Source: an uncultured Modestobacter sp.
GTDB taxonomy: Bacteria; Actinomycetota; Actinomycetes; Mycobacteriales; Geodermatophilaceae
NCBI RefSeq assembly: GCF_947486615.1
Contig: NZ_CANKUD010000006.1
Location: 62,001 to 126,000 of the forward strand
DNA: 64,000 bases
Direction: 5' to 3'
Shown here: piece after piece, positions 1 through 64,000 of the stretch
Layout of the letters: each line of letters opens with the position of its first letter
Numbering within the stretch: the first letter of the stretch is position 1
Program-made: the position numbers and the translations under genes
The notes under the pieces: generated by a model
What the model was told of the DNA's origin: nothing
The model's input: the letters and a program-made list of their open reading frames with translations, nothing else
The model's database searches: none

Positions 1-759
1 CGTCGTCCGGGGGACCGGAGTGCTCCGGAGGACGGCGGCCACGCTGAGGCAGCAGGCCCCGACGGCGGCCGCCGCCCAGCCCTGTGGGTGGCCCGCGGCG
101 ACGGCCGCGCCGGCGGTCACCTGGGCGGCCAGCGCCGCCGTCAGCCACCAGGCGCGCGGGTCGCGGGACATCCCGGAGATGAAGGGCACGGTCGCGGCCG
201 TCCCCAGCAGCACGAGGCCGGCGGCCGTCTGCATCAGCGCCGGCTGCACCTGCCACCAGGAGGCCGTGGTCAGGCCGCCGACGTGGCCGAGCACGGTGTC
301 GGTGACGGCGACGACGGCCAGTACCGCGGCGGCACCGAGCAGGGTGTCGCTCGGGTCGGCGACGGCCGTGCTGTCCCGGTTCCAGAGCACCATCCCGCCG
401 TAGACGAGCGGGAACGCAGCGAGGTGGGCGACGGCCAGCGGCACGGTGGTGGCGGTGCCGGCACCGTGGGCGGCGGTGAGCACGGCGGAGGTGGCCAGCC
501 CGGCGGCAACCAGCCCGGCGGCGACGGCCAGGCGCTGCCACAGCGAGCGGTCGGCACCGCCTCGGCGCACCCGCCAGACCAGCAGTGCGGCAACGGCGAG
601 CTGGAGGGTGAGTGCGAGGACCAGCAGCACCACCCCGCCGGCGAGCTCGCGGCCAGGGGAGAGCGCCAGCGCGACCTGGGCGCCGGCCAGGACGCCGACG
701 GTGCAGACCAGCCCACGCGGCATCCCGGTGAGGAGCTGCGGGCTGCGGGCGGCGGGCAT
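1..759 (-). CDS. Multi-pass integral membrane protein, partial (C-terminus outside window)
   Basis: An open minus-strand frame starts at an ATG (759-757) and stays open to base 1, so only the first 253 residues are visible. It has strong third-position GC, unlike the competing plus-strand frames. The translation is a run of hydrophobic segments (about seven) separated by short polar loops, for example GLVCTVGVLAGAQVALAL near residues 15-32 and LLGAAAVLAVVAVTD near 130. No enzymatic motif is reached before the edge. The arrangement resembles the N-terminal membrane sensor of actinobacterial GGDEF/EAL or kinase proteins, but this cannot be settled without the missing C-terminus. The start is chosen as the first ATG of the frame; the Shine-Dalgarno (SD) sequence is weak. 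Confidence 0.6.
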   Translation of the reverse strand, partial: MPAARSPQLLTGMPRGLVCTVGVLAGAQVALALSPGRELAGGVVLLVLALTLQLAVAALLVWRVRRGGADRSLWQRLAVAAGLVAAGLATSAVLTAAHGAGTATTVPLAVAHLAAFPLVYGGMVLWNRDSTAVADPSDTLLGAAAVLAVVAVTDTVLGHVGGLTTASWWQVQPALMQTAAGLVLLGTAATVPFISGMSRDPRAWWLTAALAAQVTAGAAVAAGHPQGWAAAAVGACCLSVAAVLRSTPVPRTT

Positions 760-938
760 GCAGCAGTCATCGGGTGCCCTGGCGGCGGAGTGGAGCGGGA
801 TCCGGGGGATTCACCCGATGGAGCGCTCCGGGCACGGCCGCGGGACGGGAGCCGACCCGGCCCCTCGGTGCGCTCCGGACCGCCGGAGCCCCGCCACCTG
901 CACCTCGTCCGGAGCTCCGACTGCGCCAGGATGGTGCC

Positions 939-1337
939 GTGGACGCCTGGTGGCGCGGTCTGGCCGTGGTCGCCGTCGGGGTGCTGCTGAGCTGGTCGGT
1001 GCTCGTGCTGCTGGCCCGCCGGCTGCCGCCGGGCACGGCCCGGGACCTCGCCCGGTTCCTCCCGGACTCGGTGACCGCGGTCCGGCGGCTGCGCCGGCAT
1101 CCGGCGGTGCCGCGGCGGGCGAGGGCGGCGCTGCTCGTCGCCGGGCTGTGGGTGCTCTCCCCGGTCGACCTGATCCCCGAGTTCCTGCCGGTGATCGGTC
1201 CGCTGGACGACGTCGTGGTGGTGGCGCTGGCCCTGCGCTACGCCGGCCGCCGGGTCCCGCGGGACGTGCTGCTGGCTGCCTGGCCGGGGGACCACCGGCT
1301 GCTGGAGCGGCTGCTGGGCCCTGCCGCCGCACCCTGA
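939..1337 (+). CDS. DUF1232 (YkvA-like) membrane protein
   Basis: A 132-residue protein with one N-terminal hydrophobic segment (about residues 7-25) and the DUF1232 signature at about residues 65-95, including LSPVDLIPEFLPVIGPLDD. This family of small membrane-associated proteins has no established biochemical role. The GTG at 939 is preferred because the sequence becomes family-like immediately (MDAWWRGL); the frame stays open further upstream but that part is Pro/Arg-rich non-coding-like sequence. It is divergent from the membrane protein on its left. Confidence 0.8.
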   Translation: MDAWWRGLAVVAVGVLLSWSVLVLLARRLPPGTARDLARFLPDSVTAVRRLRRHPAVPRRARAALLVAGLWVLSPVDLIPEFLPVIGPLDDVVVVALALRYAGRRVPRDVLLAAWPGDHRLLERLLGPAAAP

Positions 1338-1453
1338 TCGACGAGGCGCCGGCGCCCGGCGGGCCGAGCTGGCCTGCCGGGCGCCGGCGCGCGACGTCGA
1401 GCAGCGTGCGGCCCGGCGGCATCACGACGCCGCCGGGCCGGACCGACCGGACC

Positions 1454-1789
1454 TCAGCGGGGCTGCGCCGGGTTGGTCGGGTCGCCCTGCGACGGCGGGT
1501 TGATCTTCGGGCCGGTGGTCGCCTCGGAGACGGCCGAGCCACCGGACGGTGCGGGGGCCTGCTCCGGCTGGGTGCCGGCCGGGTCGCCACCGGAGGGCTG
1601 CGCGCCCGCCGACAGCTGGCCGAGCCGGTGGTCCATCGCCTGCACCACCTGGATGCGGTTGGCGTGGGCCTTCTCGTAGCTCAGCAACGTCCGCAGGTCG
1701 TCGACGTCCAGCGTGCGGATGCGGGAGGTGAGGCTCCCCACGGGCAGGTGGTCGTAGTCGGGCAGCGGGAGGGTCTCGTGCTCGGGCAT
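1454..1789 (-). CDS. Small DUF8129-like protein, function unknown
   Basis: An 111-residue soluble protein. The first 55 residues (LPLPDYDHLPVGSL..., then LLSYEKAHANR) match the short module found at the C-terminus of actinobacterial lipid-droplet-associated (DUF8129-type) proteins; here it is free-standing. The remaining half is Gly/Pro/Ser-rich and probably disordered. The ATG at 1789 is preceded by a strong SD (AGGAAGGAG at 1795-1803). Its upstream region holds copy A of the dispersed hairpin element. The family match is from recognition of the sequence, not a search. Confidence 0.75.
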   Translation of the reverse strand: MPEHETLPLPDYDHLPVGSLTSRIRTLDVDDLRTLLSYEKAHANRIQVVQAMDHRLGQLSAGAQPSGGDPAGTQPEQAPAPSGGSAVSEATTGPKINPPSQGDPTNPAQPR

Positions 1790-1815
1790 CCCGGCTCCTT
1801 CCTGTTGTGCTTCTC

Positions 1816-1871
1816 GGCCCTCCTGCAGGGTCCCGCCGCGAGCTGGCGAGTGGTGGGGGGCAGGAGGGTCC
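1816..1871 (+). repeat. Dispersed intergenic hairpin element, copy A
   Basis: A 56-base element sharing its core with copies at 3461, 21769, 54580 and 55660. The outer stem CCCTCCTGC (1818-1826) pairs perfectly with GCAGGAGGG (1860-1868). The inner stem uses CCCGCCGC and GTGGTGGG, with G.T pairs. Unlike the other copies it does not follow a stop codon: it lies between two divergent genes. Confidence 0.8.
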
Positions 1872-2009
1872 TTCTGCTACCCGGGCGGCGCGGGATGACA
1901 CACGGGTGTGAACGGGTCGCCGGCGTGGGTAGGCCGCGACGACGCACCGTCCGGGGCCCAGCCACGGCCCCGCCCGTACTCCCGAACACACGAAGGAGCT
2001 CCCCGTCCC

Positions 2010-3137
2010 ATGGACGTGACCTTCCTGCAGCCGGTCTTCGCAGCCTCCGGCCCCTACGCCACGGTCTGCGCCGACATCACGCACAACACCGAGAACGCCG
2101 ACACCGAGGTGGGTCTCCGGGTCCGCGCGGTGGGCGAGCAGCTGACCGAGCAGGGCGCGCCGGCCCAGGTCGTCGACGCGGTGCGCGAGCGTCTCCTGCA
2201 GACCAACGACGGCGGTCAGCTGGCCACCCTCCGCGGTCGCGCGCTCGTCGTGGCCGCCGACGGCTCGGTGGTGCTGGACGAGGTCCTCGCCGACGCGCCG
2301 CGCGACCCCGTCGCCCGCTGGTCGCCCGCCCCGGACCTGATGCCGGTGCTGCGCCAGCTCGCCGGCCGGGTGCCGCACGTGGTCGTCTTCGCCGACCGGA
2401 TCGGCGCCGACGTCGCGGTGGCCACCCTCGCCGACCACCCCGAGGACCAGGACACCATCGAGGGCGACGGCTTCCACGCCCGCAAGGTGAAGGTCGGCGG
2501 CTGGGCGCACAACACCTACATGCACACCGCGGAGAACCAGTGGGAGGAGAACGCCGACAGCGTGGCGGGCGAGCTCCACTCGCTGGTCACCCGGGACGCG
2601 GCGCAGTTCGTCCTGCTCGCCGGTGACGTGCGGGCCCGCCAGCTGATCAGCGACAAGGCCAGCAAGGAGGTCGGCGACGTCCTCGTCTCGATCGAGGAGG
2701 GCGGCCGGGCCGCCGGCGCCGACCGGGAGGTCGTCGAGCAGCGCGCCGTCGAGCTGGTCGCCGAGCACGAGGCCCACGAGCAGGCCCGTGTGGTCGAGCA
2801 GGTGCAGGCAGCCTCCGCGCACGGCCTCGCCGTGACCGGGACGGCGCTGGTCGTCGAGGCGCTGCGCAAGGCCCAGGTCGAGACGCTGGTGCTGGCCGAC
2901 CAGCTCGACGACGAGCAGCTGTTCGTCGGCTCCGACCCGCTGCAGGTCGGGGTGGGTGCCGACGACATGGCCGCCCTCGGGGTCGGCGACGCCCAGCGCG
3001 TCCCGGCCGACCAGGCGCTGCTGCGCGCTGCGGTCGGCAGCGACGCTGCGGTCGTCGTCGTGCCCCGCACCGCGATGCCCGGTGACATCCCGGTGGCCGC
3101 GGTCCTCCGCTACACCGACGACTCGACGCCCAGCTGA
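2010..3137 (+). CDS. Vms1/baeRF-family protein (Rv2629-like)
   Basis: A 375-residue soluble protein resembling mycobacterial Rv2629 and the bacterial eRF1-like family 2 (baeRF2/Vms1 clade), a group related to peptidyl-tRNA hydrolases and release factors acting on stalled ribosomes. The N-terminal half carries the divergent eRF1 domain-1-like fold. The central part (HNTYMHTAENQWEENAD, about residues 168-184) and the C-terminal RNase-H-like/L7Ae-like region (VVEALRKAQVETLVLADQL) fit the family layout. The ATG at 2010 is chosen over upstream starts because of the SD AAGGAGCT 8 bases ahead. In mycobacteria this family is dormancy-linked; whether it acts on ribosomes here is inference. Confidence 0.8.
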   Translation: MDVTFLQPVFAASGPYATVCADITHNTENADTEVGLRVRAVGEQLTEQGAPAQVVDAVRERLLQTNDGGQLATLRGRALVVAADGSVVLDEVLADAPRDPVARWSPAPDLMPVLRQLAGRVPHVVVFADRIGADVAVATLADHPEDQDTIEGDGFHARKVKVGGWAHNTYMHTAENQWEENADSVAGELHSLVTRDAAQFVLLAGDVRARQLISDKASKEVGDVLVSIEEGGRAAGADREVVEQRAVELVAEHEAHEQARVVEQVQAASAHGLAVTGTALVVEALRKAQVETLVLADQLDDEQLFVGSDPLQVGVGADDMAALGVGDAQRVPADQALLRAAVGSDAAVVVVPRTAMPGDIPVAAVLRYTDDSTPS

Positions 3138-3198
3138 CCCCGGTCGGCACCCATCCCACCGGCCGCGATGCGGCCACTGGACAGAACGGAGCACCACC

Positions 3199-3456
3199 AT
3201 GACCGACCCCCACCAGGCCGCCACCCCGCCGGGCACCGACCCGGCCGACATCGAGCAGCGGGGCGCCATCGCCGAGGCGCTGGGCAAGGAGGTGTGGCCG
3301 GCCGACAAGGACGCCCTCGTCGCCAAGGCCCAGGAGTCCAACGCCCCCGACCGCGTCCTCGCCTCGCTGAACCGGCTGCCGGCGCACGCCCAGTTCGCCA
3401 ACGTGCAGGACGTCGCCGAGGCCCTGGGCATCGGCACCGAGCAGCAGCGCTTCTGA
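3199..3456 (+). CDS. DUF2795 domain protein
   Basis: An 85-residue soluble protein. Residues 20-85 form a DUF2795-like module (LASLNRLPAHAQFANVQDVA followed by EALG), common in actinobacteria, often in several copies per genome, with no assigned function. The ATG at 3199 follows a weak SD (CGGAGCACC). It lies 61 bases after the Vms1-like gene on the same strand, so co-transcription is plausible. Copy B of the hairpin element begins 4 bases after its stop codon. Confidence 0.85.
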   Translation: MTDPHQAATPPGTDPADIEQRGAIAEALGKEVWPADKDALVAKAQESNAPDRVLASLNRLPAHAQFANVQDVAEALGIGTEQQRF

Positions 3457-3460
3457 CGAA

Positions 3461-3517
3461 GGACCCCCTTGCCCCCCCCACCACTCGCGAGCTCGTGGCG
3501 GGACCCTGCAAGGGGCC
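3461..3517 (-). repeat. Dispersed intergenic hairpin element, copy B
   Basis: Same family as copy A, opposite orientation. CCCCTTGC (3465-3472) pairs with GCAAGGGG (3508-3515). It begins 4 bases after the stop of the DUF2795 gene, preceded by the shared flank GAAGGACC. Confidence 0.85.
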
Positions 3518-3563
3518 AGCGGGGCGCGGTGTCGTCCATCGCTCCCGGGGTAAGGGGGACCTC

Positions 3564-3788
3564 ATGCCCGACATGAAGGACCCCTCGCCCGAGGCGATCG
3601 CCAACGTCACCGAGCACAACGTCGAGACCCGGGCGCAGCTGCTGCCCGAGGAGCGCTCCAGCGGGCCGAGCGCCGACCCGGAGAAGCAGGCCGCGGTCAT
3701 CCTGGCCGAGTCCGAGGAGCGCACCGTGCACGCCGACCCGGACGACGCGCAGGGTGGTCACCGGCAGTCCTCCGACACCGCCGACTGA
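3564..3788 (+). CDS. Small acidic hypothetical protein
   Basis: A 74-residue, highly charged, Glu/Asp/Ala-rich protein with no hydrophobic segment and no recognised domain ([20 protein letters not shown] near the start). The ATG at 3564 has a good SD (AAGGGGGAC). It is probably a small, largely disordered cytoplasmic protein like others that accompany DUF2795 and ChaB genes in stress-tolerant actinobacteria; that association is inference. It ends just before a strong bidirectional hairpin. Confidence 0.65.
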
Positions 3789-3806
3789 CCCGCACCGCCG
3801 ACCGAC

Positions 3807-3847
3807 CCGCACCGCCCCGGGGGCTCAGCGCCCCCGGGGCGGTGCGG
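3807..3847. terminator. Bidirectional terminator hairpin
   Basis: Perfect 18-bp arms (3807-3824 and 3830-3847) with a 5-base loop lie between two convergent genes. The loop contains the stop codon of the LacI gene and the right arm encodes its last residues. There is no T-tract, as is usual in high-GC actinobacteria. Confidence 0.75.
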
Positions 3848-4847
3848 TGCTCTCCCGGACCACCAGCGCCGTGGCCAGCTCCAGCCGCGGCACCTCCAGC
3901 TCCTCGCCACGGACCAGCCGCAGCACGGTGCGCGCGGCCAGCGCGCCCATCTCCGACAGCGGCTGGTGCACCGTGGTCAGCGGGGGAGAGGACCAGCGGG
4001 CACCCGGCAGGTCGTCGAAGCCCACGATGCTGACGTCCTCCGGTACCCGAAGACCCCGCTGCCGCACCGCCTCGTAGGCGCCCAGCGCCATCTGGTCGTT
4101 CGCCGCGACGATCGCCGTCGGCGGCTCGGGGTGGGCCAGCAGCTCGGCGCCGAGCCGGAACCCCGACTCGTGCTCGAAGTCGCCGACGAGCAGCAGTTCC
4201 GGGTCGACGGTGAGCCCGGCCGCCTCCACCGCGGCGCGGTGCCCGTCCAGCCGGGCGCGGCTGGCCAGCAGGGCCGGGATGCCGGCGATCACGCCGATCC
4301 GCCGGTGCCCGAGCCCGATCAGGTGCTCGGTGGCGCTGAGCCCGCCGGCCCAGTTGGTCGCCCCGATCGTGGGCACGTCCATCGCCGGGACGCCGGCCGG
4401 GTCGATGACCACCGCCGGGACGTGCAGCCGGCGCAGCTCCGCGGCCAGCGTCGGGTCGACCTCGTTGGTCACCAGGATGGCGCCGTCGCTGGCCCGGCCG
4501 GCCAGGTTGTCCAGCCAGCTGCGGGTGTCGCTGGCCCGGCGGTGGGTGGCGGTGACCACCGTGCCCACCCCCTCGGCGTGGGCGGCGTCCTCGACGCCCC
4601 GGATGATCTCCACCGCCCACGGGCTGTCCAGGTCGTTGAAGACCAGGTCGATCAGCCGCGCGGTGGTGCTCGTCCGGCCGCCCCGGCGGCGGTAACCGTG
4701 GTCACGCAGCAGCTGCTCCACCCGTTCCCGGGTGTGCGGGGCGACGTCGGAGCGGCCGTTGAGCACGCGGGAGACCGTCGGCACGGAGACCCCGGCCTCC
4801 GCGGCGATGGTCGCGATCGTGACGCCGCGGGCCGGGGTGTCGGTCAC
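3825..4847 (-). CDS. LacI-family transcriptional regulator
   Basis: A 340-residue regulator. Residues 7-30 form the LacI helix-turn-helix ([20 protein letters not shown], then LNG). Residues 60-335 are the periplasmic-binding-protein-like sensor domain with typical landmarks: [26 protein letters not shown] and [20 protein letters not shown]. It probably senses a sugar, but no sugar operon is adjacent, so target and ligand are unknown. The GTG at 4847 follows GAGGAGG; longer frames upstream are rejected because they lack family similarity. Confidence 0.92.
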
Positions 4848-4944
4848 TGGGTCCTCCTCATCCGCCGACAGCCTAGGGCGCGAGCACGCAGCGCATGGTG
4901 CGCGTGCCCGCTGGGTAGACCCGGGCGCGACGAGAGGAGCCACC

Positions 4945-5370
4945 ATGCCGAAGACGACGAAGAGCGGCGACGCGAAGCAGGACGAGATCCCCAGCACCCT
5001 GCAGCGCTCGGACGAGAAGGCCCAGCGCACGTTCGCCAAGGCCCACGACTCGGCCGCCGAGGAGTACGGCGACGAGCAGCGGGCCAACCGGGTCGCGTGG
5101 GGCGCGGTCAAGCACACCCACGAGAAGGTGGGCGACCACTGGGAGCCCAAGGACCACGAGGGGCCCAGCGACCAGCAGTCGGCCGAGGGCAACGCCGACA
5201 CCGATCTGGACAGCAAGGGCGGGGTCGACGCCAACGCCTCCAAGGCCCACCTCTACGACCTCGCCAAGGACGCCGGCATCGAGGGTCGCTCGACGATGGA
5301 CAAGGAGGAGCTGGCCGACGCGCTGCAGAAGTCGAACGACCGGAAGACCGCCGAGGCCCGCGGGAAGTGA
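4945..5370 (+). CDS. ChaB-family protein with C-terminal Rho-N/SAP-like motif
   Basis: A 141-residue soluble protein. Residues 10-75 match the ChaB fold (IPSTLQRSDEKAQRTFAKAH, later WGAVKHTHEK). The C-terminal 35 residues (KAHLYDLAKDAGIEGRSTMD, then KEELADAL) form a Rho-N/SAP-like helical hairpin typical of nucleic-acid-binding tails. ChaB was named from E. coli cation-transport regulation, but its molecular role is uncertain. The start ATG 4945 has SD GAGAGGAGC. A K+ channel gene follows 18 bases downstream. Confidence 0.87.
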   Translation: MPKTTKSGDAKQDEIPSTLQRSDEKAQRTFAKAHDSAAEEYGDEQRANRVAWGAVKHTHEKVGDHWEPKDHEGPSDQQSAEGNADTDLDSKGGVDANASKAHLYDLAKDAGIEGRSTMDKEELADALQKSNDRKTAEARGK

Positions 5371-5388
5371 CCCGGCCAGACTGACCGG

Positions 5389-6183
5389 GTGACTCGGGAG
5401 GACCTGCGCCGGCGCTACGAAGAGGTCAGCCAGTGGCCGCTGGTGGTGCTGGCGCTGCTGTTCGTGGCGGCCTACGCCTGGGGAGTGTTGCGGCCGGACC
5501 TGCCCGGCTGGCTCCGGAGCGCCCTCGCGCTGGTCACGCTGGTGACCTGGCCGGTGTTCCTGGCCGACTACCTGCTGCGGCTGGCGCTCGCCGAGCAGCG
5601 CTGGCGGTTCGTCCGGCAGAACTGGGTGGACGGCGTCGCGGTGCTGCTGCCCCTGCTGCGGCCGCTGCGCATCGTCAGCCTGGTACGGGTCGCCCGGGTG
5701 CTCGACCGCCGGCTCACCGTCACCCTGCACGGCCGGGTCGCCGCCTACGTCACCCTCACCGCCTCGCTGGTCGTCTTCATGGCCTCCCTGGCCGCCTACG
5801 ACGCCGAACGCGGCGCCCCGGACGCGCAGATCACCAGCTACGGCGACGCCCTGTGGTGGGCGCTGACCACGATCACCACGGTCGGCTACGGCGACGAGTA
5901 CCCGGTCACCACCGAGGGCCGGCTGGTCGCCGGGCTGCTCATGGTCGGGGGCATCGCCCTGCTCGGTGTGGTCACCGCCGCGGTCGCCTCCTGGTTCGTG
6001 GGCCGGGTCGCCGACGCCGCCCGGGCCGAGGACGACGCCGCGGACGCCGCTGCCGACGAGGCGATGCGCGCCGAGGTGCGCGCGCTGGCCGAGGAGGTGC
6101 GCCGGCTGCGCGCCGAGCTGGCCGGGGACGGGCCCACCGCCCCGGCCCCGGCCCCGGCCGCTGGGGTCAGGCCGACGGGATGA
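5389..6183 (+). CDS. Potassium channel family protein
   Basis: A 264-residue inner-membrane channel. There are four N-terminal hydrophobic segments with an Arg-rich S4-like helix (RPLRIVSLVRVARVLDRRL, about residues 85-104), then the pore loop with the K+ selectivity filter TTVGYGD (about residues 163-169), then the inner helix (LLMVGGIALLGVVTAAVASW). A short charged coiled-coil tail (EEVRRLRAELAG) suggests tetramerisation. It lacks an RCK domain. GTG start at 5389, 18 bases after chaB, so the two may be co-transcribed. Its 3' end overlaps the convergent peptidase gene by 17 bases. Confidence 0.9.
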   Translation: MTREDLRRRYEEVSQWPLVVLALLFVAAYAWGVLRPDLPGWLRSALALVTLVTWPVFLADYLLRLALAEQRWRFVRQNWVDGVAVLLPLLRPLRIVSLVRVARVLDRRLTVTLHGRVAAYVTLTASLVVFMASLAAYDAERGAPDAQITSYGDALWWALTTITTVGYGDEYPVTTEGRLVAGLLMVGGIALLGVVTAAVASWFVGRVADAARAEDDAADAAADEAMRAEVRALAEEVRRLRAELAGDGPTAPAPAPAAGVRPTG

Positions 6184-7489
6184 GGATCAGCTCGGTCTGC
6201 CGCCGGTCCAGGTACTCCACCCCGGCCGCGGTGAGCGCGATGCCCTGCTCCAGCGCCATCCGGACCAGCTGACCGCCCCACTCGGGCACCGGCACCCGCA
6301 CGCACAGCTCGAGGGCGTAGACGGTGTCCAGGTGCACGGGGGCCTGTCCCGCGCCGGGGACGCCGTCCTGCTGGTCCCACATGCCGATCGCCGGGCCCGC
6401 CCCGTGGCCGTGCACGCCGACCGGGTGGGAGTAGACGTCGCCGTCGATCCCGGCGGCGGCCGCGGCGGCGCGGGCCGCGGCCAGCACCTCGTCCCCGGTG
6501 CGGCCGGGGCGCAGTTCCGCGGTGGTCAGGTCCTGCATGCGATTGCCGACGCCCAAGGCGGCGACCAGCCCGGCCGGCGCGGCCGTCTCACCCGGGCGCA
6601 GCACGTAGGCGTTGCGCTGGGTGTCGGTCATCAGGCCCAGGCTGGACAGGCCCACGTCGCAGTGCACCAGGTCGCCGGGCTGCACGACGGCGTCGTAGGG
6701 CACGCCGGGCAGCACGGTGCCGCGCTCGTCGGCCAGCGGGCTGCCGGCGCGCTGCAGCCCGACGGTGGGCTGGAACCACGGGTCGACGCCGAGGTCGGCG
6801 AAGCGCTGCCGGATCCACCAGGCGACGTCCAGGGCGGTGGTCTCCCCGACGGTGATCACGGCGGGGGAGAAGGCCTCGTCGATCACCTCGTGCACCAGCC
6901 GGTTCATCGCGTGCAGCGCGCCGATCTCCTCCGGCAGCCGGGTCTCCAGCCAGCCGACCGCCAGCGCCTCGGCCGAGACCAGCTTCTCCGCGTGCGGCCC
7001 CAGGGCCCCGACCAGCAGCTGGTGCTCGGTGTGGGAGAGCCCGTCGGCGTGGGCGAACACCCGGGAGACGTCGACGCCGATGGTGCGCGGCGCGGCCTGG
7101 TCCACGAACCGGCGGACCGCCGCCCACTGCGCGTCCTCCGCGGAGAGCCCCTGCTGGTCGTCGGCCTCCCAGGCGGGGAGGAACTGCCCGACCGGGTACC
7201 GGGAGACGGCGACCGCGGTGACGCCGTCGTCGCTGCGGTGGAACATCAGGATCGTGCGCCGCCGGGCCGACAGCCAGGTCGCCGGCAGCAGCGTCGGGAG
7301 CACCGGGTCCTCGTTGTACTCCCGGCCGATGACCACCCACAGGTCGATCCCGGCCCGGTCCATCAGCCCGGGCAGGAGGTCCAGCAGCCGCTGGGTCAGC
7401 CAGCGGTCGCGGACGTCGGCCTGGTCCCGGAGGGGGAGGGGCACCGTGCGGGTGGGGTCCGGGGTGGCGCGCTCGGCGATCACGGTCAT
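6167..7489 (-). CDS. M24-family metallopeptidase (Xaa-Pro aminopeptidase-like)
   Basis: A 440-residue cytoplasmic peptidase. The N-terminal half is a creatinase/prolidase N-domain-like region. The C-terminal pita-bread domain has the metal ligand order Asp (LVHCDVG), Asp (LMTDTQRN), His (GVHGHGAG), Glu (YALELCVRV) and Glu (MALEQGIALTAAG). This is consistent with a dinuclear M24 enzyme cleaving Xaa-Pro bonds, though substrate specificity cannot be read from sequence. The ATG at 7489 is chosen because the family-like sequence begins there (MTVIAERATPDPTRTVPLPL). Confidence 0.85.
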   Translation of the reverse strand: MTVIAERATPDPTRTVPLPLRDQADVRDRWLTQRLLDLLPGLMDRAGIDLWVVIGREYNEDPVLPTLLPATWLSARRRTILMFHRSDDGVTAVAVSRYPVGQFLPAWEADDQQGLSAEDAQWAAVRRFVDQAAPRTIGVDVSRVFAHADGLSHTEHQLLVGALGPHAEKLVSAEALAVGWLETRLPEEIGALHAMNRLVHEVIDEAFSPAVITVGETTALDVAWWIRQRFADLGVDPWFQPTVGLQRAGSPLADERGTVLPGVPYDAVVQPGDLVHCDVGLSSLGLMTDTQRNAYVLRPGETAAPAGLVAALGVGNRMQDLTTAELRPGRTGDEVLAAARAAAAAAGIDGDVYSHPVGVHGHGAGPAIGMWDQQDGVPGAGQAPVHLDTVYALELCVRVPVPEWGGQLVRMALEQGIALTAAGVEYLDRRQTELILIPSA

Positions 7490-7550
7490 GCAGGCAGGAA
7501 AGCAGACCGGCCGCCGTCCTGCTCGGAGTGCGCCCGCGGGGGCCGGCCGG

Positions 7551-8717
7551 TCAGGCCATGCCCCCGGCGGTCGGGTGGGAGCTGCCGATCCTGCGGAACG
7601 GGACGACCGTGCCGCCGGCCACCACGACCCGGTCACGGCCGCCCTGCTTGGCCTGGTACATCGCCGCGTCGGCCCGGTCGACCAGCCGCCACAGGGCGTC
7701 GGTGGGGTCCTCGCCGTCCGCCGGGCCGGTCAGGGCCACCCCGATCGAGACGGTCACCTGGTGCTGGCCGACCACGCTGCCCTTGACCGCCAGCCGGAGC
7801 CGCTCGGCCAGCCGCCGCGCCTCACTGGGGTCGGCGACCAGGCCGAGCACAACCAGCTCCTCCCCGCCGGTGCGGGCCAGCACGTCCGGTGGGCGCACCG
7901 ACGCCGCCAGCGCCGAGCCGACACCGCGCAGCACCGCGTCGCCCACGGCGTGCCCGAACTCGTCGTTGAGCCGCTTGAAGTGGTCCAGGTCGAGCACCAG
8001 GGCGCCCACCCGCAGGCCGTCGCGGCGGGCCTGGCGCCAGATGCGCGGGGCCTGGTCGACCAGCGAGCGGCGGTTGGCCAGCCCGGTCAGCGGGTCGGTG
8101 GAGGACATCTCCTGGGTGACCGCGAGCAGCCGCTGCACCCGGCGGCGCAGCAGGAACACCCCCAGCGTCGCGACGTCGAGGGTCAGGGCGCTGACCGCCA
8201 CGTGCACCAGCAGCGAGGGGGTGCCCGGGTAGCTGCCGGCCAGGGCCACCCAGCAGGCGGCGACCACCGCCAGCATGTGCGCGGCCAGCGCCCGGGCGCC
8301 CAGGAACCAGGCGGCCATGAAGCAGCAGAACAGCAGCATCAGCGGCGGCGCGTGCCGCAGCGGGTCGCCGGTGGCCCAGGCCAGCAGCACGTAGGTGGCG
8401 TCACCGAGCAGCACCAGGACGGCGGTGAGCGTCTCCCCGGCGCGCTGCCGGACGACCAGCGCCAGGGCGATGAGCAGGCAGGCGCCCAGCGCGCCGGCGT
8501 AGAGCGGGCGGCTCACCGAGTCCCGCAGCGCGCCGTCGACGAGCAGGTTGATCGAGCCCAGCGCGGCGCCGGCGCAGAACAGCGCGGCCAGGCACCAGGC
8601 GACCAGGCGGTGCTCGCCACCCCGCTCGGGGCGCGGCAGGTCGTCGACCGGCCTGGACCGCTCGCGGTGCCGGTGACCCGTACCGGGCCGTCGCGCCCCC
8701 ACCATGCGCAGCAGCAT
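7551..8717 (-). CDS. Membrane diguanylate cyclase (GGDEF)
   Basis: A 388-residue protein: about six predicted membrane helices (roughly residues 35-200, uncharacterised sensor), then a GGDEF domain beginning at SSTDPLTGLANRR. The active site is GGEEL, a functional variant of GGDEF. An RxxD product-inhibition site lies five residues upstream (RPPD-VLART-GGEEL). It would make cyclic di-GMP from two GTP with feedback inhibition. Two in-frame ATGs (8717 and 8705) are possible; neither has a clear SD. Confidence 0.9.
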   Translation of the reverse strand: MLLRMVGARRPGTGHRHRERSRPVDDLPRPERGGEHRLVAWCLAALFCAGAALGSINLLVDGALRDSVSRPLYAGALGACLLIALALVVRQRAGETLTAVLVLLGDATYVLLAWATGDPLRHAPPLMLLFCCFMAAWFLGARALAAHMLAVVAACWVALAGSYPGTPSLLVHVAVSALTLDVATLGVFLLRRRVQRLLAVTQEMSSTDPLTGLANRRSLVDQAPRIWRQARRDGLRVGALVLDLDHFKRLNDEFGHAVGDAVLRGVGSALAASVRPPDVLARTGGEELVVLGLVADPSEARRLAERLRLAVKGSVVGQHQVTVSIGVALTGPADGEDPTDALWRLVDRADAAMYQAKQGGRDRVVVAGGTVVPFRRIGSSHPTAGGMA

Positions 8718-8867
8718 GCCGCAGCCCGGCCGCTGGCATAACCGGCTGGGGCGCGCCATTTCCGGAACCCGCAGCTCCGTTGGTGCCGCTGTGACAGGAG
8801 GGGCGTGCCGGCCCGCCGGGTGCCAGGCTGGACGGCGCACGTGCACCCATCCGGAAGGAGAGCGACG

Positions 8868-9056
8868 TTGACCCAGGGGCCCTGGTTCTTCTGCCTGAAG
8901 CACCACACCGTCGAGGACCGGGACGGCTGCGCCGAGCGCCACCGCCTCGGCCCGTACGCCACCCGTGCCGAGGCCGAGTCCGCGCTGGAGAAGGTCGCCG
9001 AGCGCAACGAGCAGCAGGACGCCGCCGACGAGGCGTGGGAGGAGGGCCGGCGCTGA
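8868..9056 (+). CDS. Small SPOR-like hypothetical protein
   Basis: A 62-residue protein, MTQGPWFFCLKHHTVEDRDG followed by RLGPYATRAEAESALEKV, of a type often annotated in actinobacteria as a SPOR-like or conserved hypothetical protein. Two cysteines (in FFCLKHH and GCAERHR) could bind a metal together with the histidines. The TTG at 8868 is chosen because of the strong SD GGAAGGAG 5 bases ahead and because similarity starts there; upstream in-frame codons look non-coding. Confidence 0.75.
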   Translation: MTQGPWFFCLKHHTVEDRDGCAERHRLGPYATRAEAESALEKVAERNEQQDAADEAWEEGRR

Positions 9057-9147
9057 CCCGCGACCGGCCCGATCGGCCGGGTCGCGACGGTCGGGGCATG
9101 ATCCTCGGGGGAGCGTCCGGCAGGGCGCCCGAGGGACTGGAGGGGTC

Positions 9148-9843
9148 GTGACGGACGGACGTGCGGTGGAGGACCTCGTGGTCGGCGTGCTCGGGGGCAC
9201 CGGGCCGCAGGGCCGTGGGCTCGCGGTGCGGCTGGCCGCCGCCGGGCAGCGGGTGCTGCTCGGTTCCCGGGACGCCGAGCGCGCCGAGCAGGTGGCGGCC
9301 GAGGTCGCCGTCCGGGCCGGCGCGGCGGCCGGCGGGGTCGAGGTGTCGGTGCGGGGCGGATCCAACACCGACGTCGCCGGTGCCGCCGACCTGGTGATCA
9401 TCGCCGTTCCCTACGCCGGGCACGCCGACACCCTCGCGGAGCTCGCCACCCCGCTGGCCGGCAAGGTCGTCGTCGACTGCGTGGTGCCGATGGGCTGGGA
9501 CGAGCTCGGCGCCTACGTGCTGGACGTCGCCGAGGGCAGCGTCTGCCAGCAGGCCGCCGTGCTGCTCCCGGACAGCTCCGTCGTCGGCGCCTTCCACCAC
9601 CTGTCGGCGGTGACGCTGGAGGACCTCTCCACGCCCACCCTGGAGGGCGACGTCATGGTCGTCGGCGACGTCCGCGAGGCCACCGACGTCGTGCAGGCGC
9701 TGGCCGGGCGGCTGCCCGGGATGCGCGGCGTCTACGCCGGCCGGCTGCGCAACGCCCGCCAGGTCGAGGCGCTCACGATCAACCTGGTCTCGGTCAACCG
9801 CCGCTACAAGGCCCACGCAGGCATCCGCATCACCGACGTGTGA
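9148..9843 (+). CDS. npdG: NADPH-dependent F420 reductase
   Basis: A 231-residue Rossmann-fold oxidoreductase that transfers hydride between NADP(H) and coenzyme F420. The nucleotide-binding motif is VVGVLGGTGPQGRGLA (residues 11-26), followed by LLGSRDAERA, the 2'-phosphate-recognising loop. ADLVIIAVPY and VVDCVVPM also match the Fno/NpdG family. GTG at 9148 with SD GGAGGGG. The window also encodes an LLM and a PPOX-class flavin/F420 enzyme, in keeping with an F420-using host. Confidence 0.88.
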   Translation: MTDGRAVEDLVVGVLGGTGPQGRGLAVRLAAAGQRVLLGSRDAERAEQVAAEVAVRAGAAAGGVEVSVRGGSNTDVAGAADLVIIAVPYAGHADTLAELATPLAGKVVVDCVVPMGWDELGAYVLDVAEGSVCQQAAVLLPDSSVVGAFHHLSAVTLEDLSTPTLEGDVMVVGDVREATDVVQALAGRLPGMRGVYAGRLRNARQVEALTINLVSVNRRYKAHAGIRITDV

Positions 9844-9849
9844 GCATGC

Positions 9850-9891
9850 GCGTCTGAGGCAGCTCCCGGGAGCAACACGCACCTCAGACGC
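9850..9891. terminator. Terminator hairpin between convergent genes
   Basis: GCGTCTGAGG (9850-9859) pairs with CCTCAGACGC (9882-9891). A smaller nested palindrome GCTCCCGGGAGC lies at 9862-9873. It sits between npdG and convergent panB. Confidence 0.6.
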
Positions 9892-9971
9892 ACATCACCG
9901 AAGGCAGGACGGACGGAGCGGCTCAGCGGCACCCGGGACGGCACCTGGCCGCGGTGCGATCCGGAGGATCG

Positions 9972-10802
9972 CTACTCGAACGAGTGCTCGGTGGTCGGGA
10001 ACGTGCCCTCGCGGACCTCGGTGGCGTACTCCTGGGCGGCGCGCAGCAGCTCACCGCGCAGGTCGGCGTACTTCTTCACGAACTTCGGCACCCGGCCGGC
10101 GGTCATCCCGGCCATGTCCGGCCAGACCAGCACCTGGGCGTCGCAGTCGGCTCCCGCGCCGATGCCGATCGTCGGGATGGCCAGCTCCTTGGTCACCTGC
10201 CCGGCGATCCCGGCCGGCACCATCTCCATGACCACGGCGAACGCGCCGGCCTCCTGGACCGCGTGCGCGTCGGCGAGCAGCTGCTCGGCGCCCGCGCCCC
10301 GGCCCTGCACCCGGAACCCGCCGAGGGCGTGCTCGCTCTGCGGGGTGAAGCCGATGTGCGCCATCACCGGGATGCCGGCCTGGGTCAGCGCCCGGATCTG
10401 CGGGGCCACCCGGACGCCGCCCTCCAGCTTGACCGCCTGCGCGCCGCCCTCCTTCATCATCCGCACCGCGGTGTCGAAGGCCTGCTGCGGACCGGACTCG
10501 TAGCTGCCGAAGGGCAGGTCGGCGACGATCAGCGCCCGCGTCGTCGAGCGGGTGACCGCCTTGGTCATCAGCAGCAGGTCCTCCACCGTCACCGCGACGG
10601 TGGAGGTCTGGCCCAGGACGACGTTGCCGGCGGAGTCACCGACCAGCAGCACCGGGATGCCGGCCTCCTCGAACACCGCTGCTGCGTAGGTGTCGTAGGC
10701 AGTGAGCATCGCCCACTTCTCGCCCCGCTCCTTGGCCTGGCGCAGGTGGTGGATGCGGACCCGGGCGGTCGAGGTGCCGCCGTAGAGCACCGACTCGGTC
10801 AT
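9972..10802 (-). CDS. panB: 3-methyl-2-oxobutanoate hydroxymethyltransferase
   Basis: A 276-residue cytoplasmic enzyme. It transfers a hydroxymethyl group from 5,10-methylene-THF to 2-oxoisovalerate to give ketopantoate, the first step of pantothenate and CoA synthesis. Family landmarks are [32 protein letters not shown] (Mg2+ aspartate), [15 protein letters not shown] and [15 protein letters not shown]. Length is normal for PanB. ATG at 10802 with SD GGGAG. It follows the NAD+ synthetase gene by 31 bases on the same strand, so the two cofactor genes probably share a transcript. Confidence 0.96.
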
Positions 10803-10833
10803 GCTCTGCTCCCTGCTGGGCTCGCGACCGCGG

Positions 10834-12684
10834 TCACGACGCCCCGTCGCGGACGCTGGGCGGGGTCTCCCGCCAGCGGTTGGTGATCGGCAGCCGGCGG
10901 TCCCGGCCGAAGGCCTTCAACGAGATCTTGGTGCCGGGCGCGGACTGACGGCGCTTGAACTCGGCCAGGTCGACCAGCCGCAGCACCCGGGCCACCACCG
11001 CCGGGTCGTGGCCGCGCTCGAGCAGCTCGGCCAGGCCGAGGTCGCGGTCCACGTAGTCGGCGATGACGGCGTCCAGCTCCTCGTAGGAGGGCAGCGAGTC
11101 GCTGTCCTGCTGGCCGGGGGCGAGCTCGGCCGACGGCGGCTTGTCGATCGAGTTCTGCGGGATCGGCTCCACCTGGCCGCGGTCCCGGGCGTAGGAGTTG
11201 CGCCAGCGGGCGAGGTCCCAGACCAGGGTCTTCAGCACGTCCTTGATCGGGGCGAAGCCACCCGCGGCGTCCCCGTAGAGCGTCGAGTAGCCCACGGCGA
11301 CCTCGCTCTTGTTGCTGGTGGCCAGCAGCAGGTGGCCGTGCTGGTTGGACAGCCCCATCAGCAGGGTGCCGCGCACCCGGGCCTGCAGGTTCTCCGCGGC
11401 CACCCCGGTCAGCTCCACCGAGCCGCGGTAGGCCTCCACCATCGGCGCGATCGGGACGACCGAGTAGTGCATGCCCAGCCGCTCGGCGGAGTCCGCCGCA
11501 TCGGTGAGCGAGTGCTCGCTGGAGTACTCGCTGGGCAGGCCGACCCCGTGCACCCGGTCGGCGCCGAGCGCGTCCACGGCGAGGGCGGCGACCAGCGCGG
11601 AGTCGATCCCGCCGGACATCCCCAGCACCACCGAGGGCATGCCGTTCTTGTCGATGAAGTCCTTCAGGCCCAGGACCAGCGCCCGCCAGACCTCCTCGAG
11701 GTCGGTCAGCGGCTCGGCGACCGTGCCCGGCCGCGGCTCGTAGCGGGCGACCGGGGCGTCGGAGACCAGGTGCCGGGTGACCGTCATGGGGCCGAGCCGG
11801 CCCTCCCGCCGGTCGGGCACGGAGGTCGGGTCGATCGTCAGGTCGACGGTCAGCAGGTGCTCGACGAACTGGGAGGCGCGGGCCAGCAGCTCGCCGCTGG
11901 GGGAGACGGCGAGCGAGTCACCGTCGAACACCAGCTCGTCCTGCCCGCCGACCTGGTTGCAGTAGACGATCGTCGCCCGGGCCTCGGCGGCGCGGCGCCG
12001 GACCAGCGGCAGCCGCAGGTCGTCCTTGGCCCGCTCGTAGGGGGAGGCGTTGGGGGAGACGACCAGGTCGACCCCGGCCTGCCCGGCGACCCCGCACGGG
12101 CCGCCCTCGACCCACAGGTCCTCGCAGATGGTCAGTGCCACGTCGACGCCGTGCAGCCGGACGACCGGCAGCTCGGTGCCCGGCACGAAGTAGCGCGCCT
12201 CGTCGAACACGCCGTAGTTGGGCAGGTGTCGCTTGTGGTAGCGGGCCACCACGGTGCCGCCGTGCAGCAGCGCCGCGGCGTTGCGCGGTGCGCCGCGGCG
12301 GGGGTTGGCGTCGCCGGGGGAGTCGTCGGCGTCGGTCGGTGCCTGGTCCACCGGCGCCGGACCGCTGCCCTCGGTGTGCGCCAGGTAGCCCACGACGACG
12401 GCGGTGCCGCCCAGGCCCTCGGCGTCGAGGGTGGCGGCCAGGTCGACCAGGGCCTGCTCACTGGCCCGGGCGAAGGACTCGCGCAGCACCAGGTCCTCGG
12501 CCGGGTAGCCGGTCAGGGTCATCTCCGGGAAGACCACGAGGTGCGCGTCGCGCCCAGCGGCCTGCCGGGTCCGGTCGACGACCAGCTCCGCGTTGCCCGC
12601 CAGGTCGCCGACCCGGGTGTCCACCTGGGCCAGGGCGACCCGCAGCTGCCGTGTCGACTCCGCCGTCCGCTGCTGCTCACTCAC
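10834..12684 (-). CDS. nadE: Glutamine-dependent NAD+ synthetase
   Basis: A 616-residue two-domain enzyme converting deamido-NAD+, ATP and glutamine to NAD+. The N-terminal nitrilase-like glutaminase domain has Glu ([10 protein letters not shown]), Lys ([10 protein letters not shown]) and Cys (ICEDLW). The C-terminal ATP-pyrophosphatase domain has [15 protein letters not shown] and the ending [17 protein letters not shown]. About 30 disordered, Pro/Asp-rich residues ([17 protein letters not shown] and following, about residues 107-137) interrupt the glutaminase domain. GTG at 12684 is chosen since homology starts at once ([20 protein letters not shown]). Confidence 0.94.
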
Positions 12685-12740
12685 GGCCCAGAGTCTGGTC
12701 GTCGCTCCCGGGTCGCGGCCAGGCGGGGATCCCGGCCGGC

Positions 12741-12756
12741 TGTGTGGGCTGTCACA
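12741..12756. promoter_or_regulatory. Possible Crp/GlxR-type operator
   Basis: TGTGTGGGCTGTCACA matches the Crp-family palindrome TGTGA-N6-TCACA at 9 of 10 defined positions. It lies 62 bases before the L,D-transpeptidase start. It is a single short site and could be chance. Confidence 0.35.
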
Positions 12757-12817
12757 CCCGGGTCCCGGCCTGCCGATGGGGGAGGCGTCACGCCCCCCTG
12801 AGCCCCTGGGACCTGCC

Positions 12818-14020
12818 ATGTCCGGTGTCCGCCCCGTCCGGTCCGCGCTACTGCTGTCCCTCGTCGTCCTCGTGCTGCCCGCCTGCACCGGCGCCGAGGC
12901 GGAGGAGCAGCCCGCCGCAGCGCCGACCACGGCCGTGGCGACCGCCCCGGAGCCGGTCGAGCCGGCGGTGGTCAGCGTCGACCCGCCGCTGGGCTCGGCC
13001 GACGTCGCCCCGGTCACCCCGCTGCACGTCGACGTCGGGCACGGGACGCTCACCGAGGTGCTCGTCACCGACGAGGACGGCGCCGTGCTGCCCGGCGCGC
13101 TGGACCCCACCGGCACCTCCTGGCAGGCCACCGCCGACCTGGCCCACGCCACCACCTACACCGTGGGCGTCACCGCGGTGGACGCCGCGGGGACGCCGAC
13201 GACCACCAGCGGCACCGTCACCACCGTCACGCCGCGCACGTTCACGCTGGCCACCGTCTTCCCGACCGCGGAGACCGGGACCGTCGGCGTCGGGCAGCCC
13301 GTCTCGGTGACCTTCGACGAGGACGTCACCGACCGGGCCGCGGTGGAACGCCGGTTGCAGGTGACCAGCTCCCCGGCGGTGACCGGTTCGTGGTCGTGGC
13401 TGTCCGACCGCACCGTGCAGTACCGCCCCGAGCAGTACTGGCCGGCGCACACGCACGTGGCGGTGGACGTCGACCTCTACGGCGTGGACGTCGGCCAGGG
13501 CATCCGCGGGCAGCGCAGCGAGCACGTGGAGTTCGACGTCGGGTCCCGGCGGGTGGCGGTCGTGGACGCCACCGAGCTGGTGCTGCGGCTCTACGTCGAC
13601 GACCAGCTGGTGCGGACGATGCCGACCTCGCTGGGCAAGCGCGCCAGCCCGACCCCCAGTGGCACCTACGTGGTGATGCAGCAGTCCCGGGAGTACACGA
13701 TGCGCTCGGCCAGCTACGGCGTCCCGCTGGACTCCCCGGACGGGTACGAGACCCCGGTCCAGTACGCCTCGCGGCTGTCCAACTCCGGGATCTTCGTGCA
13801 CGGCGCCCCGTGGTCGGTCGGTGACCAGGGACGCCGCAACGTCTCGCACGGCTGCCTGAACGTCTCGGTCGCCGACGCCGGCTGGTTCTACGAGAACTTC
13901 GGCCGGGGCGACGTCGTGGAGGTGGTCGGCGCCGGGTCCCCGCTGGAGGTCACCGACGGCTTCGGCGCCTGGAACGCCGGCTGGGACGAGTGGCGGGCCG
14001 GCTCCGCGCTCGCCCACTGA
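12818..14020 (+). CDS. Lipoprotein L,D-transpeptidase (YkuD) with Ig-like domains
   Basis: A 400-residue exported lipoprotein that would form 3-3 cross-links in peptidoglycan. The signal peptide ends in the lipobox LPAC (Cys at about residue 25), followed by an Ala/Pro linker. Two Ig-like domains follow (about residues 45-250), as in mycobacterial LdtMt2-type enzymes. The YkuD catalytic domain spans about residues 250-375 with HGAPW and the active-site motif SHGCLNVS. ATG at 12818 is the only start giving a proper signal peptide. Confidence 0.93.
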   Translation: MSGVRPVRSALLLSLVVLVLPACTGAEAEEQPAAAPTTAVATAPEPVEPAVVSVDPPLGSADVAPVTPLHVDVGHGTLTEVLVTDEDGAVLPGALDPTGTSWQATADLAHATTYTVGVTAVDAAGTPTTTSGTVTTVTPRTFTLATVFPTAETGTVGVGQPVSVTFDEDVTDRAAVERRLQVTSSPAVTGSWSWLSDRTVQYRPEQYWPAHTHVAVDVDLYGVDVGQGIRGQRSEHVEFDVGSRRVAVVDATELVLRLYVDDQLVRTMPTSLGKRASPTPSGTYVVMQQSREYTMRSASYGVPLDSPDGYETPVQYASRLSNSGIFVHGAPWSVGDQGRRNVSHGCLNVSVADAGWFYENFGRGDVVEVVGAGSPLEVTDGFGAWNAGWDEWRAGSALAH

Positions 14021-14113
14021 CCCCCGCCACTGCGGCCCCGCCTGTTCCCTCCGGGCACCCGGAGGAGGCAGGCTGAGGGGGCCGTAACACCCTCGTCACG
14101 ACCGGAGTGCAGC

Positions 14114-15463
14114 ATGACCGGCATGGACCGCCAGCAGGAGTTCGTCCTGCGCACCCTGGAGGAGCGCGACATCCGCTTCGTGCGGTTGTGGTTCACCGAC
14201 GTGTCGGGCTACCTCAAGGCCGTCGCGGTCGCCCCGGCCGAGATCGAGGCGGCCTTCGCCGAGGGGATCGGCTTCGACGGCTCCGCGATCGAGGGCTTCG
14301 CCCGGGTCTACGAGTCCGACATGCTGGCCAAGCCCGACCCGGCCACCTTCCAGGTGATGCCCGGCTCCCGGGGGCAGGCGAGCGAGACGGCGCGGATGTT
14401 CTGCGACATCACGCTGCCCGACGGCTCCCCGGCCTGGGCCGACCCGCGGCACGTGCTGCGCCGGGCGCTGGCCAAGGCCGCGGACATGGGGTTCACCTTC
14501 TACACCCACCCCGAGATCGAGTTCTTCCTGCTCAAGGACCTGCCCAGCGACGGCAGCCCGCCCGAGCCCGCCGACGTCGGTGGCTACTTCGACCTCTCCA
14601 CGCACAACGTGGCGCACGACTTCCGCCGGGAGGCGGTCTTCGCACTCGAGGCGATGGGCATCTCGGTGGAGTTCAGCCACCACGAGGTCGCGCCGGGCCA
14701 GCAGGAGATCGACCTGCGGTACGCCGATGCGCTGTCGATGGCGGACAACATCATGACGTTGCGGCACGTCGTCCGTGAGGTCGCGCTGGCCCAGGGCGTG
14801 CACGCCACGTTCATGCCCAAGCCGTTCACCGAGCTGGCGGGCTCCGCGATGCACACCCACGTCTCGCTGTTCGAGGGCGACCGCAACGCCTTCTCCGACC
14901 CGGCCGACCCGATGCGGCTGTCGACCACCGGCAAGCAGTTCATCGCCGGGCTGCTCACCCACGCCCGGGAGATGACCGCCGTCACCAACCAGACGGTGAA
15001 CTCCTACCGGCGGCTGCTGGCCGGCACCGAGGCGCCCACCGCGGCGACCTGGGGACGGGCCAACCGGTCGGCGCTGGTCCGGCTGCCCTCCTACAAGCCC
15101 AACAAGGGCAACTCCGCGCGGGTGGAGGTGCGCTCGCCGGACTCGGCCTGCAACCCCTACCTCACCTTCGCCGTCCTGCTGGCCGCCGGCCTGCGCGGCA
15201 TCGAGAAGGGCTACGAGCTCCCGCCCGAGGCCGAGGACGACGTCTGGTCGCTCACCGACACCGAGCGCCGGGCCGCCGGCTACGAGGACCTGCCGGTCTC
15301 CCTGGGTGAGGCGCTGACCGCGATGCAGGGCAGCGAGCTGGTCGCGGAGACCCTCGGCGAGCACGTCTTCGACTTCTTCCTGCGCAACAAGTGGGAGGAG
15401 TTCAACTCCTACCGCCAGAACGTCACCCCCTTCGAGCTGAAGCGCTACCTCCCCGGCCTCTGA
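14114..15463 (+). CDS. glnA2: Type I glutamine synthetase, GlnA2-like
   Basis: A 449-residue class I glutamine synthetase forming glutamine from glutamate, ammonia and ATP. Landmarks are GIGFDGSAIEGFARVYESDM, PEIEFFLL, FMPKPFTELAGSAMHTHVSL and the glutamate flap NQTVNSYRRL. At the position of the adenylylated tyrosine of GlnA1 (DLYEL in the second copy of this window) this protein has DVWSL, so it is probably not controlled by GlnE. The order glnA2-glnE supports the name. ATG 14114 follows GGAG with proper spacing; ATG 14123 is an alternative. Confidence 0.93.
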   Translation: MTGMDRQQEFVLRTLEERDIRFVRLWFTDVSGYLKAVAVAPAEIEAAFAEGIGFDGSAIEGFARVYESDMLAKPDPATFQVMPGSRGQASETARMFCDITLPDGSPAWADPRHVLRRALAKAADMGFTFYTHPEIEFFLLKDLPSDGSPPEPADVGGYFDLSTHNVAHDFRREAVFALEAMGISVEFSHHEVAPGQQEIDLRYADALSMADNIMTLRHVVREVALAQGVHATFMPKPFTELAGSAMHTHVSLFEGDRNAFSDPADPMRLSTTGKQFIAGLLTHAREMTAVTNQTVNSYRRLLAGTEAPTAATWGRANRSALVRLPSYKPNKGNSARVEVRSPDSACNPYLTFAVLLAAGLRGIEKGYELPPEAEDDVWSLTDTERRAAGYEDLPVSLGEALTAMQGSELVAETLGEHVFDFFLRNKWEEFNSYRQNVTPFELKRYLPGL

Positions 15464-15468
15464 AGCCA

Positions 15469-15510
15469 GCCGCACGACCACCACAATGGCCATTTTGGTG
15501 GTCGTGCGGC
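15469..15510. terminator. 42-base near-perfect palindrome after glnA2
   Basis: 15-bp perfect outer arms (15469-15483 and 15496-15510) and an inner AATGGCCATT core, with a single mismatch in between. It starts 5 bases after the glnA2 stop, so it is best read as a terminator, possibly partial, but it also sits just upstream of the next gene's -10 box and could be an operator. Confidence 0.6.
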
Positions 15511-15519
15511 GGTGGGAAC

Positions 15520-15525
15520 TAGCCT
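15520..15525 (+). promoter_or_regulatory. -10 box, leaderless promoter of amidotransferase gene
   Basis: TAGCCT lies six bases before the ATG at 15532, which has no SD. This implies transcription starts at or next to the start codon. Confidence 0.6.
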
Positions 15526-15531
15526 CTCGGC

Positions 15532-16263
15532 ATGGCCCGCCTGCTCGTCGTCGTCCCCTCCGACACCGACCCGCCGACCCGGCTGGGGGAGTGGCTGCGC
15601 GACGCCGGGCTGGAGCTGGACGAGCGGCGGCTGTCCCAGGGGCACGAGCTGCCGGCGGACCTGACCGGTTTCGACGGGCTGCTGGTCATGGGCGGCCCGC
15701 AGTCGTCGCTGGACGACGAGCAGACCGCACCGGAGCTGGTCGGGGTGCGGCACCTGCTGGGCCAGGCGGTGGCGGCCGACCTGCCGACGCTGGCCATCTG
15801 CCTGGGTGCCCAGCTGCTGGCCCAGGTCGGCGGCGGCAGCACCCGGGTCGGCGCGGACGGTCCCGAGGTCGGCGCCACCCTGGTCGCCAAGCGGGACGCC
15901 GCCGACGCGGACCCGCTGTTCGGGCCGGTCCCGCTGTCCCCGGACGTGCTGCAGTGGCACCACGACGAGGTCGACCGGCTGCCGGCCGGGGCCACCCTGC
16001 TGGCCAGCAACCCGCGCTACGAGAACCAGGCCTACCGGGTCGGCCGGCACGTCTACGGGCTGCAGTTCCACATCGAGACCGACGAGGCGCTGGTGCGGCA
16101 GTGGGCCACCGGGGATGCCGTCGGGGTGGCCGCCAGCGGCCTGGACGTGCCGACCATCTGCGCCCGGGCCGCCGCCGTCCTCGACGACCTGGCCGAGGTC
16201 TGGGCGCCGTTCGCCGCCCGCTTCGCCGACCTGGTCCGCGCCCGCACCGCGACCGGGGCTTGA
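15532..16263 (+). CDS. Class I glutamine amidotransferase (GMP synthase-like)
   Basis: A 243-residue free-standing amidotransferase domain. The catalytic Cys is in the nucleophile elbow AICLGAQLLA (about residue 89), and the His/Glu pair is in QFHIETDE (about residues 181-188). DGLLVMGGPQSS is typical of GuaA/GATase1 relatives. It would hydrolyse glutamine, or a gamma-glutamyl compound, and pass on ammonia; the acceptor is unknown. The gene sits between glnA2 and glnE, 3 bases ahead of glnE, so it shares glnE's transcript. That placement suggests a role in glutamine or gamma-glutamyl-amine turnover, which is inference. Confidence 0.87.
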   Translation: MARLLVVVPSDTDPPTRLGEWLRDAGLELDERRLSQGHELPADLTGFDGLLVMGGPQSSLDDEQTAPELVGVRHLLGQAVAADLPTLAICLGAQLLAQVGGGSTRVGADGPEVGATLVAKRDAADADPLFGPVPLSPDVLQWHHDEVDRLPAGATLLASNPRYENQAYRVGRHVYGLQFHIETDEALVRQWATGDAVGVAASGLDVPTICARAAAVLDDLAEVWAPFAARFADLVRARTATGA

Positions 16264-16266
16264 GCC

Positions 16267-19200
16267 GTGTCGACCGCTCCGCAGGTCGACGACGAGGTGC
16301 CCCGCCGCGCGGTCGTCCGGCTGGTGCGGCTGGGCTTCCACGACGGTGCCCGGGCCGCCCGGCTGCTCGCCTCGCCGGCGCTGGGGCTCTGGGACCTCGA
16401 CCGCAACGAGCCGGCCGACCCCGAGGCCGCGCCGGTGGTCTCTGCGCTGGCCCGGGCCGGTGACCCCGACCTCGCCGTCCGCTCGCTGACCCGGCTGGTG
16501 GAGGCCCTGGACGACGCCGACCCCGACGGCGGCCTCGCCGCGGCGCTGCTGGCCCGGCTGCGGGGCTCGGCCGGGGTGCGCGCCCGGCTGATCGCGGTGC
16601 TGGGTGCCTCCGCCGGGCTGGCCGACCACCTGGCCGCCCACCCGACCGACTGGGTCGTGCTCGACGTGGAGGACCGCGGGGCGCCGCGCCCCAGTCCGCA
16701 GGAGCTGGAGCAGCAGCTGCTGTTCGCGGTGGGCGCCGACCCCGACGACCCGCCGTGGGGCGTCCGGCTGGGCAGCGCCGCCCCGGACGCGAGCCCCGCG
16801 CGGGTGCGCGACCTGCGGCACGCCTACCTGCGCGCCGTGCTGTCCCTGGCCGGCCGCGACCTGGCCGACGGCCTGCCCGCCGACGAGGTGGCCGGCGAGC
16901 TGGCCGACATCGCCGGGGCGGTGCTCACCGCCGGGCTGGCGCTGGCCGTGGCCGAGCAGCCCGCCGACGCCGCACCCTGCCGGCTGGCGGTGATCGGGCT
17001 GGGCAAGTGCGGCGGCCGGGAGCTCAACTACGTCAGCGACGTCGACGTCGTCTTCGTCGCGGAGCCGGTGGAGGAGGGCGAGGACGACGCGGCCGCCGTC
17101 GCCAGCGCCGCCCGGGTCGCCGGCGCGCTGATCCGGATCTGCGGGCAGGCGGCCTGGGAGGTCGACGCCGCGCTGCGCCCGGAGGGCAAGCGCGGCCAGC
17201 TGGTGCGCACCCTGGCCGGGCACCGGGCCTACTACGACCAGTGGGCCAGCACCTGGGAGTTCCAGGCGCTGCTGAAGATGCGCCCGGTGGCCGGTGACCC
17301 GGCGCTGGGCCGGGAGTACGTCGAGGAGCTGTGGCCGCTGGTCTGGAAGGCCGGTGACCGGCCCGGCTTCGTCGGTGAGATCCAGGCGATGCGCCGGCGG
17401 GTGGAGCAGAACATCCCCGCCGCGCAGGCCGACCGGCAGCTGAAGCTGGGCCGTGGGGGGCTGCGCGACGTCGAGTTCAGCGTGCAGCTGCTGCAGCTGG
17501 TGCACGGCCGGGCCGACGTCTCGCTGCGGGTCGGCGGCACGATCCCGGCGCTGACCGTGCTGGGCGCGGGGGGCTACATCGGCCGGGAGGACGCCGCGAC
17601 GCTGGTCGCCTCCTACCGCTTCCTGCGCACCGTGGAGCACCGGTTGCAGCTGCTCCGGCTGCGGCGCACCCACCTGCTGCCGGTCGCCGACGACCAGCTG
17701 CGCTGGCTGGCCCGCTCGCTGGGCTACAAGCCCGACGACCGCGGCGACTCGGTGGCCGTGCTGCAGGCGGAGCTGGCGCTGCACACCCGGGTGGTGCGCC
17801 GGCTGCACGAGAAGCTGTTCTACCGGCCGCTGCTGTCCTCGGTGGCCCGGGTGCCCGGCGAGCAGCTGGCGCTGGGGCCGAAGGCGGCGGGGGAGTGGCT
17901 GCGCGCGCTGGGGTTCGCCGATCCCGACGGCGCGCTGCGGCACCTCACCGCGCTCACCGGCGGGCTGAGCCGGTCGGCGTCGATGCAGCGCTACCTGCTG
18001 CCGGTGCTGCTGCAGACCTTCGCCTCCTGCGCCGACCCCGACGCCGGGCTGCTGGCCTACCGCAAGGTCAGCGAGGCGCTGGGCAACGACCAGTGGTTCC
18101 TGCGGCTGCTGCGGGACGAGGGCCAGACCGCCGAGCGGCTGGCCGTGCTGCTCGGTTCCAGCCAGTACGTGGCCGGGCTGCTGACCCGCACTCCGGAGGC
18201 GATGCGGCTGCTGGCCGACGATGCCCAGCTGGAGCCGCGTGGCGCCGAGGCGCTGTGCACCGCCTGGCGGCAGGCGGTGGCCCGGGCCGGAGACGCGTCG
18301 TCCGGGGTGCGGGTGCTGCGGTCGCTGCGCCGCCAGGAGCTGTTGCGGATCGCCTGCGCCGACCTGCTCGGCCGGCTCGACGTGCTCCAGGTGGGCCGGG
18401 CGCTGCACGACGTCGCCGTCGCCACCCTGCAGGCCGGGCTGGACGCCGCGGTGCGCAGCTGGGCCGCCGAGTCCGGCACCGACGTCGCCGACGTCCCGGT
18501 GGACGTCGCGGTGATCGGGATGGGCCGGCTGGGCGGGGCGGAGCTCGGCTACGGCTCGGACGCCGACGTGCTGTTCGTGCACCGGGTACGGCCCGGGCAC
18601 GACGAGACCCGGGCCAGCCAGGTCGCCAACGCCGTCGCGCACGCGCTGCGCCGGCTGCTCAGCGAGCCGGCGCCGGACCCGGCCTTCGAGGTGGACGCCA
18701 ACCTGCGCCCCGAGGGCCGGCAGGGGGCGCTGTCGCGCAGCCTGAGCGCCTTCGCCGAGTACTACCAGCGGTGGGTGTTGACCTGGGAGGTGCAGGCGCT
18801 GCTGCGCGCCGAGCCGGTCGCCGGGGACGAGGCGCTCGGCCGGGAGTTCGTCGCGCTGATCGACCCGCTGCGCTACCCGGCCGAGGGGCTCACCGCCGAG
18901 CAGGTGGCCGAGATCCGGCGGATCAAGGCCCGGGTGGACAGCGAGCGGCTGCCCCGCGGCGCCGACCCGGCCACGCACACCAAGCTCGGCCGCGGCGGTC
19001 TGGCCGACGTGGAGTGGACCGTGCAGCTGCTGCAGCTGCAGCACGCCGCGGCGCACCCCGAGCTGCGGATCACCCCGACGGTGCCCGCGCTCACCGCCCT
19101 CGGCGACGCCGGCCTGCTGGACGCCGGCCAGGTCGAGGCGCTGCAGGCGGCCTGGGAGCTGGCCAGCCGGGCGCGCAACGCGGTGTTCCTGGTCCGCGGC

Positions 19201-19371
19201 CGGCCCGGTGACCAGCTGCCTCGGCAGGGGCTGGAGCTCAACGGGGTGGCCCGCGCCTGCGGCTACGGCCCGGACGTCGACGCCGGCCAGTTCGTCGACG
19301 ACTACCGCCGGGTCACCCGGCAGGCCCGTACCGTCGTCGAGCACGTCTTCTACGGCCGCGAGGAGGCCTGA
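16267..19371 (+). CDS. glnE: Glutamine synthetase adenylyltransferase/adenylyl-removing enzyme
   Basis: A 1034-residue bifunctional enzyme that adds AMP to, or removes it from, the regulatory tyrosine of GlnA1. Two nucleotidyltransferase domains are visible: the N-terminal deadenylase half with GLGKCGGRELNYVSDVDVVF, and the C-terminal adenylylase half with IGMGRLGGAELGYGSDADVL. Each is followed by its helical GlnE domain (LKLGRGGLRDVEF and TKLGRGGLADVEW). Length is normal. GTG at 16267 is 3 bases after the amidotransferase stop. Its substrate, glnA1, lies 8 kb away on the other strand. Confidence 0.97.
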   Translation: MSTAPQVDDEVPRRAVVRLVRLGFHDGARAARLLASPALGLWDLDRNEPADPEAAPVVSALARAGDPDLAVRSLTRLVEALDDADPDGGLAAALLARLRGSAGVRARLIAVLGASAGLADHLAAHPTDWVVLDVEDRGAPRPSPQELEQQLLFAVGADPDDPPWGVRLGSAAPDASPARVRDLRHAYLRAVLSLAGRDLADGLPADEVAGELADIAGAVLTAGLALAVAEQPADAAPCRLAVIGLGKCGGRELNYVSDVDVVFVAEPVEEGEDDAAAVASAARVAGALIRICGQAAWEVDAALRPEGKRGQLVRTLAGHRAYYDQWASTWEFQALLKMRPVAGDPALGREYVEELWPLVWKAGDRPGFVGEIQAMRRRVEQNIPAAQADRQLKLGRGGLRDVEFSVQLLQLVHGRADVSLRVGGTIPALTVLGAGGYIGREDAATLVASYRFLRTVEHRLQLLRLRRTHLLPVADDQLRWLARSLGYKPDDRGDSVAVLQAELALHTRVVRRLHEKLFYRPLLSSVARVPGEQLALGPKAAGEWLRALGFADPDGALRHLTALTGGLSRSASMQRYLLPVLLQTFASCADPDAGLLAYRKVSEALGNDQWFLRLLRDEGQTAERLAVLLGSSQYVAGLLTRTPEAMRLLADDAQLEPRGAEALCTAWRQAVARAGDASSGVRVLRSLRRQELLRIACADLLGRLDVLQVGRALHDVAVATLQAGLDAAVRSWAAESGTDVADVPVDVAVIGMGRLGGAELGYGSDADVLFVHRVRPGHDETRASQVANAVAHALRRLLSEPAPDPAFEVDANLRPEGRQGALSRSLSAFAEYYQRWVLTWEVQALLRAEPVAGDEALGREFVALIDPLRYPAEGLTAEQVAEIRRIKARVDSERLPRGADPATHTKLGRGGLADVEWTVQLLQLQHAAAHPELRITPTVPALTALGDAGLLDAGQVEALQAAWELASRARNAVFLVRGRPGDQLPRQGLELNGVARACGYGPDVDAGQFVDDYRRVTRQARTVVEHVFYGREEA

Positions 19372-19376
19372 GCCCC

Positions 19377-19997
19377 GTGTACGTGCCCGCCCAGTTCACC
19401 GCCCCGGACGACGCCCTCGCCCAGCTGCTCGCCGCCCCGGGCGCGGTAGACCTGGTCAGCAGCACCCCCGACGGGCTGACCGCCACCACGCTGCCGATGC
19501 TGCACGACCCGGTGGCACGCACGCTCACCGGCCACCTGGCCCGCAACAACACCCAGTGGCGGGACACGGTGGGGGAGGTGCTGGTCATCGTCCGCGGGCC
19601 GGACGCCTACGTGTCGCCGTCCTGGTACGCGTCGAAGGCCGAGCACGGCCGGGTGGTGCCGACCTGGGACTACGTCGTCGCCCACGTGCACGGCGAGCTG
19701 GTGGCGCACACCGACCCCGAGTGGCTGGCGGCGCACGTCGCCGGTCTGACCGGCGCGCACGAGGCCGGCCGTGCGCAGCCGTGGGCGGTCACCGACGCGC
19801 CGGAGCGGTTCGTCGCCGGGCAGCTGCGGGCCATCGTCGGGGTCGAGGTGCGGATCAGCCGGGTCGAGGCGAAGTGGAAGACGTCGCAGAACCGTCCGGC
19901 CGCCGACGTGGACGGCGTGGTCGCCGGGCTCCTCGCCGACGGGGAGGCCGCCACCGCCGCGGCCGTGCAGCTCACCCACCCGGGCGAGCGGGGTTGA
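19377..19997 (+). CDS. FMN-binding PaiB-like protein
   Basis: A 206-residue protein of the PaiB/FMN-binding negative regulator family (split-barrel flavin fold). The opening MYVPAQFTAPDDA, the central GPDAYVSPSWYASK and PTWDYVVAHVHG, and the C-terminal EAKWKTSQNR are characteristic. Bacillus PaiB represses sporulation and degradative-enzyme genes, but most members are untested and could be haem- or flavin-binding enzymes. GTG at 19377 lies 5 bases after glnE. The next gene overlaps by 4 bases, so glnE-paiB-CDGSH likely form one operon. Confidence 0.9.
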   Translation: MYVPAQFTAPDDALAQLLAAPGAVDLVSSTPDGLTATTLPMLHDPVARTLTGHLARNNTQWRDTVGEVLVIVRGPDAYVSPSWYASKAEHGRVVPTWDYVVAHVHGELVAHTDPEWLAAHVAGLTGAHEAGRAQPWAVTDAPERFVAGQLRAIVGVEVRISRVEAKWKTSQNRPAADVDGVVAGLLADGEAATAAAVQLTHPGERG

Positions 19998-20377
19998 GCG
20001 GCGCCCCCGCCGGGCACGACGGACCGGTGCCCGAGGACCCGCAGACCACCGCCGCCCAGCTCCCGGCGGCCGACGACGTCACCGACGAGGCCGTCACCGA
20101 CGAGGCCGTGCGCGACGAGCCGCCGGCCGACGAGCCGACGGCGACGATCACCCCCTACCGCGACGGGCCGCTGATCGTCCGCGGGGACTTCCGGCTGGTC
20201 GACACCGACGGCAACGAGATCGACCCGGGCCGCAAGACCGTCGCGCTGTGCCGGTGCGGGAAGTCGGGCATCAAGCCGTTCTGCGACGGCACGCACAAGC
20301 GGGCCGGGTTCCACTCCGGCAGCGCGCCGTCCCGCCCGCGGCCGGCCGCGCGGATCTTCCGGGAACACCAGGGCTGA
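19994..20377 (+). CDS. CDGSH iron-sulfur domain protein
   Basis: A 127-residue protein. The C-terminal half holds the CDGSH (mitoNEET-like) motif ALCRCGKSGIKPFCDGTHKR, whose three Cys and one His ligate a 2Fe-2S cluster; CDGTH replaces CDGSH. The N-terminal 45 residues are acidic, repetitive (VTDEAVTDEAVRDEPPADEP) and probably disordered. The TTG at 19994 overlaps the previous stop (TTGA), implying translational coupling; GTG 20027 is an alternative start. Role: small redox or Fe-S protein, partner unknown. Confidence 0.85.
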   Translation: MSGAPAGHDGPVPEDPQTTAAQLPAADDVTDEAVTDEAVRDEPPADEPTATITPYRDGPLIVRGDFRLVDTDGNEIDPGRKTVALCRCGKSGIKPFCDGTHKRAGFHSGSAPSRPRPAARIFREHQG

Positions 20378-20487
20378 TCCCGGCCCGCCTCGTCCGGGTC
20401 ACCCGGAGTTCGCCGTCCGGTCACCCGGCGCACCCCGGCGGGCAGCAGGGTCGGCGGCGACCCCGACCCGAACTCCTGAGGTGGCCC

Positions 20488-21762
20488 GTGCTCCGTCGTC
20501 CGCTCCGTCCCGTCTCCGCCGTCCTCTCCCTCGGCACGCTCGCCGTGCTGGCCGCGGCCGGCCCGGCCACCGCCGCCCCGGCGCGCACCTTCGCGCCGCT
20601 GTCCACCGTCGAGGTGGGTGGCGAGGTCGCCGAGATCCTCTCCGCCACCCCGGACGGGCGCACGGTCGTCTACACCGACTCCGAGCTCGGCCGGATCGGT
20701 CTGGTCGACCTGAGCCGGCCCGCCGCCCCGCGGGACCTCGGGTCGATCGACGTGGGCGGCTCGCCGACGTCGGTCACCGTGCTCAGCAACGCGCGCTACG
20801 CCCTGGTCGCCGTGGACACCACCACCGACCTGACCCGGCCGTCGGGCCACCTGGCGGTCGTCGACCTGCCCCGCCGCGCGGTGGTGCGCACCATCGACCT
20901 GGGCGGCCAGCCCGACTCGATCGACGTCGGCCCGAGCGGGGTGTTCGCCGCCATCGCCATCGAGAACCAGCGCGACGAGGACATCGAGGTCGGCGACGTC
21001 GAGGGCGGCCTGCCGCAGCTGCCGGCCGGCTTCCTCTCCGTGGTCGACCTGCGCGGCCCGGTCAGCGCCTGGACCGCCGCGCGCGTCGAGCTGACCGGCC
21101 TGCCCGGCGCGGTGTTCGCCGAGGACCCGGAGCCGGAGTTCGTCGACGTCGACGGCCGGGACATCGCCGCGGTCACCCTGCAGGAGAACAACGCCGTCGC
21201 GCTGGTCGACCTGGCCCGTCAGCGGGTGGTCGGCTCCTTCTCGGCCGGCACCGTCACCCGCACCGACGCCGACCTGGTGGACGACGACGTGATCGCCTTC
21301 GACGACACGCTGGTCGCGCCGCGCGAGCCGGACGCCGTGCAGTGGACGCTGCGCGGCAACCTGGTCACCGCCGACGAGGGCGACCTGGCGCAGGAGCCCG
21401 CCGGCGGCCGCGGCTGGACGGTCTTCGACCAGACCGGCACGGTGCTCTACAGCAGCGGCGGGTCGGCCGAGCAGGCGCTCGCCGCGGCCGGGGCGTACCC
21501 GGACGGGCGCAGCGACGACAAGGGCGCGGAGTTCGAGGGCGCGGAGGTCGCCCGCATGCGCGGGGTCGACTACACCTTCATCGGCTCCGAGCGCGGGGAC
21601 GCCGTCCTGGTCTACGACACCGACCGGGACGCCGCGCCCGAGCTGCTCCAGGTGCTGCCCGTCGGCGATGCCCCCGAGGGGCTGCTCGCCATCCCCTCCC
21701 GCGGGCTGTTCGTCACCAGCAACGAGGACGACGGCACCCTGTCGGTCTTCGGCCTCCGCTGA
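20488..21762 (+). CDS. Secreted beta-propeller protein (choice-of-anchor I / phytase-esterase-like)
   Basis: A 424-residue exported protein. The signal peptide runs through LAVLAAAGPATAAPA (cleavage near residue 30). The mature part is a WD/YVTN-like propeller with repeated blades of the form PDGRTVVYTDSELGRIGLVD and LVAVDTTTD...GHLAVVDL. AVFAEDPEPEFVDV followed by VTLQENNAVALVDL is typical of the choice-of-anchor I/alkaline-phosphatase-like group. Catalytic function is not evident. GTG at 20488 follows GAGGTG. It is followed after 6 bases by copy C of the hairpin element. Confidence 0.82.
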   Translation: MLRRPLRPVSAVLSLGTLAVLAAAGPATAAPARTFAPLSTVEVGGEVAEILSATPDGRTVVYTDSELGRIGLVDLSRPAAPRDLGSIDVGGSPTSVTVLSNARYALVAVDTTTDLTRPSGHLAVVDLPRRAVVRTIDLGGQPDSIDVGPSGVFAAIAIENQRDEDIEVGDVEGGLPQLPAGFLSVVDLRGPVSAWTAARVELTGLPGAVFAEDPEPEFVDVDGRDIAAVTLQENNAVALVDLARQRVVGSFSAGTVTRTDADLVDDDVIAFDDTLVAPREPDAVQWTLRGNLVTADEGDLAQEPAGGRGWTVFDQTGTVLYSSGGSAEQALAAAGAYPDGRSDDKGAEFEGAEVARMRGVDYTFIGSERGDAVLVYDTDRDAAPELLQVLPVGDAPEGLLAIPSRGLFVTSNEDDGTLSVFGLR

Positions 21763-21768
21763 GAGAAA

Positions 21769-21824
21769 GGACCCCCCTGCCCCCCACCACTCGCACGCTC
21801 GTGGCGGGGCCCTGCAGGGGGGCC
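21769..21824 (-). repeat. Dispersed intergenic hairpin element, copy C
   Basis: Outer stem CCCCCCTGC (21772-21780) pairs with GCAGGGGGG (21814-21822). The flank AAAGGACC lies 6 bases after the propeller gene stop, between convergent genes. Compared with copy E the stem sequence differs on both sides and pairing is kept. Confidence 0.85.
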
Positions 21825-21843
21825 GAGGAGGACCCGGTCGTCG

Positions 21844-22857
21844 CTACGCGGCGACCGGGTCCTGCTCCCGCAGGCCGGAACGGCCGGCCTGCCAGGCGCC
21901 GAGCAGGTGCTCCGCGGTGAGCCCGTCCAGGGCCAGCGAGCACCGCGCGCCGAACAGCACGTCGGCGGCCAGGGACGGGTCCTCGGCGACCAGCGAGCCG
22001 CACATGTCCACCGAGGCGATCTGCTCGTGCACCGCGTCGGCCTCCACGTGCTCGTCGTAGAAGACCGTGGTCCGCTCGCCGAAGCCGAGGCGGCGCAGCC
22101 CCGCGGAGTACCGCCGGCTGGGCTCCGACGAGGTCATCTCGACCGCGGCGAGGTGGCCCAGGCAGGCGCCCCGCAGCGCCCGGTGCAGCCCGAACAGCGA
22201 CATCGTGTTGACCGAGGTGAAGGCCACCGCAGGGGCGTCGTCCCAGAGCGCGCCGTAGCCGGTGTCCAGGTCCAGATCGGCCATCATCCCGGCGAACAGC
22301 TGGCTGTGCATGCGCTCGACCGCACCGCCGCCGTACTCGTCGGCCTGGATCTCCACCATCGCCGCCTTGGCCCGGCCGCCGATCCGCGGGATGGCCCAGG
22401 TGTGCGGGTCGCCCTCCTTGAGGTGGTAGACCGACCGCAGGGTCAGGTACTCCCGCCACTGCTCGAGGGTGCCCTCCTTGGCCAGGTACCTCGACAGCGA
22501 CGGGCCGTCGTCGGCGTCGATGACCGCGGTCAGCTGCTGGTCCACCGGCTCGTCGGTGACCTCGACCGGGCTGACCAGCTCGCGCAGCGCGGCCAGGTGC
22601 CGCTGCTCGAGGAGCGCCCGCAGCCGCAGCAGGTCCGGGGCCCACTCCCAGGCGTCGTCCACGTCGTCGAAGCCGCGGTAGTGCAGCTCGTAGCAGATGG
22701 CCAGGCTCAGCTGCAGGTCGTCGTCGGTGAGCGGGCTGGTCGCCGAGGCCGCCAGCCCCTCGGCGGCGGCGAGGGTGCGCGGGCTGATGGTCGACCCGGC
22801 GGTGAGGTCCGCGCTCAGCGCGGCGCTGACGGGGCCCCGAGGCTTGGGAAGGCGCAT
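21844..22857 (-). CDS. Iron-containing redox enzyme family protein (haem-oxygenase-like di-iron oxidase)
   Basis: A 337-residue helical protein of the haem-oxygenase-like di-iron oxidase (HDO) family. Candidate metal ligands sit in VEIQADEYGGG (Glu, Asp, Glu), ERMHSQLF (His) and FYDEHVEADAVHE (Asp/Glu, His), matching the usual E-H-D/E-H pattern. Relatives perform N-oxygenation, C-C cleavage or related four-electron oxidations. No biosynthetic partner genes are adjacent, so the substrate is unknown. ATG at 22857 has no SD; a weak CATGAT box six bases upstream hints at a leaderless start. Confidence 0.85.
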   Translation of the reverse strand: MRLPKPRGPVSAALSADLTAGSTISPRTLAAAEGLAASATSPLTDDDLQLSLAICYELHYRGFDDVDDAWEWAPDLLRLRALLEQRHLAALRELVSPVEVTDEPVDQQLTAVIDADDGPSLSRYLAKEGTLEQWREYLTLRSVYHLKEGDPHTWAIPRIGGRAKAAMVEIQADEYGGGAVERMHSQLFAGMMADLDLDTGYGALWDDAPAVAFTSVNTMSLFGLHRALRGACLGHLAAVEMTSSEPSRRYSAGLRRLGFGERTTVFYDEHVEADAVHEQIASVDMCGSLVAEDPSLAADVLFGARCSLALDGLTAEHLLGAWQAGRSGLREQDPVAA

Positions 22858-22926
22858 GGGCCGATCATGCCCAGGCCGTCGCCGTCCGGAACCTCCGTCA
22901 GCCGATCGGTCGTGCGCCACATGCTG

Positions 22927-22961
22927 CGGAGCCCCGCACCTCGGTGAGGGGCGGGGCTCCG
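22927..22961. terminator. Terminator hairpin of chemoreceptor gene
   Basis: CGGAGCCCCGC (22927-22937) pairs perfectly with GCGGGGCTCCG (22951-22961), just downstream of the minus-strand chemoreceptor stop. Confidence 0.65.
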
Positions 22962-22972
22962 GGGCGTGCGGG

Positions 22973-24529
22973 TCAGACCTGGCGGTCGAACGCCGAGGCC
23001 ATCCGGGCCTGCTCCTCCAGCACCTCGCCCATCCGCGCCTGGACGGCGTCGAGCTGGCCGATGATCTCGCTGGTGGTGTGGATGCCCTCTGCGACGGCCT
23101 TGCTGCTGGCCTGGATGCCGGCGATCTGGTCGGAGACCTTCTGGGTGGCGTTGGCGGTCTCCCGGGCGAGGTCCTTGACCTCGCTGGCGACGACGGCGAA
23201 GCCCTTGCCCAGCTCGCCGGCGCGGGCGGCCTCGATGGTGGCGTTGAGGGCCAGCAGGTTGGTCTGGTCGGCGATGCCGGAGATGATCCGGATGACCTCC
23301 CCGACCGCGGCCGAGGCCTCGTCGAGGGCCTCGACCTCACCGGTCATGGTGGAGGCCTGGCTGACCGCGTGCTCGGCGACCCGGCCGGCGTCACCGGCGG
23401 CCTCGCGGAGTCGGGAGACGGTGTCCAGCAGTTCGCGGGCGTTGTCGGCGGACTCCTCGGTGCGGCGCAGCACGTCCAGTCGCTGGGAGACCAGCTGCTG
23501 GACGTTGCGCAGCGCGGCGGCGCGGGAGTCGGACAGGTCGATGGTCTCGGTGACGAAGAAGTCCATCGTGCCGATCACCCGGCCGCCGACCATCAGCGGG
23601 AAGCACACCCCGGACTTGACCCCGGCGCGCTGGGCGGCCGGCCGCCGCACGCAGTCGGTCATCTCGCCCAGGTCGCGGACGAAGAAGAGGTCCCGGGCCT
23701 TCCAGGCGCGGCCGGAGATGCCCACCCCCTCGGCGAAGGAGGCGGCGAGGGTGACCTTGCGGAACTCCTCACCGGCCGAGCCGGACTCCTGCTGGAAGCG
23801 CAGCACATTGGCCTCTTCGTCCAGCTTCCAGAACGAGCCGTAGGCCCAGCCGAAGGCCTCCCGCACGGTGTCCAGGGCGATCCGCAGCGCGTGCTCCTGG
23901 TCCCGGGCGGCTCCCAGCTCGGTGACCACGGAGGTGACCGCGACCCGGTCGTCGAGGGTCTCCTTCAGCTGGGCGGTGGCCAGCGCGGAGCGGCGGGCGT
24001 GGCTGAGCAGCCGGCCCAGGGAGTCCCACTTGCCGGCGCGGTTGCCGCCGAAGGGCATCTCGGCGAGGCCGTAGTACTCGTAGAGGGCGATGACGGTGCC
24101 GTTCTCGACCGTGGGCAGCACGCAGCCGTGGGTCGCGCCCGCGGCCAGCGCGCCGGCCCAGCGCAGGCAGCCCGGGTCGCTGCTCTCGTCCACCAGGACG
24201 GCGGCCTTGGTGCGGATCGCCTGGCCGCCGTAGCCGTCGGCCGAGGTGACGCTCTGCACCCGGGCCGCCTGGGTGCCGGCCAGCGCGGAGGTCAGCGTGC
24301 CGGCCTCGGCGACCAGGTGAAAGGCGCCGCCCGGGCCGGGCAGCCAGGTGCCGCCGTAGCTCAGGCCGAGCTCGTCGACCAGCGTCGCGGTGATCGTGCG
24401 GTGGGCGTCCAGGGCATCGGTGACCCCGCGGTCGAGGACCGCGATGACCTGCTCGACCGCCTCCACGTCCCGGGGCATCTCCGCCGGGGTCAGCACGGCC
24501 GTGTTCGGGGTGCTCGCGCGCCGCCTCAT
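22973..24529 (-). CDS. Soluble methyl-accepting chemotaxis-type receptor with GAF domains
   Basis: A 518-residue receptor without transmembrane segments. Residues 20-350 contain two GAF-like sensor modules (for example [20 protein letters not shown]). The C-terminal methyl-accepting signalling hairpin has the tip [19 protein letters not shown] and [14 protein letters not shown], which contact CheA and CheW. It would sense a cytoplasmic small molecule or redox state. No che genes are nearby. The ATG at 24529 has SD GGAGG with six-base spacing and is preferred over the longer open frame. Confidence 0.9.
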
Positions 24530-24706
24530 CCATGTCCTCCATCGCCTGACCGGCACCGCCGGCGGGTGTCCTGTCCCCGGCCACCCGTGCCACGGGTGAC
24601 GTCTCCTCCGACATCGGCAGGCGGCGCCCGGACTTGACCCGGATTCGCGGAGGTGCGGCATCCGATGGTGTGCGGCCGGCCTGCGGGCAGACCCGTCGCG
24701 TCGTCC

Positions 24707-24734
24707 TCCGGAAGGCGGTCCCGTTCGTTCCGGA
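24707..24734. promoter_or_regulatory. Inverted repeat upstream of cstA
   Basis: TCCGGAA (24707-24713) and TTCCGGA (24728-24734) are separated by 14 bases. They lie just before a putative -10 box, covering the -35 region. A candidate operator; the binding protein is unknown. Confidence 0.4.
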
Positions 24735-24740
24735 TGGTCC

Positions 24741-24746
24741 TAAGCT
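24741..24746 (+). promoter_or_regulatory. Putative -10 box of cstA
   Basis: TAAGCT fits the TANNNT actinobacterial -10 pattern. It would give a 5' leader of about 42 bases ending in the SD GGAGGCG. Confidence 0.4.
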
Positions 24747-24794
24747 CCGTGCTCGACGGCGTCGACGAGGACGCCGCAGTGCTCGGAGGCGCTC

Positions 24795-27008
24795 ATGTCC
24801 ACGACGGTCACCAGGGACGACGCACACGGCGGTGGCGGGCACCGCGATCCGGGCGGCGGGCGCCGGCTCCCGCTGCGCTCGGTGCTCATCTGGACGGCGG
24901 TGGCCGCGGTGGGCGCGGTCGCCTGGACCGTGCTCGCGCTGGCCCGCGGTGAGGCGGTGTCCGCGCTGTGGATCCTCTTCGCCGCGCTGTGCTCCTACGC
25001 CATCGCCTACCGGTTCTACGCCCGCTTCATCACCTACAAGGTGCTGCGCACCGACGACCGCCGGGCCACCCCGGCCGAGCGGCTGCAGAACGGGGTCGAC
25101 TACGACGTCACCGACCGGCGGGTGCTCTTCGGCCACCACTTCGCCGCGATCGCCGGTGCCGGTCCGCTGGTCGGGCCGGTGCTCGCGGCGCAGATGGGCT
25201 ATCTGCCGGGGACCATCTGGATCGTCGTGGGCGTCATCTTCGCCGGCGCCGTCCAGGACCTGACGGTGATGTTCTTCTCGATGCGCCGCAACGGGAAGAG
25301 CCTCGGTCAGATGGTCCGCGAGGAGATCGGCATCGTCGGCGGCATCGCGGCGCTGATCGCCGTCTTCGCCATCATGATCATCATCCTCGCGGTGCTGGCG
25401 CTGATCGTGGTCAACGCCCTGGCCGAGTCCCCGTGGGGCGTCTTCTCCATCGCGCTGACCGTGCCGATCGCGTTGTTCATGGGTGTCTACCTGCGCACGC
25501 TGCGGCCGGGCAGGGTGCTGGAGGCCACCGGCATCGGCGTCGTCCTGCTGCTGCTGGCGATCATCGGCGGCGGCTGGGTGCAGGAGAGCGGCCTGGCCGA
25601 CGCGCTGACCCTGTCCAGGGAGTGGCTGGTCCTGGCGCTGGTCGTCTACGGGTTCGTCGCCTCGGTGCTGCCGGTCTGGCTGCTGCTCACGCCCCGCGAC
25701 TACCTGTCCACCTTCATGAAGATCGGCGTCATCGCCCTGCTGGCGGTGAGCCTGCTGATCGCCCGCCCGGTGCTGCAGGCCGACGCGGTCACCGACTTCG
25801 CCCGGGAGGGCACCGGCCCGGTGTTCGCCGGGTCGCTGTTCCCGTTCGTGTTCATCACCATCGCCTGCGGCGCGCTGTCCGGCTTCCACGCGCTGATCTC
25901 CTCGGGCACGACGCCGAAGATGGTGGCCAAGGAGAGCCAGATCCGGCTGATCGGCTACGGCGGCATGCTGATGGAGTCCTTCGTCGCGATCAGCGCGCTC
26001 ATCGCCGCCTGCGTCATCGACCAGGGCCTGTACTTCGCGATGAACAGCCCGGCCGGGGCCACCGGCGGCACGGTCGAGTCGGCCGCCGCGTTCGTCAACG
26101 GGTTCGGCTTCGACACCACCGCCGCCGACCTCGCCGCCGCCTCGGCCGCGGTGCAGGAACCCACGCTGGTCTCGCGCACCGGCGGTGCGCCGACGCTGGC
26201 GGTCGGCATCTCGCAGATCTTCAGCGACGCGTTCGGCGGTGGGCTCCAGGCCTTCTGGTACCACTTCGCGATCATGTTCGAGGCGCTGTTCATCCTCACC
26301 GCCGTCGACGCCGGCACCCGGGTGGGCCGGTTCATGCTCCAGGACACCATCGGCAACGTCTGGAAGCGGTTCGGCGACCTGTCCTGGCGGCCGGGCAACC
26401 TGATCGCCAGCGCCGTCGTCGTCGGGCTGTGGGGTTCGGTGCTCTACATCGGCGTCACCGACCCGCTCGGCGGGGTCAACCAGCTGTTCCCGCTGTTCGG
26501 CATCGCCAACCAGCTGCTCGCGGCGATCGCACTGACGCTGGTGACGGTGCTGCTGATCAAGCACGGCAAGGCGCGCTACGCCTGGGTCTCCGGGGTGCCG
26601 CTGGTCTGGGACCTGATCGTCACCATGACGGCGAGCTGGCAGAAGGTCTTCTCCGACATCCCGGCGATCGGCTACTTCGCCCAGGCGCAGCGCTACCGCG
26701 ACGCCCGGGACGCCGGCGAACTGCTCGCGCCGGCGCAGGACCAGGGGCAGATGGACCAGGTCGTCTTCAACTCCACCCTCAACGGCGTGCTGCAGAGCTT
26801 CTTCGCGGTGCTGGTGATCGTGGTCGCCGCCAACGCCGCGGTGGTCGTCGTCCGGGCCCTGCGGGCCGGTGGGCTGCCGACCACGGAGGAGCCGGCCACG
26901 CCGTCCCACCTGGTCGAGCCGGCCGACCTGTTCGCCACCGCGGAGGAGAAGCGGGCCATGGCCGAGCACCGCGCGATGGCCGGCGCGGGGGAGGGGACGT
27001 GGCGGTGA
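24795..27008 (+). CDS. cstA: Carbon starvation protein CstA (pyruvate/peptide transporter)
   Basis: A 737-residue polytopic inner-membrane transporter. The CstA core contains LFGHHFAAIAGAGPLVGPVL, GAVQDLTVMFFSMRRNGKSL and SGFHALISSGTTPKM, with a large C-terminal membrane region. E. coli relatives CstA and BtsT import peptides or pyruvate during carbon limitation. ATG at 24795 has SD GGAGG. The next gene, a YbdD-family partner, overlaps by 4 bases, the usual arrangement in this family. An inverted repeat and -10 box lie upstream. Confidence 0.95.
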   Translation: MSTTVTRDDAHGGGGHRDPGGGRRLPLRSVLIWTAVAAVGAVAWTVLALARGEAVSALWILFAALCSYAIAYRFYARFITYKVLRTDDRRATPAERLQNGVDYDVTDRRVLFGHHFAAIAGAGPLVGPVLAAQMGYLPGTIWIVVGVIFAGAVQDLTVMFFSMRRNGKSLGQMVREEIGIVGGIAALIAVFAIMIIILAVLALIVVNALAESPWGVFSIALTVPIALFMGVYLRTLRPGRVLEATGIGVVLLLLAIIGGGWVQESGLADALTLSREWLVLALVVYGFVASVLPVWLLLTPRDYLSTFMKIGVIALLAVSLLIARPVLQADAVTDFAREGTGPVFAGSLFPFVFITIACGALSGFHALISSGTTPKMVAKESQIRLIGYGGMLMESFVAISALIAACVIDQGLYFAMNSPAGATGGTVESAAAFVNGFGFDTTAADLAAASAAVQEPTLVSRTGGAPTLAVGISQIFSDAFGGGLQAFWYHFAIMFEALFILTAVDAGTRVGRFMLQDTIGNVWKRFGDLSWRPGNLIASAVVVGLWGSVLYIGVTDPLGGVNQLFPLFGIANQLLAAIALTLVTVLLIKHGKARYAWVSGVPLVWDLIVTMTASWQKVFSDIPAIGYFAQAQRYRDARDAGELLAPAQDQGQMDQVVFNSTLNGVLQSFFAVLVIVVAANAAVVVVRALRAGGLPTTEEPATPSHLVEPADLFATAEEKRAMAEHRAMAGAGEGTWR

Positions 27009-27202
27009 CCGCGGTCCGGGAGGCGGTCGTCCGGGCCGCGCGCGGGGTGCGCTGGTACCTGCGCGAGTTCAGCGGGGAGTCCCGCTGGGACGAGCACCTG
27101 CGGGAGTGCGCCGCCCATGGGCACCAGCCGCTGAGCCGGCGGGAGTTCGAGCGCCGCCGGTCCGACGCGCTGGAGCGCACGCCGCTCAGCCGCTGCTGCT
27201 GA
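27005..27202 (+). CDS. YbdD/YjiX-family small protein
   Basis: A 65-residue protein with the family signature WYLREFSGESRWDEHLRECA, then LSRREFERRR, and the terminal dicysteine SRCC. E. coli YbdD also ends in RCC. It is nearly always encoded directly after cstA/btsT and is thought to assist the transporter. The GTG at 27005 overlaps the cstA stop (GTGA) and is correctly spaced from GGAGGGGAC; GTG 26999 is too close to that SD. Confidence 0.88.
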   Translation: MTAVREAVVRAARGVRWYLREFSGESRWDEHLRECAAHGHQPLSRREFERRRSDALERTPLSRCC

Positions 27203-27206
27203 CCCG

Positions 27207-27255
27207 CACGCACAGCGGCCCCCGACCTCGGTGAGGTCGGGGGCCGCTGTGCGTG
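27207..27255. terminator. Strong bidirectional terminator
   Basis: Perfect 23-bp arms (27207-27229 and 27233-27255) with a 3-base loop, between convergent ybdD and glnA1. Confidence 0.85.
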
Positions 27256-27265
27256 AGCCGGTGGA

Positions 27266-28699
27266 TCAGATGTCGTAGTACATCGCGAACTCGTGCGGGT
27301 GCGGGCGGAGGCGGATCGGGTCGATCTCGTTCTCCCGCTTGTACTCGATCCAGGTCTCGATCAGGTCGGAGGTGAACACGCCACCGTCGAGCAGGTAGTC
27401 GTGGTCCACCTCGAGCCGGTCGAGCACCGCGTCCAGCGACGCCGGCACCTTCTCGATGCCCAGGGCCTCCTCGGGCGGCAGCTCGTAGAGGTCCTTGTCG
27501 ATCGGCGCCGGGGGCTCGATCTTGTTCTTGACGCCGTCGAGGCCGGCCATCAGCATCGCCGAGAAGGCGAGGTAGGGGTTGGCCGACGGGTCGGGCACCC
27601 GGAACTCGATGCGCTTGGCCTTCGGGCTGTCACCGGAGATCGGGATGCGGGTGCACGCCGACCGGTTGCGCGCGGAGTAGACCAGGTTGATCGGCGCCTC
27701 GTAGCCGGGCACCAGCCGGTGGTAACTGTTCACCGTGGGGTTGGTGAAGGCCAGCAGCGACGGGGCGTGGGCGAGCAGGCCACCGATGTAGTGCCGGGCC
27801 ATGTCGGACAGCCCCGCGTAGCCGGTCTCGGCGTGGAAGAGCGGCTGGCCGTCCTTCCACAGGCTCTGGTGGCAGTGCATGCCCGAGCCGTTGTCACCGA
27901 ACAGCGGCTTGGGCATGAACGTCGCGCTCTTGCCGTGCGCCCAGGCGGTGTTCTTCACGATGTACTTGAAGAGCATCAGGCTGTCGGCCGAGCGCAGCAG
28001 CGTGTCGAACTTGTAGTTGATCTCGGCCTGGCCGCCGGTGCCCACCTCGTGGTGCCCGCGCTCGAGCTCCAGCCCGGCGTTGGCCAGGTTGACCATCATC
28101 GTGGCGCGCAGGTCGCTCTGGTGGTCGTAGGGCTCGACCGGGAAGTACCCGCCCTTGGGCCGGGTCTTGTAGCCCAGGTTGGGGCCACCGTTCTCGCCGG
28201 TGAGCGACCCGGTGTTCCAGGAGCCCTCGACCGCGTCGATGTGGTAGTAGCCCTCGTTGATCGAGGTGTTGTGCCGCACCGAGTCGAAGACGTAGAACTC
28301 GGCCTCGGGGCCGAAGTACGCGGTGTCGGCGATCCCGCTGGCCGCGAGGTAGGCCTCGGCCTTCTTCGCCACGTTGCGCGGGTCGCGGCTGTAGGCCTCG
28401 CGCGTGATCGGGTCGTGGATGAAGAAGTTGATGTTCAGCGTCTTGTGGATGCGGAACGGGTCGACGAAGGCGCTGCTCGCGTCGGGCAGCAGCAGCATGT
28501 CGGACTCGTTGATCGCCTGGAAGCCGCGGATCGACGAGCCGTCGAAGCCCAGGCCGTCGGCGAAGGTGTCCGGCCCGAACGTCTCCGCAGGGATGGTGAA
28601 GTGCTGCATGACGCCGGGGAGGTCGCAGAACCGGACGTCGACGAACTTCACGTCGTTGTCGCGGATGTAGGCGGTGACCTCTTCGGGACTGTTGAACAT
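27266..28699 (-). CDS. glnA1: Type I glutamine synthetase, adenylylation-regulated
   Basis: A 477-residue main glutamine synthetase (dodecameric class I-beta). Landmarks are [47 protein letters not shown] and [13 protein letters not shown]. The GlnE target tyrosine is in [10 protein letters not shown], so activity should be switched by the glnE product of this window. ATG 28699 follows GGAGGATCG. Upstream are a -10 box (28734-28739) and a four-part GlnR-like operator, so transcription is expected to respond to nitrogen. A strong terminator follows. Confidence 0.97.
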
Positions 28700-28733
28700 C
28701 GATCCTCCGGGAGTGGACGGCCAGCTCAACGGC

Positions 28734-28739
28734 AAGCTA
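28734..28739 (-). promoter_or_regulatory. -10 box of glnA1
   Basis: TAGCTT on the minus strand, 10 bases from the edge of the GlnR-like box, which would cover the -35 region. Confidence 0.45.
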
Positions 28740-28749
28740 CGAGCGGGGG

Positions 28750-28787
28750 GTTGCCCTGCGGTGTCCCGCGTGTTTCCTGCCGGTAAC
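28750..28787 (-). promoter_or_regulatory. GlnR-type operator upstream of glnA1
   Basis: On the minus strand the site reads GTTAC-N6-GAAAC-N6-GACAC-N6-GCAAC, four pentamers each separated by exactly six bases. This fits the actinobacterial GlnR consensus gTnAC-N6-GnAAC repeated twice; only GACAC deviates. It lies 51-88 bases before the glnA1 start. Confidence 0.8.
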
Positions 28788-28875
28788 ACCGCCTCCCGGC
28801 GTGTCGCCAGGAGACGGCCGCCACGGCCGGTCACCCCGCTCAGCGGTCCCGGCCGGGACGGCGCCGGGGAGGTCC

Positions 28876-28881
28876 TACGCT
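28876..28881 (+). promoter_or_regulatory. -10 box, leaderless promoter of RDD gene
   Basis: TACGCT lies six bases before the ATG at 28888, which lacks a convincing SD. Confidence 0.55.
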
Positions 28882-28887
28882 GGCGGG

Positions 28888-29310
28888 ATGGCCGCGGACG
28901 ACGCCCCACCCTCTCAGCAACGCACCCGTGGCGCCGCACTGGGGCTGCCCGCGGACGGCCCCGGATCGCTGGCCGGGTTCGGGCAGCGCAGCGTCGCCTT
29001 CCTCCTCGACGCCTTCGCCGCCGCGCTGATCGCCGGGCTGGTGACCGCCCCCGAGCTGCCGCGCAACTGGAGCCTGCTGTCCTTCGGCCTGGTCACCGTG
29101 GGCTTCCTGGTGCTGACCGGGCAGACCCCGGGCATGCGGTTGATGGGGCTGCGGCTGGCTCACCCCCGGGCGGGACAGCGGCTGGCGCCGTGGCGGGCCG
29201 TCGTCCGCACGGCGCTGCTGATGCTGCTGCTGCCGGCCCTGGTCGTCGACTCCGACGGGCGTGGGCTGCACGACCGGCTCACCGACACCGCGGTGGTCCG
29301 CGACCGCTGA
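28888..29310 (+). CDS. RDD-family membrane protein
   Basis: A 140-residue protein with the RDD pattern: Arg and Asp in [20 protein letters not shown] (about residues 30-50), two further hydrophobic segments, and the closing [12 protein letters not shown]. Its family is of uncertain function; some members affect Na+/H+ exchange or osmoprotection. The position next to glnA1, DUF4191 and lipA matches the mycobacterial Rv2219A neighbourhood. It is divergent from glnA1. Confidence 0.87.
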
Positions 29311-29341
29311 CCCGGCCTCCGCCCGGGCGTCGTCAGACGCA

Positions 29342-29376
29342 GAACGCCCCCGGGCCGGATCGGCTCGGGGGCGTTC
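29342..29376. terminator. Terminator hairpin between convergent genes
   Basis: GAACGCCCCCG (29342-29352) pairs with CGGGGGCGTTC (29366-29376), between the RDD gene and convergent DUF4191. Confidence 0.7.
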
Positions 29377-29394
29377 GGTGCGGTGCGGGGCGGT

Positions 29395-30264
29395 TCAGCG
29401 GCGGCGGACCTGACGCTGGCTCACCGACATCTGCCGGCCGCCGGGCAGCGGGCCGCCGGGGACCGGCATCCGGGCGCCACCGAGGGCGGCCATCCGCTTG
29501 CCCAGGGCGTTGACCTCGGCGCCGGAGAGGTTGCGGGGCAGCTTCATCACGTGCGCGCTGAGCTTCTTCAGCGGGACCTGGCCCTCGCCGTCGCCGACGA
29601 CGACGTCGTAGATCGGGGTGTCCCCGACGACCTTGGCGATCCGGCGCTTCTCCCCGGCGATCAGACCACGCACCCGGCCGGGGTTGCCCTCGCCGACCAG
29701 CACGATCCCCGGCCGGCCGAGCACGCGGTGCACGGCGTCCAGCTCGCGGTTGCCGGCGACGCCGGAGCTGACACGCCAGTCACCGCGCATCCCGTCCAGC
29801 ACCCAGGACGCCGCACCCGGCTGGCCCTCGACCTGCCGGTACGCCGACCCCTGCGCGCGACGGCCGAAGACGATCAGCGCCGCCAGCAGGCCGAGCAGGA
29901 TGGCGATCGGCAGCAGGAGGAACGGGGAGCTGAGCAGCACACCGATCAGCTCGATCACCGCGAACACCACCACGAAGGCGATGAGCATGAACCACGGCAG
30001 CTTCGGGTCGTTCTTGTAGGTCATCGTGTAGGCCTGGCGCATCATGCCGGCCTGGCCCTTGAGCTTGGTCAGCCGCGAGGTCTTCGGCTTGCCGTCCTTG
30101 CCGAGCTTGGGCGTCTTGCCCGGCTTGGCGGCCTTGCTGTCCTTGCCCTTGCCGGGAGCGCCTACCGCGGTGGCGCCGGTTCCGCGAGCGGGCGCTGAGC
30201 CGGCCGGGCCGCGCCCGGCGGCGCCGGAGGGGGCGGAGGAGTCGGTGGACCTGCTGCGTGCCAT
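29395..30264 (-). CDS. DUF4191 membrane protein
   Basis: A 289-residue protein: a Lys/Gly/Ala-rich N-terminal tail (residues 1-65), two adjacent membrane helices (WFMLIAFVVVFAVIELIGVL, then SSPFLLLPIAILLGLLAALI), and a C-terminal domain with VGEGNPGRVRGLIAGEKRR. This is the conserved actinobacterial DUF4191 protein encoded next to lipA (Rv2219 in M. tuberculosis), of unknown function. A TACTCT box six bases before the ATG suggests it has its own leaderless transcript. Confidence 0.9.
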   Translation of the reverse strand: MARSRSTDSSAPSGAAGRGPAGSAPARGTGATAVGAPGKGKDSKAAKPGKTPKLGKDGKPKTSRLTKLKGQAGMMRQAYTMTYKNDPKLPWFMLIAFVVVFAVIELIGVLLSSPFLLLPIAILLGLLAALIVFGRRAQGSAYRQVEGQPGAASWVLDGMRGDWRVSSGVAGNRELDAVHRVLGRPGIVLVGEGNPGRVRGLIAGEKRRIAKVVGDTPIYDVVVGDGEGQVPLKKLSAHVMKLPRNLSGAEVNALGKRMAALGGARMPVPGGPLPGGRQMSVSQRQVRRR

Positions 30265-30270
30265 GCCCCC

Positions 30271-30276
30271 AGAGTA
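30271..30276 (-). promoter_or_regulatory. -10 box, leaderless promoter of DUF4191 gene
   Basis: TACTCT on the minus strand, exactly six bases before the ATG at 30264. Confidence 0.6.
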
Positions 30277-30333
30277 AGACCCTGCTGTGCCCGCCCCGCG
30301 CGACGCGCGCCGCGACCGCGCGGGGCGGTGCGG

Positions 30334-31323
30334 TCAGCGGGTGGTGACGGCCAGCCCGCGGGCCTCGGCGGCCTGCTGGTAGAGCCGCCCGGCGCGGTAG
30401 GAGCTGCGCACCAACGGGCCGGAGAGGACGCCGGCGAAGCCGATCCGCTCCGCCTCGGCGTTGAACCCGACGAACTCCTCGGGCTTGACCCACCGGACCA
30501 CCGGGTGGTGCCGGACGCTGGGCCGCAGGTACTGGGTGATGGTCAGCAGGTCGCAGCCGGCCTCGTGCAGCGCCTGCATCGTCTCCACGACCTCGTGCGG
30601 CTCCTCGCCCATGCCCAGGATCAGGTTGGACTTGGTGACCAGGCCGGCCTCGCGGGCGGCGGTGATGACCGACAGGGACCGCTCGAACCGGAAGCCGGGG
30701 CGGATCCGCTTGAAGATGCGCGGCACCGTCTCGACGTTGTGCGCCAGCACCTCGGGGCGTGAGGAGAAGACCTCGGCGAGCTGGTCGGGCTCGGCGTTGA
30801 AGTCGGGGATGAGCAGCTCGACACCGCAGCCGGGCAGCGCAGCGTGGATCTGCCGGACCGTCTCGGCGTACAGCCAGGCACCGCCGTCGGGCAGGTCGTC
30901 GCGGGCGACGCCGGTGATCGTGGCGTACTTCAGGCCCATCGTTGCGACGCTCTCGGCGACCCGGCGCGGCTCGTCGGCGTCGAAGTCGGCGGGCTTGCCG
31001 GTGTCGATCTGGCAGAAGTCGCAGCGCCGCGTGCACTGGTCACCGCCGATGAGGAAGGTCGCCTCGCGGTCCTCCCAGCACTCGTAGATGTTGGGACAGC
31101 CCGCCTCCTCGCACACGGTGTGCAGGCCCTCGCGGCGGACCAGCGACTTGAGCTCGGTGTACTCCGGCCCCGTCTTCAGCTTGGTCTTGATCCACTCGGG
31201 CTTGCGCTCGATCGGTGTCTGGCTGTTGCGGACCTCCAGGCGCAGCAACTTGCGGCCGGCCGGTTCGGTCGGGGACGACGTGTCCGGGGTCGCCGGTGAC
31301 GCCTCCTCCATGCCCAGGCTCAT
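30334..31323 (-). CDS. lipA: Lipoyl synthase
   Basis: A 329-residue radical-SAM enzyme inserting two sulfurs into protein-bound octanoyl groups. The auxiliary cluster cysteines are in [14 protein letters not shown], and the radical-SAM cluster motif CxxxCxxC is [15 protein letters not shown] near the C-terminus provides the conserved RSSY serine ligand. The ATG at 31323 is chosen; GTG 31332 and ATG 31311 are alternatives, since the first 20 residues are variable. It works with lipB (at 40 kb) to lipoylate the E2 protein encoded at 45 kb and the glycine-cleavage H protein. Confidence 0.96.
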
Positions 31324-31417
31324 GTCCAGCACGGTACTCCCGCCTCCCGGCCGTCCCCGGAGACGCCGGAGGGGGCCCAGCCGATGGCTGGACCCCCTCC
31401 GGGTGACGCGGCGTGTA

Positions 31418-32842
31418 TCAGCCGCGGGTGTTGCCGGGCGTGCCGGCCGGCCCCTCGTCGTCACCGGTCGGACCGGCCGAGGCCACCGGGGTGTCGGGGT
31501 CGTTACGGGTGCTCGTGGACGGCTCGGGAGCCGACTGGTTGCTCGGCTCGCCGGGGCCGGAGGCCGGCTGGGCCTCCAGCGCGCCGATGTCGGTGTCCGT
31601 CGGGCTCGAGTCGGAGGGAGCCGTCTCGGCGGTGGAGACGGTCTTGCCCTGGGCCTCCGCCGACTCGGTGCCGCCTGCGGGGGTGCTCGGGGAACTGGAC
31701 ACGGGGTCCTCTCGGTAGCTGGGCACGGGGCCGTCGCCGGTCGGCGCCGGGGTCCACTGGTCCTCGGGGGCGTTGCGGCGGATCAGGATCGCGACACCCG
31801 CGGCCAGCACGGCCAGGGCGGCGACCATCCACGGCCAGCGGCGGGGCTGCTTCTCGATCCCCACGCTCCGCTTCACCGAGGTGACGGTGGTGGCGGTGCG
31901 CTTGCCGGCCTCCTTGCGGGCCCGGCCGGCCGCCTTCTCCAGCTCGGCCCGGCGCTTGGCCGCCTTCTTGCCGAGCTTGTCGGCCTTCTTGCCGAGCTTC
32001 GCCGCCTTCTTGCTGGCGGCCGCCCGGTTGGCGTCGGCGACCGTGCGCAGCGCGACCACCCGGGCCGCGGCCTGGTCACGGGCCGCCTCGGCCGCTGCCA
32101 CGGCGTCCTGGCGCACCTTCTCGCCCTGCTTGGCGGTCGCGGCGCCCACCGTGCCGGCGGTGGTGGCCAGCTCGGCGGTGCGGGCCTCGAGCAGCGCGCG
32201 GGCCGACTCGGCCTGGGCGATCAGGTTCGCCCGGGCGCTGTCCAGCGCCGGGCCGGCCGCGTCGCGCGCGGCGGTCACCCGGGGCACGGCGTAGGCCGCG
32301 GCCGCCGAGGTGGCGGCGCTCAACTTCGGGCCGGCGGCGTCGCGGGCGGCCTCGATCCGCGGGGTGGCCGCGGCGATGGCCGACTCGAGGTTGGCGCGCG
32401 CGGTCTTGGCGGCGGCCTCCAGCGCCGGGCCGCTCGCCTCGCGGGCGGCCTCGATCCGCGGCGTCGCTGCCGCGACGGCCGTCTCCAGGTTGGTCCGGGC
32501 GGCCTTGGTGGCGGCCTCCAGGCGCGGGACCACATCGGCCTCGTAGGCCTTCTGGGCGGCCTCCAGCCGGGGGGTGAGCGTCTTCTGTGCCGCCTCCAGC
32601 CGGGGGACCAGCACCTCGCGGGCGGCGTCCAGCTGCGGCGCGAGGGCGGCGACAGCCGCGCCCACCCGCGGGGCGACGTCGGCCTCGTACGCCTTCTGGG
32701 CGGCCTTGGTGGCCGCCGTCACCTGGGGCGCGAGCTGCTCCGCGGTCGCCCGACGGGCCTCGGTGACCGCGGCGCCGATGTGGGCGAACCCCTCTTGCAA
32801 CTCGGTCCCGATGACCTCTGTCGAGCTCTTCTTGCGGAACAC
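31418..32842 (-). CDS. Apolipoprotein-like amphipathic-repeat membrane protein, function unknown
   Basis: A 474-residue protein. Residues 20-270 are Ala-rich amphipathic helices with Pro-punctuated, roughly 11-residue repeats such as [22 protein letters not shown] and [11 protein letters not shown], resembling apolipoprotein or LEA-type helices. A Lys/Arg-rich stretch follows ([20 protein letters not shown]), then one membrane helix ([18 protein letters not shown], about residues 337-355) and a 115-residue acidic, Ser/Pro-rich tail, probably outside. GTG 32842 has SD GGAG. It may coat membranes or lipid, or tether them; this is inference. Confidence 0.8.
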
Positions 32843-32955
32843 TCCAGCACCTCCGAGTTGATCGCTTCGGCGATCATCCTGCCCGTCATCGCCCGTGGGC
32901 ACACCCCGAGGGCCCGTGGGACGTCGCCCACGGGGCGCGGGACGGCGGGGCTGGC

Positions 32956-32961
32956 TAGGTT
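32956..32961 (+). promoter_or_regulatory. -10 box, leaderless promoter of LLM oxidoreductase gene
   Basis: TAGGTT lies six bases before the GTG at 32968. Confidence 0.6.
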
Positions 32962-32967
32962 CGGCGT

Positions 32968-33897
32968 GTGCAGCTACGGATCTTCACCGAACCCCAGATG
33001 GGCGCCAGCTACGACGACCTGCTCGCGGTGGCCCGGCGCACCGAGGAGACCGGCTTCGACGCCTTCTTCCGCTCCGACCACTACCTGACCATGGGCGGGG
33101 ACGGGCTGCCCGGCCCGACCGACGCCTGGGTGACCCTGGCCGGGCTGGCCCGGGAGACCAGCCGGATCCGGCTGGGCACGCTGATGACCGCGGCGACCTT
33201 CCGGTTGCCGGGGCCGCTGGCCATCTCGGTGGCCCAGGTCGACCAGATGAGCGGTGGCCGGGTGGAGCTCGGCATCGGCTCGGGCTGGTTCGCCGAGGAG
33301 CACCGCGCCTACGGCATCCCGTTCCCCGAGCTGGGTGAGCGGTTCGACCGCTACGAGGAGCAGCTGGCGGTGATCAGCGGGCTGTGGGGGACGCCGGTGG
33401 GGGAGACCTTCGAGTTCGACGGCGAGCACTACCAGCTCACCGGGTCCCCGGCGCTGCCCAAGCCGGTGCAGCCCGGCGGCATCCCGATCCTGGTCGGCGG
33501 CAGCGGGAAGAAGCGCACCCCGCGGCTGGCGGCCCGGTACGCCGCCGAGTTCAACGTGCCCTTCGCCTCGGCCGAGGAGAACGCCCGGCTGTTCGCCGGC
33601 GTCCGGGACGCCTGCACCGAGGCCGGTCGGGACCCCGGCGAGCTGGTCTACAGCTCGGCCCTCGTGCTGTGCGTCGGCCGGGACGACGCCGAGCTGGCCC
33701 GCCGAGCCGCGGCCATCGGCCGGGACGTCGACGAGCTGCGGGCGCACGGGGTGGCCGGCACCCCGGCCGAGGCCGTGGACACCCTCGGCCGGTACGCCGA
33801 GGCCGGCGCGAGCCGGGTCTACCTGCAGGTGCTCGACCTGGCCGACCTGGACCACCTGGACCTGGTCGCGGCCGAGGTCGCCCCGCAGCTGGGTTGA
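32968..33897 (+). CDS. LLM-class F420-dependent oxidoreductase
   Basis: A 309-residue TIM-barrel luciferase-like monooxygenase-family protein that would use reduced or oxidised F420 (or FMN). Landmarks are GFDAFFRSDHYL, SRIRLGTLMTAATFR, VDQMSGGRVELGIGSGWF (phosphate-binding loop) and IPILVGGSGKKRTPRLAARY. Substrate unknown. The family cannot strictly separate F420 from FMN use by eye, but similarity to mycobacterial F420 enzymes is strong. It is followed by a terminator hairpin. Confidence 0.9.
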   Translation: MQLRIFTEPQMGASYDDLLAVARRTEETGFDAFFRSDHYLTMGGDGLPGPTDAWVTLAGLARETSRIRLGTLMTAATFRLPGPLAISVAQVDQMSGGRVELGIGSGWFAEEHRAYGIPFPELGERFDRYEEQLAVISGLWGTPVGETFEFDGEHYQLTGSPALPKPVQPGGIPILVGGSGKKRTPRLAARYAAEFNVPFASAEENARLFAGVRDACTEAGRDPGELVYSSALVLCVGRDDAELARRAAAIGRDVDELRAHGVAGTPAEAVDTLGRYAEAGASRVYLQVLDLADLDHLDLVAAEVAPQLG

Positions 33898-33905
33898 CCG
33901 GCGCA

Positions 33906-33937
33906 ACACCCCGCCCGCCGGGTGGCGGGCGGGGTGT
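33906..33937. terminator. Terminator hairpin between convergent genes
   Basis: ACACCCCGCCCGCC (33906-33919) pairs with GGCGGGCGGGGTGT (33924-33937), with a GGGT loop. Confidence 0.8.
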
Positions 33938-33944
33938 CGCGGGC

Positions 33945-34763
33945 TCAGCCGAGCTCGGAGGCCAGCGGCTCCAGCGCCGCGCGCGACCCCAGCCAGGTGT
34001 TGGCCCGCTGCAGGTCGTCGTCGAAGTCGACCTCCACGGCGGAGAACCGGGAGATGTCCAGCGGCCGGAACCGGACGCCGGCCTGCTGGATGGCCAGCTC
34101 CATGCCGCGCTCGAAGTAGTCGGTCGCCTCGCAGGCGGCCAGGTGCTCGATCAGCGCGGGCTTGTCGGCCCCGGAGACGTAGTTGATGCCCACGGCCTCG
34201 CCGAGCCCGCCGACCACGGTCTTGGACAGTGCGGCGATGAACCCGTCCTCGTCCAGGGTGTACTTGACCTCCTCGTCGGCCACCGTGGAGGTGTCCACGC
34301 AGACGAAGCTCTGGTCGGCCTGCACCAGCGGCGCGGCGTGGTCGAGCACCGCCGGGTCGAACACCACGTCGCCGTTGAGCCACAGCACGCCGCCGGGCTG
34401 CGACGTCCGCAGCGCCCGCAGCAGGCTCTGCGAGGTGTTGGTCACGGCGAAGTCGGGGTTGAACGCGAACAGCAGGTCCGGCTGGGCGCGCATGACCGCC
34501 TTCGCCCGGTAGCCCACCACCGCGGTGACCGGGGCGGCGTCGCCGAAGACGGCGCGGACGCCGTCCAGCTGCTGCTGCATGATGCTGCGGCCGTCCATCA
34601 GCGGGGTGAGCGGCTTGGGCAGCTTGCGGCCCAGGCGGGTGCCCATGCCGGCGGCCAGGACGACCACCTGGGGGGCGGTCGGGGCCACGGCGGGGCGGAG
34701 GGCGACCAGGGAGTGCGACCGCTGATCGCGGCCCCCGGTCAGGATCGGGTCAGCAGTGCGCAT
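33945..34763 (-). CDS. Sugar/alditol-phosphate nucleotidyltransferase-like protein
   Basis: A 272-residue NTP-transferase. The nucleotide-binding signature is VVVLAAGMGTRLGRKLPKPL (about residues 32-51); GVLWLNGDVVFD holds the metal-binding Asp. It lies directly after a CDP-glycerol glycerophosphotransferase-like gene, so it may make CTP-activated alditol phosphate or choline for wall or teichoic-acid-like polymer synthesis (inference). ATG 34763 is well spaced from GAGGAG; ATG 34769 overlaps the preceding stop (ATGA). Either way the pair is translationally coupled. Confidence 0.82.
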   Translation of the reverse strand: MRTADPILTGGRDQRSHSLVALRPAVAPTAPQVVVLAAGMGTRLGRKLPKPLTPLMDGRSIMQQQLDGVRAVFGDAAPVTAVVGYRAKAVMRAQPDLLFAFNPDFAVTNTSQSLLRALRTSQPGGVLWLNGDVVFDPAVLDHAAPLVQADQSFVCVDTSTVADEEVKYTLDEDGFIAALSKTVVGGLGEAVGINYVSGADKPALIEHLAACEATDYFERGMELAIQQAGVRFRPLDISRFSAVEVDFDDDLQRANTWLGSRAALEPLASELG

Positions 34764-34765
34764 GC

Positions 34766-35893
34766 TCATCTCCTCGGTTCGTCGTTCGTGGTCTCGGTGG
34801 TGGTGCCGGGCCGGGCAGGGGTGCCGGCCGGGGGGAAGAGCAGCTGGAGGACCCGCTCGGTGGCGCCGCCGTCCTCCAGCGAGCAGAACCTCTCCCGGAA
34901 ACGGTTGTACCGCTCCGGGGGTGCCCACGGCCGGCTGCCGAGCTCGGCGATCGCCGCGAGCACCTCCTCGCTGGTGGTCCACAGCGGCCCCGGGGCGATC
35001 TCGGCCAGGTCGAAGTAGAAGCCGCGCAGGTCGTCCCGGTAGTGCTCGAGGTCGTAGGTGAAGTGGACGATCGGCTTCCCGGTGACCGCGAAGTCGAACA
35101 TCGTCGAGGAGTAGTCGGTGACCAGGACGTCGGCGGCCAGGTAGAGCTCGCTGACGTCGGGGTACCGGGAGACGTCCAGCAGCGGCGCCGGGCCCTGGAC
35201 GTCCAGTCGGTCGGACACCATCGCGTGCAGCCGGACCAGCAGCACGTGGTCGGGGCCCAGGCCACGGGCCAGGTCGCCCAGGTCGACCGGGAAGACGTGC
35301 GAGGGGCCGTCGTCACCGAGCACCAGGTCGTCCCGCCAGGTGGGGGCGTAGAGCACCGCGCTCACGTGGTCGGCGATGCCCAGGGCGGCGCGCACCCGGG
35401 CCCGGCGGGCGTCCCGGTCCGGGGCGCTGAGCACGTCGTTGCGCGGGTAGCCGGTCTCGTGCACCGGCCCGGTGAACCCGAACGCGCTGCGCAGGTGCGG
35501 CGTGCTCGCCGCGTTGGGCGACAGCAGGTGGTCCCAGCGGGCGATGTCCCGCATGATCATCTCCAGCCGGCCCTCCGGCGCCCAGACCGCGTCCCGGTGC
35601 AGGCGCTTGAGCGGCGTCCCGTGCCAGGTCTGCAGGTAGGTCGTCGTCGGCTGCTTGTCCCACTCCCGGGAGAGCCCGTCGTTGGAGACGATCACGTCGG
35701 CGGACTCGAGCGCCGCGCGAGCGCCGGGCCCCCAGTGCTCCTCGGTCGCCACGCCGGCGGGGAAGTCGCCCCGCAGCTCGGGGCGGGCCAGCCAGACGGC
35801 GTCCATCTCGGTGCCGCGGGCGACGAGCGCCTCGTAGATCGCCCGTGGGTTGTCGGAGTACCGGCCGCCGAAGCTGCTGAAGACGGCCCTCAC
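34766..35893 (-). CDS. CDP-glycerol glycerophosphotransferase family protein
   Basis: A 375-residue protein of the TagB/TagF-like family that transfers alditol-phosphate units from CDP-alditols. Landmarks are SSFGGRYSDNPRAIYEAL at the start, TYLQTWHGTPLKRLHRD, AVLYAPTWRDD, and the C-terminal donor-site motif LVTDYSSTMFDFAVTGKPIV. The GTG at 35893 overlaps the stop of a 29-codon upstream ORF (GTGA) and begins exactly where family similarity starts; GTG 35944 is an alternative. It likely modifies the envelope together with the following nucleotidyltransferase. Confidence 0.87.
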   Translation of the reverse strand: MRAVFSSFGGRYSDNPRAIYEALVARGTEMDAVWLARPELRGDFPAGVATEEHWGPGARAALESADVIVSNDGLSREWDKQPTTTYLQTWHGTPLKRLHRDAVWAPEGRLEMIMRDIARWDHLLSPNAASTPHLRSAFGFTGPVHETGYPRNDVLSAPDRDARRARVRAALGIADHVSAVLYAPTWRDDLVLGDDGPSHVFPVDLGDLARGLGPDHVLLVRLHAMVSDRLDVQGPAPLLDVSRYPDVSELYLAADVLVTDYSSTMFDFAVTGKPIVHFTYDLEHYRDDLRGFYFDLAEIAPGPLWTTSEEVLAAIAELGSRPWAPPERYNRFRERFCSLEDGGATERVLQLLFPPAGTPARPGTTTETTNDEPRR

Positions 35894-35979
35894 CGGCGTC
35901 GGCCCGGCACGGAGGTGACCCGAGCCGCCCGGCGCGGGGTGCACCGCACGGCCTGCCGGCGTGCTGCGCGCTGTCTCAT
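35890..35979 (-). CDS. Small Arg-rich upstream ORF coupled to CDP-glycerol transferase
   Basis: A 29-codon frame from ATG 35979 (or GTG 35985) with a strong SD (CGGAGGAGGA). It ends in a TGA that overlaps the GTG start of the transferase gene as GTGA. Eleven of its 29 residues are Arg (MRQRAARRQAV and following, ending GRRR). The transferase start has no SD of its own, so this ORF probably delivers ribosomes by coupling, or is a regulatory leader peptide. It could also be the true N-terminus if a frameshift exists. Confidence 0.5.
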   Translation of the reverse strand: MRQRAARRQAVRCTPRRAARVTSVPGRRR

Positions 35980-35985
35980 GCTCAC

Positions 35986-36330
35986 TCCTCCTCCGTGTCC
36001 CGGCTCGACCCTCCCGGCTCGACCGCTGCGTGTGGCTCGGCGCCGGTCGCGCTCGGCGAGGGCGACCAGCGGGGTCGTGCGCCGGGTGCTCAGCCGCTCT
36101 GGTCGGGGCGTCGTCGCACCCGGCCGGCACCGGGTCGGGCCCCCGGTCGCGCTGCCGCCTGCCGAGCGGCGCTGCGGAGTCCGGTGGACCTCGACGACCC
36201 GGGGCGAGCGGGTCCTGCTCGTCCGGCCGGGGTCGTTCCAGGCCGGAGTCGCGTGCCCGGTTGCGGTCGAGCCAGTGCAGGCTACGGGCTGAACGGCCCC
36301 GGAGTCGAGCTGGGGGCCGTGGCCACGCGC
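35986..36330. other. Intergenic region between divergent transferase and leuS units
   Basis: About 345 bases. Open frames here have mixed third-position composition and no recognisable protein. It must hold the transferase-side promoter, which was not identified with confidence. The leuS promoter lies at its right end. Confidence 0.5.
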
Positions 36331-36336
36331 TAGGAT
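36331..36336 (+). promoter_or_regulatory. -10 box of the leuS leader transcript
   Basis: TAGGAT lies six bases before the GTG of the leader peptide, the same spacing as at other leaderless genes here. Confidence 0.6.
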
Positions 36337-36342
36337 CGCTCC

Positions 36343-36378
36343 GTGACCGGCGGACTCCTGCTTCCCCAGCCGTGCTGA
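36343..36378 (+). CDS. Leucine leader peptide upstream of leuS
   Basis: An 11-codon ORF encoding MTGGLLLPQPC with three consecutive Leu codons (CTC, CTG, CTT), starting at a GTG right after a -10 box, so translated as a leaderless mRNA. It is followed by a stable hairpin and an intrinsic terminator. This is the classical layout of ribosome-mediated attenuation: slow decoding of Leu codons when charged tRNA-Leu is scarce would alter downstream folding and allow leuS expression. Confidence 0.72.
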   Translation: MTGGLLLPQPC

Positions 36379-36404
36379 TCTGACCTGACCCAGACCAGCA
36401 CGGC
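36369..36404 (+). promoter_or_regulatory. Leader hairpin overlapping the leader-peptide stop codon
   Basis: GCCGTGCTG (36369-36377) pairs perfectly with CAGCACGGC (36396-36404), extended inward by TCTG (36379-36382) with CAGA (36391-36394) after one A-C mismatch. A ribosome at the end of the leader peptide would block it. Confidence 0.65.
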
Positions 36405-36430
36405 GACCCCTCCTGTGTGAGGGGTCTTTT
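36405..36430 (+). terminator. Intrinsic terminator (attenuator) before leuS
   Basis: GACCCCT (36405-36411) pairs with AGGGGTC (36420-36426), followed by TTTT (36427-36430). It is the only terminator in the window with a clear T-tract, and lies 33 bases before the leuS start. Confidence 0.8.
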
Positions 36431-36463
36431 CATGTCCGCCCCTCGTACCCGGGAGCACCGACC

Positions 36464-39361
36464 ATGAGCCAGACGGCCAGCCAGTCCATCGAGCCCCCCG
36501 CCGACGGGGTGCCGCCGCACCGTTACACCCCGGCGCTGGCGCAGGAGATCGAGCTCGCCTGGCAGGACCGCTGGGAGGCCGAGGGCACGTTCCACACGCC
36601 CAACCCGGTCGGCCGGCTGAGCGAGGGCTTCGACCGCGTCGCCGACCGGCCCAAGGCCTTCCTGATGGACATGTTCCCCTACCCCTCGGGCGCCGGCCTG
36701 CACGTCGGCCACCCGCTGGGCTACCTGGGCACCGACGTGACCAGCCGCTTCCTGCGGATGGACGGGCACAACGTGCTGCACCCGATGGGCTACGACGCCT
36801 TCGGGCTGCCCGCCGAGCAGTTCGCCGTGCAGACCGGGCAGCACCCGCGGGTCACCACCGAGGCCAACATCGCCGCGATCAGCGCCCAGCTGCGCCGGCT
36901 GGGCGTCGACCACGACACCCGCCGCACCTTCGCCACGATCGACCCGGGCTACTACAAGTGGACCCAGTGGATCTTCCGGCAGGTCTTCGAGTCCTGGTTC
37001 GACCCGGAGACCGACAAGGCCCGCCCGATCACCGAGCTGGTCACCGAGCTGGACGCCGGCACCCGCGAGCCCGCCCCGGGCACGCTGCCCGAGGGCCGCA
37101 GCTGGGCGCAGCTGACCGACGTCGAGCGCCGCCGCGTCGTGGACGCCCACCGGCTGGCCTACCTGCACGAGGCCCCGGTGAACTGGTGCCCCGGGCTGGG
37201 CACCGTGCTGTCCAACGAGGAGGTCACCGCCGACGGGCGCTCCGAGCGGGGCAACTTCCCGGTGTTCCGGCGTCCGCTGACCCAGTGGATGATGCGGATC
37301 ACCTCCTACGCCGAGCGGCTGCTGACCGACCTGGACCGGCTGGACTGGTCGGACTCGCTGAAGCAGATGCAGCGCAACTGGATCGGCCGCTCGACCGGCG
37401 CCCGGGTCCGCTTCGCGGTGGCCGAGGAGACCGTCGAGGTCTTCACCACCCGGCCGGACACGCTGTTCGGCGCCACCTACCTGGTGCTGGCGCCCGAGCA
37501 CCCGCTGGTCGGCACGCTGACCGCCGGGGCGTGGCCGGAGGGCACCGACCCGCGGTGGACCGCCGGGGCGGCCACCCCGGCCGAGGCGGTCGCGGCCTAC
37601 CAGCGGCAGGCCTCCCGCCGCTCCGAGCTGGACCGGCAGGCCGAGGGCCGGGAGAAGACCGGGGTGTGGCTGGGCGTCACCGCGCGCAACCCGCTGACCG
37701 GCGCCGACCTGCCGGTGTTCATCGCCGACTACGTGCTGACCGGCTACGGCACCGGCGCGATCATGGCGGTGCCCGGTGAGGACGCCCGCGACTGGGACTT
37801 CGCCAGTGAGTTCGGGCTGCCCGTCGTCCGCACCGTGCAGCCGCCGGCCGACTTCGACGGCGGCGCCTACACCGGCACCGGCCCGATGATCAACAGCTCG
37901 AACGAGCAGCTGTCCCTGGACGGGCTGGACAAGGTCGCCGCGATCGCGAAGGTCACCGAGTGGCTGGTCGCCACCGGCGCCGGTGAGGCGACCACCACCT
38001 ACAAGCTGCGGGACTGGCTGTTCAGCCGGCAGCGCTACTGGGGCGAGCCGTTCCCGGTCGTCTACGCCGTCGACGGCGAGGACGCCGGCCTGCCGGTCGC
38101 CGTCCCCGAGTCGATGCTGCCGGTGCTGCTGCCCGAGGTCGACGACTACTCGCCGAAGACCTTCGCCGACGACGACGCCGACTCCGCGCCCGAGCCGCCG
38201 CTGTCCCGGGCCACGGAGTGGACGACGGTCACCCTGGACCTGGGTGACGGGCCGCGGGAGTACCGCCGCGAGACGAACACGATGCCCAACTGGGCCGGCT
38301 CGTGCTGGTACTACCTGCGCTACCTGGACCCGGCCGACGACGAGCGCTTCGTCGACCCGGAGCTGGAGGCCTACTGGATGGGGCCGCGCGGGCCCGGCGA
38401 CGTCGGCGGCGTGGACCTGTACGTCGGCGGCGTCGAGCACGCCGTGCTGCACCTGCTGTACGCCCGGTTCTGGCACAAGGTGCTGTTCGACCTGGGCCAC
38501 GTGTCCAGCGAGGAGCCCTTCCGCCGGCTGGTCAACCAGGGCTACATCTCCGCCTTCGCCTACACCGACGCCCGGGGCTTCTACGTGCCCGCCGCCGAGG
38601 TGGTGGAGAAGGACGGCCAGTTCCTCTACCAGGGGGAGCCGGTCAACCGGGAGTACGGGAAGATCGGCAAGAGCCTGAAGAACATGGTCACCCCGGACGA
38701 GATGATCGGGCAGTACGGCGCGGACACGTTCCGGGTCTACGAGATGTCGACCGGGCCGTTGGACCAGTCCCGGCCGTGGGAGACCAAGGCCGTGGTGGGC
38801 TCGCAGCGGCTGCTGCAGCGGGTCTGGCGGGTCGTGGTCGACGAGGAGACCGGCGACGTGCGCGCCGCCGACGTCGCCCCGGACGACGACACCTCCCGTG
38901 CGCTGCACCGGGCGATCGAGGCCGTGCGCGACGGCATGACCACGCTGCGGTTCAACATCGCCATCGCCCGGATCACCGAGCTCACCAACCACCTGACCTC
39001 GACCTGCCCGCCGGGGACGCCGGTGCCGCGCTCGGTCGCCGAGTCCCTGGTGCTGCTGGTCGCACCGCTGGCCCCGCACCTGGCCGAGGAGCTGTGGGCG
39101 CGGCTGGGGCACGACGGCTCGGTGGCCTGGGCGTCGTTCCCGGTCGCCGACCCGCAGTGGCTGGTCGACGACACCGTGCAGGTCGCCGTGCAGGTCAACG
39201 GCAAGGTGCGTGCGCAGGTCGCGGTGCCGGCCGACGCGGACGCCGCAGCCCTGGAGGCGGCGGCCCGGGCGGACGAGAAGGTGGCCGCGCAGCTGGCGGG
39301 GAAGACCGTGCGCCGGGTGATCGCGGTCCCCGGCCGGCTGGTCAACTTCGTCGTCGCCTGA
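36464..39361 (+). CDS. leuS: Leucyl-tRNA synthetase
   Basis: A 965-residue class Ia synthetase charging tRNA-Leu. HIGH motif region [19 protein letters not shown] (about residues 71-89); CP1 editing domain ([20 protein letters not shown], about residues 328-347; later [15 protein letters not shown]); KMSKS-equivalent KIGKSLKN (about residue 731); and an anticodon-binding C-terminal domain. Length is normal for actinobacterial LeuRS. ATG 36464 follows GGGAGC. Expression is likely controlled by the leader peptide and terminator just upstream. Confidence 0.98.
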
Positions 39362-39400
39362 CCCCACGATCGACCTCGTGGCTCCGGTCACCTGGTCCGC

Positions 39401-39440
39401 GACGGCCCTCCCGCACCGACGTCGGTGCGGGAGGGCCGTC
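39401..39440. terminator. Perfect 40-base palindrome after leuS
   Basis: The two 20-base halves (39401-39420 and 39421-39440) are exactly complementary. It lies 40 bases after leuS between convergent genes, so terminator use is likely. The 13-mer GGTGCGGGAGGGC inside it (39424-39436) recurs at 39444-39456. Confidence 0.7.
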
Positions 39441-39548
39441 TGCGGTGCGGGAGGGCGGCTGCCAGGCACGACCGGCTCTCCGCCGGTGATCGACGCCGGT
39501 GCAGGCGCAGTTCCGGCACGGGCCGTGCACCCGGGACCGGTGCGCCGC

Positions 39549-39962
39549 TCAGTCCCCGGCGGTGATGCGGATCAGGGCCCGGCGTTCGCGGCCGCGGTGG
39601 GTGACCAGCGCGGCGAGCCGGGAGGTGGCGTAGGTGATCCGCCACTGCCAGCCGTAACGCCGGGCGAGCGCCGCCAGCGCGGCGGGCCACTCGGCCGGAT
39701 CGAGCAGCTCGGCGACCGCCTCGACCGCCGGGCCCTCGGGCCTGCCGCGCCGGTCGCAGGGCCCGACCGTGACCCGGCTGGTGTGCCGCAGCCGCTTGAC
39801 CTTGCCGGAGTCAGCGCTGGTCCAGACCACCAGGGCGCCGGCCCCGTCCGGTCCCGGCGCGGGGTCTCCGACCGGCGCCGCCCAGACCGGCGTGGGCACC
39901 GCCGCCCCGGTGCGGCGGAACGTGGTGAGACGGACGTAGCGGCTGGTCGGGAGCGCGGTCAT
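39549..39962 (-). CDS. PPOX-class F420-dependent oxidoreductase
   Basis: A 137-residue split-barrel protein of the Rv1155/Rv2074-like class. The opening [20 protein letters not shown], central [20 protein letters not shown] and [10 protein letters not shown] are the usual cofactor-contact segments. It would bind F420 (or FMN) and reduce an unknown substrate. Its ATG overlaps the lipB stop by 4 bases (ATGA), so the two are translationally coupled. Confidence 0.9.
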
Positions 39963-40600
39963 GCCACCGGCGTGCCGGTGAGCACGCGGCGCATGACGGC
40001 CTCGACCGCGTCGATCACCTCGGCGACGGGGACGTCGCGGCCGAGCTCGGCGCTCAGGGACGTCGCCCCGGCGTCCGGGATGCCGCAGGGGACCATGTTG
40101 GTGAAGGCCGCCATGTCGGGATCGCAGTTGAGCGCGAAGCCGTGCATGGTCACCCCGCGGGCCACCCGCACGCCGATCGCAGCGATCTTGCGGTCCGGTC
40201 CGCGCTCGTCGGCCCGCACCCAGACGCCGCTGCGCCCGTCGACCTGCTCGGTCGCCAGGCCGAAGCTGCCGCAGACCTCCATCAGGGCCCGCTCCATCCG
40301 GCGGACGTGGGCCACCACGTCGACCGGGTCGGGCAGGGCGACGATCGGGTAGCCGACCAGCTGCCCCGGACCGTGCCAGGTGATCTTGCCGCCGCGGTCG
40401 ACGTCGATGACCGGGGTGCCGTCGAAGGGCCGCTCGTGCGGTTCGGTGCGCTTTCCGGCGGTGTAGACCGGCGGGTGCTCGAGCAGCAGCAGCGTGTCGG
40501 GGCCGGTGCCGGCGACGCGCTGCTCGTGCAGTTCACGTTGCCGCTGCCAGGCCTCCTCGTAGGGAACCAGACCCGCCCGGACGACCACCAGCTCGCTCAT
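39959..40600 (-). CDS. lipB: Octanoyl-[acyl-carrier-protein]-protein octanoyltransferase
   Basis: A 213-residue enzyme transferring octanoyl from ACP to lipoyl domains, the step before LipA. Conserved segments are [19 protein letters not shown], the catalytic Lys region [17 protein letters not shown], and the catalytic Cys in [20 protein letters not shown] box seven bases before the ATG marks it as leaderless. It is the first gene of a two-gene operon with the PPOX-class protein. Confidence 0.96.
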
Positions 40601-40607
40601 GCCGGCG

Positions 40608-40613
40608 AGCCTA
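40608..40613 (-). promoter_or_regulatory. -10 box, leaderless promoter of lipB
   Basis: TAGGCT on the minus strand, seven bases before the ATG at 40600. Confidence 0.55.
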
Positions 40614-40724
40614 TGCCCGTCCGGCGCACAGCCGGGAGCGTGCCGGCGGGCCCGCTGCGGTGCGGTCGGCTGGTGGCCGACGCCCCGACGGCGGGGCCGG
40701 TCGGTACCGGAGGGGAGAGCGGCG

Positions 40725-41960
40725 TCAACGGGCCTGCAGGCCCAGGTGACGCAGCACGGCCCGGGCGGTGCGGGCACCACTGGCCATCGCGCCCTGGATC
40801 GACGGGGTGTCGCGGTGGTCCCCGCAGACGAACACCCCGTCGCCGAGGTCGACCGGACGGCGGTGGTGCAGCGGGGGAGTGGCCGCCGGCTGTGCCCCGG
40901 TGACCGTGACGCTGGTCAGGTGCTCCAGGTCGCCGGGGGAGACGTCGTGCAGACCGGCGACCTCGGCCCGGACGTCGGCCTCCCCGGTGGGGGCGAGCGT
41001 GGAGCTGGCGACCAGGGCGCGGCCGTCGGGGCTGTAGGCGGGCTGGGCGTCGGAGACCACCACGCTGTTGACCAGCTGACCACCCGGTTGCCCCAGCACG
41101 ATCAGCGGGTCGGGCCACGGCGACTCGGGCAGCACGTGCAGGTGCGTGGTCACCTGCCGCGGCGCCGACGCCTGCACGGCCGGGAGGAGGACCGCGGCGG
41201 TGTCGGGGTCGGTGGCCACGACGACCACCTGCGCCGTCGTCGTGCCGGAGTCGGTGCGCACCACCCCGCTCCCGACGCCGGTCACCCGCACGCCGAGGTG
41301 CCGCCGGTCGGTGGGGAGCCGGTCGGCGAGCTGCTGGCCGACCGCCTGCATGCCGGCAGCCGGCAGCCCGACCCGCCCCCGCACGAAGCTGCGCCAGACC
41401 AGGTCGAGGTACCGGCTGGACGTCTCCAGCCCGTCCTCCAGCAGGACGCCGGCGAGGAACGGCCGGAGGAAGACCTCGAGCGCGCGCTCCCCGACGCCGG
41501 CTGCCCGCAGCGCCTCGGCGGCGCTGCGTTCCCGGGCCCCCAGCAGCCGGGAGACCGGGGCGTAGCCCGCGCGGGCGGAGAAGGCGCCGAGCGCCGCCTC
41601 CCGCAGCGGACCACCCAGCGGGGCACGCAGCGTGTCGGGCAGGGTGCCGGGGTGCTGCCGGGGGTCGACCACCCGGTGGGCCCGGCCGTCGACCCGCAGC
41701 ACGGCACCGGTCCAGAACCAGCCCATGTCCAGGGCGGGGAGGTCGAGGTCGGCGACCCGCGGATAGCCGGTGTTGAGCACCTGGAAGCCACGGTCGACGA
41801 GGAACCCGTCGACCCGGGCCGTCGACAGGCGGCCACCGGGGTGCTCGCTCGCGTCGAGCAGGTGGACGTCACGGCCGGCGGCGGCCAGCCGGGTGGCCAC
41901 GCTGAGCCCGGCCAGGCCGGCGCCCACGACTACGACCTCGGCACGGGACGGCGGTGACAT
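40725..41960 (-). CDS. FAD-dependent oxidoreductase (amine oxidase/protoporphyrinogen oxidase-like)
   Basis: A 411-residue flavoprotein. The N-terminal dinucleotide-binding motif is [20 protein letters not shown] (residues 9-28), followed by [14 protein letters not shown], a GG doublet typical of this fold. The C-terminal FAD-binding motif is [20 protein letters not shown]. Similar to HemY/phytoene-desaturase relatives, but no tetrapyrrole or carotenoid genes are adjacent, so the substrate is not assigned. The start ATG 41960 has a TAGGTT box seven bases upstream. Confidence 0.87.
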
Positions 41961-41967
41961 GGAGCCG

Positions 41968-41973
41968 AACCTA
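41968..41973 (-). promoter_or_regulatory. -10 box, leaderless promoter of FAD oxidoreductase gene
   Basis: TAGGTT on the minus strand, seven bases before the ATG at 41960. Confidence 0.6.
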
Positions 41974-42067
41974 GGTGGTCGGGGAGCGGATCGCCGGGCC
42001 GACCGCCGGACCCGTGGACGGGGCACCGGCCTGTGGACGGCGCGCACGCGCGGACCGCTCGACGTCC

Positions 42068-42073
42068 TACCGT
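42068..42073 (+). promoter_or_regulatory. -10 box, leaderless promoter of kinase gene
   Basis: TACCGT lies exactly six bases before the ATG at 42080. Confidence 0.6.
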
Positions 42074-42079
42074 CCCGGC

Positions 42080-43885
42080 ATGCCTGCGCCCGTGCCCCTC
42101 TCGGCTGCTCCCGTCGTGCCCGGCTACGTGCTGGAGGAGCTGCTCGGGCAGGGCGGCTCCGGGCAGGTCTGGCGGGCCCGGCCCAGGTCCGGCGGGCCGC
42201 CGGTCGCGGTGAAGGTCCTGGTCCGCGGTGACCCGGGGCGGCAGGAGCGGGAGGCCGCGATGCTCGGCGAGCTCGACCACCCGCACCTGGTCCGGTTGCA
42301 CGAGGTGGTGCGCCGGGAGGTCCGCGAGGGGCCGGCGCAGGTCGCCCTGGTCCTCGACCTGCTCGCCGGCGGGAGCCTCGCCTCGCTGCTGGCCCGCCGG
42401 GGGCGGCTGCGGCCGGGGGAGGTGGTCACCACCGTCGCCCCGGTGGCGGCCGCACTGGCGCACGCCCACGAGCGCGGGGTGGTGCACGGCGACCTCTCGC
42501 CGGGCAACGTGGTGTTCACCGCGGAGGGGCGGCCGGTGCTCACCGACCTCGGCACGGCCCGGATCGTGGGCGACACCGCGCGGGCGGAGATGACACCGGC
42601 CTACGTCGACCCGGTGGTGGCACGCGGGGGTGCTCCGGGCCCGGCCTCGGACGTCTTCGGCGTCGCCGCTGCTGCCTTCCACGCGCTGACCGGGGTGGCG
42701 CCCTGGAACGCGGCCGGGCCCGGGGCCACGCTGAGCGTCGCCGCGGCCGGGCAGCTCCCCGATCTCGCCCTGCTGGCCCCGGAGGCCCCGGAGGAGCTGG
42801 TCCGGGTCGTGCTCCGCGGCCTGTCCGCCGAGCCGCACCTGCGCGGGTCGGCCGCCGCGTTCGCGCTCGACCTGCGGCACGCCTGCCGTCCCGAGCCGGT
42901 CCGGCTGCCGGTGGGCGGAGTGCCCGACGAGGAGCTGGGAGCGACCGGTCGCGGACCACGCACCGAGCTGACCCACCAGGTGCCCGGACGGCGCCGGGTG
43001 GCCGGGCACTCCGCCCCGGAGCCCGCCGGCCGGCTGACCCGGCTGCGGGCCGGTGTGCAGGGCCGCTGGCGGACCCTCGGTCATCCGGACCCGGACGGTC
43101 GGCTGCCGGCACGGGCAGCGGCCCGGCGGGTGGGGGTCGGGCTGCTGGTGCTGGCCGGCATCGCGGCCGGGCTGGCGGCCGCGGTCTGGGCCGGGACGAG
43201 CTGGGGTGGAGGGCCGGCACAGGGGCCGGTCCCGGCGGCCGAGAGCGCGGTGATCACCGCGGCTGCCGGACCTGCGGCAGCGGAGACGCCGGCCGACCCG
43301 GTCCCCGAGCCGCCGGGCACCGGATCGCCCGCCGCCGATGCGGATCGGCCGGGCACCGGATCGCCCGCAGCGGCTGCCGAGCCGTCAGGCGCCGGCCCGG
43401 CTGCCGCGGACAGCAGCGTGCCCGCCGCGCCCGCAGGTCCGCCGGAGCCGGCGGCGGGCAGTCCGTCACCGGAGGACCCGGTCGACGCCCGGGGCTGGGC
43501 CGACCTCGTCGACGGCCTCTACGACCAGCGGGCGGCTGCCTTCAGCGAGGGTGCGCCCGGCGGGCTCGACGCGGTCTACGCCGCGGACGCCGCGCTCCTG
43601 GCCCGGGACACGGAACAGCTGACCGCCCTGGCAGCGGCCGGACAGGTCGTGCGGGAGTTCGCCCCGCTGGTCGTGGAGGTCCGCGACGTGCAGTGGCAGG
43701 AACCGGGCCAGGTCCGCCTGCTCCTGGTCGACGTCATGCCGGACTACCGGGTGCAGACCCGGACCCCGGCGGGGGAGGTCGGGGACCCCGTCACCGTGCC
43801 GGGGCGCGGGGAGGCCGAGGTGGAGATGGTGCTGGACCGGGGACCTGACGGCTGGCGGATCGCCGACGCGTCCCTGGTCGGCTGA
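42080..43885 (+). CDS. Membrane Ser/Thr protein kinase
   Basis: A 601-residue Hanks-type kinase. The glycine loop is LGQGGSGQVW, the ATP-site Lys is in VAVKVL, the catalytic loop is HGDLSPGNVV (HGD instead of HRD) and the metal motif is DLG instead of DFG. One membrane helix (VGLLVLAGIAAGLAAAVW, about residues 351-368) leads to a Pro/Ala linker with a repeated PGTGSPA unit and a C-terminal extracytoplasmic domain (about residues 470-601) of no recognised family. Phosphorylation targets unknown. ATG 42080 is chosen by the leaderless -10 box. Confidence 0.9.
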   Translation: MPAPVPLSAAPVVPGYVLEELLGQGGSGQVWRARPRSGGPPVAVKVLVRGDPGRQEREAAMLGELDHPHLVRLHEVVRREVREGPAQVALVLDLLAGGSLASLLARRGRLRPGEVVTTVAPVAAALAHAHERGVVHGDLSPGNVVFTAEGRPVLTDLGTARIVGDTARAEMTPAYVDPVVARGGAPGPASDVFGVAAAAFHALTGVAPWNAAGPGATLSVAAAGQLPDLALLAPEAPEELVRVVLRGLSAEPHLRGSAAAFALDLRHACRPEPVRLPVGGVPDEELGATGRGPRTELTHQVPGRRRVAGHSAPEPAGRLTRLRAGVQGRWRTLGHPDPDGRLPARAAARRVGVGLLVLAGIAAGLAAAVWAGTSWGGGPAQGPVPAAESAVITAAAGPAAAETPADPVPEPPGTGSPAADADRPGTGSPAAAAEPSGAGPAAADSSVPAAPAGPPEPAAGSPSPEDPVDARGWADLVDGLYDQRAAAFSEGAPGGLDAVYAADAALLARDTEQLTALAAAGQVVREFAPLVVEVRDVQWQEPGQVRLLLVDVMPDYRVQTRTPAGEVGDPVTVPGRGEAEVEMVLDRGPDGWRIADASLVG

Positions 43886-43903
43886 CGGAGCTGCCCAGCG
43901 GGG

Positions 43904-44809
43904 TCAGCCGCGGGTCAGCGCGGCGGCCAGGGCACCGGGGAGCTCCGGCTGGCGGAACCGGAAACCGGCGGACTCCAGCACCGCCGGCACGGCCCGCTGG
44001 CCGGCCAGGACGCCGACCCGGGCGAACTCGCCGAGCACCAGCTGCAGGGCCGGGCCGGGCACGGTCAGCACCGCGGGACGGTGCACCGCCGCGGCGAACG
44101 CGGCGGTGAACTCGGCGTTGGTCACCGGCGTGGGCGCGCTCAGGTTGACCGGCCCGGACACGGATGCGGTGAGCAGGAAGCGGATCGCGTCCACCTCGTC
44201 CTGCAGGCCGATCCAGGGCATGTACTGGTCGCCCGAGCCGAGCTTGCCGCCCAGGCCCAGCCGGAACAGCGGAGCCAGTCGCCCCAGCAGACCACCGGGG
44301 CCGAGGACCAGTCCGGTGCGCAGCGTCGCCACCCGGACGCCGGCGTCCGCGGCCGGTGCGGTGGCCGCCTCCCACTCGACGCAGACCCGCGCCAGGAAGT
44401 CGTCGCCGGCCGGGTCCTCCTCGGTCACCACCCGCGAGCCGGTGTCGCCGTACCAGCCGACGGCGGAGGCGGAGAGCAGCACGCGGGGTCGGGTGGGGTC
44501 GGCGGCGGCCCCCTCGGCCAGCGCCCGGCTGACCGTCGTCGTGCTGTCGACGCGGCTGCGGAGCACCTGCTCCTTGTGCTTCGCCGTCCAGCGGCGGTCG
44601 CCCACGCCGACCCCGGCCAGGTTCACCACCGCGTCGACGTCGTCCAGCAGGCCCGGCGGGATGCGGTGCAGCCCGGGCTCCCACCGGTGCTCGTCGGCCG
44701 TGCGGGGGGTGCGGCGGACGAGGCGCAGCACCTCGTGCCCGTCGGCGGCCAGTGCGCGGACCAGCGCCGACCCGATCAGTCCGGACGAGCCCGTGACGGC
44801 GACCTTCAT
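43904..44809 (-). CDS. TIGR01777-family epimerase/NAD(P)-binding protein
   Basis: A 301-residue extended short-chain dehydrogenase. The Rossmann motif VTGSSGLIGSALVRAL is at the N-terminus; VNLAGVGVGDRRWT, LLSASAVGWYGDTG (active-site Tyr), YMPWIGLQDEVDAI and the C-terminal DUF1731-like segment follow. Often annotated as YfcH/SulA-like epimerase, with no firmly known substrate. M. tuberculosis Rv2216 occupies the same place next to dlaT. SD GGGAG before ATG 44809. Confidence 0.9.
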   Translation of the reverse strand: MKVAVTGSSGLIGSALVRALAADGHEVLRLVRRTPRTADEHRWEPGLHRIPPGLLDDVDAVVNLAGVGVGDRRWTAKHKEQVLRSRVDSTTTVSRALAEGAAADPTRPRVLLSASAVGWYGDTGSRVVTEEDPAGDDFLARVCVEWEAATAPAADAGVRVATLRTGLVLGPGGLLGRLAPLFRLGLGGKLGSGDQYMPWIGLQDEVDAIRFLLTASVSGPVNLSAPTPVTNAEFTAAFAAAVHRPAVLTVPGPALQLVLGEFARVGVLAGQRAVPAVLESAGFRFRQPELPGALAAALTRG

Positions 44810-44856
44810 CGAGTGCTCCCTGGGACGGGGCGGGCTGCGCCGCGGACGGACGACGA

Positions 44857-44937
44857 GGGGCCCCGGCGTGTGCCGGGGCCCCCATCCCCGTCCGGCGCCC
44901 CGCCCCGCGGGTGCGGGGGACGAGGCGCCGGACGGGG
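44857..44937. terminator. Two tandem terminator hairpins after sucB
   Basis: First hairpin: GGGGCCCCGGC (44857-44867) with GCCGGGGCCCC (44872-44882). Second: CCCCGTCCGGCGCC (44886-44899) with GGCGCCGGACGGGG (44924-44937). They lie downstream of the minus-strand E2 gene. Confidence 0.75.
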
Positions 44938-44944
44938 TCCTGCG

Positions 44945-46783
44945 TCAGGCGAGACCGAGCTCGCCCTCGAACTGACCGCCCTCCAGGCGCTCCTTGACCG
45001 TGGTCAGGAAGCGAGCGGCGTCGGCGCCGTCCACGATCCGGTGGTCGTAGCTCAGGGCCAGGTAGACCATCGACCGGATCGCCACGACCTCGCCCAGCTC
45101 CGGGTCCTTGATGACGACCGGGCGCTTGACCACCGAGCCGACGCCGAGGATGGCGACCTGCGGCTGGTTGATGATCGGGGTGTCGAACAGGGCGCCCCGG
45201 CTGCCGGTGTTGGTCAGCGTGAACGTCCCGCCGCCGAGCTCGTCCGGGGTCACCTTGTTGATCCGGGTGCGCTCGGCCAGGTCGGCGATCTTCCGGGCGA
45301 TGCCGGGGACGTTCAGGTCACCGGCGCCCCGGATGACCGGCACCAGCAGGCCACGCTCGGTGTCCACGGCGATGCCCAGGTTCTCGGCGTCGTGGTAGGT
45401 GACCGTGCCGGCCTCGAGGTCGACCGAGGAGTTCACCACCGGGTGGGCCTTCAGCGCCTCGACGGTCGCCTTGGCGAAGAACGGCAGGAACGACAGCTTG
45501 ACGCCCTCGCGGGCGACGAAGTCGTTCTTCACCTGGTCACGCAGCCTCGCGATCTTGGTGACGTCACCCTCGACCACCGTGGTCAGCTGGGCACTGACCT
45601 GCAGCGACTCGACCATCCGCTTGGCGATGACGGTGCGCAGCCGGGAGAGCTTCTCGGTGCGGCCGCGCAGCGAGGAGTCCGGGGTGGCGGCCGGCGAGGG
45701 CCGGGTGCCACCGGCGGCCGCCGGAGCAGCGGCGGCGGGCTTCGCGGCCTGCTCGGCTGCGGCGACCACGTCCTGCTTGCGGATCCGTCCGCCCACACCG
45801 GTGCCGGAGACCGACGCCAGGTCGACGCCGCGCTCGGCCGCCAGCCGGCGGACCAGCGGGGTCACGTAGGCGCCGCCGCCGTCCGGGGCCGGGGCCGCCG
45901 CCGGACGGGACGCCGGAGCCACCGCCTCGGCCGGGGAGGGCTGGTCGGTGGGCGACTGGGTCGGCATCGCGCCGCTGGAGCCGTAGTCGGCGCCGGGCTG
46001 ACCGGTGTCGGTGTTCGCCTCCACCGGGGTGGGCTGCGCCTGCTCGGCCTTCGGCTCCTCTGCGGCCTTCGGCTCCTCGGTGGCCTTCGGCTCCTCGGCC
46101 GGGGCCTGCTGCTGCGGCTGGGCCGGAGCCGAGGACGGCGCGGCACCGGCGGTGCCGATGACGGCGAGCTCCGCGCCGACGTCCACGGTCTCGTCCTCGT
46201 TGACCGTGATCGACAGCAGGGTGCCCGACACCGGGGCTGGGATCTCGGTGTCCACCTTGTCGGTGGAGACCTCCAGCAGCGCCTCGTCGGCGGTGACCTC
46301 GTCCCCGACGGCCTTCAGCCAGCGGGTCACGGTGCCCTCGGTGACGCTCTCGCCCAGCGCCGGCATGGTCACCGAGGTGCCCTCGCCGCCACCCGAGCCA
46401 CCCGAGTCACCGGACGGCGTCGGTGCCTCCTGGGCAGAAGCCTCCTGCGCGGGGGCCTCCTCGGCCGGGGCCTCCGCAGCGGGTGCCTCCTGCGCCGGCG
46501 ACTCCTCGGCCGGGGCCTCCTGCGCCGGGGCCGGCGAACCGCCGTCCTCGCCGCCGATCACCGCCAGCTCGGCGCCGACCTCGACCGTCTCGTCCTCGGC
46601 GACGACGATCTTGGTGAGCACGCCGGCCGCGGGCGAGGGGATCTCGGTGTCCACCTTGTCGGTGGACACCTCCAGGAGCGGCTCGTCGACCTCGACCTGA
46701 TCACCCTCCTGCTTCAGCCATCGGGTGACCGTGCCCTCGGTGACGCTCTCGCCCAGGGCGGGCATGGTGACGGACGTCGGCAT
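44945..46783 (-). CDS. sucB: Dihydrolipoamide acyltransferase (E2) of 2-oxoglutarate/pyruvate dehydrogenase
   Basis: A 612-residue E2 core. Two lipoyl domains, each with the lipoylated Lys in [10 protein letters not shown] (about residues 40 and 176), are joined by Glu/Ala/Pro linkers. Next come an E3-binding domain ([20 protein letters not shown], about residues 307-326) and the catalytic domain ending in [16 protein letters not shown]. In actinobacteria this DlaT/SucB-like E2 serves pyruvate dehydrogenase and, with peroxiredoxin partners, antioxidant defence. It follows lpdA by 63 bases on the same strand, giving E3 and E2 in one operon. Confidence 0.95.
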
Positions 46784-46846
46784 CGAAGACAGGTCTCCTC
46801 AGGTCGTGGGGGTGGAGCAGCGGGTGGGGGAGCGGAAGGGCAGGGG

Positions 46847-48229
46847 TCAGCTGTGCGCGTGCAGTGGCTTGCCGGCCAGCACGAGGGCGGCCTCGCCGAG
46901 GGCCTCGCTCAGCGTCGGGTGCGGGTGGATCAGCTGGGCGACCTCCTCGGGCAGGGCCTCCCAGTTGTAGACCAGCTGGGCCTCGGCGACGAGGTCACCG
47001 ACGCGGCTGCCGACCATGTGCACACCGACGACCGGGCCGTTGTTGGCGACCCGGATGAGCTTCACGGCGCCGGCGGTCTTGAGGATCGCGGCGCGGCCGT
47101 TGCCGGCCAGGTCGTAGGTGGCGATCTCGACCTCGCCGTGCTTCTCCTTGGCCTGCGCCTCGGTGAGGCCGACCGAGGCGACCTCGGGCTCGGAGTAGGT
47201 GACGCGCGGGACGCCGGCGTAGTCGATCGGCACGACCGGCAGGCCGGCGAGCCGCTCGGCGACGAGGATGCCCTCGCCGAAGCCGACGTGGGCCAGCTGC
47301 AGGGTCGGCACCAGGTCCCCGACGGCGGAGATGGTCGGCACGTTGGTCTGCATGTACTCGTCGACGAGGACGTAGCCGCGGTCCATGGCGACCCCGGCCT
47401 CCTCGTAGCCCAGGCCCTGGCTGACCGGCCCGCGGCCGACGGCGACGAGCACCAGCTCGGCCTCGTGGGACTTGCCGTTCTCCAGGGAGACCTTCACGCC
47501 GTCGGCGGTGGTCTCGACCTTGGCGACCCGGCTGCCCAGGGAGAAGTCGATCTTGCGACGGCGGAAGGCCCGCTCCAGCAGCTTGGAGGAGGACTCGTCC
47601 TCCAGCGGCACCAGGTGCGGCAGGCCCTCGACGATGGTCACGTCGACGCCGAAGGACTTCCAGGCGCTGGCGAACTCGCAGCCGATGACGCCGCCGCCGA
47701 GGATGATCGCCGAGCCGGGCACCCGGTCGAGCTTGAGCGCGTGGTCGCTGGTGATGACCTTCGTGCCGTCGATCTCGATGCCGGGCAGCGAGCGGGCGTA
47801 GGAGCCGGTGGCCAGCAGGACGTGCTTGCCCTCGTAGGTCTGGTCGCCGACCTGGACGGCGGTCGGGGAGACCAGCCGGCCCTCGCCGGTCACGTAGGTG
47901 ATGCCGCGGCTCTTGATCAGGCCCTGCAGGCCCTTGTGGTTCTTGGAGATGACGCCGTCCTTGTAGGCGTTCACCCCGTCCATGTCGATGCCCGACAGCG
48001 TGGACTTGACGCCGAACTGCTCGCCCTCGCGGGCGTTGTCGGCGACCTCGGCGGTGTGCAGCAGCGCCTTGGTCGGGATGCAACCGCGGTGCAGGCAGGT
48101 GCCGCCGACCTTGTCCTTCTCGATCAGGACGACGCTCATGCCGAGCTCGGCTGCCCGCAGTGCCGCGGCGTAGCCACCCGAGCCACCACCGAGGATGACC
48201 AGGTCAGCGGGGGTGGTGGGTGCGCTCAC
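46847..48229 (-). CDS. lpdA: Dihydrolipoyl dehydrogenase (E3)
   Basis: A 460-residue flavoprotein reoxidising dihydrolipoamide with NAD+. FAD motif LVILGGGSGGYAAALRAAEL; redox disulfide in GGTCLHRGCIPTKAL; NAD motif AIILGGGVIGCEFASAW; and the C-terminal His-Glu dyad region LIHPHPTLSEALGEA. Length is normal. GTG 48229 has SD GAGGAG. It leads the operon with the E2 gene. It can also serve the glycine cleavage system (gcvT at 50 kb). Confidence 0.96.
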   Translation of the reverse strand: MSAPTTPADLVILGGGSGGYAAALRAAELGMSVVLIEKDKVGGTCLHRGCIPTKALLHTAEVADNAREGEQFGVKSTLSGIDMDGVNAYKDGVISKNHKGLQGLIKSRGITYVTGEGRLVSPTAVQVGDQTYEGKHVLLATGSYARSLPGIEIDGTKVITSDHALKLDRVPGSAIILGGGVIGCEFASAWKSFGVDVTIVEGLPHLVPLEDESSSKLLERAFRRRKIDFSLGSRVAKVETTADGVKVSLENGKSHEAELVLVAVGRGPVSQGLGYEEAGVAMDRGYVLVDEYMQTNVPTISAVGDLVPTLQLAHVGFGEGILVAERLAGLPVVPIDYAGVPRVTYSEPEVASVGLTEAQAKEKHGEVEIATYDLAGNGRAAILKTAGAVKLIRVANNGPVVGVHMVGSRVGDLVAEAQLVYNWEALPEEVAQLIHPHPTLSEALGEAALVLAGKPLHAHS

Positions 48230-48387
48230 AAGTGCTCCTCAGTGCTGGGTGACCCGGTGTGGTGCCGGGCACAACGATCGTGCGCCTGCCCATCCTGCCA
48301 CTCCCGGGAACGGTGCGTTCGGATGCTCCGTTGATCCCCTCTGGAGCGTCGCGGAGCCACCCGCGACCCCGGGGACGGGAGCAGGGC

Positions 48388-48738
48388 ATGGGGTTGTTCG
48401 ACCGGCTGCGCGGTCGCCGCGCCGGAGGCGGCGGTCGTGACCGCCGCGGCACGCTCGACCGGGCGTCCGGTGGGGCCGACCTCAGCCACCTGGAGCAGTT
48501 CGTCGCGACCCGCCGCGGGGTCGAGGGGTACGTCGAGCCGCGGACGGCGGTGACCGAGACGACGATCCTGCTGGTGGCCGCCGACGGGGAGTGGACGCGG
48601 CGGCGGATCGACGGCCCCGAGACCGCCCGCAAGCTCTCCCGCGACCTCGCCGTCCCGGTGTACGACGCGCAGGTGACCGGCTACCCGCAGCGGATGCGCG
48701 ACTGGAGCGCCCGGCAGAAGGACAACCGGCTGTCCTGA
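48388..48738 (+). CDS. Conserved hypothetical protein
   Basis: A 116-residue soluble protein: a basic Gly/Arg-rich N-terminus (GLFDRLRGRRAGGGGRDRRG), then a compact domain with LEQFVATRRGVEGYVEPRTA, TTILLVAADGEWTRRRI and the ending VPVYDAQVTGYPQRMRDW. Homologues occur beside pepA/lpd in actinobacteria; no function is known to me. ATG 48388 has SD GGGAGCAGGG. It is divergent from lpdA and convergent with pepA. Confidence 0.8.
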   Translation: MGLFDRLRGRRAGGGGRDRRGTLDRASGGADLSHLEQFVATRRGVEGYVEPRTAVTETTILLVAADGEWTRRRIDGPETARKLSRDLAVPVYDAQVTGYPQRMRDWSARQKDNRLS

Positions 48739-48749
48739 GCCGCGACGCC

Positions 48750-48792
48750 AGGAGGCCCCCGACCCGACGGATCGTCGGGTTGGGGGCCTCCT
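48750..48792. terminator. Bidirectional terminator hairpin
   Basis: 19-base arms (48750-48768 and 48774-48792), with one G-T pair and a 5-base loop, between convergent genes. Confidence 0.85.
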
Positions 48793-48812
48793 CGCGCGGG
48801 TGAGGCAGGCCG

Positions 48813-50324
48813 TCAGTCGTCCAGCAGGCCCTCGATGGTGGCCAGCAGCGTGCGGACGGGGACCCCGGTGCCGCCCTTGGGCGTGTGGCCCCACGGGGCG
48901 CCGGTGTTGTACGCCGGCCCGGCGACGTCGATGTGCGCCCAGGGCAGCCCGGCCGGGACGAACTCGGCCAGGAAGTGCCCGCCGACGAGCATCCCGCCCA
49001 TCCGGTCGGCGTTGGCGTTGACCATGTCGGCGACGGGGGAGTCCAGGCCACGGCGCAGCTCCGGGGGCAGCGGCATGCCCCACATCGGCTCACCGCTGCG
49101 CCTGCTCGCCTCGACGACCGCGTCGCGCAGGTCGTCGCTGCCCATGACCCCGGCGGTGCGGGTGCCCAGCGCGACCAGCTGGGCGCCGGTGAGGGTGGAG
49201 GTCTCCAGCAGGTAGGCGGGGGAGTCCTCGACGGCGCGGCAGATCGCGTCGGCGAGCACGACCCGGCCCTCGGCGTCGGTGTTGGTGATCTCGGCCTTCC
49301 GGCCGTTGCGGAAGGTGACCACGTCGGCGGGGCGGTAGGCGGTGCCGCTGGGCATGTTCTCCGCGATCGGCACGGTCGCGGTGACGTCGACCGGCAGGCC
49401 GAGCTCGGCGACCAGGCAGACGGTGGCGATCACGGCCGCGGCGCCGGCCATGTCGCTCTTCATGTCCTCCATCTTCGCCGCGGGCTTGATCGAGATGCCG
49501 CCGCTGTCGAAGGTGATGCCCTTGCCGACCAGCGCCACGCTGGTCTTGGCCTTCTTGCCCTTGTACTCCAGGCGCAGCAGCCGCGGACCGCGCACCGAGC
49601 CGCTCCCGACGGCGAGGATGCCGCCGTAGCCGCCGGCGGCGAGGCCCTTCTCGTCGAGCACCTCGACCGACAGCCCGGCCTTCTTGCCGGCGGCGGCACC
49701 GCGGGCGGCGAGCTCGGCCGGGTACAGGTCGTTGGGCGGGGTGTTGACCAGGTCGCGCACCAGGTAGACCGCGTCGACGACGGCGCGGACCCGGGCCAGC
49801 GGGGCCTTGGCGGCCGCGGCGTCGGGGACCACCAGCTCCACCGAGGACGGCGGGGTGGGCCGGTCGGCGGGCAGCTGGGACTTGTAGGCGGTGAACTCGT
49901 AGGCGCCCAGCAGCGAGCCCTCGCCGACGGCGTGCAGCCGGTCGGCGTCCGGGGCCCCGCCGACGGCCGCCAGCAGGCTGACCAGGGAGCTGCGGCCGGT
50001 CAGCGCGCGGCTGGCGGAACCGGCCGCGCGGCGGAGCGCCTCGGGGGAGTACCCCCCGGCCGGCTGGGGAGCGCCGAGGCCGACGACCGCGACCACCGGG
50101 AACGGGCCCTGACCGAAGGTCGGCAGCTTGGTGACCTCGTCCTCGCCGCCACGGGCGCCCAGGTCGGCGAGCGCGGTGAGCAGGCGGCCACCGAGCAGGC
50201 GGTCGACCGCATCGGCACCCGGTGTGCTGAGCAGCCCGTCGGGTCCCTTCCCGACGCCGACGACGACGGCGTCGGCGCTGAGCTTCTCGAGCGGGCGGTC
50301 GGTGGCGGAGACAGTCGGAGGCAC
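48813..50324 (-). CDS. pepA: Leucyl aminopeptidase (M17)
   Basis: A 503-residue cytosolic aminopeptidase. The C-terminal M17 domain has VGKGITFDSGGISIKPAAKM (catalytic Lys and metal-ligand Asp), KSDMAGAAAV and the hallmark NTDAEGRVVLADAI, which together bind two metals and bicarbonate. The N-terminal domain is the usual regulatory module. A TAGGAT box seven bases before the GTG at 50324 shows a leaderless start; frames extending further upstream are rejected. Corresponds in position to mycobacterial pepB. Confidence 0.96.
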   Translation of the reverse strand: MPPTVSATDRPLEKLSADAVVVGVGKGPDGLLSTPGADAVDRLLGGRLLTALADLGARGGEDEVTKLPTFGQGPFPVVAVVGLGAPQPAGGYSPEALRRAAGSASRALTGRSSLVSLLAAVGGAPDADRLHAVGEGSLLGAYEFTAYKSQLPADRPTPPSSVELVVPDAAAAKAPLARVRAVVDAVYLVRDLVNTPPNDLYPAELAARGAAAGKKAGLSVEVLDEKGLAAGGYGGILAVGSGSVRGPRLLRLEYKGKKAKTSVALVGKGITFDSGGISIKPAAKMEDMKSDMAGAAAVIATVCLVAELGLPVDVTATVPIAENMPSGTAYRPADVVTFRNGRKAEITNTDAEGRVVLADAICRAVEDSPAYLLETSTLTGAQLVALGTRTAGVMGSDDLRDAVVEASRRSGEPMWGMPLPPELRRGLDSPVADMVNANADRMGGMLVGGHFLAEFVPAGLPWAHIDVAGPAYNTGAPWGHTPKGGTGVPVRTLLATIEGLLDD

Positions 50325-50331
50325 GCGTCCG

Positions 50332-50337
50332 ATCCTA
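50332..50337 (-). promoter_or_regulatory. -10 box, leaderless promoter of pepA
   Basis: TAGGAT on the minus strand, seven bases before the GTG at 50324. Confidence 0.6.
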
Positions 50338-50429
50338 GGGAGGTGGTGAGCACCGCGTAGGACCGGAGTCGGACCGGTCGCCCCCGTGCTGGTCACGGGC
50401 TCGGGGACCCGACCGTCCGGGTGCTCCAC

Positions 50430-50435
50430 TAGCGT
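50430..50435 (+). promoter_or_regulatory. -10 box, leaderless promoter of gcvT
   Basis: TAGCGT lies seven bases before the GTG at 50443. No glycine-riboswitch fold is visible between the divergent pepA and gcvT promoters. Confidence 0.55.
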
Positions 50436-50442
50436 GCTGCCG

Positions 50443-51561
50443 GTGAGCCCGCTGACCTCCCCCCTGCACGAACGCCACGCGGCCGCCGGCGCCAAGTTCG
50501 CCGACTTCGGCGGCTGGTCCATGCCGATCGAGTACGCCGGCGGCGGGGTGCTGGCCGAGCACACCTCGGTGCGCGAGGGCGTCGGCCTCTTCGACGTCTC
50601 GCACCTGGGCACCGCCACCGTCCGCGGACCCGGGGCGGCGGCGTACGTCAACGCCTGCCTGACCAACGACCTCGGCAAGATCGGACCGGGGCAGGCGCAG
50701 TACACGCTGTGCTGCGTCGCCGACGGTCAGCCCGACGCCGGCGGGGTGGTCGACGACCTGATCGTGTACCTGCACGGCCCGGACGACGTCCTGCTGGTGC
50801 CCAACGCCGCCAACGCCGCCGACGTCCTGGCCCGGCTGGCGGCCGATGCCCCGGCCGGTGTGACGGTCACCGACCGGCACACCGAGGTCGCCGTCCTGGC
50901 GTTGCAGGGGCCGCGGTCGGCCGAGGTCCTGGCCGCCGTGGGGCTGCCCGGTGGGCTGGACTACATGTCCTTCGCCGAGACGCCGGGCACCGGCGGCGAC
51001 GAGGTGACCGTGTGCCGCACCGGCTACACCGGGGAGCACGGCTACGAGCTGCTGGTGGCCGCCGACCGCGCCGGGCGGCTGTGGGACGCGCTGCTGGCCG
51101 CCGGGGCCCCGGAGCAGATCCGGCCCTGTGGTCTGGGCGCCCGGGACACCCTGCGCACCGAGATGGGCTACCCGCTGCACGGCCACGAGCTGGCCCGGGA
51201 CATCACGCCCAACCAGGCGCGGTCCGGCTGGGCGGTGGGCTGGCAGAAGGAGGCCTTCTGGGGGCGGGAGGCGCTGCAGGCGGAGAAGGCCGCCGGGCCG
51301 GCGCGGCGGCTGTGGGGCCTGCAGGCCCCCGGCCGAGGCATCCCGCGCCCCGGGATGGCCGTGCTCGACGGGGACGGCGCCCGGATCGGTGAGGTGACCA
51401 GCGGGACGTTCTCCCCGACGTTGCGCACCGGCATCGCGCTGGCGCTGCTGGACACCACGTCGGGTGTGGCCGAGGGCAGCGAGGTGTCGGTCGACGTCCG
51501 GGGCCGGCCGCAGCCGGTCGTCGTCCGCCGTCCGCCGTTCGTGGAGTCCCACGTCCGGTGA
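50443..51561 (+). CDS. gcvT: Glycine cleavage system aminomethyltransferase (T protein)
   Basis: A 372-residue THF-dependent T protein that takes the aminomethyl group from lipoylated H protein. Landmarks are [20 protein letters not shown] at the N-terminus, [35 protein letters not shown] and [20 protein letters not shown]. Length is normal. GTG 50443 is supported by the -10 box and by homology; the open frame extends only slightly further. It depends on lipoate made by LipA/LipB. Confidence 0.95.
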
Positions 51562-51568
51562 CCGAGTG

Positions 51569-51595
51569 CTCCCCGCCGCCGCCGGCGGCGGGGAG
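51569..51595. terminator. Terminator hairpin between convergent genes
   Basis: CTCCCCGCCGCC (51569-51580) pairs with GGCGGCGGGGAG (51584-51595), between gcvT and the YihY/BrkB gene. Confidence 0.75.
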
Positions 51596-51599
51596 CGGC

Positions 51600-52775
51600 T
51601 CAGCGCTTGGGGTGTGACTCCTTCGTCGGCACCGGCGGGTCGGGCATCCCGTCGGCGACGACCGCGTCGCGGCGGCCCATCGGCTGGGGCTCGCCCTCGG
51701 TGGTGTCGGCCGCGGTCTGGTGCTCGGTCTCGGCGTTGATCTCCGCGCCCAGCAGCACCAGGTAGCAGGTCAGGTACAGCCACAGCATCAGCACGATCAC
51801 CCCGGCGATGGCGCCGTAGGTCTTGTCGTAGGACCCGAAGTTGTCCACGTAGATGCTGAACAGCAGGCTGACGACCGCCCAGATGACGGTGACCACCAGC
51901 GAGCCGAGGCTGACCCAGCGCAGCTTGGGGGCGTCCCGGTCCGGGGCCAGCCGGTACAGGACGGCCAGGGACCCGGCGATCACGGCCAGCAGCAGCACCC
52001 ACCGCAGCACCTGGGCCAGGACGGTGCCGAGGACGCCGAGGGGCAGCGCGTCGAGCACGACGGGCACCACCGCGATGAGCGCGAAGGTGAGCAGCACGAA
52101 GACGATCGCGCCCAGGGTGAGACCCAGGGCGAGCGCCTTGCGCTTGACGAAGCTGCGGGTCTCCACCTCGTCGTAGGCGAGGTTCACCGCGGTGATCAGG
52201 TTGCCGGTGCCGCCCGAGGCGCTCCACAGCGCAGCCAGGATGGAGACGATCAGGCTGACGGTCAGCGCACCGCCGCTGTTCTCGGTGATGTTGGTCAGCT
52301 GGGTGGTGAGCAGGGTCTGGGCGCTCTCCGGCAGCTGGTCCGACAGCGAGGCGATCTGGCTGGCGACCTGGTCGGGGGAGGCCACCAGGCCGTAGATCGA
52401 GATGGTCGCGATCAGTGCGGGGAAGACGGCCAGGAAGGCGAAGAAGGCCACCCCGGCACCGATGATCGGCATGTTGTCGGCGTTGTTCTCCGCCCACGCC
52501 CGCTTGACGATCTGCAGCCAGCCGCGCGGGGGGATCTCCGTGGGCTTCTCGGCGTGCACCCCCGGCATCTCGCTGCCGCTGGGCACCTCGGGCGCGGGCC
52601 GGGCCGCCTCCCGCGTCTCGGTGGCCACCACCGTCGACGACGTGGCCCCGCCGGGCGGACCGCTCGCGTCGTCCCGCTGTTCGGCGGCACGGGCCGCGGC
52701 CCGCCGTTCCGCCTTCTCCTGCACGCGCGCACGGATGTTGTCCACGGCGCTGCCCGGTCGCCCGGTGTCGACCAT
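51600..52775 (-). CDS. YihY/BrkB-family inner membrane protein
   Basis: A 391-residue polytopic membrane protein. About 85 disordered N-terminal residues precede the YihY core: IIGAGVAFFAFLAVFPALIA, SASGGTGNLITAVNLAYDEV, RSFVKRKALALGLTLG and the final YLVLLGAEINAETEHQ, with about six helices. The name BrkB (serum resistance) or RNase BN is historical and not a reliable function. ATG 52775 has SD GAGGGG. It is downstream of the DUF4235/DUF3618/holin-like cluster on the same strand, 41 bases apart. Confidence 0.9.
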   Translation of the reverse strand: MVDTGRPGSAVDNIRARVQEKAERRAAARAAEQRDDASGPPGGATSSTVVATETREAARPAPEVPSGSEMPGVHAEKPTEIPPRGWLQIVKRAWAENNADNMPIIGAGVAFFAFLAVFPALIATISIYGLVASPDQVASQIASLSDQLPESAQTLLTTQLTNITENSGGALTVSLIVSILAALWSASGGTGNLITAVNLAYDEVETRSFVKRKALALGLTLGAIVFVLLTFALIAVVPVVLDALPLGVLGTVLAQVLRWVLLLAVIAGSLAVLYRLAPDRDAPKLRWVSLGSLVVTVIWAVVSLLFSIYVDNFGSYDKTYGAIAGVIVLMLWLYLTCYLVLLGAEINAETEHQTAADTTEGEPQPMGRRDAVVADGMPDPPVPTKESHPKR

Positions 52776-52816
52776 CTGGGTGGTCCCCTCGTCTCGGGTG
52801 GTGGTCGGCTCGCGGG

Positions 52817-53089
52817 TCAGTCGCCGGGCCAGTTGCCGGTCAGCCTGGTGAACCCGCGCGCGCCGGCCCGGTCGATCACGGCCTTGGTGGCGCCGAACAG
52901 CGCGCCCTGGACGGCGGCGGCCAGCACCACCTCGCGCATCCCGTACTCGCTCTGCAGGGCGCCCGGTGCGTCGTCCTCGTGGGCGACACGCTTCCACACC
53001 TGCTTGAAGGCCGCTCCGGAGAGCGCGCCGGCCAGCACGCTCCCCAGCAGACCGAACGGGCGGTAGACGGCCTTGGGGCTCGGGCTCAC
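52817..53089 (-). CDS. DUF4235 membrane protein
   Basis: A 90-residue protein with two hydrophobic segments (PFGLLGSVLAGALSGAAFKQ, then EVVLAAAVQGALFGATKAVI), ending in GFTRLTGNWPGD, the usual DUF4235 layout. Its function is unknown. GTG 53089 overlaps the DUF3618 stop (GTGA), indicating coupled translation within the envelope-protein cluster. Confidence 0.88.
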   Translation of the reverse strand: MSPSPKAVYRPFGLLGSVLAGALSGAAFKQVWKRVAHEDDAPGALQSEYGMREVVLAAAVQGALFGATKAVIDRAGARGFTRLTGNWPGD

Positions 53090-53736
53090 CGGAGGACCCG
53101 GGCCAGCGTGCCCCGCCAGCCGCTGCGCCGGCGGGTCAGCCGCTGGGCGGTGGCGCGCTGGGTCGCGGCCAGCTGGGCCGTCGCCGCGCGCTGGCTCGCG
53201 GTGAGCCGGGCGGCCGCGGCCCGCTGGGTGGTGGTGACCCGGGTGGTGGCCGTGTGCCGGCGCGCGGCCCGGGCTCGGGCCGCTGCCTTCCGCCGGGCGG
53301 CGGTGCGCTCGGCGGCCGCCCGGCGGGCCGCGGCGCGCTCCTGGCCGGCCCGGCGTGCGGCGCGGGCGGCTGCGGCACGGCGCTCGGCGGCCCCCTTCGC
53401 CGCTGCGCGCTCGGCCCGGCCGGCCCGACGACGCCTCCGCCAGGCGACCAGGCCCACCAGCGCGGACACGGCCGCGACCCCGCCGCCGATCACCGCCGGG
53501 GGGTTCTCCCGGTAGGTCTCGACCGCGGTGTCCTTGGTGCGGTTGACGCCCTCGACGGCCGAGGTCCGGGCGCGGTCGGCGCTCTCCTTGGCCCGGCCGG
53601 GGACGTCCAGGCGGTGGCTCAGCTCGTCCACGGTGCGCCCGAGCTGCTCGCGGGTCTGCTCGATGTCGGCCCGGATGGCGTCGGGGTCGGTGGGCCCGGC
53701 GCCGCCGTCCGGCTTGCTGCTGTCGGCTCCGGTCAT
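53086..53736 (-). CDS. DUF3618 membrane protein with long basic repeat tail
   Basis: A 216-residue protein. Residues 15-80 match DUF3618 (DAIRADIEQTREQLGRTVDE, then LSHRLDVPGRAKE). One membrane helix follows (AVIGGGVAAVSALVGLVAW, about residues 81-99). The C-terminal 115 residues are Arg/Ala-rich with degenerate repeats (TASQRAATAQLAATQRATAQ) likely to form a long basic helix that could bind nucleic acid or phospholipid; this tail is longer than I would expect. ATG and stop overlap both neighbours by 4 bases. Confidence 0.87.
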   Translation of the reverse strand: MTGADSSKPDGGAGPTDPDAIRADIEQTREQLGRTVDELSHRLDVPGRAKESADRARTSAVEGVNRTKDTAVETYRENPPAVIGGGVAAVSALVGLVAWRRRRRAGRAERAAAKGAAERRAAAARAARRAGQERAAARRAAAERTAARRKAAARARAARRHTATTRVTTTQRAAAARLTASQRAATAQLAATQRATAQRLTRRRSGWRGTLARVLR

Positions 53737-54176
53737 CGGGACGCACTCTCCTTCACGGTGGCGACGTCGGTCTTGACGCTGGAGATGGCCTCGGTCGGCA
53801 CCGGTGGGGCGGCCTGCTGCACGTCCTTCTTGCCGATCAGGGCGAGGACGCCGGCGAGGGCGAAGAGCACGACCGCGACGATCACCGCCGAGAGCCAGGC
53901 CGGGACGGCGAGGGCCAACGCCAGCACGGCGGCAGCGACGAGCACCTGCAGGCCGAGGAAGCCGAACAGCCCGGCCCCACCGAACAGGCCGGCGCCGACG
54001 CCGAGCTTCTTGGCCTTGGTGCTGACCTCGGCCTGGGCCAGGCGCATCTCGTCCCGGACCAGCCGGGTCAGCTGGTCGGAGAGCTGACCGATCAGCTCAC
54101 CGGTCGAGGCGTTCTCCGGGGCGGGTGGCGGTGCGGTCACGCGGCTCGCGCCGGCGCCCGGGATGGGCTGGCTCAT
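53733..54176 (-). CDS. Phage-holin-family (PF07332-type) membrane protein
   Basis: A 147-residue protein: an amphipathic helix (STGELIGQLSDQLTRLVRDE, about residues 24-43), then two adjacent membrane helices (LGLQVLVAAAVLALALAVPA and LSAVIVAVVLFALAGVLALI). This is the chromosomal actinobacterial 'phage holin' family, not evidence of a prophage. It is the first gene of the DUF3618-DUF4235-YihY run, with 4-base overlap to DUF3618. Such sets are common in actinobacteria and are thought to be envelope-stress proteins. ATG 54176. Confidence 0.88.
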   Translation of the reverse strand: MSQPIPGAGASRVTAPPPAPENASTGELIGQLSDQLTRLVRDEMRLAQAEVSTKAKKLGVGAGLFGGAGLFGFLGLQVLVAAAVLALALAVPAWLSAVIVAVVLFALAGVLALIGKKDVQQAAPPVPTEAISSVKTDVATVKESASR

Positions 54177-54308
54177 GGGTCCTCCGCGGTCTCGGGCGTG
54201 GGTGGTGCCTGCACCATGCCCATGCACTTACCTTGTAAACCAAGATCGCCTGGACGTCGCGGAGGCCTTGCCACAGCGGCGGGAGCTGCCGTCGGGCCGC
54301 CGGGTCGC

Positions 54309-54314
54309 TAACCT
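54309..54314 (+). promoter_or_regulatory. -10 box, leaderless promoter of small hypothetical gene
   Basis: TAACCT lies exactly six bases before the ATG at 54321. Confidence 0.6.
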
Positions 54315-54320
54315 CCCGCC

Positions 54321-54533
54321 ATGAGCTGGACCTGGCAGCTGGAAGACGCCTCGGGTGCGCCCGTGGACCCCGCGACGCTCGGGGTGGAGGTGCCCGAGTG
54401 CGACAACCAGGGTGACGCCGAGTCCTGGCTGGGGGAGACCTGGCGCGACCTGCTGGAGCGTGGCGTCGCGACGGTCACGCTCCAGCAGGACGGCGAACGC
54501 GTCTACGGCCCGATGGGCCTGGCCGCCTCCTGA
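54321..54533 (+). CDS. Small conserved hypothetical protein
   Basis: A 70-residue acidic protein, MSWTWQLEDASGAPVDPATL, then AESWLGETWRDLLERGVATV and VYGPMGLA at the end. Similar short proteins occur widely in actinobacteria, with no function known to me. The leaderless -10 box supports both the gene and its start. It is followed by a hairpin and then by copy D of the dispersed element. Confidence 0.78.
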   Translation: MSWTWQLEDASGAPVDPATLGVEVPECDNQGDAESWLGETWRDLLERGVATVTLQQDGERVYGPMGLAAS

Positions 54534-54535
54534 CC

Positions 54536-54566
54536 GGGGTGGACGCCGCCGAGCGACGTCCACCCC
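54536..54566. terminator. Terminator hairpin
   Basis: GGGGTGGACG (54536-54545) pairs with CGTCCACCCC (54557-54566), immediately after the small hypothetical gene. Confidence 0.65.
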
Positions 54567-54579
54567 GCCCCGGCCCCCT

Positions 54580-54634
54580 GGCCCCCTTGCAGAGCCCGCC
54601 GCGAGCCTGCGAGTGGTGGGGGGCGAGGGGGTCC
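54580..54634 (+). repeat. Dispersed intergenic hairpin element, copy D
   Basis: Outer stem CCCCCTTGC (54582-54590) pairs with GCGAGGGGG (54623-54631) using one T-G wobble. On the minus strand it begins 4 bases after the aldo/keto reductase stop, with the shared flank GAAGGACC. Confidence 0.85.
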
Positions 54635-54638
54635 TTCC

Positions 54639-55622
54639 TCAGCCCCGGGAGGTCTTGGCCGGGTCGCGCTCGACGACGTCGCCCAGTGCCTCGTCGATAC
54701 GGGCCATGACCTCGGCCGGCAGCTCCACGCCGGCGGCCTTGACGTTGTCGTGCACCTGCTCGGGGCGGCTGGCCCCGATGATCGCCGCGGCGACGTTCTT
54801 GTTCTGCAGCACCCAGGCGACGGCCAGCTGGGCCATCGACAGACCGAGCTCGTCGGCGATCGGGCGCAGCTGCTGGACGCGGGTCAGCACGTCGTCGGTC
54901 AGGTAGTTCTTCATCGACCCGCCCACGGTGGCGTGACCGCCCCGGCTGTCGACCGGCGGCTGCTGTCCGGGCAGGTACTTGCCGGTGAGCACACCCTGGG
55001 CCAGCGGCGACCAGACGATCTGGGAGAGGCCCTCCTGCTCGCTGGTGGGCACCACCTCGGCCTCGATCACCCGCCACAGCATCGAGTACTGCGGCTGGTT
55101 GCTGATCAGCTGCACCTTGAGCTCGCGGGCGAGCTCGGCGGCGGCGGCGATCTCCTCCGCGCGCCACTCCGAGACGCCGAGGTACAGCACCTTGCCCTGC
55201 CGCACCAGGTCGGCGAAGGCGGTCATCGTCTCCTCCAGCGGCACCGAGGAGTCGTACCGGTGGGCCTGGTAGAGGTCGACGTAGTCGGTCTGCAGTCGCT
55301 GCAGCGACGCATTGCAGCTCTCCACGATGTGCTTGCGGGACAGGCCGCGGTCGTTGGCGCCGGGGCCGGTGGGCCAGTAGACCTTGGTGAAGATCTCCAG
55401 GCCCTCGCGACGCTGGCCGGCCAGCGCCCGGCCCAGCACCGACTCGGCCTTGGTGCCGGCGTACACGTCCGCGGTGTCGAAGGTGGTGATCCCGACGTCG
55501 AGGGCGGCCCGCACGCAGGCGTGCGCGGCGTCCTCCTCGACCTGGCTACCGTGGGTCAGCCAGTTGCCGTACGCGATCTCGGAGATGGTCAGGCCGGAAC
55601 GGCCCAGGCGTCGTGTCTGCAC
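54639..55622 (-). CDS. Aldo/keto reductase family protein
   Basis: A 327-residue NADP(H)-dependent TIM-barrel oxidoreductase related to the voltage-gated K+ channel beta-subunit group. The catalytic tetrad is visible: Asp in GITTFDTADVYAG (with its Tyr), Lys in IFTKVYW, His in YQAHRYDS. NADP-binding residues lie in LISNQPQYSM and IIGASRPEQVHDNVKA. Physiological substrate unknown. GTG 55622 has a TACCGT box six bases upstream. Copies D and E of the dispersed hairpin lie directly at its 3' and 5' sides. Confidence 0.92.
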   Translation of the reverse strand: MQTRRLGRSGLTISEIAYGNWLTHGSQVEEDAAHACVRAALDVGITTFDTADVYAGTKAESVLGRALAGQRREGLEIFTKVYWPTGPGANDRGLSRKHIVESCNASLQRLQTDYVDLYQAHRYDSSVPLEETMTAFADLVRQGKVLYLGVSEWRAEEIAAAAELARELKVQLISNQPQYSMLWRVIEAEVVPTSEQEGLSQIVWSPLAQGVLTGKYLPGQQPPVDSRGGHATVGGSMKNYLTDDVLTRVQQLRPIADELGLSMAQLAVAWVLQNKNVAAAIIGASRPEQVHDNVKAAGVELPAEVMARIDEALGDVVERDPAKTSRG

Positions 55623-55628
55623 GACACG

Positions 55629-55634
55629 ACGGTA
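55629..55634 (-). promoter_or_regulatory. -10 box, leaderless promoter of aldo/keto reductase gene
   Basis: TACCGT on the minus strand, exactly six bases before the GTG at 55622. Confidence 0.5.
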
Positions 55635-55659
55635 CTTAGGCCGGGTAATGACCAGCCGC

Positions 55660-55715
55660 GGCCCCCTCGCAGGGTCCCGCCACGAGCCTGCGAGTGGTGG
55701 GGGGCGAGGGGGTCC
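55660..55715 (+). repeat. Dispersed intergenic hairpin element, copy E
   Basis: Outer stem CCCCCTCGC (55662-55670) pairs perfectly with GCGAGGGGG (55704-55712). On the minus strand it starts 4 bases after the DUF3043 stop, with flank TAAGGACC. An alternative inner stem CTCGCAGG/CCTGCGAG is also possible in this copy. Confidence 0.85.
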
Positions 55716-55719
55716 TTAT

Positions 55720-56334
55720 TCAGACCTCCGCGCCGAGGGCGACCTGCGGCTTGGGGAAGCGCCAGCGGCGGATCATCGTGGCCCGGCTGACGCCGTACCA
55801 GATCAGGCTGCGGGTGCGCTGCGTGGTGTTCGGGAAGCGCTCGGCCACCGTCTTCTTGATCTTGCGGCCCAGGATGACCGAGTCGCCGATGATGACCAGG
55901 AAGAAGGCGAACCAGATGAAGACGGTGTAGCTCTGCACGGCCGGGTTCGGGATGAAGTAGCCGACCAGCACCAGGGCTGCGACGACCAGGAAGACGCTGC
56001 CGGCGTTGCGGCGGGCGTCGACGAGGTCGCGCACCAGCCGACGCTCGGGGCCGCGGTCACGGGCGGGCAGTGAGCTGTCGTCCCCGCGGGCGGCTGCCTC
56101 GCGGGCGCTGCCCCGGCCGGCGGCCTGCTGCTCGCGCATCCGCCGGTAGGCCTCCTTGCGGGTGGTTGGCGGCGGGGGCACCGGCCCGCTGCGCCGGCCC
56201 TGGGCCTCGTTGCGCCGTGGGGTGGGTCGTCCCTTGCCCACGGCCGTGCTCCCGGCCAGCTGGGTGGTCAGGTCGGACTGGGCGTCCGGGGTCGTCGCGG
56301 AGTCGGCGCGGCGGCCGGGCAGGCGGAGCTTCAC
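55720..56334 (-). CDS. DUF3043 membrane protein
   Basis: A 204-residue protein: a charged, Pro/Arg-rich N-terminal half (GKGRPTPRRNEAQGRRSGPV is family-typical), two membrane helices (SVFLVVAALVLVGYFIPNPA, then FIWFAFFLVIIGDSVILG), and a basic C-terminal segment (RRWRFPKPQVALG). This is the conserved actinobacterial DUF3043 family, function unknown, usually next to the HesB/IscA gene as here. The GTG at 56334 has a TAGACT box eight bases upstream. Confidence 0.88.
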   Translation of the reverse strand: MKLRLPGRRADSATTPDAQSDLTTQLAGSTAVGKGRPTPRRNEAQGRRSGPVPPPPTTRKEAYRRMREQQAAGRGSAREAAARGDDSSLPARDRGPERRLVRDLVDARRNAGSVFLVVAALVLVGYFIPNPAVQSYTVFIWFAFFLVIIGDSVILGRKIKKTVAERFPNTTQRTRSLIWYGVSRATMIRRWRFPKPQVALGAEV

Positions 56335-56550
56335 GGCCGGTGAGTCTACGTGGCCGCGGGCGCCGTCCGGTGTCGTCCGCTGCTCTCCGGCCAGGCGTCG
56401 TCCCCCGTCCGGATGGGTGCGGATGCGCCCTCGGTCGGCGAGAGCGCCGTACAGTGGGAAGCAGCTCCGCCACGGCGGTGTTGGAAGCTCCGGCAGTCCG
56501 TCCCCGCGACGGGCCGTGCAGGACACCCTCGAGTGTGGGAGGACCACGAC

Positions 56551-56907
56551 ATGACCGTGCAGGACACGCAGGCCCCCGGCGCCACCGGCGTCATCCTCAG
56601 CGAGCCCGCCGCGTCGAAGGTGAAGACGCTGCTGGAGCAGGAGGGCCGCGACGACCTGCGGCTGCGCATCGCCGTGCAGCCCGGTGGCTGCTCGGGTCTG
56701 CGCTACCAGCTGTTCTTCGACGAGCGATTCCTCGACGGCGACCAGACCTTCGAGTTCAGTGGCACCGAGGTGATCGTCGACCGGATGAGCATCCCGTACC
56801 TCAGTGGCGCGACGATCGACTTCGTCGACACCATCGAGAAGCAGGGCTTCACCATCGACAACCCGAACGCCGGCGGCTCCTGCGCCTGCGGCGACAGCTT
56901 CCACTGA
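56551..56907 (+). CDS. erpA: HesB/IscA/ErpA-type iron-sulfur carrier
   Basis: A 118-residue A-type carrier that would deliver Fe-S clusters. The three conserved cysteines are present in PGGCSGLRY and in GGSCACGDSFH. Length and the ILSEPAASKVKTLLEQEG start are typical. ATG 56551 follows GGGAGGACC. In M. tuberculosis the homologue (Rv2204c) also sits near asnB and ctaC, compatible with supplying respiratory or other Fe-S proteins; the specific clients are inference. Confidence 0.93.
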   Translation: MTVQDTQAPGATGVILSEPAASKVKTLLEQEGRDDLRLRIAVQPGGCSGLRYQLFFDERFLDGDQTFEFSGTEVIVDRMSIPYLSGATIDFVDTIEKQGFTIDNPNAGGSCACGDSFH

Positions 56908-56924
56908 TCGCCGGCTGAACCGCC

Positions 56925-56962
56925 ACGAGGCCCGGTTCCCCCTCGGGGGAGTCGGGCCTCGT
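56925..56962. terminator. Terminator hairpin between convergent genes
   Basis: ACGAGGCCCG (56925-56934) pairs with CGGGCCTCGT (56953-56962), with a nested CCCCCTCGGGGG. Confidence 0.75.
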
Positions 56963-56973
56963 CGTGTCCGGGG

Positions 56974-57285
56974 TCAGTCCACCGGGTCCGACGGCACTGG
57001 GATGGGGAGCCGACCGCCGGTCGGCACGGGCTCCGGGACCAGCGGGCCGGGGGTGAGGGACGGCGGTGGCTCCGCGGGGGTGACGAATGCCGGACTGCCC
57101 GGGCTCGTGAAGTCGCCCCTGGCGCTGTAGCTCGGCTCCGTGCCGGTCGGCGGGCTCGGCGGCGGAGGCGGCGAGGCGCACGCGCTCGGGGTGTCCGGAC
57201 AGACACCGTCGTCCGTGGAACAGCCGGCGAGCAGCCCGGCCACCGCCAGGGCGGCGACCAGACCGGCTCGCCGGCGGCGGGTCAC
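56974..57285 (-). CDS. Small lipoprotein
   Basis: A 103-residue exported protein: basic n-region, hydrophobic segment and lipobox (RAGLVAALAVAGLLAGC, Cys at about residue 21). The mature part is short, Pro/Ser-rich and likely disordered, with two further Cys (GVCPDTPSACAS). GTG 57285 overlaps the asnB stop by 4 bases (GTGA), so it is co-translated with asnB. Function unknown. Confidence 0.8.
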   Translation of the reverse strand: MTRRRRAGLVAALAVAGLLAGCSTDDGVCPDTPSACASPPPPPSPPTGTEPSYSARGDFTSPGSPAFVTPAEPPPSLTPGPLVPEPVPTGGRLPIPVPSDPVD

Positions 57286-59216
57286 AGCCGGACCGGGTAG
57301 ATCGGCTCGGGGATCTGCGGGGTGATCCGCTCCTCGACGAAGATGCCGTGCCAGATCATGAACACCAGCACCTCCCAGACCTGCCGGGCGATGCGCTTGC
57401 TGGGCACCTCGGCGTCCTGGAGCCGGTCCAGCAGGCCGAGCACGTGGTCGCGGTCGAGCCACTCGTCGGTCTGGCTGGCGGTCACGATGTCCCGGGCCCA
57501 CTCGTGCAGCGGGCCGGCCAGGAACTCCGCCGTCGGCACCGGGAAGCCCAGCTTGCGGCGGTTCATGATCTTCGGCGGCACGATCTGCCGCATCGCCTGG
57601 CGCAGCGCGTACTTGGTCGCGTCCCCGCGCGCAGGGACCCGCATCTCCAGCGGCAGGCTGCTGGCCAGGGCGAAGACCTCGGGGTCCAGGAACGGGACGC
57701 GCAGCTCCAGGGAGTTGGCCATCGTCATCTTGTCCGCCTTGACCAGGATGTCCCCGCGCAGCCAGGTGAACAGGTCGACGTACTGCATGGCCGTCACGTC
57801 GTCGTAGCCGGCCTCGCGGGTCTGCCGGTAGAGGGCCTCGGTGACCGTGACGTGCGACATGTCGGGGTCGTGACCGGGCAGCAGCTGGGCGAGCTCGGCG
57901 GCGTTGAGGTTGCGGGCGTTGCCGTAGTAGCGCTCCTCGAGCGGGATCGAGGCGCGCCGGAGCAGGTCCTGCCCGCGCACGCCCTCGGGGACCACCCGGG
58001 ACAGTGCGCCGAGCGCCCGTCGTCCGGCGGCTGGCAGCTTCGACGCCCAGGCGAGGCTGAGCGGCTCGCGGTAGATGGTGTAGCCGCCGAACAGCTCGTC
58101 GGCGCCCTCGCCGGAGAGCACCACCTTCACGTGCTTGCGCGCCTCGCGCGCCACGAAGTACAGCGGCACGAGCGCCGGGTCCGCGACCGGGTCGTCGAGG
58201 TACCAGACGACGGTGGGGATCGCGTCGGCGAACTCCTGCGCGGTGATCTCCACCGGCACGTGCCGGACGCCCAGGATCCGGGCCGACTCCGCGGCGATGT
58301 CGACCTCGGAGGTGGCCTCGCGCTGGAAGCCGACGGTGAAGGTGACCAGGTCGCTGTTGTACTTGTGCGCCAGGGCGGCGACGGCGGTGGAGTCGATCCC
58401 GCTGGAGAGGAAGGACCCGACGGTCACGTCGGCGCGCATGTGCTTGGCGACCGAGTCGTCCAGCACCTCGGCGATCCGGTCGTACAGCGCCTGTTCCGAC
58501 CCCGGGGTGACCGGCTTCGGGGCGAAGCTCGGGTGGAACCAGCGCTGCGTGTGCAGCTCGCCGTCCGCGACGGTGAAGCTGGTGCCGCTCTCGATCCGCC
58601 GGATGCCCCGGTGCAGCGTGGCCGGCTCGGGGACGTACTGGAGCGTCAGGTAGTGCTGCAGCGACGCCGGGTCGACGCCCCCGGCGCCGGGCGTGCCGCC
58701 GAGCAGCTCCAGCAGGGCCTTCTTCTCCGAGCTGAAGACCAGGCCGCCGTCGGCCAGGCGGGCGGTGAACAGCGGCTTGATACCGAAGGCGTCCCGGGCG
58801 CCGAACGCCGTCCCGGTCTCGGTGTCCCAGATGACGAAGGCGAACATCCCGCGCAGCCTCGGGACGACGGCCTCACCCCACAGGTGGTAGCCGGCGACGA
58901 TGGCCTCGGTGTCGCCCTCGGTGGCGAAGGTCGCACCGGCGGCCTTCAGCTCCTCGCGCAGCTCCAGGTAGTTGTAGATCTCGCCGTTGAAGACGATCCG
59001 GTACCGCCCGTCGGCGTAGGGCATCGGTTGCGGGCTGCCCTCGATGTCGATGAAGGCCAGCCGGTTGAAGCCCAGCACCGCGCGCGGGTCCGACCACACC
59101 TCCCGGTCGTCCGGGCCACGGTGCCGCAGGCAGCGCAGCGCGTGCTGCACCCCGGAGACCGTCTGCTCGTCGACCCGTTCGGCGTCGGTGGACAGGTAGG
59201 CCAGCAGGCCGCACAT
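57282..59216 (-). CDS. asnB: Asparagine synthase (glutamine-hydrolysing)
   Basis: A 644-residue class II amidotransferase. Cys2 of MCGLLAYL is the glutaminase nucleophile; RHRGPDD, NRLAFIDIEGSPQPM and FNGEIYNYLELREEL complete that domain. The synthetase domain has the PP-loop SSGIDSTAVAALAHK and LSGEGADELFGGY. It makes asparagine from aspartate, ATP and glutamine; mycobacterial AsnB-like proteins can instead amidate peptidoglycan DAP, which cannot be excluded. Terminal gene pair with the lipoprotein. Confidence 0.95.
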   Translation of the reverse strand: MCGLLAYLSTDAERVDEQTVSGVQHALRCLRHRGPDDREVWSDPRAVLGFNRLAFIDIEGSPQPMPYADGRYRIVFNGEIYNYLELREELKAAGATFATEGDTEAIVAGYHLWGEAVVPRLRGMFAFVIWDTETGTAFGARDAFGIKPLFTARLADGGLVFSSEKKALLELLGGTPGAGGVDPASLQHYLTLQYVPEPATLHRGIRRIESGTSFTVADGELHTQRWFHPSFAPKPVTPGSEQALYDRIAEVLDDSVAKHMRADVTVGSFLSSGIDSTAVAALAHKYNSDLVTFTVGFQREATSEVDIAAESARILGVRHVPVEITAQEFADAIPTVVWYLDDPVADPALVPLYFVAREARKHVKVVLSGEGADELFGGYTIYREPLSLAWASKLPAAGRRALGALSRVVPEGVRGQDLLRRASIPLEERYYGNARNLNAAELAQLLPGHDPDMSHVTVTEALYRQTREAGYDDVTAMQYVDLFTWLRGDILVKADKMTMANSLELRVPFLDPEVFALASSLPLEMRVPARGDATKYALRQAMRQIVPPKIMNRRKLGFPVPTAEFLAGPLHEWARDIVTASQTDEWLDRDHVLGLLDRLQDAEVPSKRIARQVWEVLVFMIWHGIFVEERITPQIPEPIYPVRL

Positions 59217-59256
59217 GCGGGAGGTCTCCAGGTGGTGGGAGGCGGGGGAGGGGCGG

Positions 59257-59595
59257 TCAGAGCGGCTGGCCGGCGCGCACCCGCGCCGTCACCCGCCGCT
59301 CGGCCCAGAACGACACGAACGGCACGACGCCGGCCAGGAAGACCAGGACGGTGCCCTTGGCGGTGAACCGCGCCTTTCGGGCCAGGTCGAAGGCGGCGAG
59401 CAGGTAGACGATGTAGAGGAAGCCGTGGATCGGCGACACGACCTCCGAGACCTCGGGGACCCCACCCCAGTGGTTCAGCGGCAGGGCCACGAAGACCACG
59501 ATGATGAGCATCACGCCGACCACGTACGCGAGGACCCGGTAGCGGCTCAGTGCGGTCGTCAGCTGCGCGGTGGACGTGGTGGTGTCAGCGGCCAC
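59257..59595 (-). CDS. DUF3817 membrane protein
   Basis: A 112-residue protein with three hydrophobic helices (VLAYVVGVMLIIVVFVALPL, then SPIHGFLYIVYLLAAFDLAR, then TVLVFLAGVVPFVSFWAERR). The His-containing PIHGFLYIVY is the DUF3817 hallmark. Homologues often lie near cytochrome oxidase genes or fused to transporters; function unknown. GTG 59595 has SD AGGAGGTG. It overlaps the preceding gene by 11 bases. Confidence 0.88.
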   Translation of the reverse strand: MAADTTTSTAQLTTALSRYRVLAYVVGVMLIIVVFVALPLNHWGGVPEVSEVVSPIHGFLYIVYLLAAFDLARKARFTAKGTVLVFLAGVVPFVSFWAERRVTARVRAGQPL

Positions 59596-59950
59596 GGGGC
59601 ACCTCCTGCCCGAGGGCCTTGGCGTTCAGCTCGGCCAGGTAGGCGTTGTAGGCGGCAAGCTCCGGGTCACCCGTGGTGTCGATCCGGGGGCGCTGGTACA
59701 GGACGACGGCGTTGCCCGGCTCGTCGTCGGCCGGGTCGCGGTTGGCCTCGTCGCGGCACATCCGCAGGTAGAACCACAGGCCCATGAAGCCGTAGAGCGG
59801 CCACTGCAGGGCGTAGCTCCAGTTGACCGGCCCACCGCCGTCCTCGGCCTTGCCGAGCTGCCAGTTGCCCAGGAAGAAGGTGGCCACGAACAGCGCCGCC
59901 ACCAGCAGGTGCATCAGCATCCACCGGACGGTGAGCAGGCGGGAGTACAC
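59585..59950 (-). CDS. Small two-helix membrane protein, SURF1-like N-terminus
   Basis: A 121-residue protein with an N-terminal helix (LMHLLVAALFVATFFLGNWQ) and a second helix (WPLYGFMGLWFYLRMCRDEA), followed by a polar tail. The first helix ending in LGNWQLGKA resembles the SURF1 start, and the gene is divergent from ctaC, so a role in cytochrome oxidase biogenesis is possible but unproven. A TAGAGT box six bases before GTG 59950 indicates a leaderless start. Confidence 0.78.
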   Translation of the reverse strand: MYSRLLTVRWMLMHLLVAALFVATFFLGNWQLGKAEDGGGPVNWSYALQWPLYGFMGLWFYLRMCRDEANRDPADDEPGNAVVLYQRPRIDTTGDPELAAYNAYLAELNAKALGQEVPRGR

Positions 59951-59956
59951 GCCCCG

Positions 59957-59962
59957 ACTCTA
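59957..59962 (-). promoter_or_regulatory. -10 box, leaderless promoter of SURF1-like gene
   Basis: TAGAGT on the minus strand, six bases before the GTG at 59950. Confidence 0.6.
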
Positions 59963-60112
59963 ACCGCCGGGCGGGGCTCGGCGGCGCCGTCCCGGGGAGG
60001 CGACGCGCACATCCGCCCTCCGCGGTGGACGGCGCGCGGCCCGTCCGACCAGCCCGGTCGGCGACCCGCCGGGAGGGCCTGCCCGCCCCCGGGACGACAG
60101 GCGGGGTCGGCT

Positions 60113-60127
60113 AGTCTCGGCGAGACT
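60113..60127. promoter_or_regulatory. Palindrome overlapping the likely ctaC -10 box
   Basis: AGTCTCG-G-CGAGACT is a perfect 7-1-7 inverted repeat. It overlaps TAGTCT (60112-60117), a TANNNT -10 candidate about 110 bases before ctaC. It could be an operator for oxidase expression. Confidence 0.45.
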
Positions 60128-60223
60128 GTGGTCGGGGTGGGCAGAGCCTGTCGGGGAACCGAGGAGCGCCCGCCGGTGAGACCGCGTGGCGCCGCCACGC
60201 GGGGGATGAGGAGGCAGCGGGCA

Positions 60224-61099
60224 GTGGCTCGACGCAGCAAGCTGGCGAAGGTCGCCGGGCTCGGTCTCCTGGGTGCTCTGACGCTCAGCGGGTGTGATGT
60301 CACGGGCAGTTGGCTCAGTTGGGGATGGCCTGAGGGCATCACCGACGAGGCTCGCGAGATGCACCAGTTGTGGATCGGCTCGACGATCGCGGCCCTGGTG
60401 GTCGGCATCGCGGTGTGGGTCCTCATCGCCTATGCGGCCATCCGGTATCGCAAGCGCGGTGACGAGCTCCCGCGGCAGACGGCCTACAACCTCCCGTTGG
60501 AGGTCGTCTACACGGTCATCCCGTTCGTGATCATCGCGGTGCTGTTCTTCTTCACCGTGAACACGCAGAACCGGGTGATGGAGCGGAGCGCCGAGCCCGA
60601 GGTCACGGTCGCGGTCAACGCGTTCAAGTGGAACTGGCAGTTCGTCTACCCGGAGACCACCGACGCGAACGGTGGCGAGCCGGTGTCGACGGTCGGCAGC
60701 ACCACCGAGATCCCCATCCTGGTGCTCCCGGTCGACCAGACGATCCGTTTCGAGCTCGCCTCGGCCGACGTCATCCACTCGTTCTGGGTGCCCGAGTTCC
60801 TCTTCAAGCTCGACGTCATCCCGGGCAACGAGAACGGCCGGGACAACGTCTTCGAGGTGACCGTGCGGGAGCAGGGTGCCTACGTCGGCCGGTGCGCCGA
60901 GCTGTGCGGCACCTACCACGCCTACATGAACTTCGAGGTCCGCTCGGTCAGCGAGGAGGACTTCGAGGACTACCTGGACGCCCGCCTCGACGGCCTGTCG
61001 ACGTACGACGCGCTGGAGAGCATCGGTCAGCCGGGTGTGGCGACCAGCACCGTGCCGTTGCCCCAGGGCGGCCAGCAGGCTGCTGCCTCCGATGACTGA
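60224..61099 (+). CDS. ctaC: Cytochrome c oxidase subunit II
   Basis: A 291-residue aa3 oxidase subunit that accepts electrons from cytochrome c. Lipoprotein signal with lipobox LSGC; two membrane helices (IAALVVGIAVWVLIAYAAIR and VVYTVIPFVIIAVLFFF); cupredoxin domain with the CuA ligands HSFWVPEF (His), GRCAELCGTYHAYM (Cys, Glu, Cys, His, Met), and KWNWQF. GTG 60224 has SD GAGGAGG and gives a 23-residue signal peptide. GTG 60176 and ATG 60206 are alternatives, but the intervening stretch uses rare AGA/AGG codons and contains a hairpin. Confidence 0.95.
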   Translation: MARRSKLAKVAGLGLLGALTLSGCDVTGSWLSWGWPEGITDEAREMHQLWIGSTIAALVVGIAVWVLIAYAAIRYRKRGDELPRQTAYNLPLEVVYTVIPFVIIAVLFFFTVNTQNRVMERSAEPEVTVAVNAFKWNWQFVYPETTDANGGEPVSTVGSTTEIPILVLPVDQTIRFELASADVIHSFWVPEFLFKLDVIPGNENGRDNVFEVTVREQGAYVGRCAELCGTYHAYMNFEVRSVSEEDFEDYLDARLDGLSTYDALESIGQPGVATSTVPLPQGGQQAAASDD

Positions 61100-61132
61100 C
61101 CCGACCATCTCGCTGGACCAGGAGGAACGGCC

Positions 61133-61534
61133 GTGAAGGTCGAAGCGCTCATCTTCAACTTGCTCACGGTGTTCTGCATCGTGGCCGCGCTCGTGTACGG
61201 CATCTGGGCGCGTGAGCCGATCGGCACGACTGCGCTGGCGCTGTCCGGCGGCCTGACCGCGCTGATCGGCGGGTTCTTTTGGTTCGTCAGCCGGCGCATC
61301 GACGCCCGCCCCGAGGACCGCAAGGACTCCGAGATCGCCGACGGCGCCGGGGAGCTGGGCTTCTTCAGCCCGGCAAGCTACTGGCCCTTCGGGCTGGCCC
61401 TGTCCGCTGCCCTGATGGGCCTGGCGCTGGCCTTCTGGTACCCGTGGCTGGTGCTGCTGGCGGGTGCCTTCCTGCTGATGACCATCGGCGGGTTGCTGTT
61501 CGAGTACTACGTGGGGCAGAACGCGCACAGCTGA
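61133..61534 (+). CDS. ctaF: Actinobacterial cytochrome c oxidase subunit IV
   Basis: A 133-residue four-helix membrane subunit of the aa3 oxidase in the bcc-aa3 supercomplex. MKVEALIFNLLTVFCIVAAL at the start, the middle IDARPEDRKDSEIADGAGEL and the final LLFEYYVGQNAH are the conserved CtaF features. GTG 61133 has SD AGGAGGAAC. It lies 33 bases after ctaC in the same operon, and a strong terminator follows. Confidence 0.95.
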   Translation: MKVEALIFNLLTVFCIVAALVYGIWAREPIGTTALALSGGLTALIGGFFWFVSRRIDARPEDRKDSEIADGAGELGFFSPASYWPFGLALSAALMGLALAFWYPWLVLLAGAFLLMTIGGLLFEYYVGQNAHS

Positions 61535-61546
61535 GCCCTCCTGCCC

Positions 61547-61589
61547 GTGCAACGGGGCCCCTCCCATCTCGGGAGGGGCCCCGTTGCAC
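61547..61589. terminator. Terminator of ctaC-ctaF operon
   Basis: 19-bp perfect arms (61547-61565 and 61571-61589) with a 5-base loop, starting 13 bases after the ctaF stop. Confidence 0.85.
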
Positions 61590-62387
61590 GTCCTGGGCCG
61601 GGAGAGGCCCGCAGCAGAGGACGGCGGGTCGGCGGCCTGAGTGCCGATGCGCGCCAGGTGACTGCTCGTCTGCATCCGGCGGCTCCTGGATGCGGCGCCG
61701 GGCGCCGGGTGTGGAGCGGCCCTGGGGCCCTCCCGTCTGGTGCTGGGCCAGGACCCAGGGCTTCCTGCTGCGCGGCGCGTGGCCTCCTGCCTGCGGACTG
61801 GCACGCCGTGCGTGCCGGGCAGCGGCACGCGGCCGGCGTCGACGGACTGCCGCCCGATCGGGTGGCCTGGCCAGCCGGGCCGGCCTCGGCCGCTGCCCAC
61901 GGCCAGCTGGTGCCGTGTGATCCGCCGGCGTCCGCGGCACGCCCCGGAGGGGACCGGTTGGTCAGTGGGCAGGCGTTCTGCGGGCTCAGGCGGGGCTGGA
62001 GCGCGGGCGTGGAGGGGCCCGGGGGAGAGGGTGACCGCCTCACCGGCCGGGGATGGGTCGGACGGGGAGGAGTGCGCGGCGCCGGCGACGGCGAGGGACC
62101 GCGGTCAGGCTGTGCTCCCCGGCGGCCCTGAGCCAGTGAGGTCCCCACGGCCGCTCTCGAGCTGCGCTGCACGGGGCCTCGGTGCGAGCGGGTGTGCGAC
62201 GTCTTCCCAACGGCCGGCCGTTGCACGGTGGTCATCGGCCCGACGGCTGCCCTGATGGTCTGCGGCGCGGTGGTTGCCGGGGTGGCCGGGAGAGGTGCGC
62301 CGCAGGCGTCGTCTCATGCCGGTCAGCCGGTCAGCCGGTCAGCGGGACTCTGCAGGGATCCAGGCACCGAGCTGGCGGCCCGGCAAC
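61590..62387. other. Unexplained 0.8 kb non-coding or decayed region
   Basis: No convincing gene. Open frames exist in several phases but with weakened third-position GC (many GGA, GAT, CCA, AGG codons), no SD-start pairs and no recognisable protein. It contains a short tandem repeat (CCGGTCAG three times, about 62319-62342). It lies between the ctaF and qcrB terminators, that is, between convergent operons, so it is not obviously a promoter region. Confidence 0.6.
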
Positions 62388-62428
62388 GAGCAGGGCCCCG
62401 GCGGACGATGCCGCCGGGGCCCCTGCTC
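62388..62428. terminator. Terminator of the qcr operon
   Basis: GAGCAGGG-CCCCGGCGG (62388-62404) pairs with CCGCCGGGG-CCCCTGCTC (62411-62428), with one bulged base, downstream of qcrB on the minus strand. Confidence 0.75.
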
Positions 62429-62451
62429 GTGTGGTGCTGGGTGGTGCTGGG

Positions 62452-64000
62452 TCAGTCGCGCGGCTCCTGCTGGGGCCGACCACCCTCGGACGGACGTCCG
62501 CCTTCGCTGGGGCGGCCGGACCCGGTGAGTTCCCGGCTCGACTGCTCCGACTCCAGGCCGCGGGCCTCCAGCTCGGCCTGGCGCTGCACCGCAGCCGGCT
62601 CCTCGATGGGGGAGAAGAAGCCCCTGATCGCCCGGCGAGCGCCGCCGACCTGGTTCATCTTCTTCGGCACCGAGGCACCGCCGTAGGCGAGCTGGCCATG
62701 ACCGTGCTCGTCGACCGGACCCAGCGGCTGGTGGACCTCGATGAACTCACCGCTCGGCAGCCGGCGGATGACGCCGGTCTCGATGCCGTGCTCGAGCACC
62801 TCGCGGTCGTGCCGCTCGAGACCCAGGCAGATCCGGTAGGTGATCCAGTAGGCGATCGGCGGAAGGACCAGGAAGCCGATCCGGCCGAACCAGGTCATCG
62901 CGTTGAGGCTGATGTCGAACTTCTCGGCGATGACGTCGTTGCCGCCGGAGATCCAGAGCACCACGTAGGCGGTGATCGCCATCATGCCCAGCGAGGTGCG
63001 GACCGGGACGTCGCGGGGGCGCTGGAGCAGGTGGTGGCTGGCCGTGTCACCGGTCAGCTTGCGCTCGATGATCGGGTAGAGCGCGAGCAGGGTGAACATG
63101 ATGCCCGGGATGCCGAGGGCGCCCCAGAGGACCGGCGGGATGTGGTAGCCCCACAGCACGATCTCCCACGGCGGGAAGATCCGGGAACCACCGTCGACGA
63201 AGCCGATGTACCAGTCGGGCTGGGAGCCGGCCGACACCTGCGCCGGGTTGTAGGGCCCGAACAGCCAGAACGGGTTGATCTGCACCAGACCACCGAGTGC
63301 GGCACAGAGACCGAAGACGATGAAGAACAGTGCGGTCGCCTTGCCGGCGAACGTCGGGAAGAGCCGGTGGCCGACCACGTTGTGCTCGGTCCGACCAGCA
63401 CCCGGGAACTGCGTGTGCTTCTGCTTCACCAGGATCAGCAGGTGCAGCGCGATCAGGGCCAGCAGGATGGCCGGGATGATCAGGACGTGCAGGATGTAGA
63501 GCCGGCCGATGATCAGCTCGCCGGGGAAGTCCCCACCGAAGACGGTGAAGTAGACCCACGTCCCGATCACCGGGATGGAGAGGAACACCGCCGAGAAGAT
63601 CCGGAGGCCGGTGCCCGACAACAGGTCGTCGGGGAGGGTGTAACCGGCGAAGCCCTCGAGCATGGCCAGCACCAGCAGTGCGACACCGATGAACCAGTTG
63701 GTCTCACGGGGCCGGCGGAAGGCGCCGGTGAAGAAGATGCGGAGCAGGTGGACGCAGATCGCGGCCACGAACAGCAGCGCCGCCCAGTGGTGCATCTGGC
63801 GGATCAGCAGGCCACCGCGGACGTCGAAGGAGATGTCCAGCGAGGACTCGAAGGCCGCCGACATCTCGATGCCGCGCATCGCTGCGTAGGAGCCCTCGTA
63901 CGTGACCTCGGTCATCGTCGCGTCGTAGAAGAACGTCAGGTACGTCCCGGACAGCAGCAGGACGACGAACGCGTACAGCGCGATCTCGCCGAGCAGGAAG
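62452..64000 (-). CDS. qcrB: Cytochrome bc1 complex cytochrome b subunit, partial at 5' end
   Basis: 516 residues visible; the start lies beyond base 64000. An ATG at 63915 is internal, since family sequence ([20 protein letters not shown]) continues upstream of it. Haem-ligating histidines are in [20 protein letters not shown] and in [20 protein letters not shown]; the Q-site motif is PPWE ([10 protein letters not shown] precedes it). The C-terminal extension carries the tandem [10 protein letters not shown]. Membrane quinol oxidase subunit feeding the aa3 oxidase encoded by ctaC-ctaF. Confidence 0.96.

What the first reader, a model, noticed from the sequence alone, without database searches (positions are those of the whole stretch)
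1816..55715. Family of five co-varying hairpin elements, mostly placed 4-6 bases after stop codons
Copies at 1816-1871, 3461-3517, 21769-21824, 54580-54634 and 55660-55715 share a ~56-base core. The outer stem differs between copies, yet pairing is kept: CTCGC/GCGAG (E), CCTGC/GCAGG (A and C), CTTGC/GCAAG (B), and CTTGC/GCGAG with a G-T wobble (D). The inner CCCGCCRC/GTGGTGGG stem is conserved with G-T pairs that form only on one strand. In B-E the other strand reads stop, 4-6 bases, then RAAGGACC (TAAGGACC in E). Compensatory change implies selection on a folded single strand: either an RNA (3'-end element) or a REP-like single-stranded DNA unit mobilised in trans. I know of no named family matching it.
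Basis: partly seen in the sequence, partly recalled or inferred. Interest (0 to 1): 0.78.

Follow-up and report, generated by a model that had tools for sequence, protein, structure and literature searches.

The report
Family-wide hairpin repeat abutting stop codons
Many bacteria of one actinobacterial family carry tens to, by estimate, hundreds of copies of a roughly 60-base DNA hairpin, usually parked right after the end of a gene; its two arms change together in evolution, so the folded shape matters, yet the enzyme that spreads comparable repeats elsewhere was not found.

Summary
The five copies are the only full ones in the window. They belong to a family of about 290 copies in this genome (48 in a 774-kb sample), found in 102 of 112 Geodermatophilaceae genomes and in 4 of 172 other genomes of the order. 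Arms covary: 15 of 21 pairs change on both sides in 88 own-genome copies, 8 of 21 at one orthologous site. Stop-codon placement is real: 52 of 88 copies lie within a 3-base register of an antisense gene's stop, against 0.9% of random intergenic placements. Copies come and go between relatives. REP/RAYT membership fails: a Y1 transposase was found in 0 of 112 family genomes. Best reading: a REP-like dispersed hairpin acting as a gene 3'-end structure, spread by an unidentified non-Y1 route. Function is inferred. The strand antisense to the gene folds better (86 of 88), which a plain mRNA terminator does not explain. Paper tools failed, so nothing is claimed about the literature.

The parts
1814..1877 (+). 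Copy A of the hairpin element (outer stem CCCTCCTGC/GCAGGAGGG); no called gene stop abuts it; orthologous copy in G001
   Evidence: 86.6 bits; ortholog; context
3455..3519 (-). Copy B; follows the stop of the DUF2795 gene 3199-3456
   Evidence: 70.1 bits; gene
21763..21826 (-). Copy C; follows the stop of gene 20488-21762; convergent gene 21844-22857; site lacks a same-orientation copy in G001, G005, G014 and G018 (opposite orientation in G014)
   Evidence: 90.6 bits; orthologs
54578..54640 (+). Copy D; follows the stop of the aldo/keto reductase gene 54639-55622 (the model span overlaps the stop codon)
   Evidence: 76.6 bits; orthologs; gene
55658..55721 (+). Copy E; follows the stop of the DUF3043 gene; 12 of 20 orthologous sites in the genus have a model match, two of them degenerate
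   Evidence: 88.9 bits; orthologs
3199..3456 (+). Gene ending at copy B (DUF2795, 85 aa)
20488..21762 (+). Gene ending at copy C (choice-of-anchor I domain)
54639..55622 (-). Gene ending at copy D (aldo/keto reductase)
55720..56904 (-). Gene ending at copy E (DUF3043; longest reading frame, start not settled)
   Evidence: my caller starts it at 56334

Best explanation
These are copies of a short interspersed hairpin found almost only in Geodermatophilaceae: C-GGCC + variable outer stem + AGGG internal loop + conserved inner stem with a mostly fixed G-T + GAGCnnGCGA loop region + returning arms + GGTCCTTC. Shown: many copies per genome, covariation, preferred orientation and register to stop codons, presence/absence differences at orthologous sites. 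Inferred: the copy acts as a gene 3'-end structure. In the mRNA of the upstream gene its base usually starts 4 nt after the stop codon, inside the ribosome's downstream footprint (recalled); it would form when the terminating ribosome leaves and then block 3' exonucleases and/or end transcription, from either side between convergent genes. Inferred: it spreads as a non-autonomous unit by a route without a recognisable Y1 transposase, and old copies decay or are deleted through the hairpin.
For: Copies and range. Covariation: 15 of 21 pairs with double changes in 88 own-genome copies and in 105 copies from named loci, both on alignments fitted to the model; 8 of 21 among 10 copies at the orthologous E site; 43 distinct outer 5' arms, 60 of 88 perfectly complementary. 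Position: 64 of 88 have an antisense gene's stop within -12..+15 and 52 of 88 within -2..0; random 5.1% and 0.9%. Other named loci: 69 of 102 and 46 of 102. All three stop codons occur (TGA 54, TAG 6, TAA 4), the TAG and TAA cases often one or two bases further out (by eye). Fifteen of 43 convergent left neighbours have their stop within 8 nt of the other end. Some orthologous sites without the element hold an unrelated hairpin in the same gap, e.g. at the G018 L262 site (by eye). Turnover: own copies have a same-orientation copy at 3 of 28 mapped orthologous sites.
Against: The strand antisense to the gene folds better (mean -38.4 against -32.1 kcal/mol, 86 of 88), and the conserved G-T pairs become A-C mismatches in the mRNA. 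No U-tract follows the mRNA-strand hairpin (1.2 T in 12 nt, expected 1.5). Convergent gene ends without the element fold more strongly (-43.2 against -33.8, 60 sampled in each group). Ordinary hairpins sit at loose distances (stem start quartiles 6-24 convergent, 7.5-38.5 tandem) while element genes give 7-7.25 tandem and 7-15.5 convergent, so the tight register is not what ordinary 3' hairpins need here. Some sites keep a generic hairpin beside the element (G014 L247, own D, by eye). 24 of 88 copies have no antisense stop nearby. No mobility machinery was identified and no target duplication seen.
Confidence: 0.5

Rival explanations
1. A selfish single-stranded-DNA hairpin: an unidentified nuclease or transposase recognises the folded strand and inserts it next to stop-codon sequences; the position reflects target choice plus tolerance, not function.
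For: Better fold on one strand; preferred orientation; sharp ends; G014's two copies above 55 bits are missing from G001, G005 and G018, while the copies shared within G001/G005/G014 score 45 bits or less; C before TGA in 49 of 54 element genes against 480 of 696 others.
Against: Y1 found in 0 of 112 genomes, Y2 in 1 of 112; all three stop codons are used; no target duplication. Two high-scoring copies are shared across species: A with G001, E with G018, and E shows compensatory change across the genus.
Confidence: 0.27
2. A one-way terminator against antisense or convergent transcription: it works on the better-folding strand and stops polymerase just before it enters the gene backwards.
For: Element-strand fold more stable in 86 of 88; TTC follows the stem (3.8 T in 12 nt against 1.2 on the other strand, a count that includes letters of the gene's stop codon); the element ends at the stop codon.
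Against: Hardly a U-tract; left neighbours are as often codirectional (44) as convergent (43).
Confidence: 0.15
3. A classical REP element moved by a RAYT (Y1 transposase).
For: Short imperfect palindrome, many dispersed copies, mostly extragenic.
Against: PF01797 found in 0 of 112 family genomes, control positive in 5 of 14.
Confidence: 0.03
4. Fragments of an ordinary transposon end or MITE.
For: Dispersed copies, presence/absence differences.
Against: Conservation stops at C-GGCC on one side and at TTC plus the stop-codon letters on the other; no target duplication; stem arms covary.
Confidence: 0.03

Closest known systems
REP elements / REPINs of enterobacteria and pseudomonads (recalled)
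   Same: Short imperfect palindrome, many copies, mostly extragenic, often close behind stop codons
   Different: Y1/RAYT gene found in 0 of 112 family genomes; tight register to the stop codon; extensive outer-stem covariation
Intrinsic transcription terminators of actinobacteria without a U-tract (recalled)
   Same: Stable hairpin at gene 3' ends, sometimes filling the gap between convergent genes
   Different: Conserved sequence and shape across copies, better fold on the antisense strand, weaker on the gene strand than the sampled generic convergent gene ends of this genome
MIRU repeats of mycobacteria (recalled)
   Same: Short intergenic actinobacterial repeat placed at stop codons
   Different: MIRUs are recalled as units, often tandem, with small reading frames; here a single covarying hairpin
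Uptake-sequence terminators of Neisseria (recalled)
   Same: Lineage-specific repeated sequence forming hairpins behind genes
   Different: The outer stem sequence is free here (43 arms among 88 copies), so there is no fixed uptake word in it

Membership tests
REP/RAYT system | Y1 (PF01797) transposase in the genome or lineage | tested here: not met
   found in 0 of 1 own, 0 of 23 genus, 0 of 112 family genomes; control rings in 5 of 14
REP/RAYT system | Imperfect palindrome in many dispersed, mostly extragenic copies | tested here: met
REP/RAYT system | Conserved foot tetranucleotide (GTAG, recalled) at the hairpin base | tested here: not met
   Outside GGCC only one C is conserved (69 of 88); TTC follows the 3' arm
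Intrinsic terminator | GC-rich hairpin at gene 3' end | tested here: met
   (copies A, B, E)
Intrinsic terminator | U-tract after the hairpin on the mRNA strand | tested here: not met
   1.2 T in 12 nt, expected 1.5
Intrinsic terminator | Ends transcription | not testable with these tools
   needs RNA 3'-end data
MITE / transposon end | Target-site duplication | tested here: not met
   shared flank words of 3-6 bases no commoner than in shuffled pairings, 88 copies
Known Rfam RNA family | Match at gathering score | tested here: not met
   0 in the window; in 54500-55800 only sub-threshold miRNA/snoRNA matches, one of them (14.5 bits, gathering 42) over copy D

The most novel reading that the evidence does not exclude
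A mobile hairpin that is directed to translational stop codons (any of the three) in one orientation and register, by a machinery that is neither a recognisable Y1 or Y2 transposase nor a reverse transcriptase, possibly acting on or guided by the mRNA 3' end, in an actinobacterial family known (recalled) for radiation and desiccation tolerance.
Probability: 0.18. Interest if true: 0.85.

Novelty: new variant of a known kind. Interest (0 to 1): 0.6.

Why it matters
If confirmed, it is a REP-like repeat family with some hundreds of copies and no recognisable RAYT, in which the link to stop codons is tight enough to test directly: either a lineage has standardised many of its gene ends with a mobile part, or an unknown mechanism places DNA at stop codons.

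Tried and rejected
RAYT/Y1 partner: rejected. Y2 (PF04986): 1 of 112, in a genome without element matches; its control rang in none of 14 genomes, so that negative is weak. Reverse transcriptase (PF00078): 49 of 112, and not found in G004 and G041, which have many copies. Target duplication: none. Strand of selection from wobble counts: 53 G-T against 19 A-C after leaving out three pairs (two dominated by G-T, one poorly formed); but 26 of the 53 sit in one pair, the inner stem without that pair shows 8 against 10, and the covariance model itself favours G-T, so this is only suggestive. DNA-parameter folds of the five copies were not striking: z between -2.8 and +0.7. Generic-terminator replacement: seen at some sites, not all. 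Plasmids and phages: no match to copy E. Rfam: no family. A first alignment without orienting the copies and a first gene caller were discarded. Literature: searches (searches; look-ups) failed or timed out and 74 was malformed; no paper was seen, so all named families are from recall and nothing is said about what is or is not in print.
Full report
OBSERVATION. The five copies align over a core of about 56 bases when B and C are reversed. A covariance model (R1) from 42 own-genome copies, the five included, finds in the window these five at 90.6 (C), 88.9 (E), 86.6 (A), 76.6 (D) and 70.1 (B) bits, the next best match being 17.9 bits. Model spans: A 1814-1877 +, B 3455-3519 -, C 21763-21826 -, D 54578-54640 +, E 55658-55721 +. 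Of the BLAST rows, the five below 47 bits, L015 (a duplicate of copy C) and a truncated composite (L040) were left out of the alignment.

STRUCTURE. Outer stem of 11 pairs (GGCCCCnnnGC / GCnnnGGGGTCC), AGGG internal loop on one side and one base on the other, inner stem CCCGCCRC/GYGGTGGG, loop region GAGCnnGCGA. In 42 copies 95.8% of cells pair, 10 of 21 pairs show double changes, and slid partners pair at 45-60%. In 88 own-genome copies 15 of 21 pairs show double changes. In 105 copies from 70 of the 80 listed named loci it is also 15 of 21. These two alignments are fitted to the model and lean towards its structure. There are 43 distinct 5' outer arms among 88 copies, 60 of 88 perfectly complementary to their 3' arm.

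NUMBER AND RANGE. The DNA search scored 40 candidates of 115 and the model search 150 of 12,237, giving 152 matches; both are capped. In 774 kb (window, nearly all of the rest of contig C6, and C7, C9 and C18) there are 48 copies at 49 bits or more, about 290 when scaled to 4.70 Mb (the contigs were not chosen at random). Genus: 23 of 23 genomes. Family: 102 of 112 genomes, 9 of 12 genera, with 47 scored candidates per genome and strict filters. Order: 32 of 200, namely 28 of 28 sampled family members and 4 of 172 others, with one or two matches each, one of them weak (8.4e-4) (the family share is read from handles and kinship, 148 genomes without a match are not listed). I did not check those four for transfer or contamination. 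Genus g1 is probably Modestobacter, because the length of contig G005:C1 equals that of a listed Modestobacter contig (inference).

POSITION. I used my own composition-based gene caller (866 genes, 87.6% coding in 0.92 Mb), not a published one. Of 88 copies, 64 have the stop of an antisense gene between -12 and +15 of the model end, 52 at -2..0 and 45 at exactly -2, in most cases TGA-N-GAAGGACC on the gene strand. Random intergenic placements give 5.1% and 0.9% (5000 placements in 505 gaps). In other named loci it is 69 of 102 and 46 of 102 (3 of 105 near contig ends dropped). Stops: TGA 54, TAG 6, TAA 4 in element genes; 696, 75, 6 in others; C before TGA in 49 of 54 against 480 of 696. Left neighbours: 44 codirectional, 43 convergent, one without; 15 convergent stops lie within 8 nt of the other end. 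The 24 copies without an antisense stop include A; in at least three of them (L024:1998, L186:11307, L058:2059) an antisense reading frame runs through the element and ends behind it.

COMPARISON OF ORTHOLOGOUS SITES. C site: among 12 orthologs of 79% identity or more in 11 genomes (one distant homolog, L245, dropped) one (L241) has a same-orientation copy of another subfamily, one (L237) an opposite-orientation copy beside an AGGACCCCCTC remnant, two (both from G009) an outer-stem-only hairpin, and eight no model match (hairpins read by eye). E site: of 20 orthologs 12 have a model match (two of them, L206 and L208, degenerate) and 8 none. I aligned own plus 9, leaving out L206, L208 and L216 (inner part duplicated in tandem); 8 of 21 pairs show double changes and 90.3% of cells pair against 46-61% with slid partners; four of the five measures exceed all 500 shuffles, the number of further pair types is reached by 33 of 500. 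Sequences such as GGCC-TTCGTTCAG in G001 look like a deletion through the hairpin (by eye). A site: the copy is shared with G001 and differs at few positions, while the flanks are 76-86% identical. Synteny over 100 kb in G001, G005, G014 and G018: own copies have a same-orientation copy at 3 of 28 mapped sites and only an opposite one at 1. Within the trio G001/G005/G014 it is 12 of 18 (each direction counted), and the shared copies score 45 bits or less, while G014's two copies above 55 bits are absent from G001, G005 and G018. Against this pattern, A (own and G001) and E (own and G018) are high-scoring and shared. Presence was judged only, so decayed copies count as absent; at one G014 site G005 keeps GGGGTCCGTCAG, which may be a remnant. 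Where the element is specific to one species it appears to replace part of the spacer up to the stop codon (by eye). No target duplication.

MACHINERY. PF01797 (Y1): found in 0 of 1, 0 of 23 and 0 of 112 genomes, control positive in 5 of 14. PF04986 (Y2): 1 of 112, control silent. PF00078: 49 of 112, absent from some element-rich genomes.

WHICH STRAND. The strand antisense to the gene folds better in 86 of 88. After its stem 3.8 T occur in 12 nt against 1.2 on the gene strand, but that window includes the gene's stop-codon letters, and only TTC follows the stem. Wobble counts point the same way but are biased. This is the main result against a simple mRNA terminator. Other convergent gene ends of the genome often carry stems of 9 bp or more (134 of 164; start median 15 nt, quartiles 6-24), tandem ones less often (147 of 300; quartiles 7.5-38.5), while in element genes the stem start has quartiles 7-7.25 (tandem) and 7-15.5 (convergent) (where the count starts at the first uninterrupted pair; the GG at the base is usually 4 nt after TGA).

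EXPLANATION. I commit to a dispersed hairpin that serves as a gene 3'-end structure and spreads by a non-Y1 route (0.5). Shown: family, fold-level covariation, register, turnover. Inferred: RNA-level function, mobility as a unit. By analogy (recalled, not read): E. coli REPs close behind stop codons are reported to affect ribosomes and mRNA stability; the geometry here is similar. Rivals: selfish ssDNA hairpin (0.27), antisense-directed terminator (0.15), REP/RAYT (0.03), transposon ends (0.03).

VERDICT. Observation confirmed; interpretation partly supported; new variant of a known kind; interest 0.6.

Noticed in passing
window 2010-3137: A bacterial archaeo-eukaryotic release-factor-like gene (baeRF family 2, Pfam PF18844) lies between copies A and B; probably coincidence, but curious beside a stop-codon-linked repeat.
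   Followed up: no
own genome C9:26576-26671, C7:183237-183334, C2:138040-138145: Three composite copies in which a first unit lacks its 3' outer arm and runs into a second, different unit; the C9 and C2 ones share an extended 3' edge CCACCTTC.
   Followed up: partly
own genome, e.g. C7:196512, C6:218840, C18:39450: A second subfamily (GGCCCCGTCCCGAGGCTCGYCCCGAGC..GAGGGRTGAGGAGGACGGGGTCC) with the same layout, often the same position.
   Followed up: partly
G014, G005 and own orthologs of the G018 L262:13927 site (G001 less regular): The gap holds a long hairpin around ATGGCCAT whose arms differ between species yet stay largely complementary (by eye); may be a separate conserved 3'-end or operator motif.
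   Followed up: no
L250:11067-11129 and the matching sites in G001, G005, G018: An old, decayed copy recognisable by eye in four species shortly upstream of a start codon, ending at a TATCCT promoter-like box (the model lists it in three of them); possible exaptation.
   Followed up: no
G164, G173, G225, G248: One or two element matches each in other families of the order; transfer or contamination not checked.
   Followed up: no
   Followed up: no
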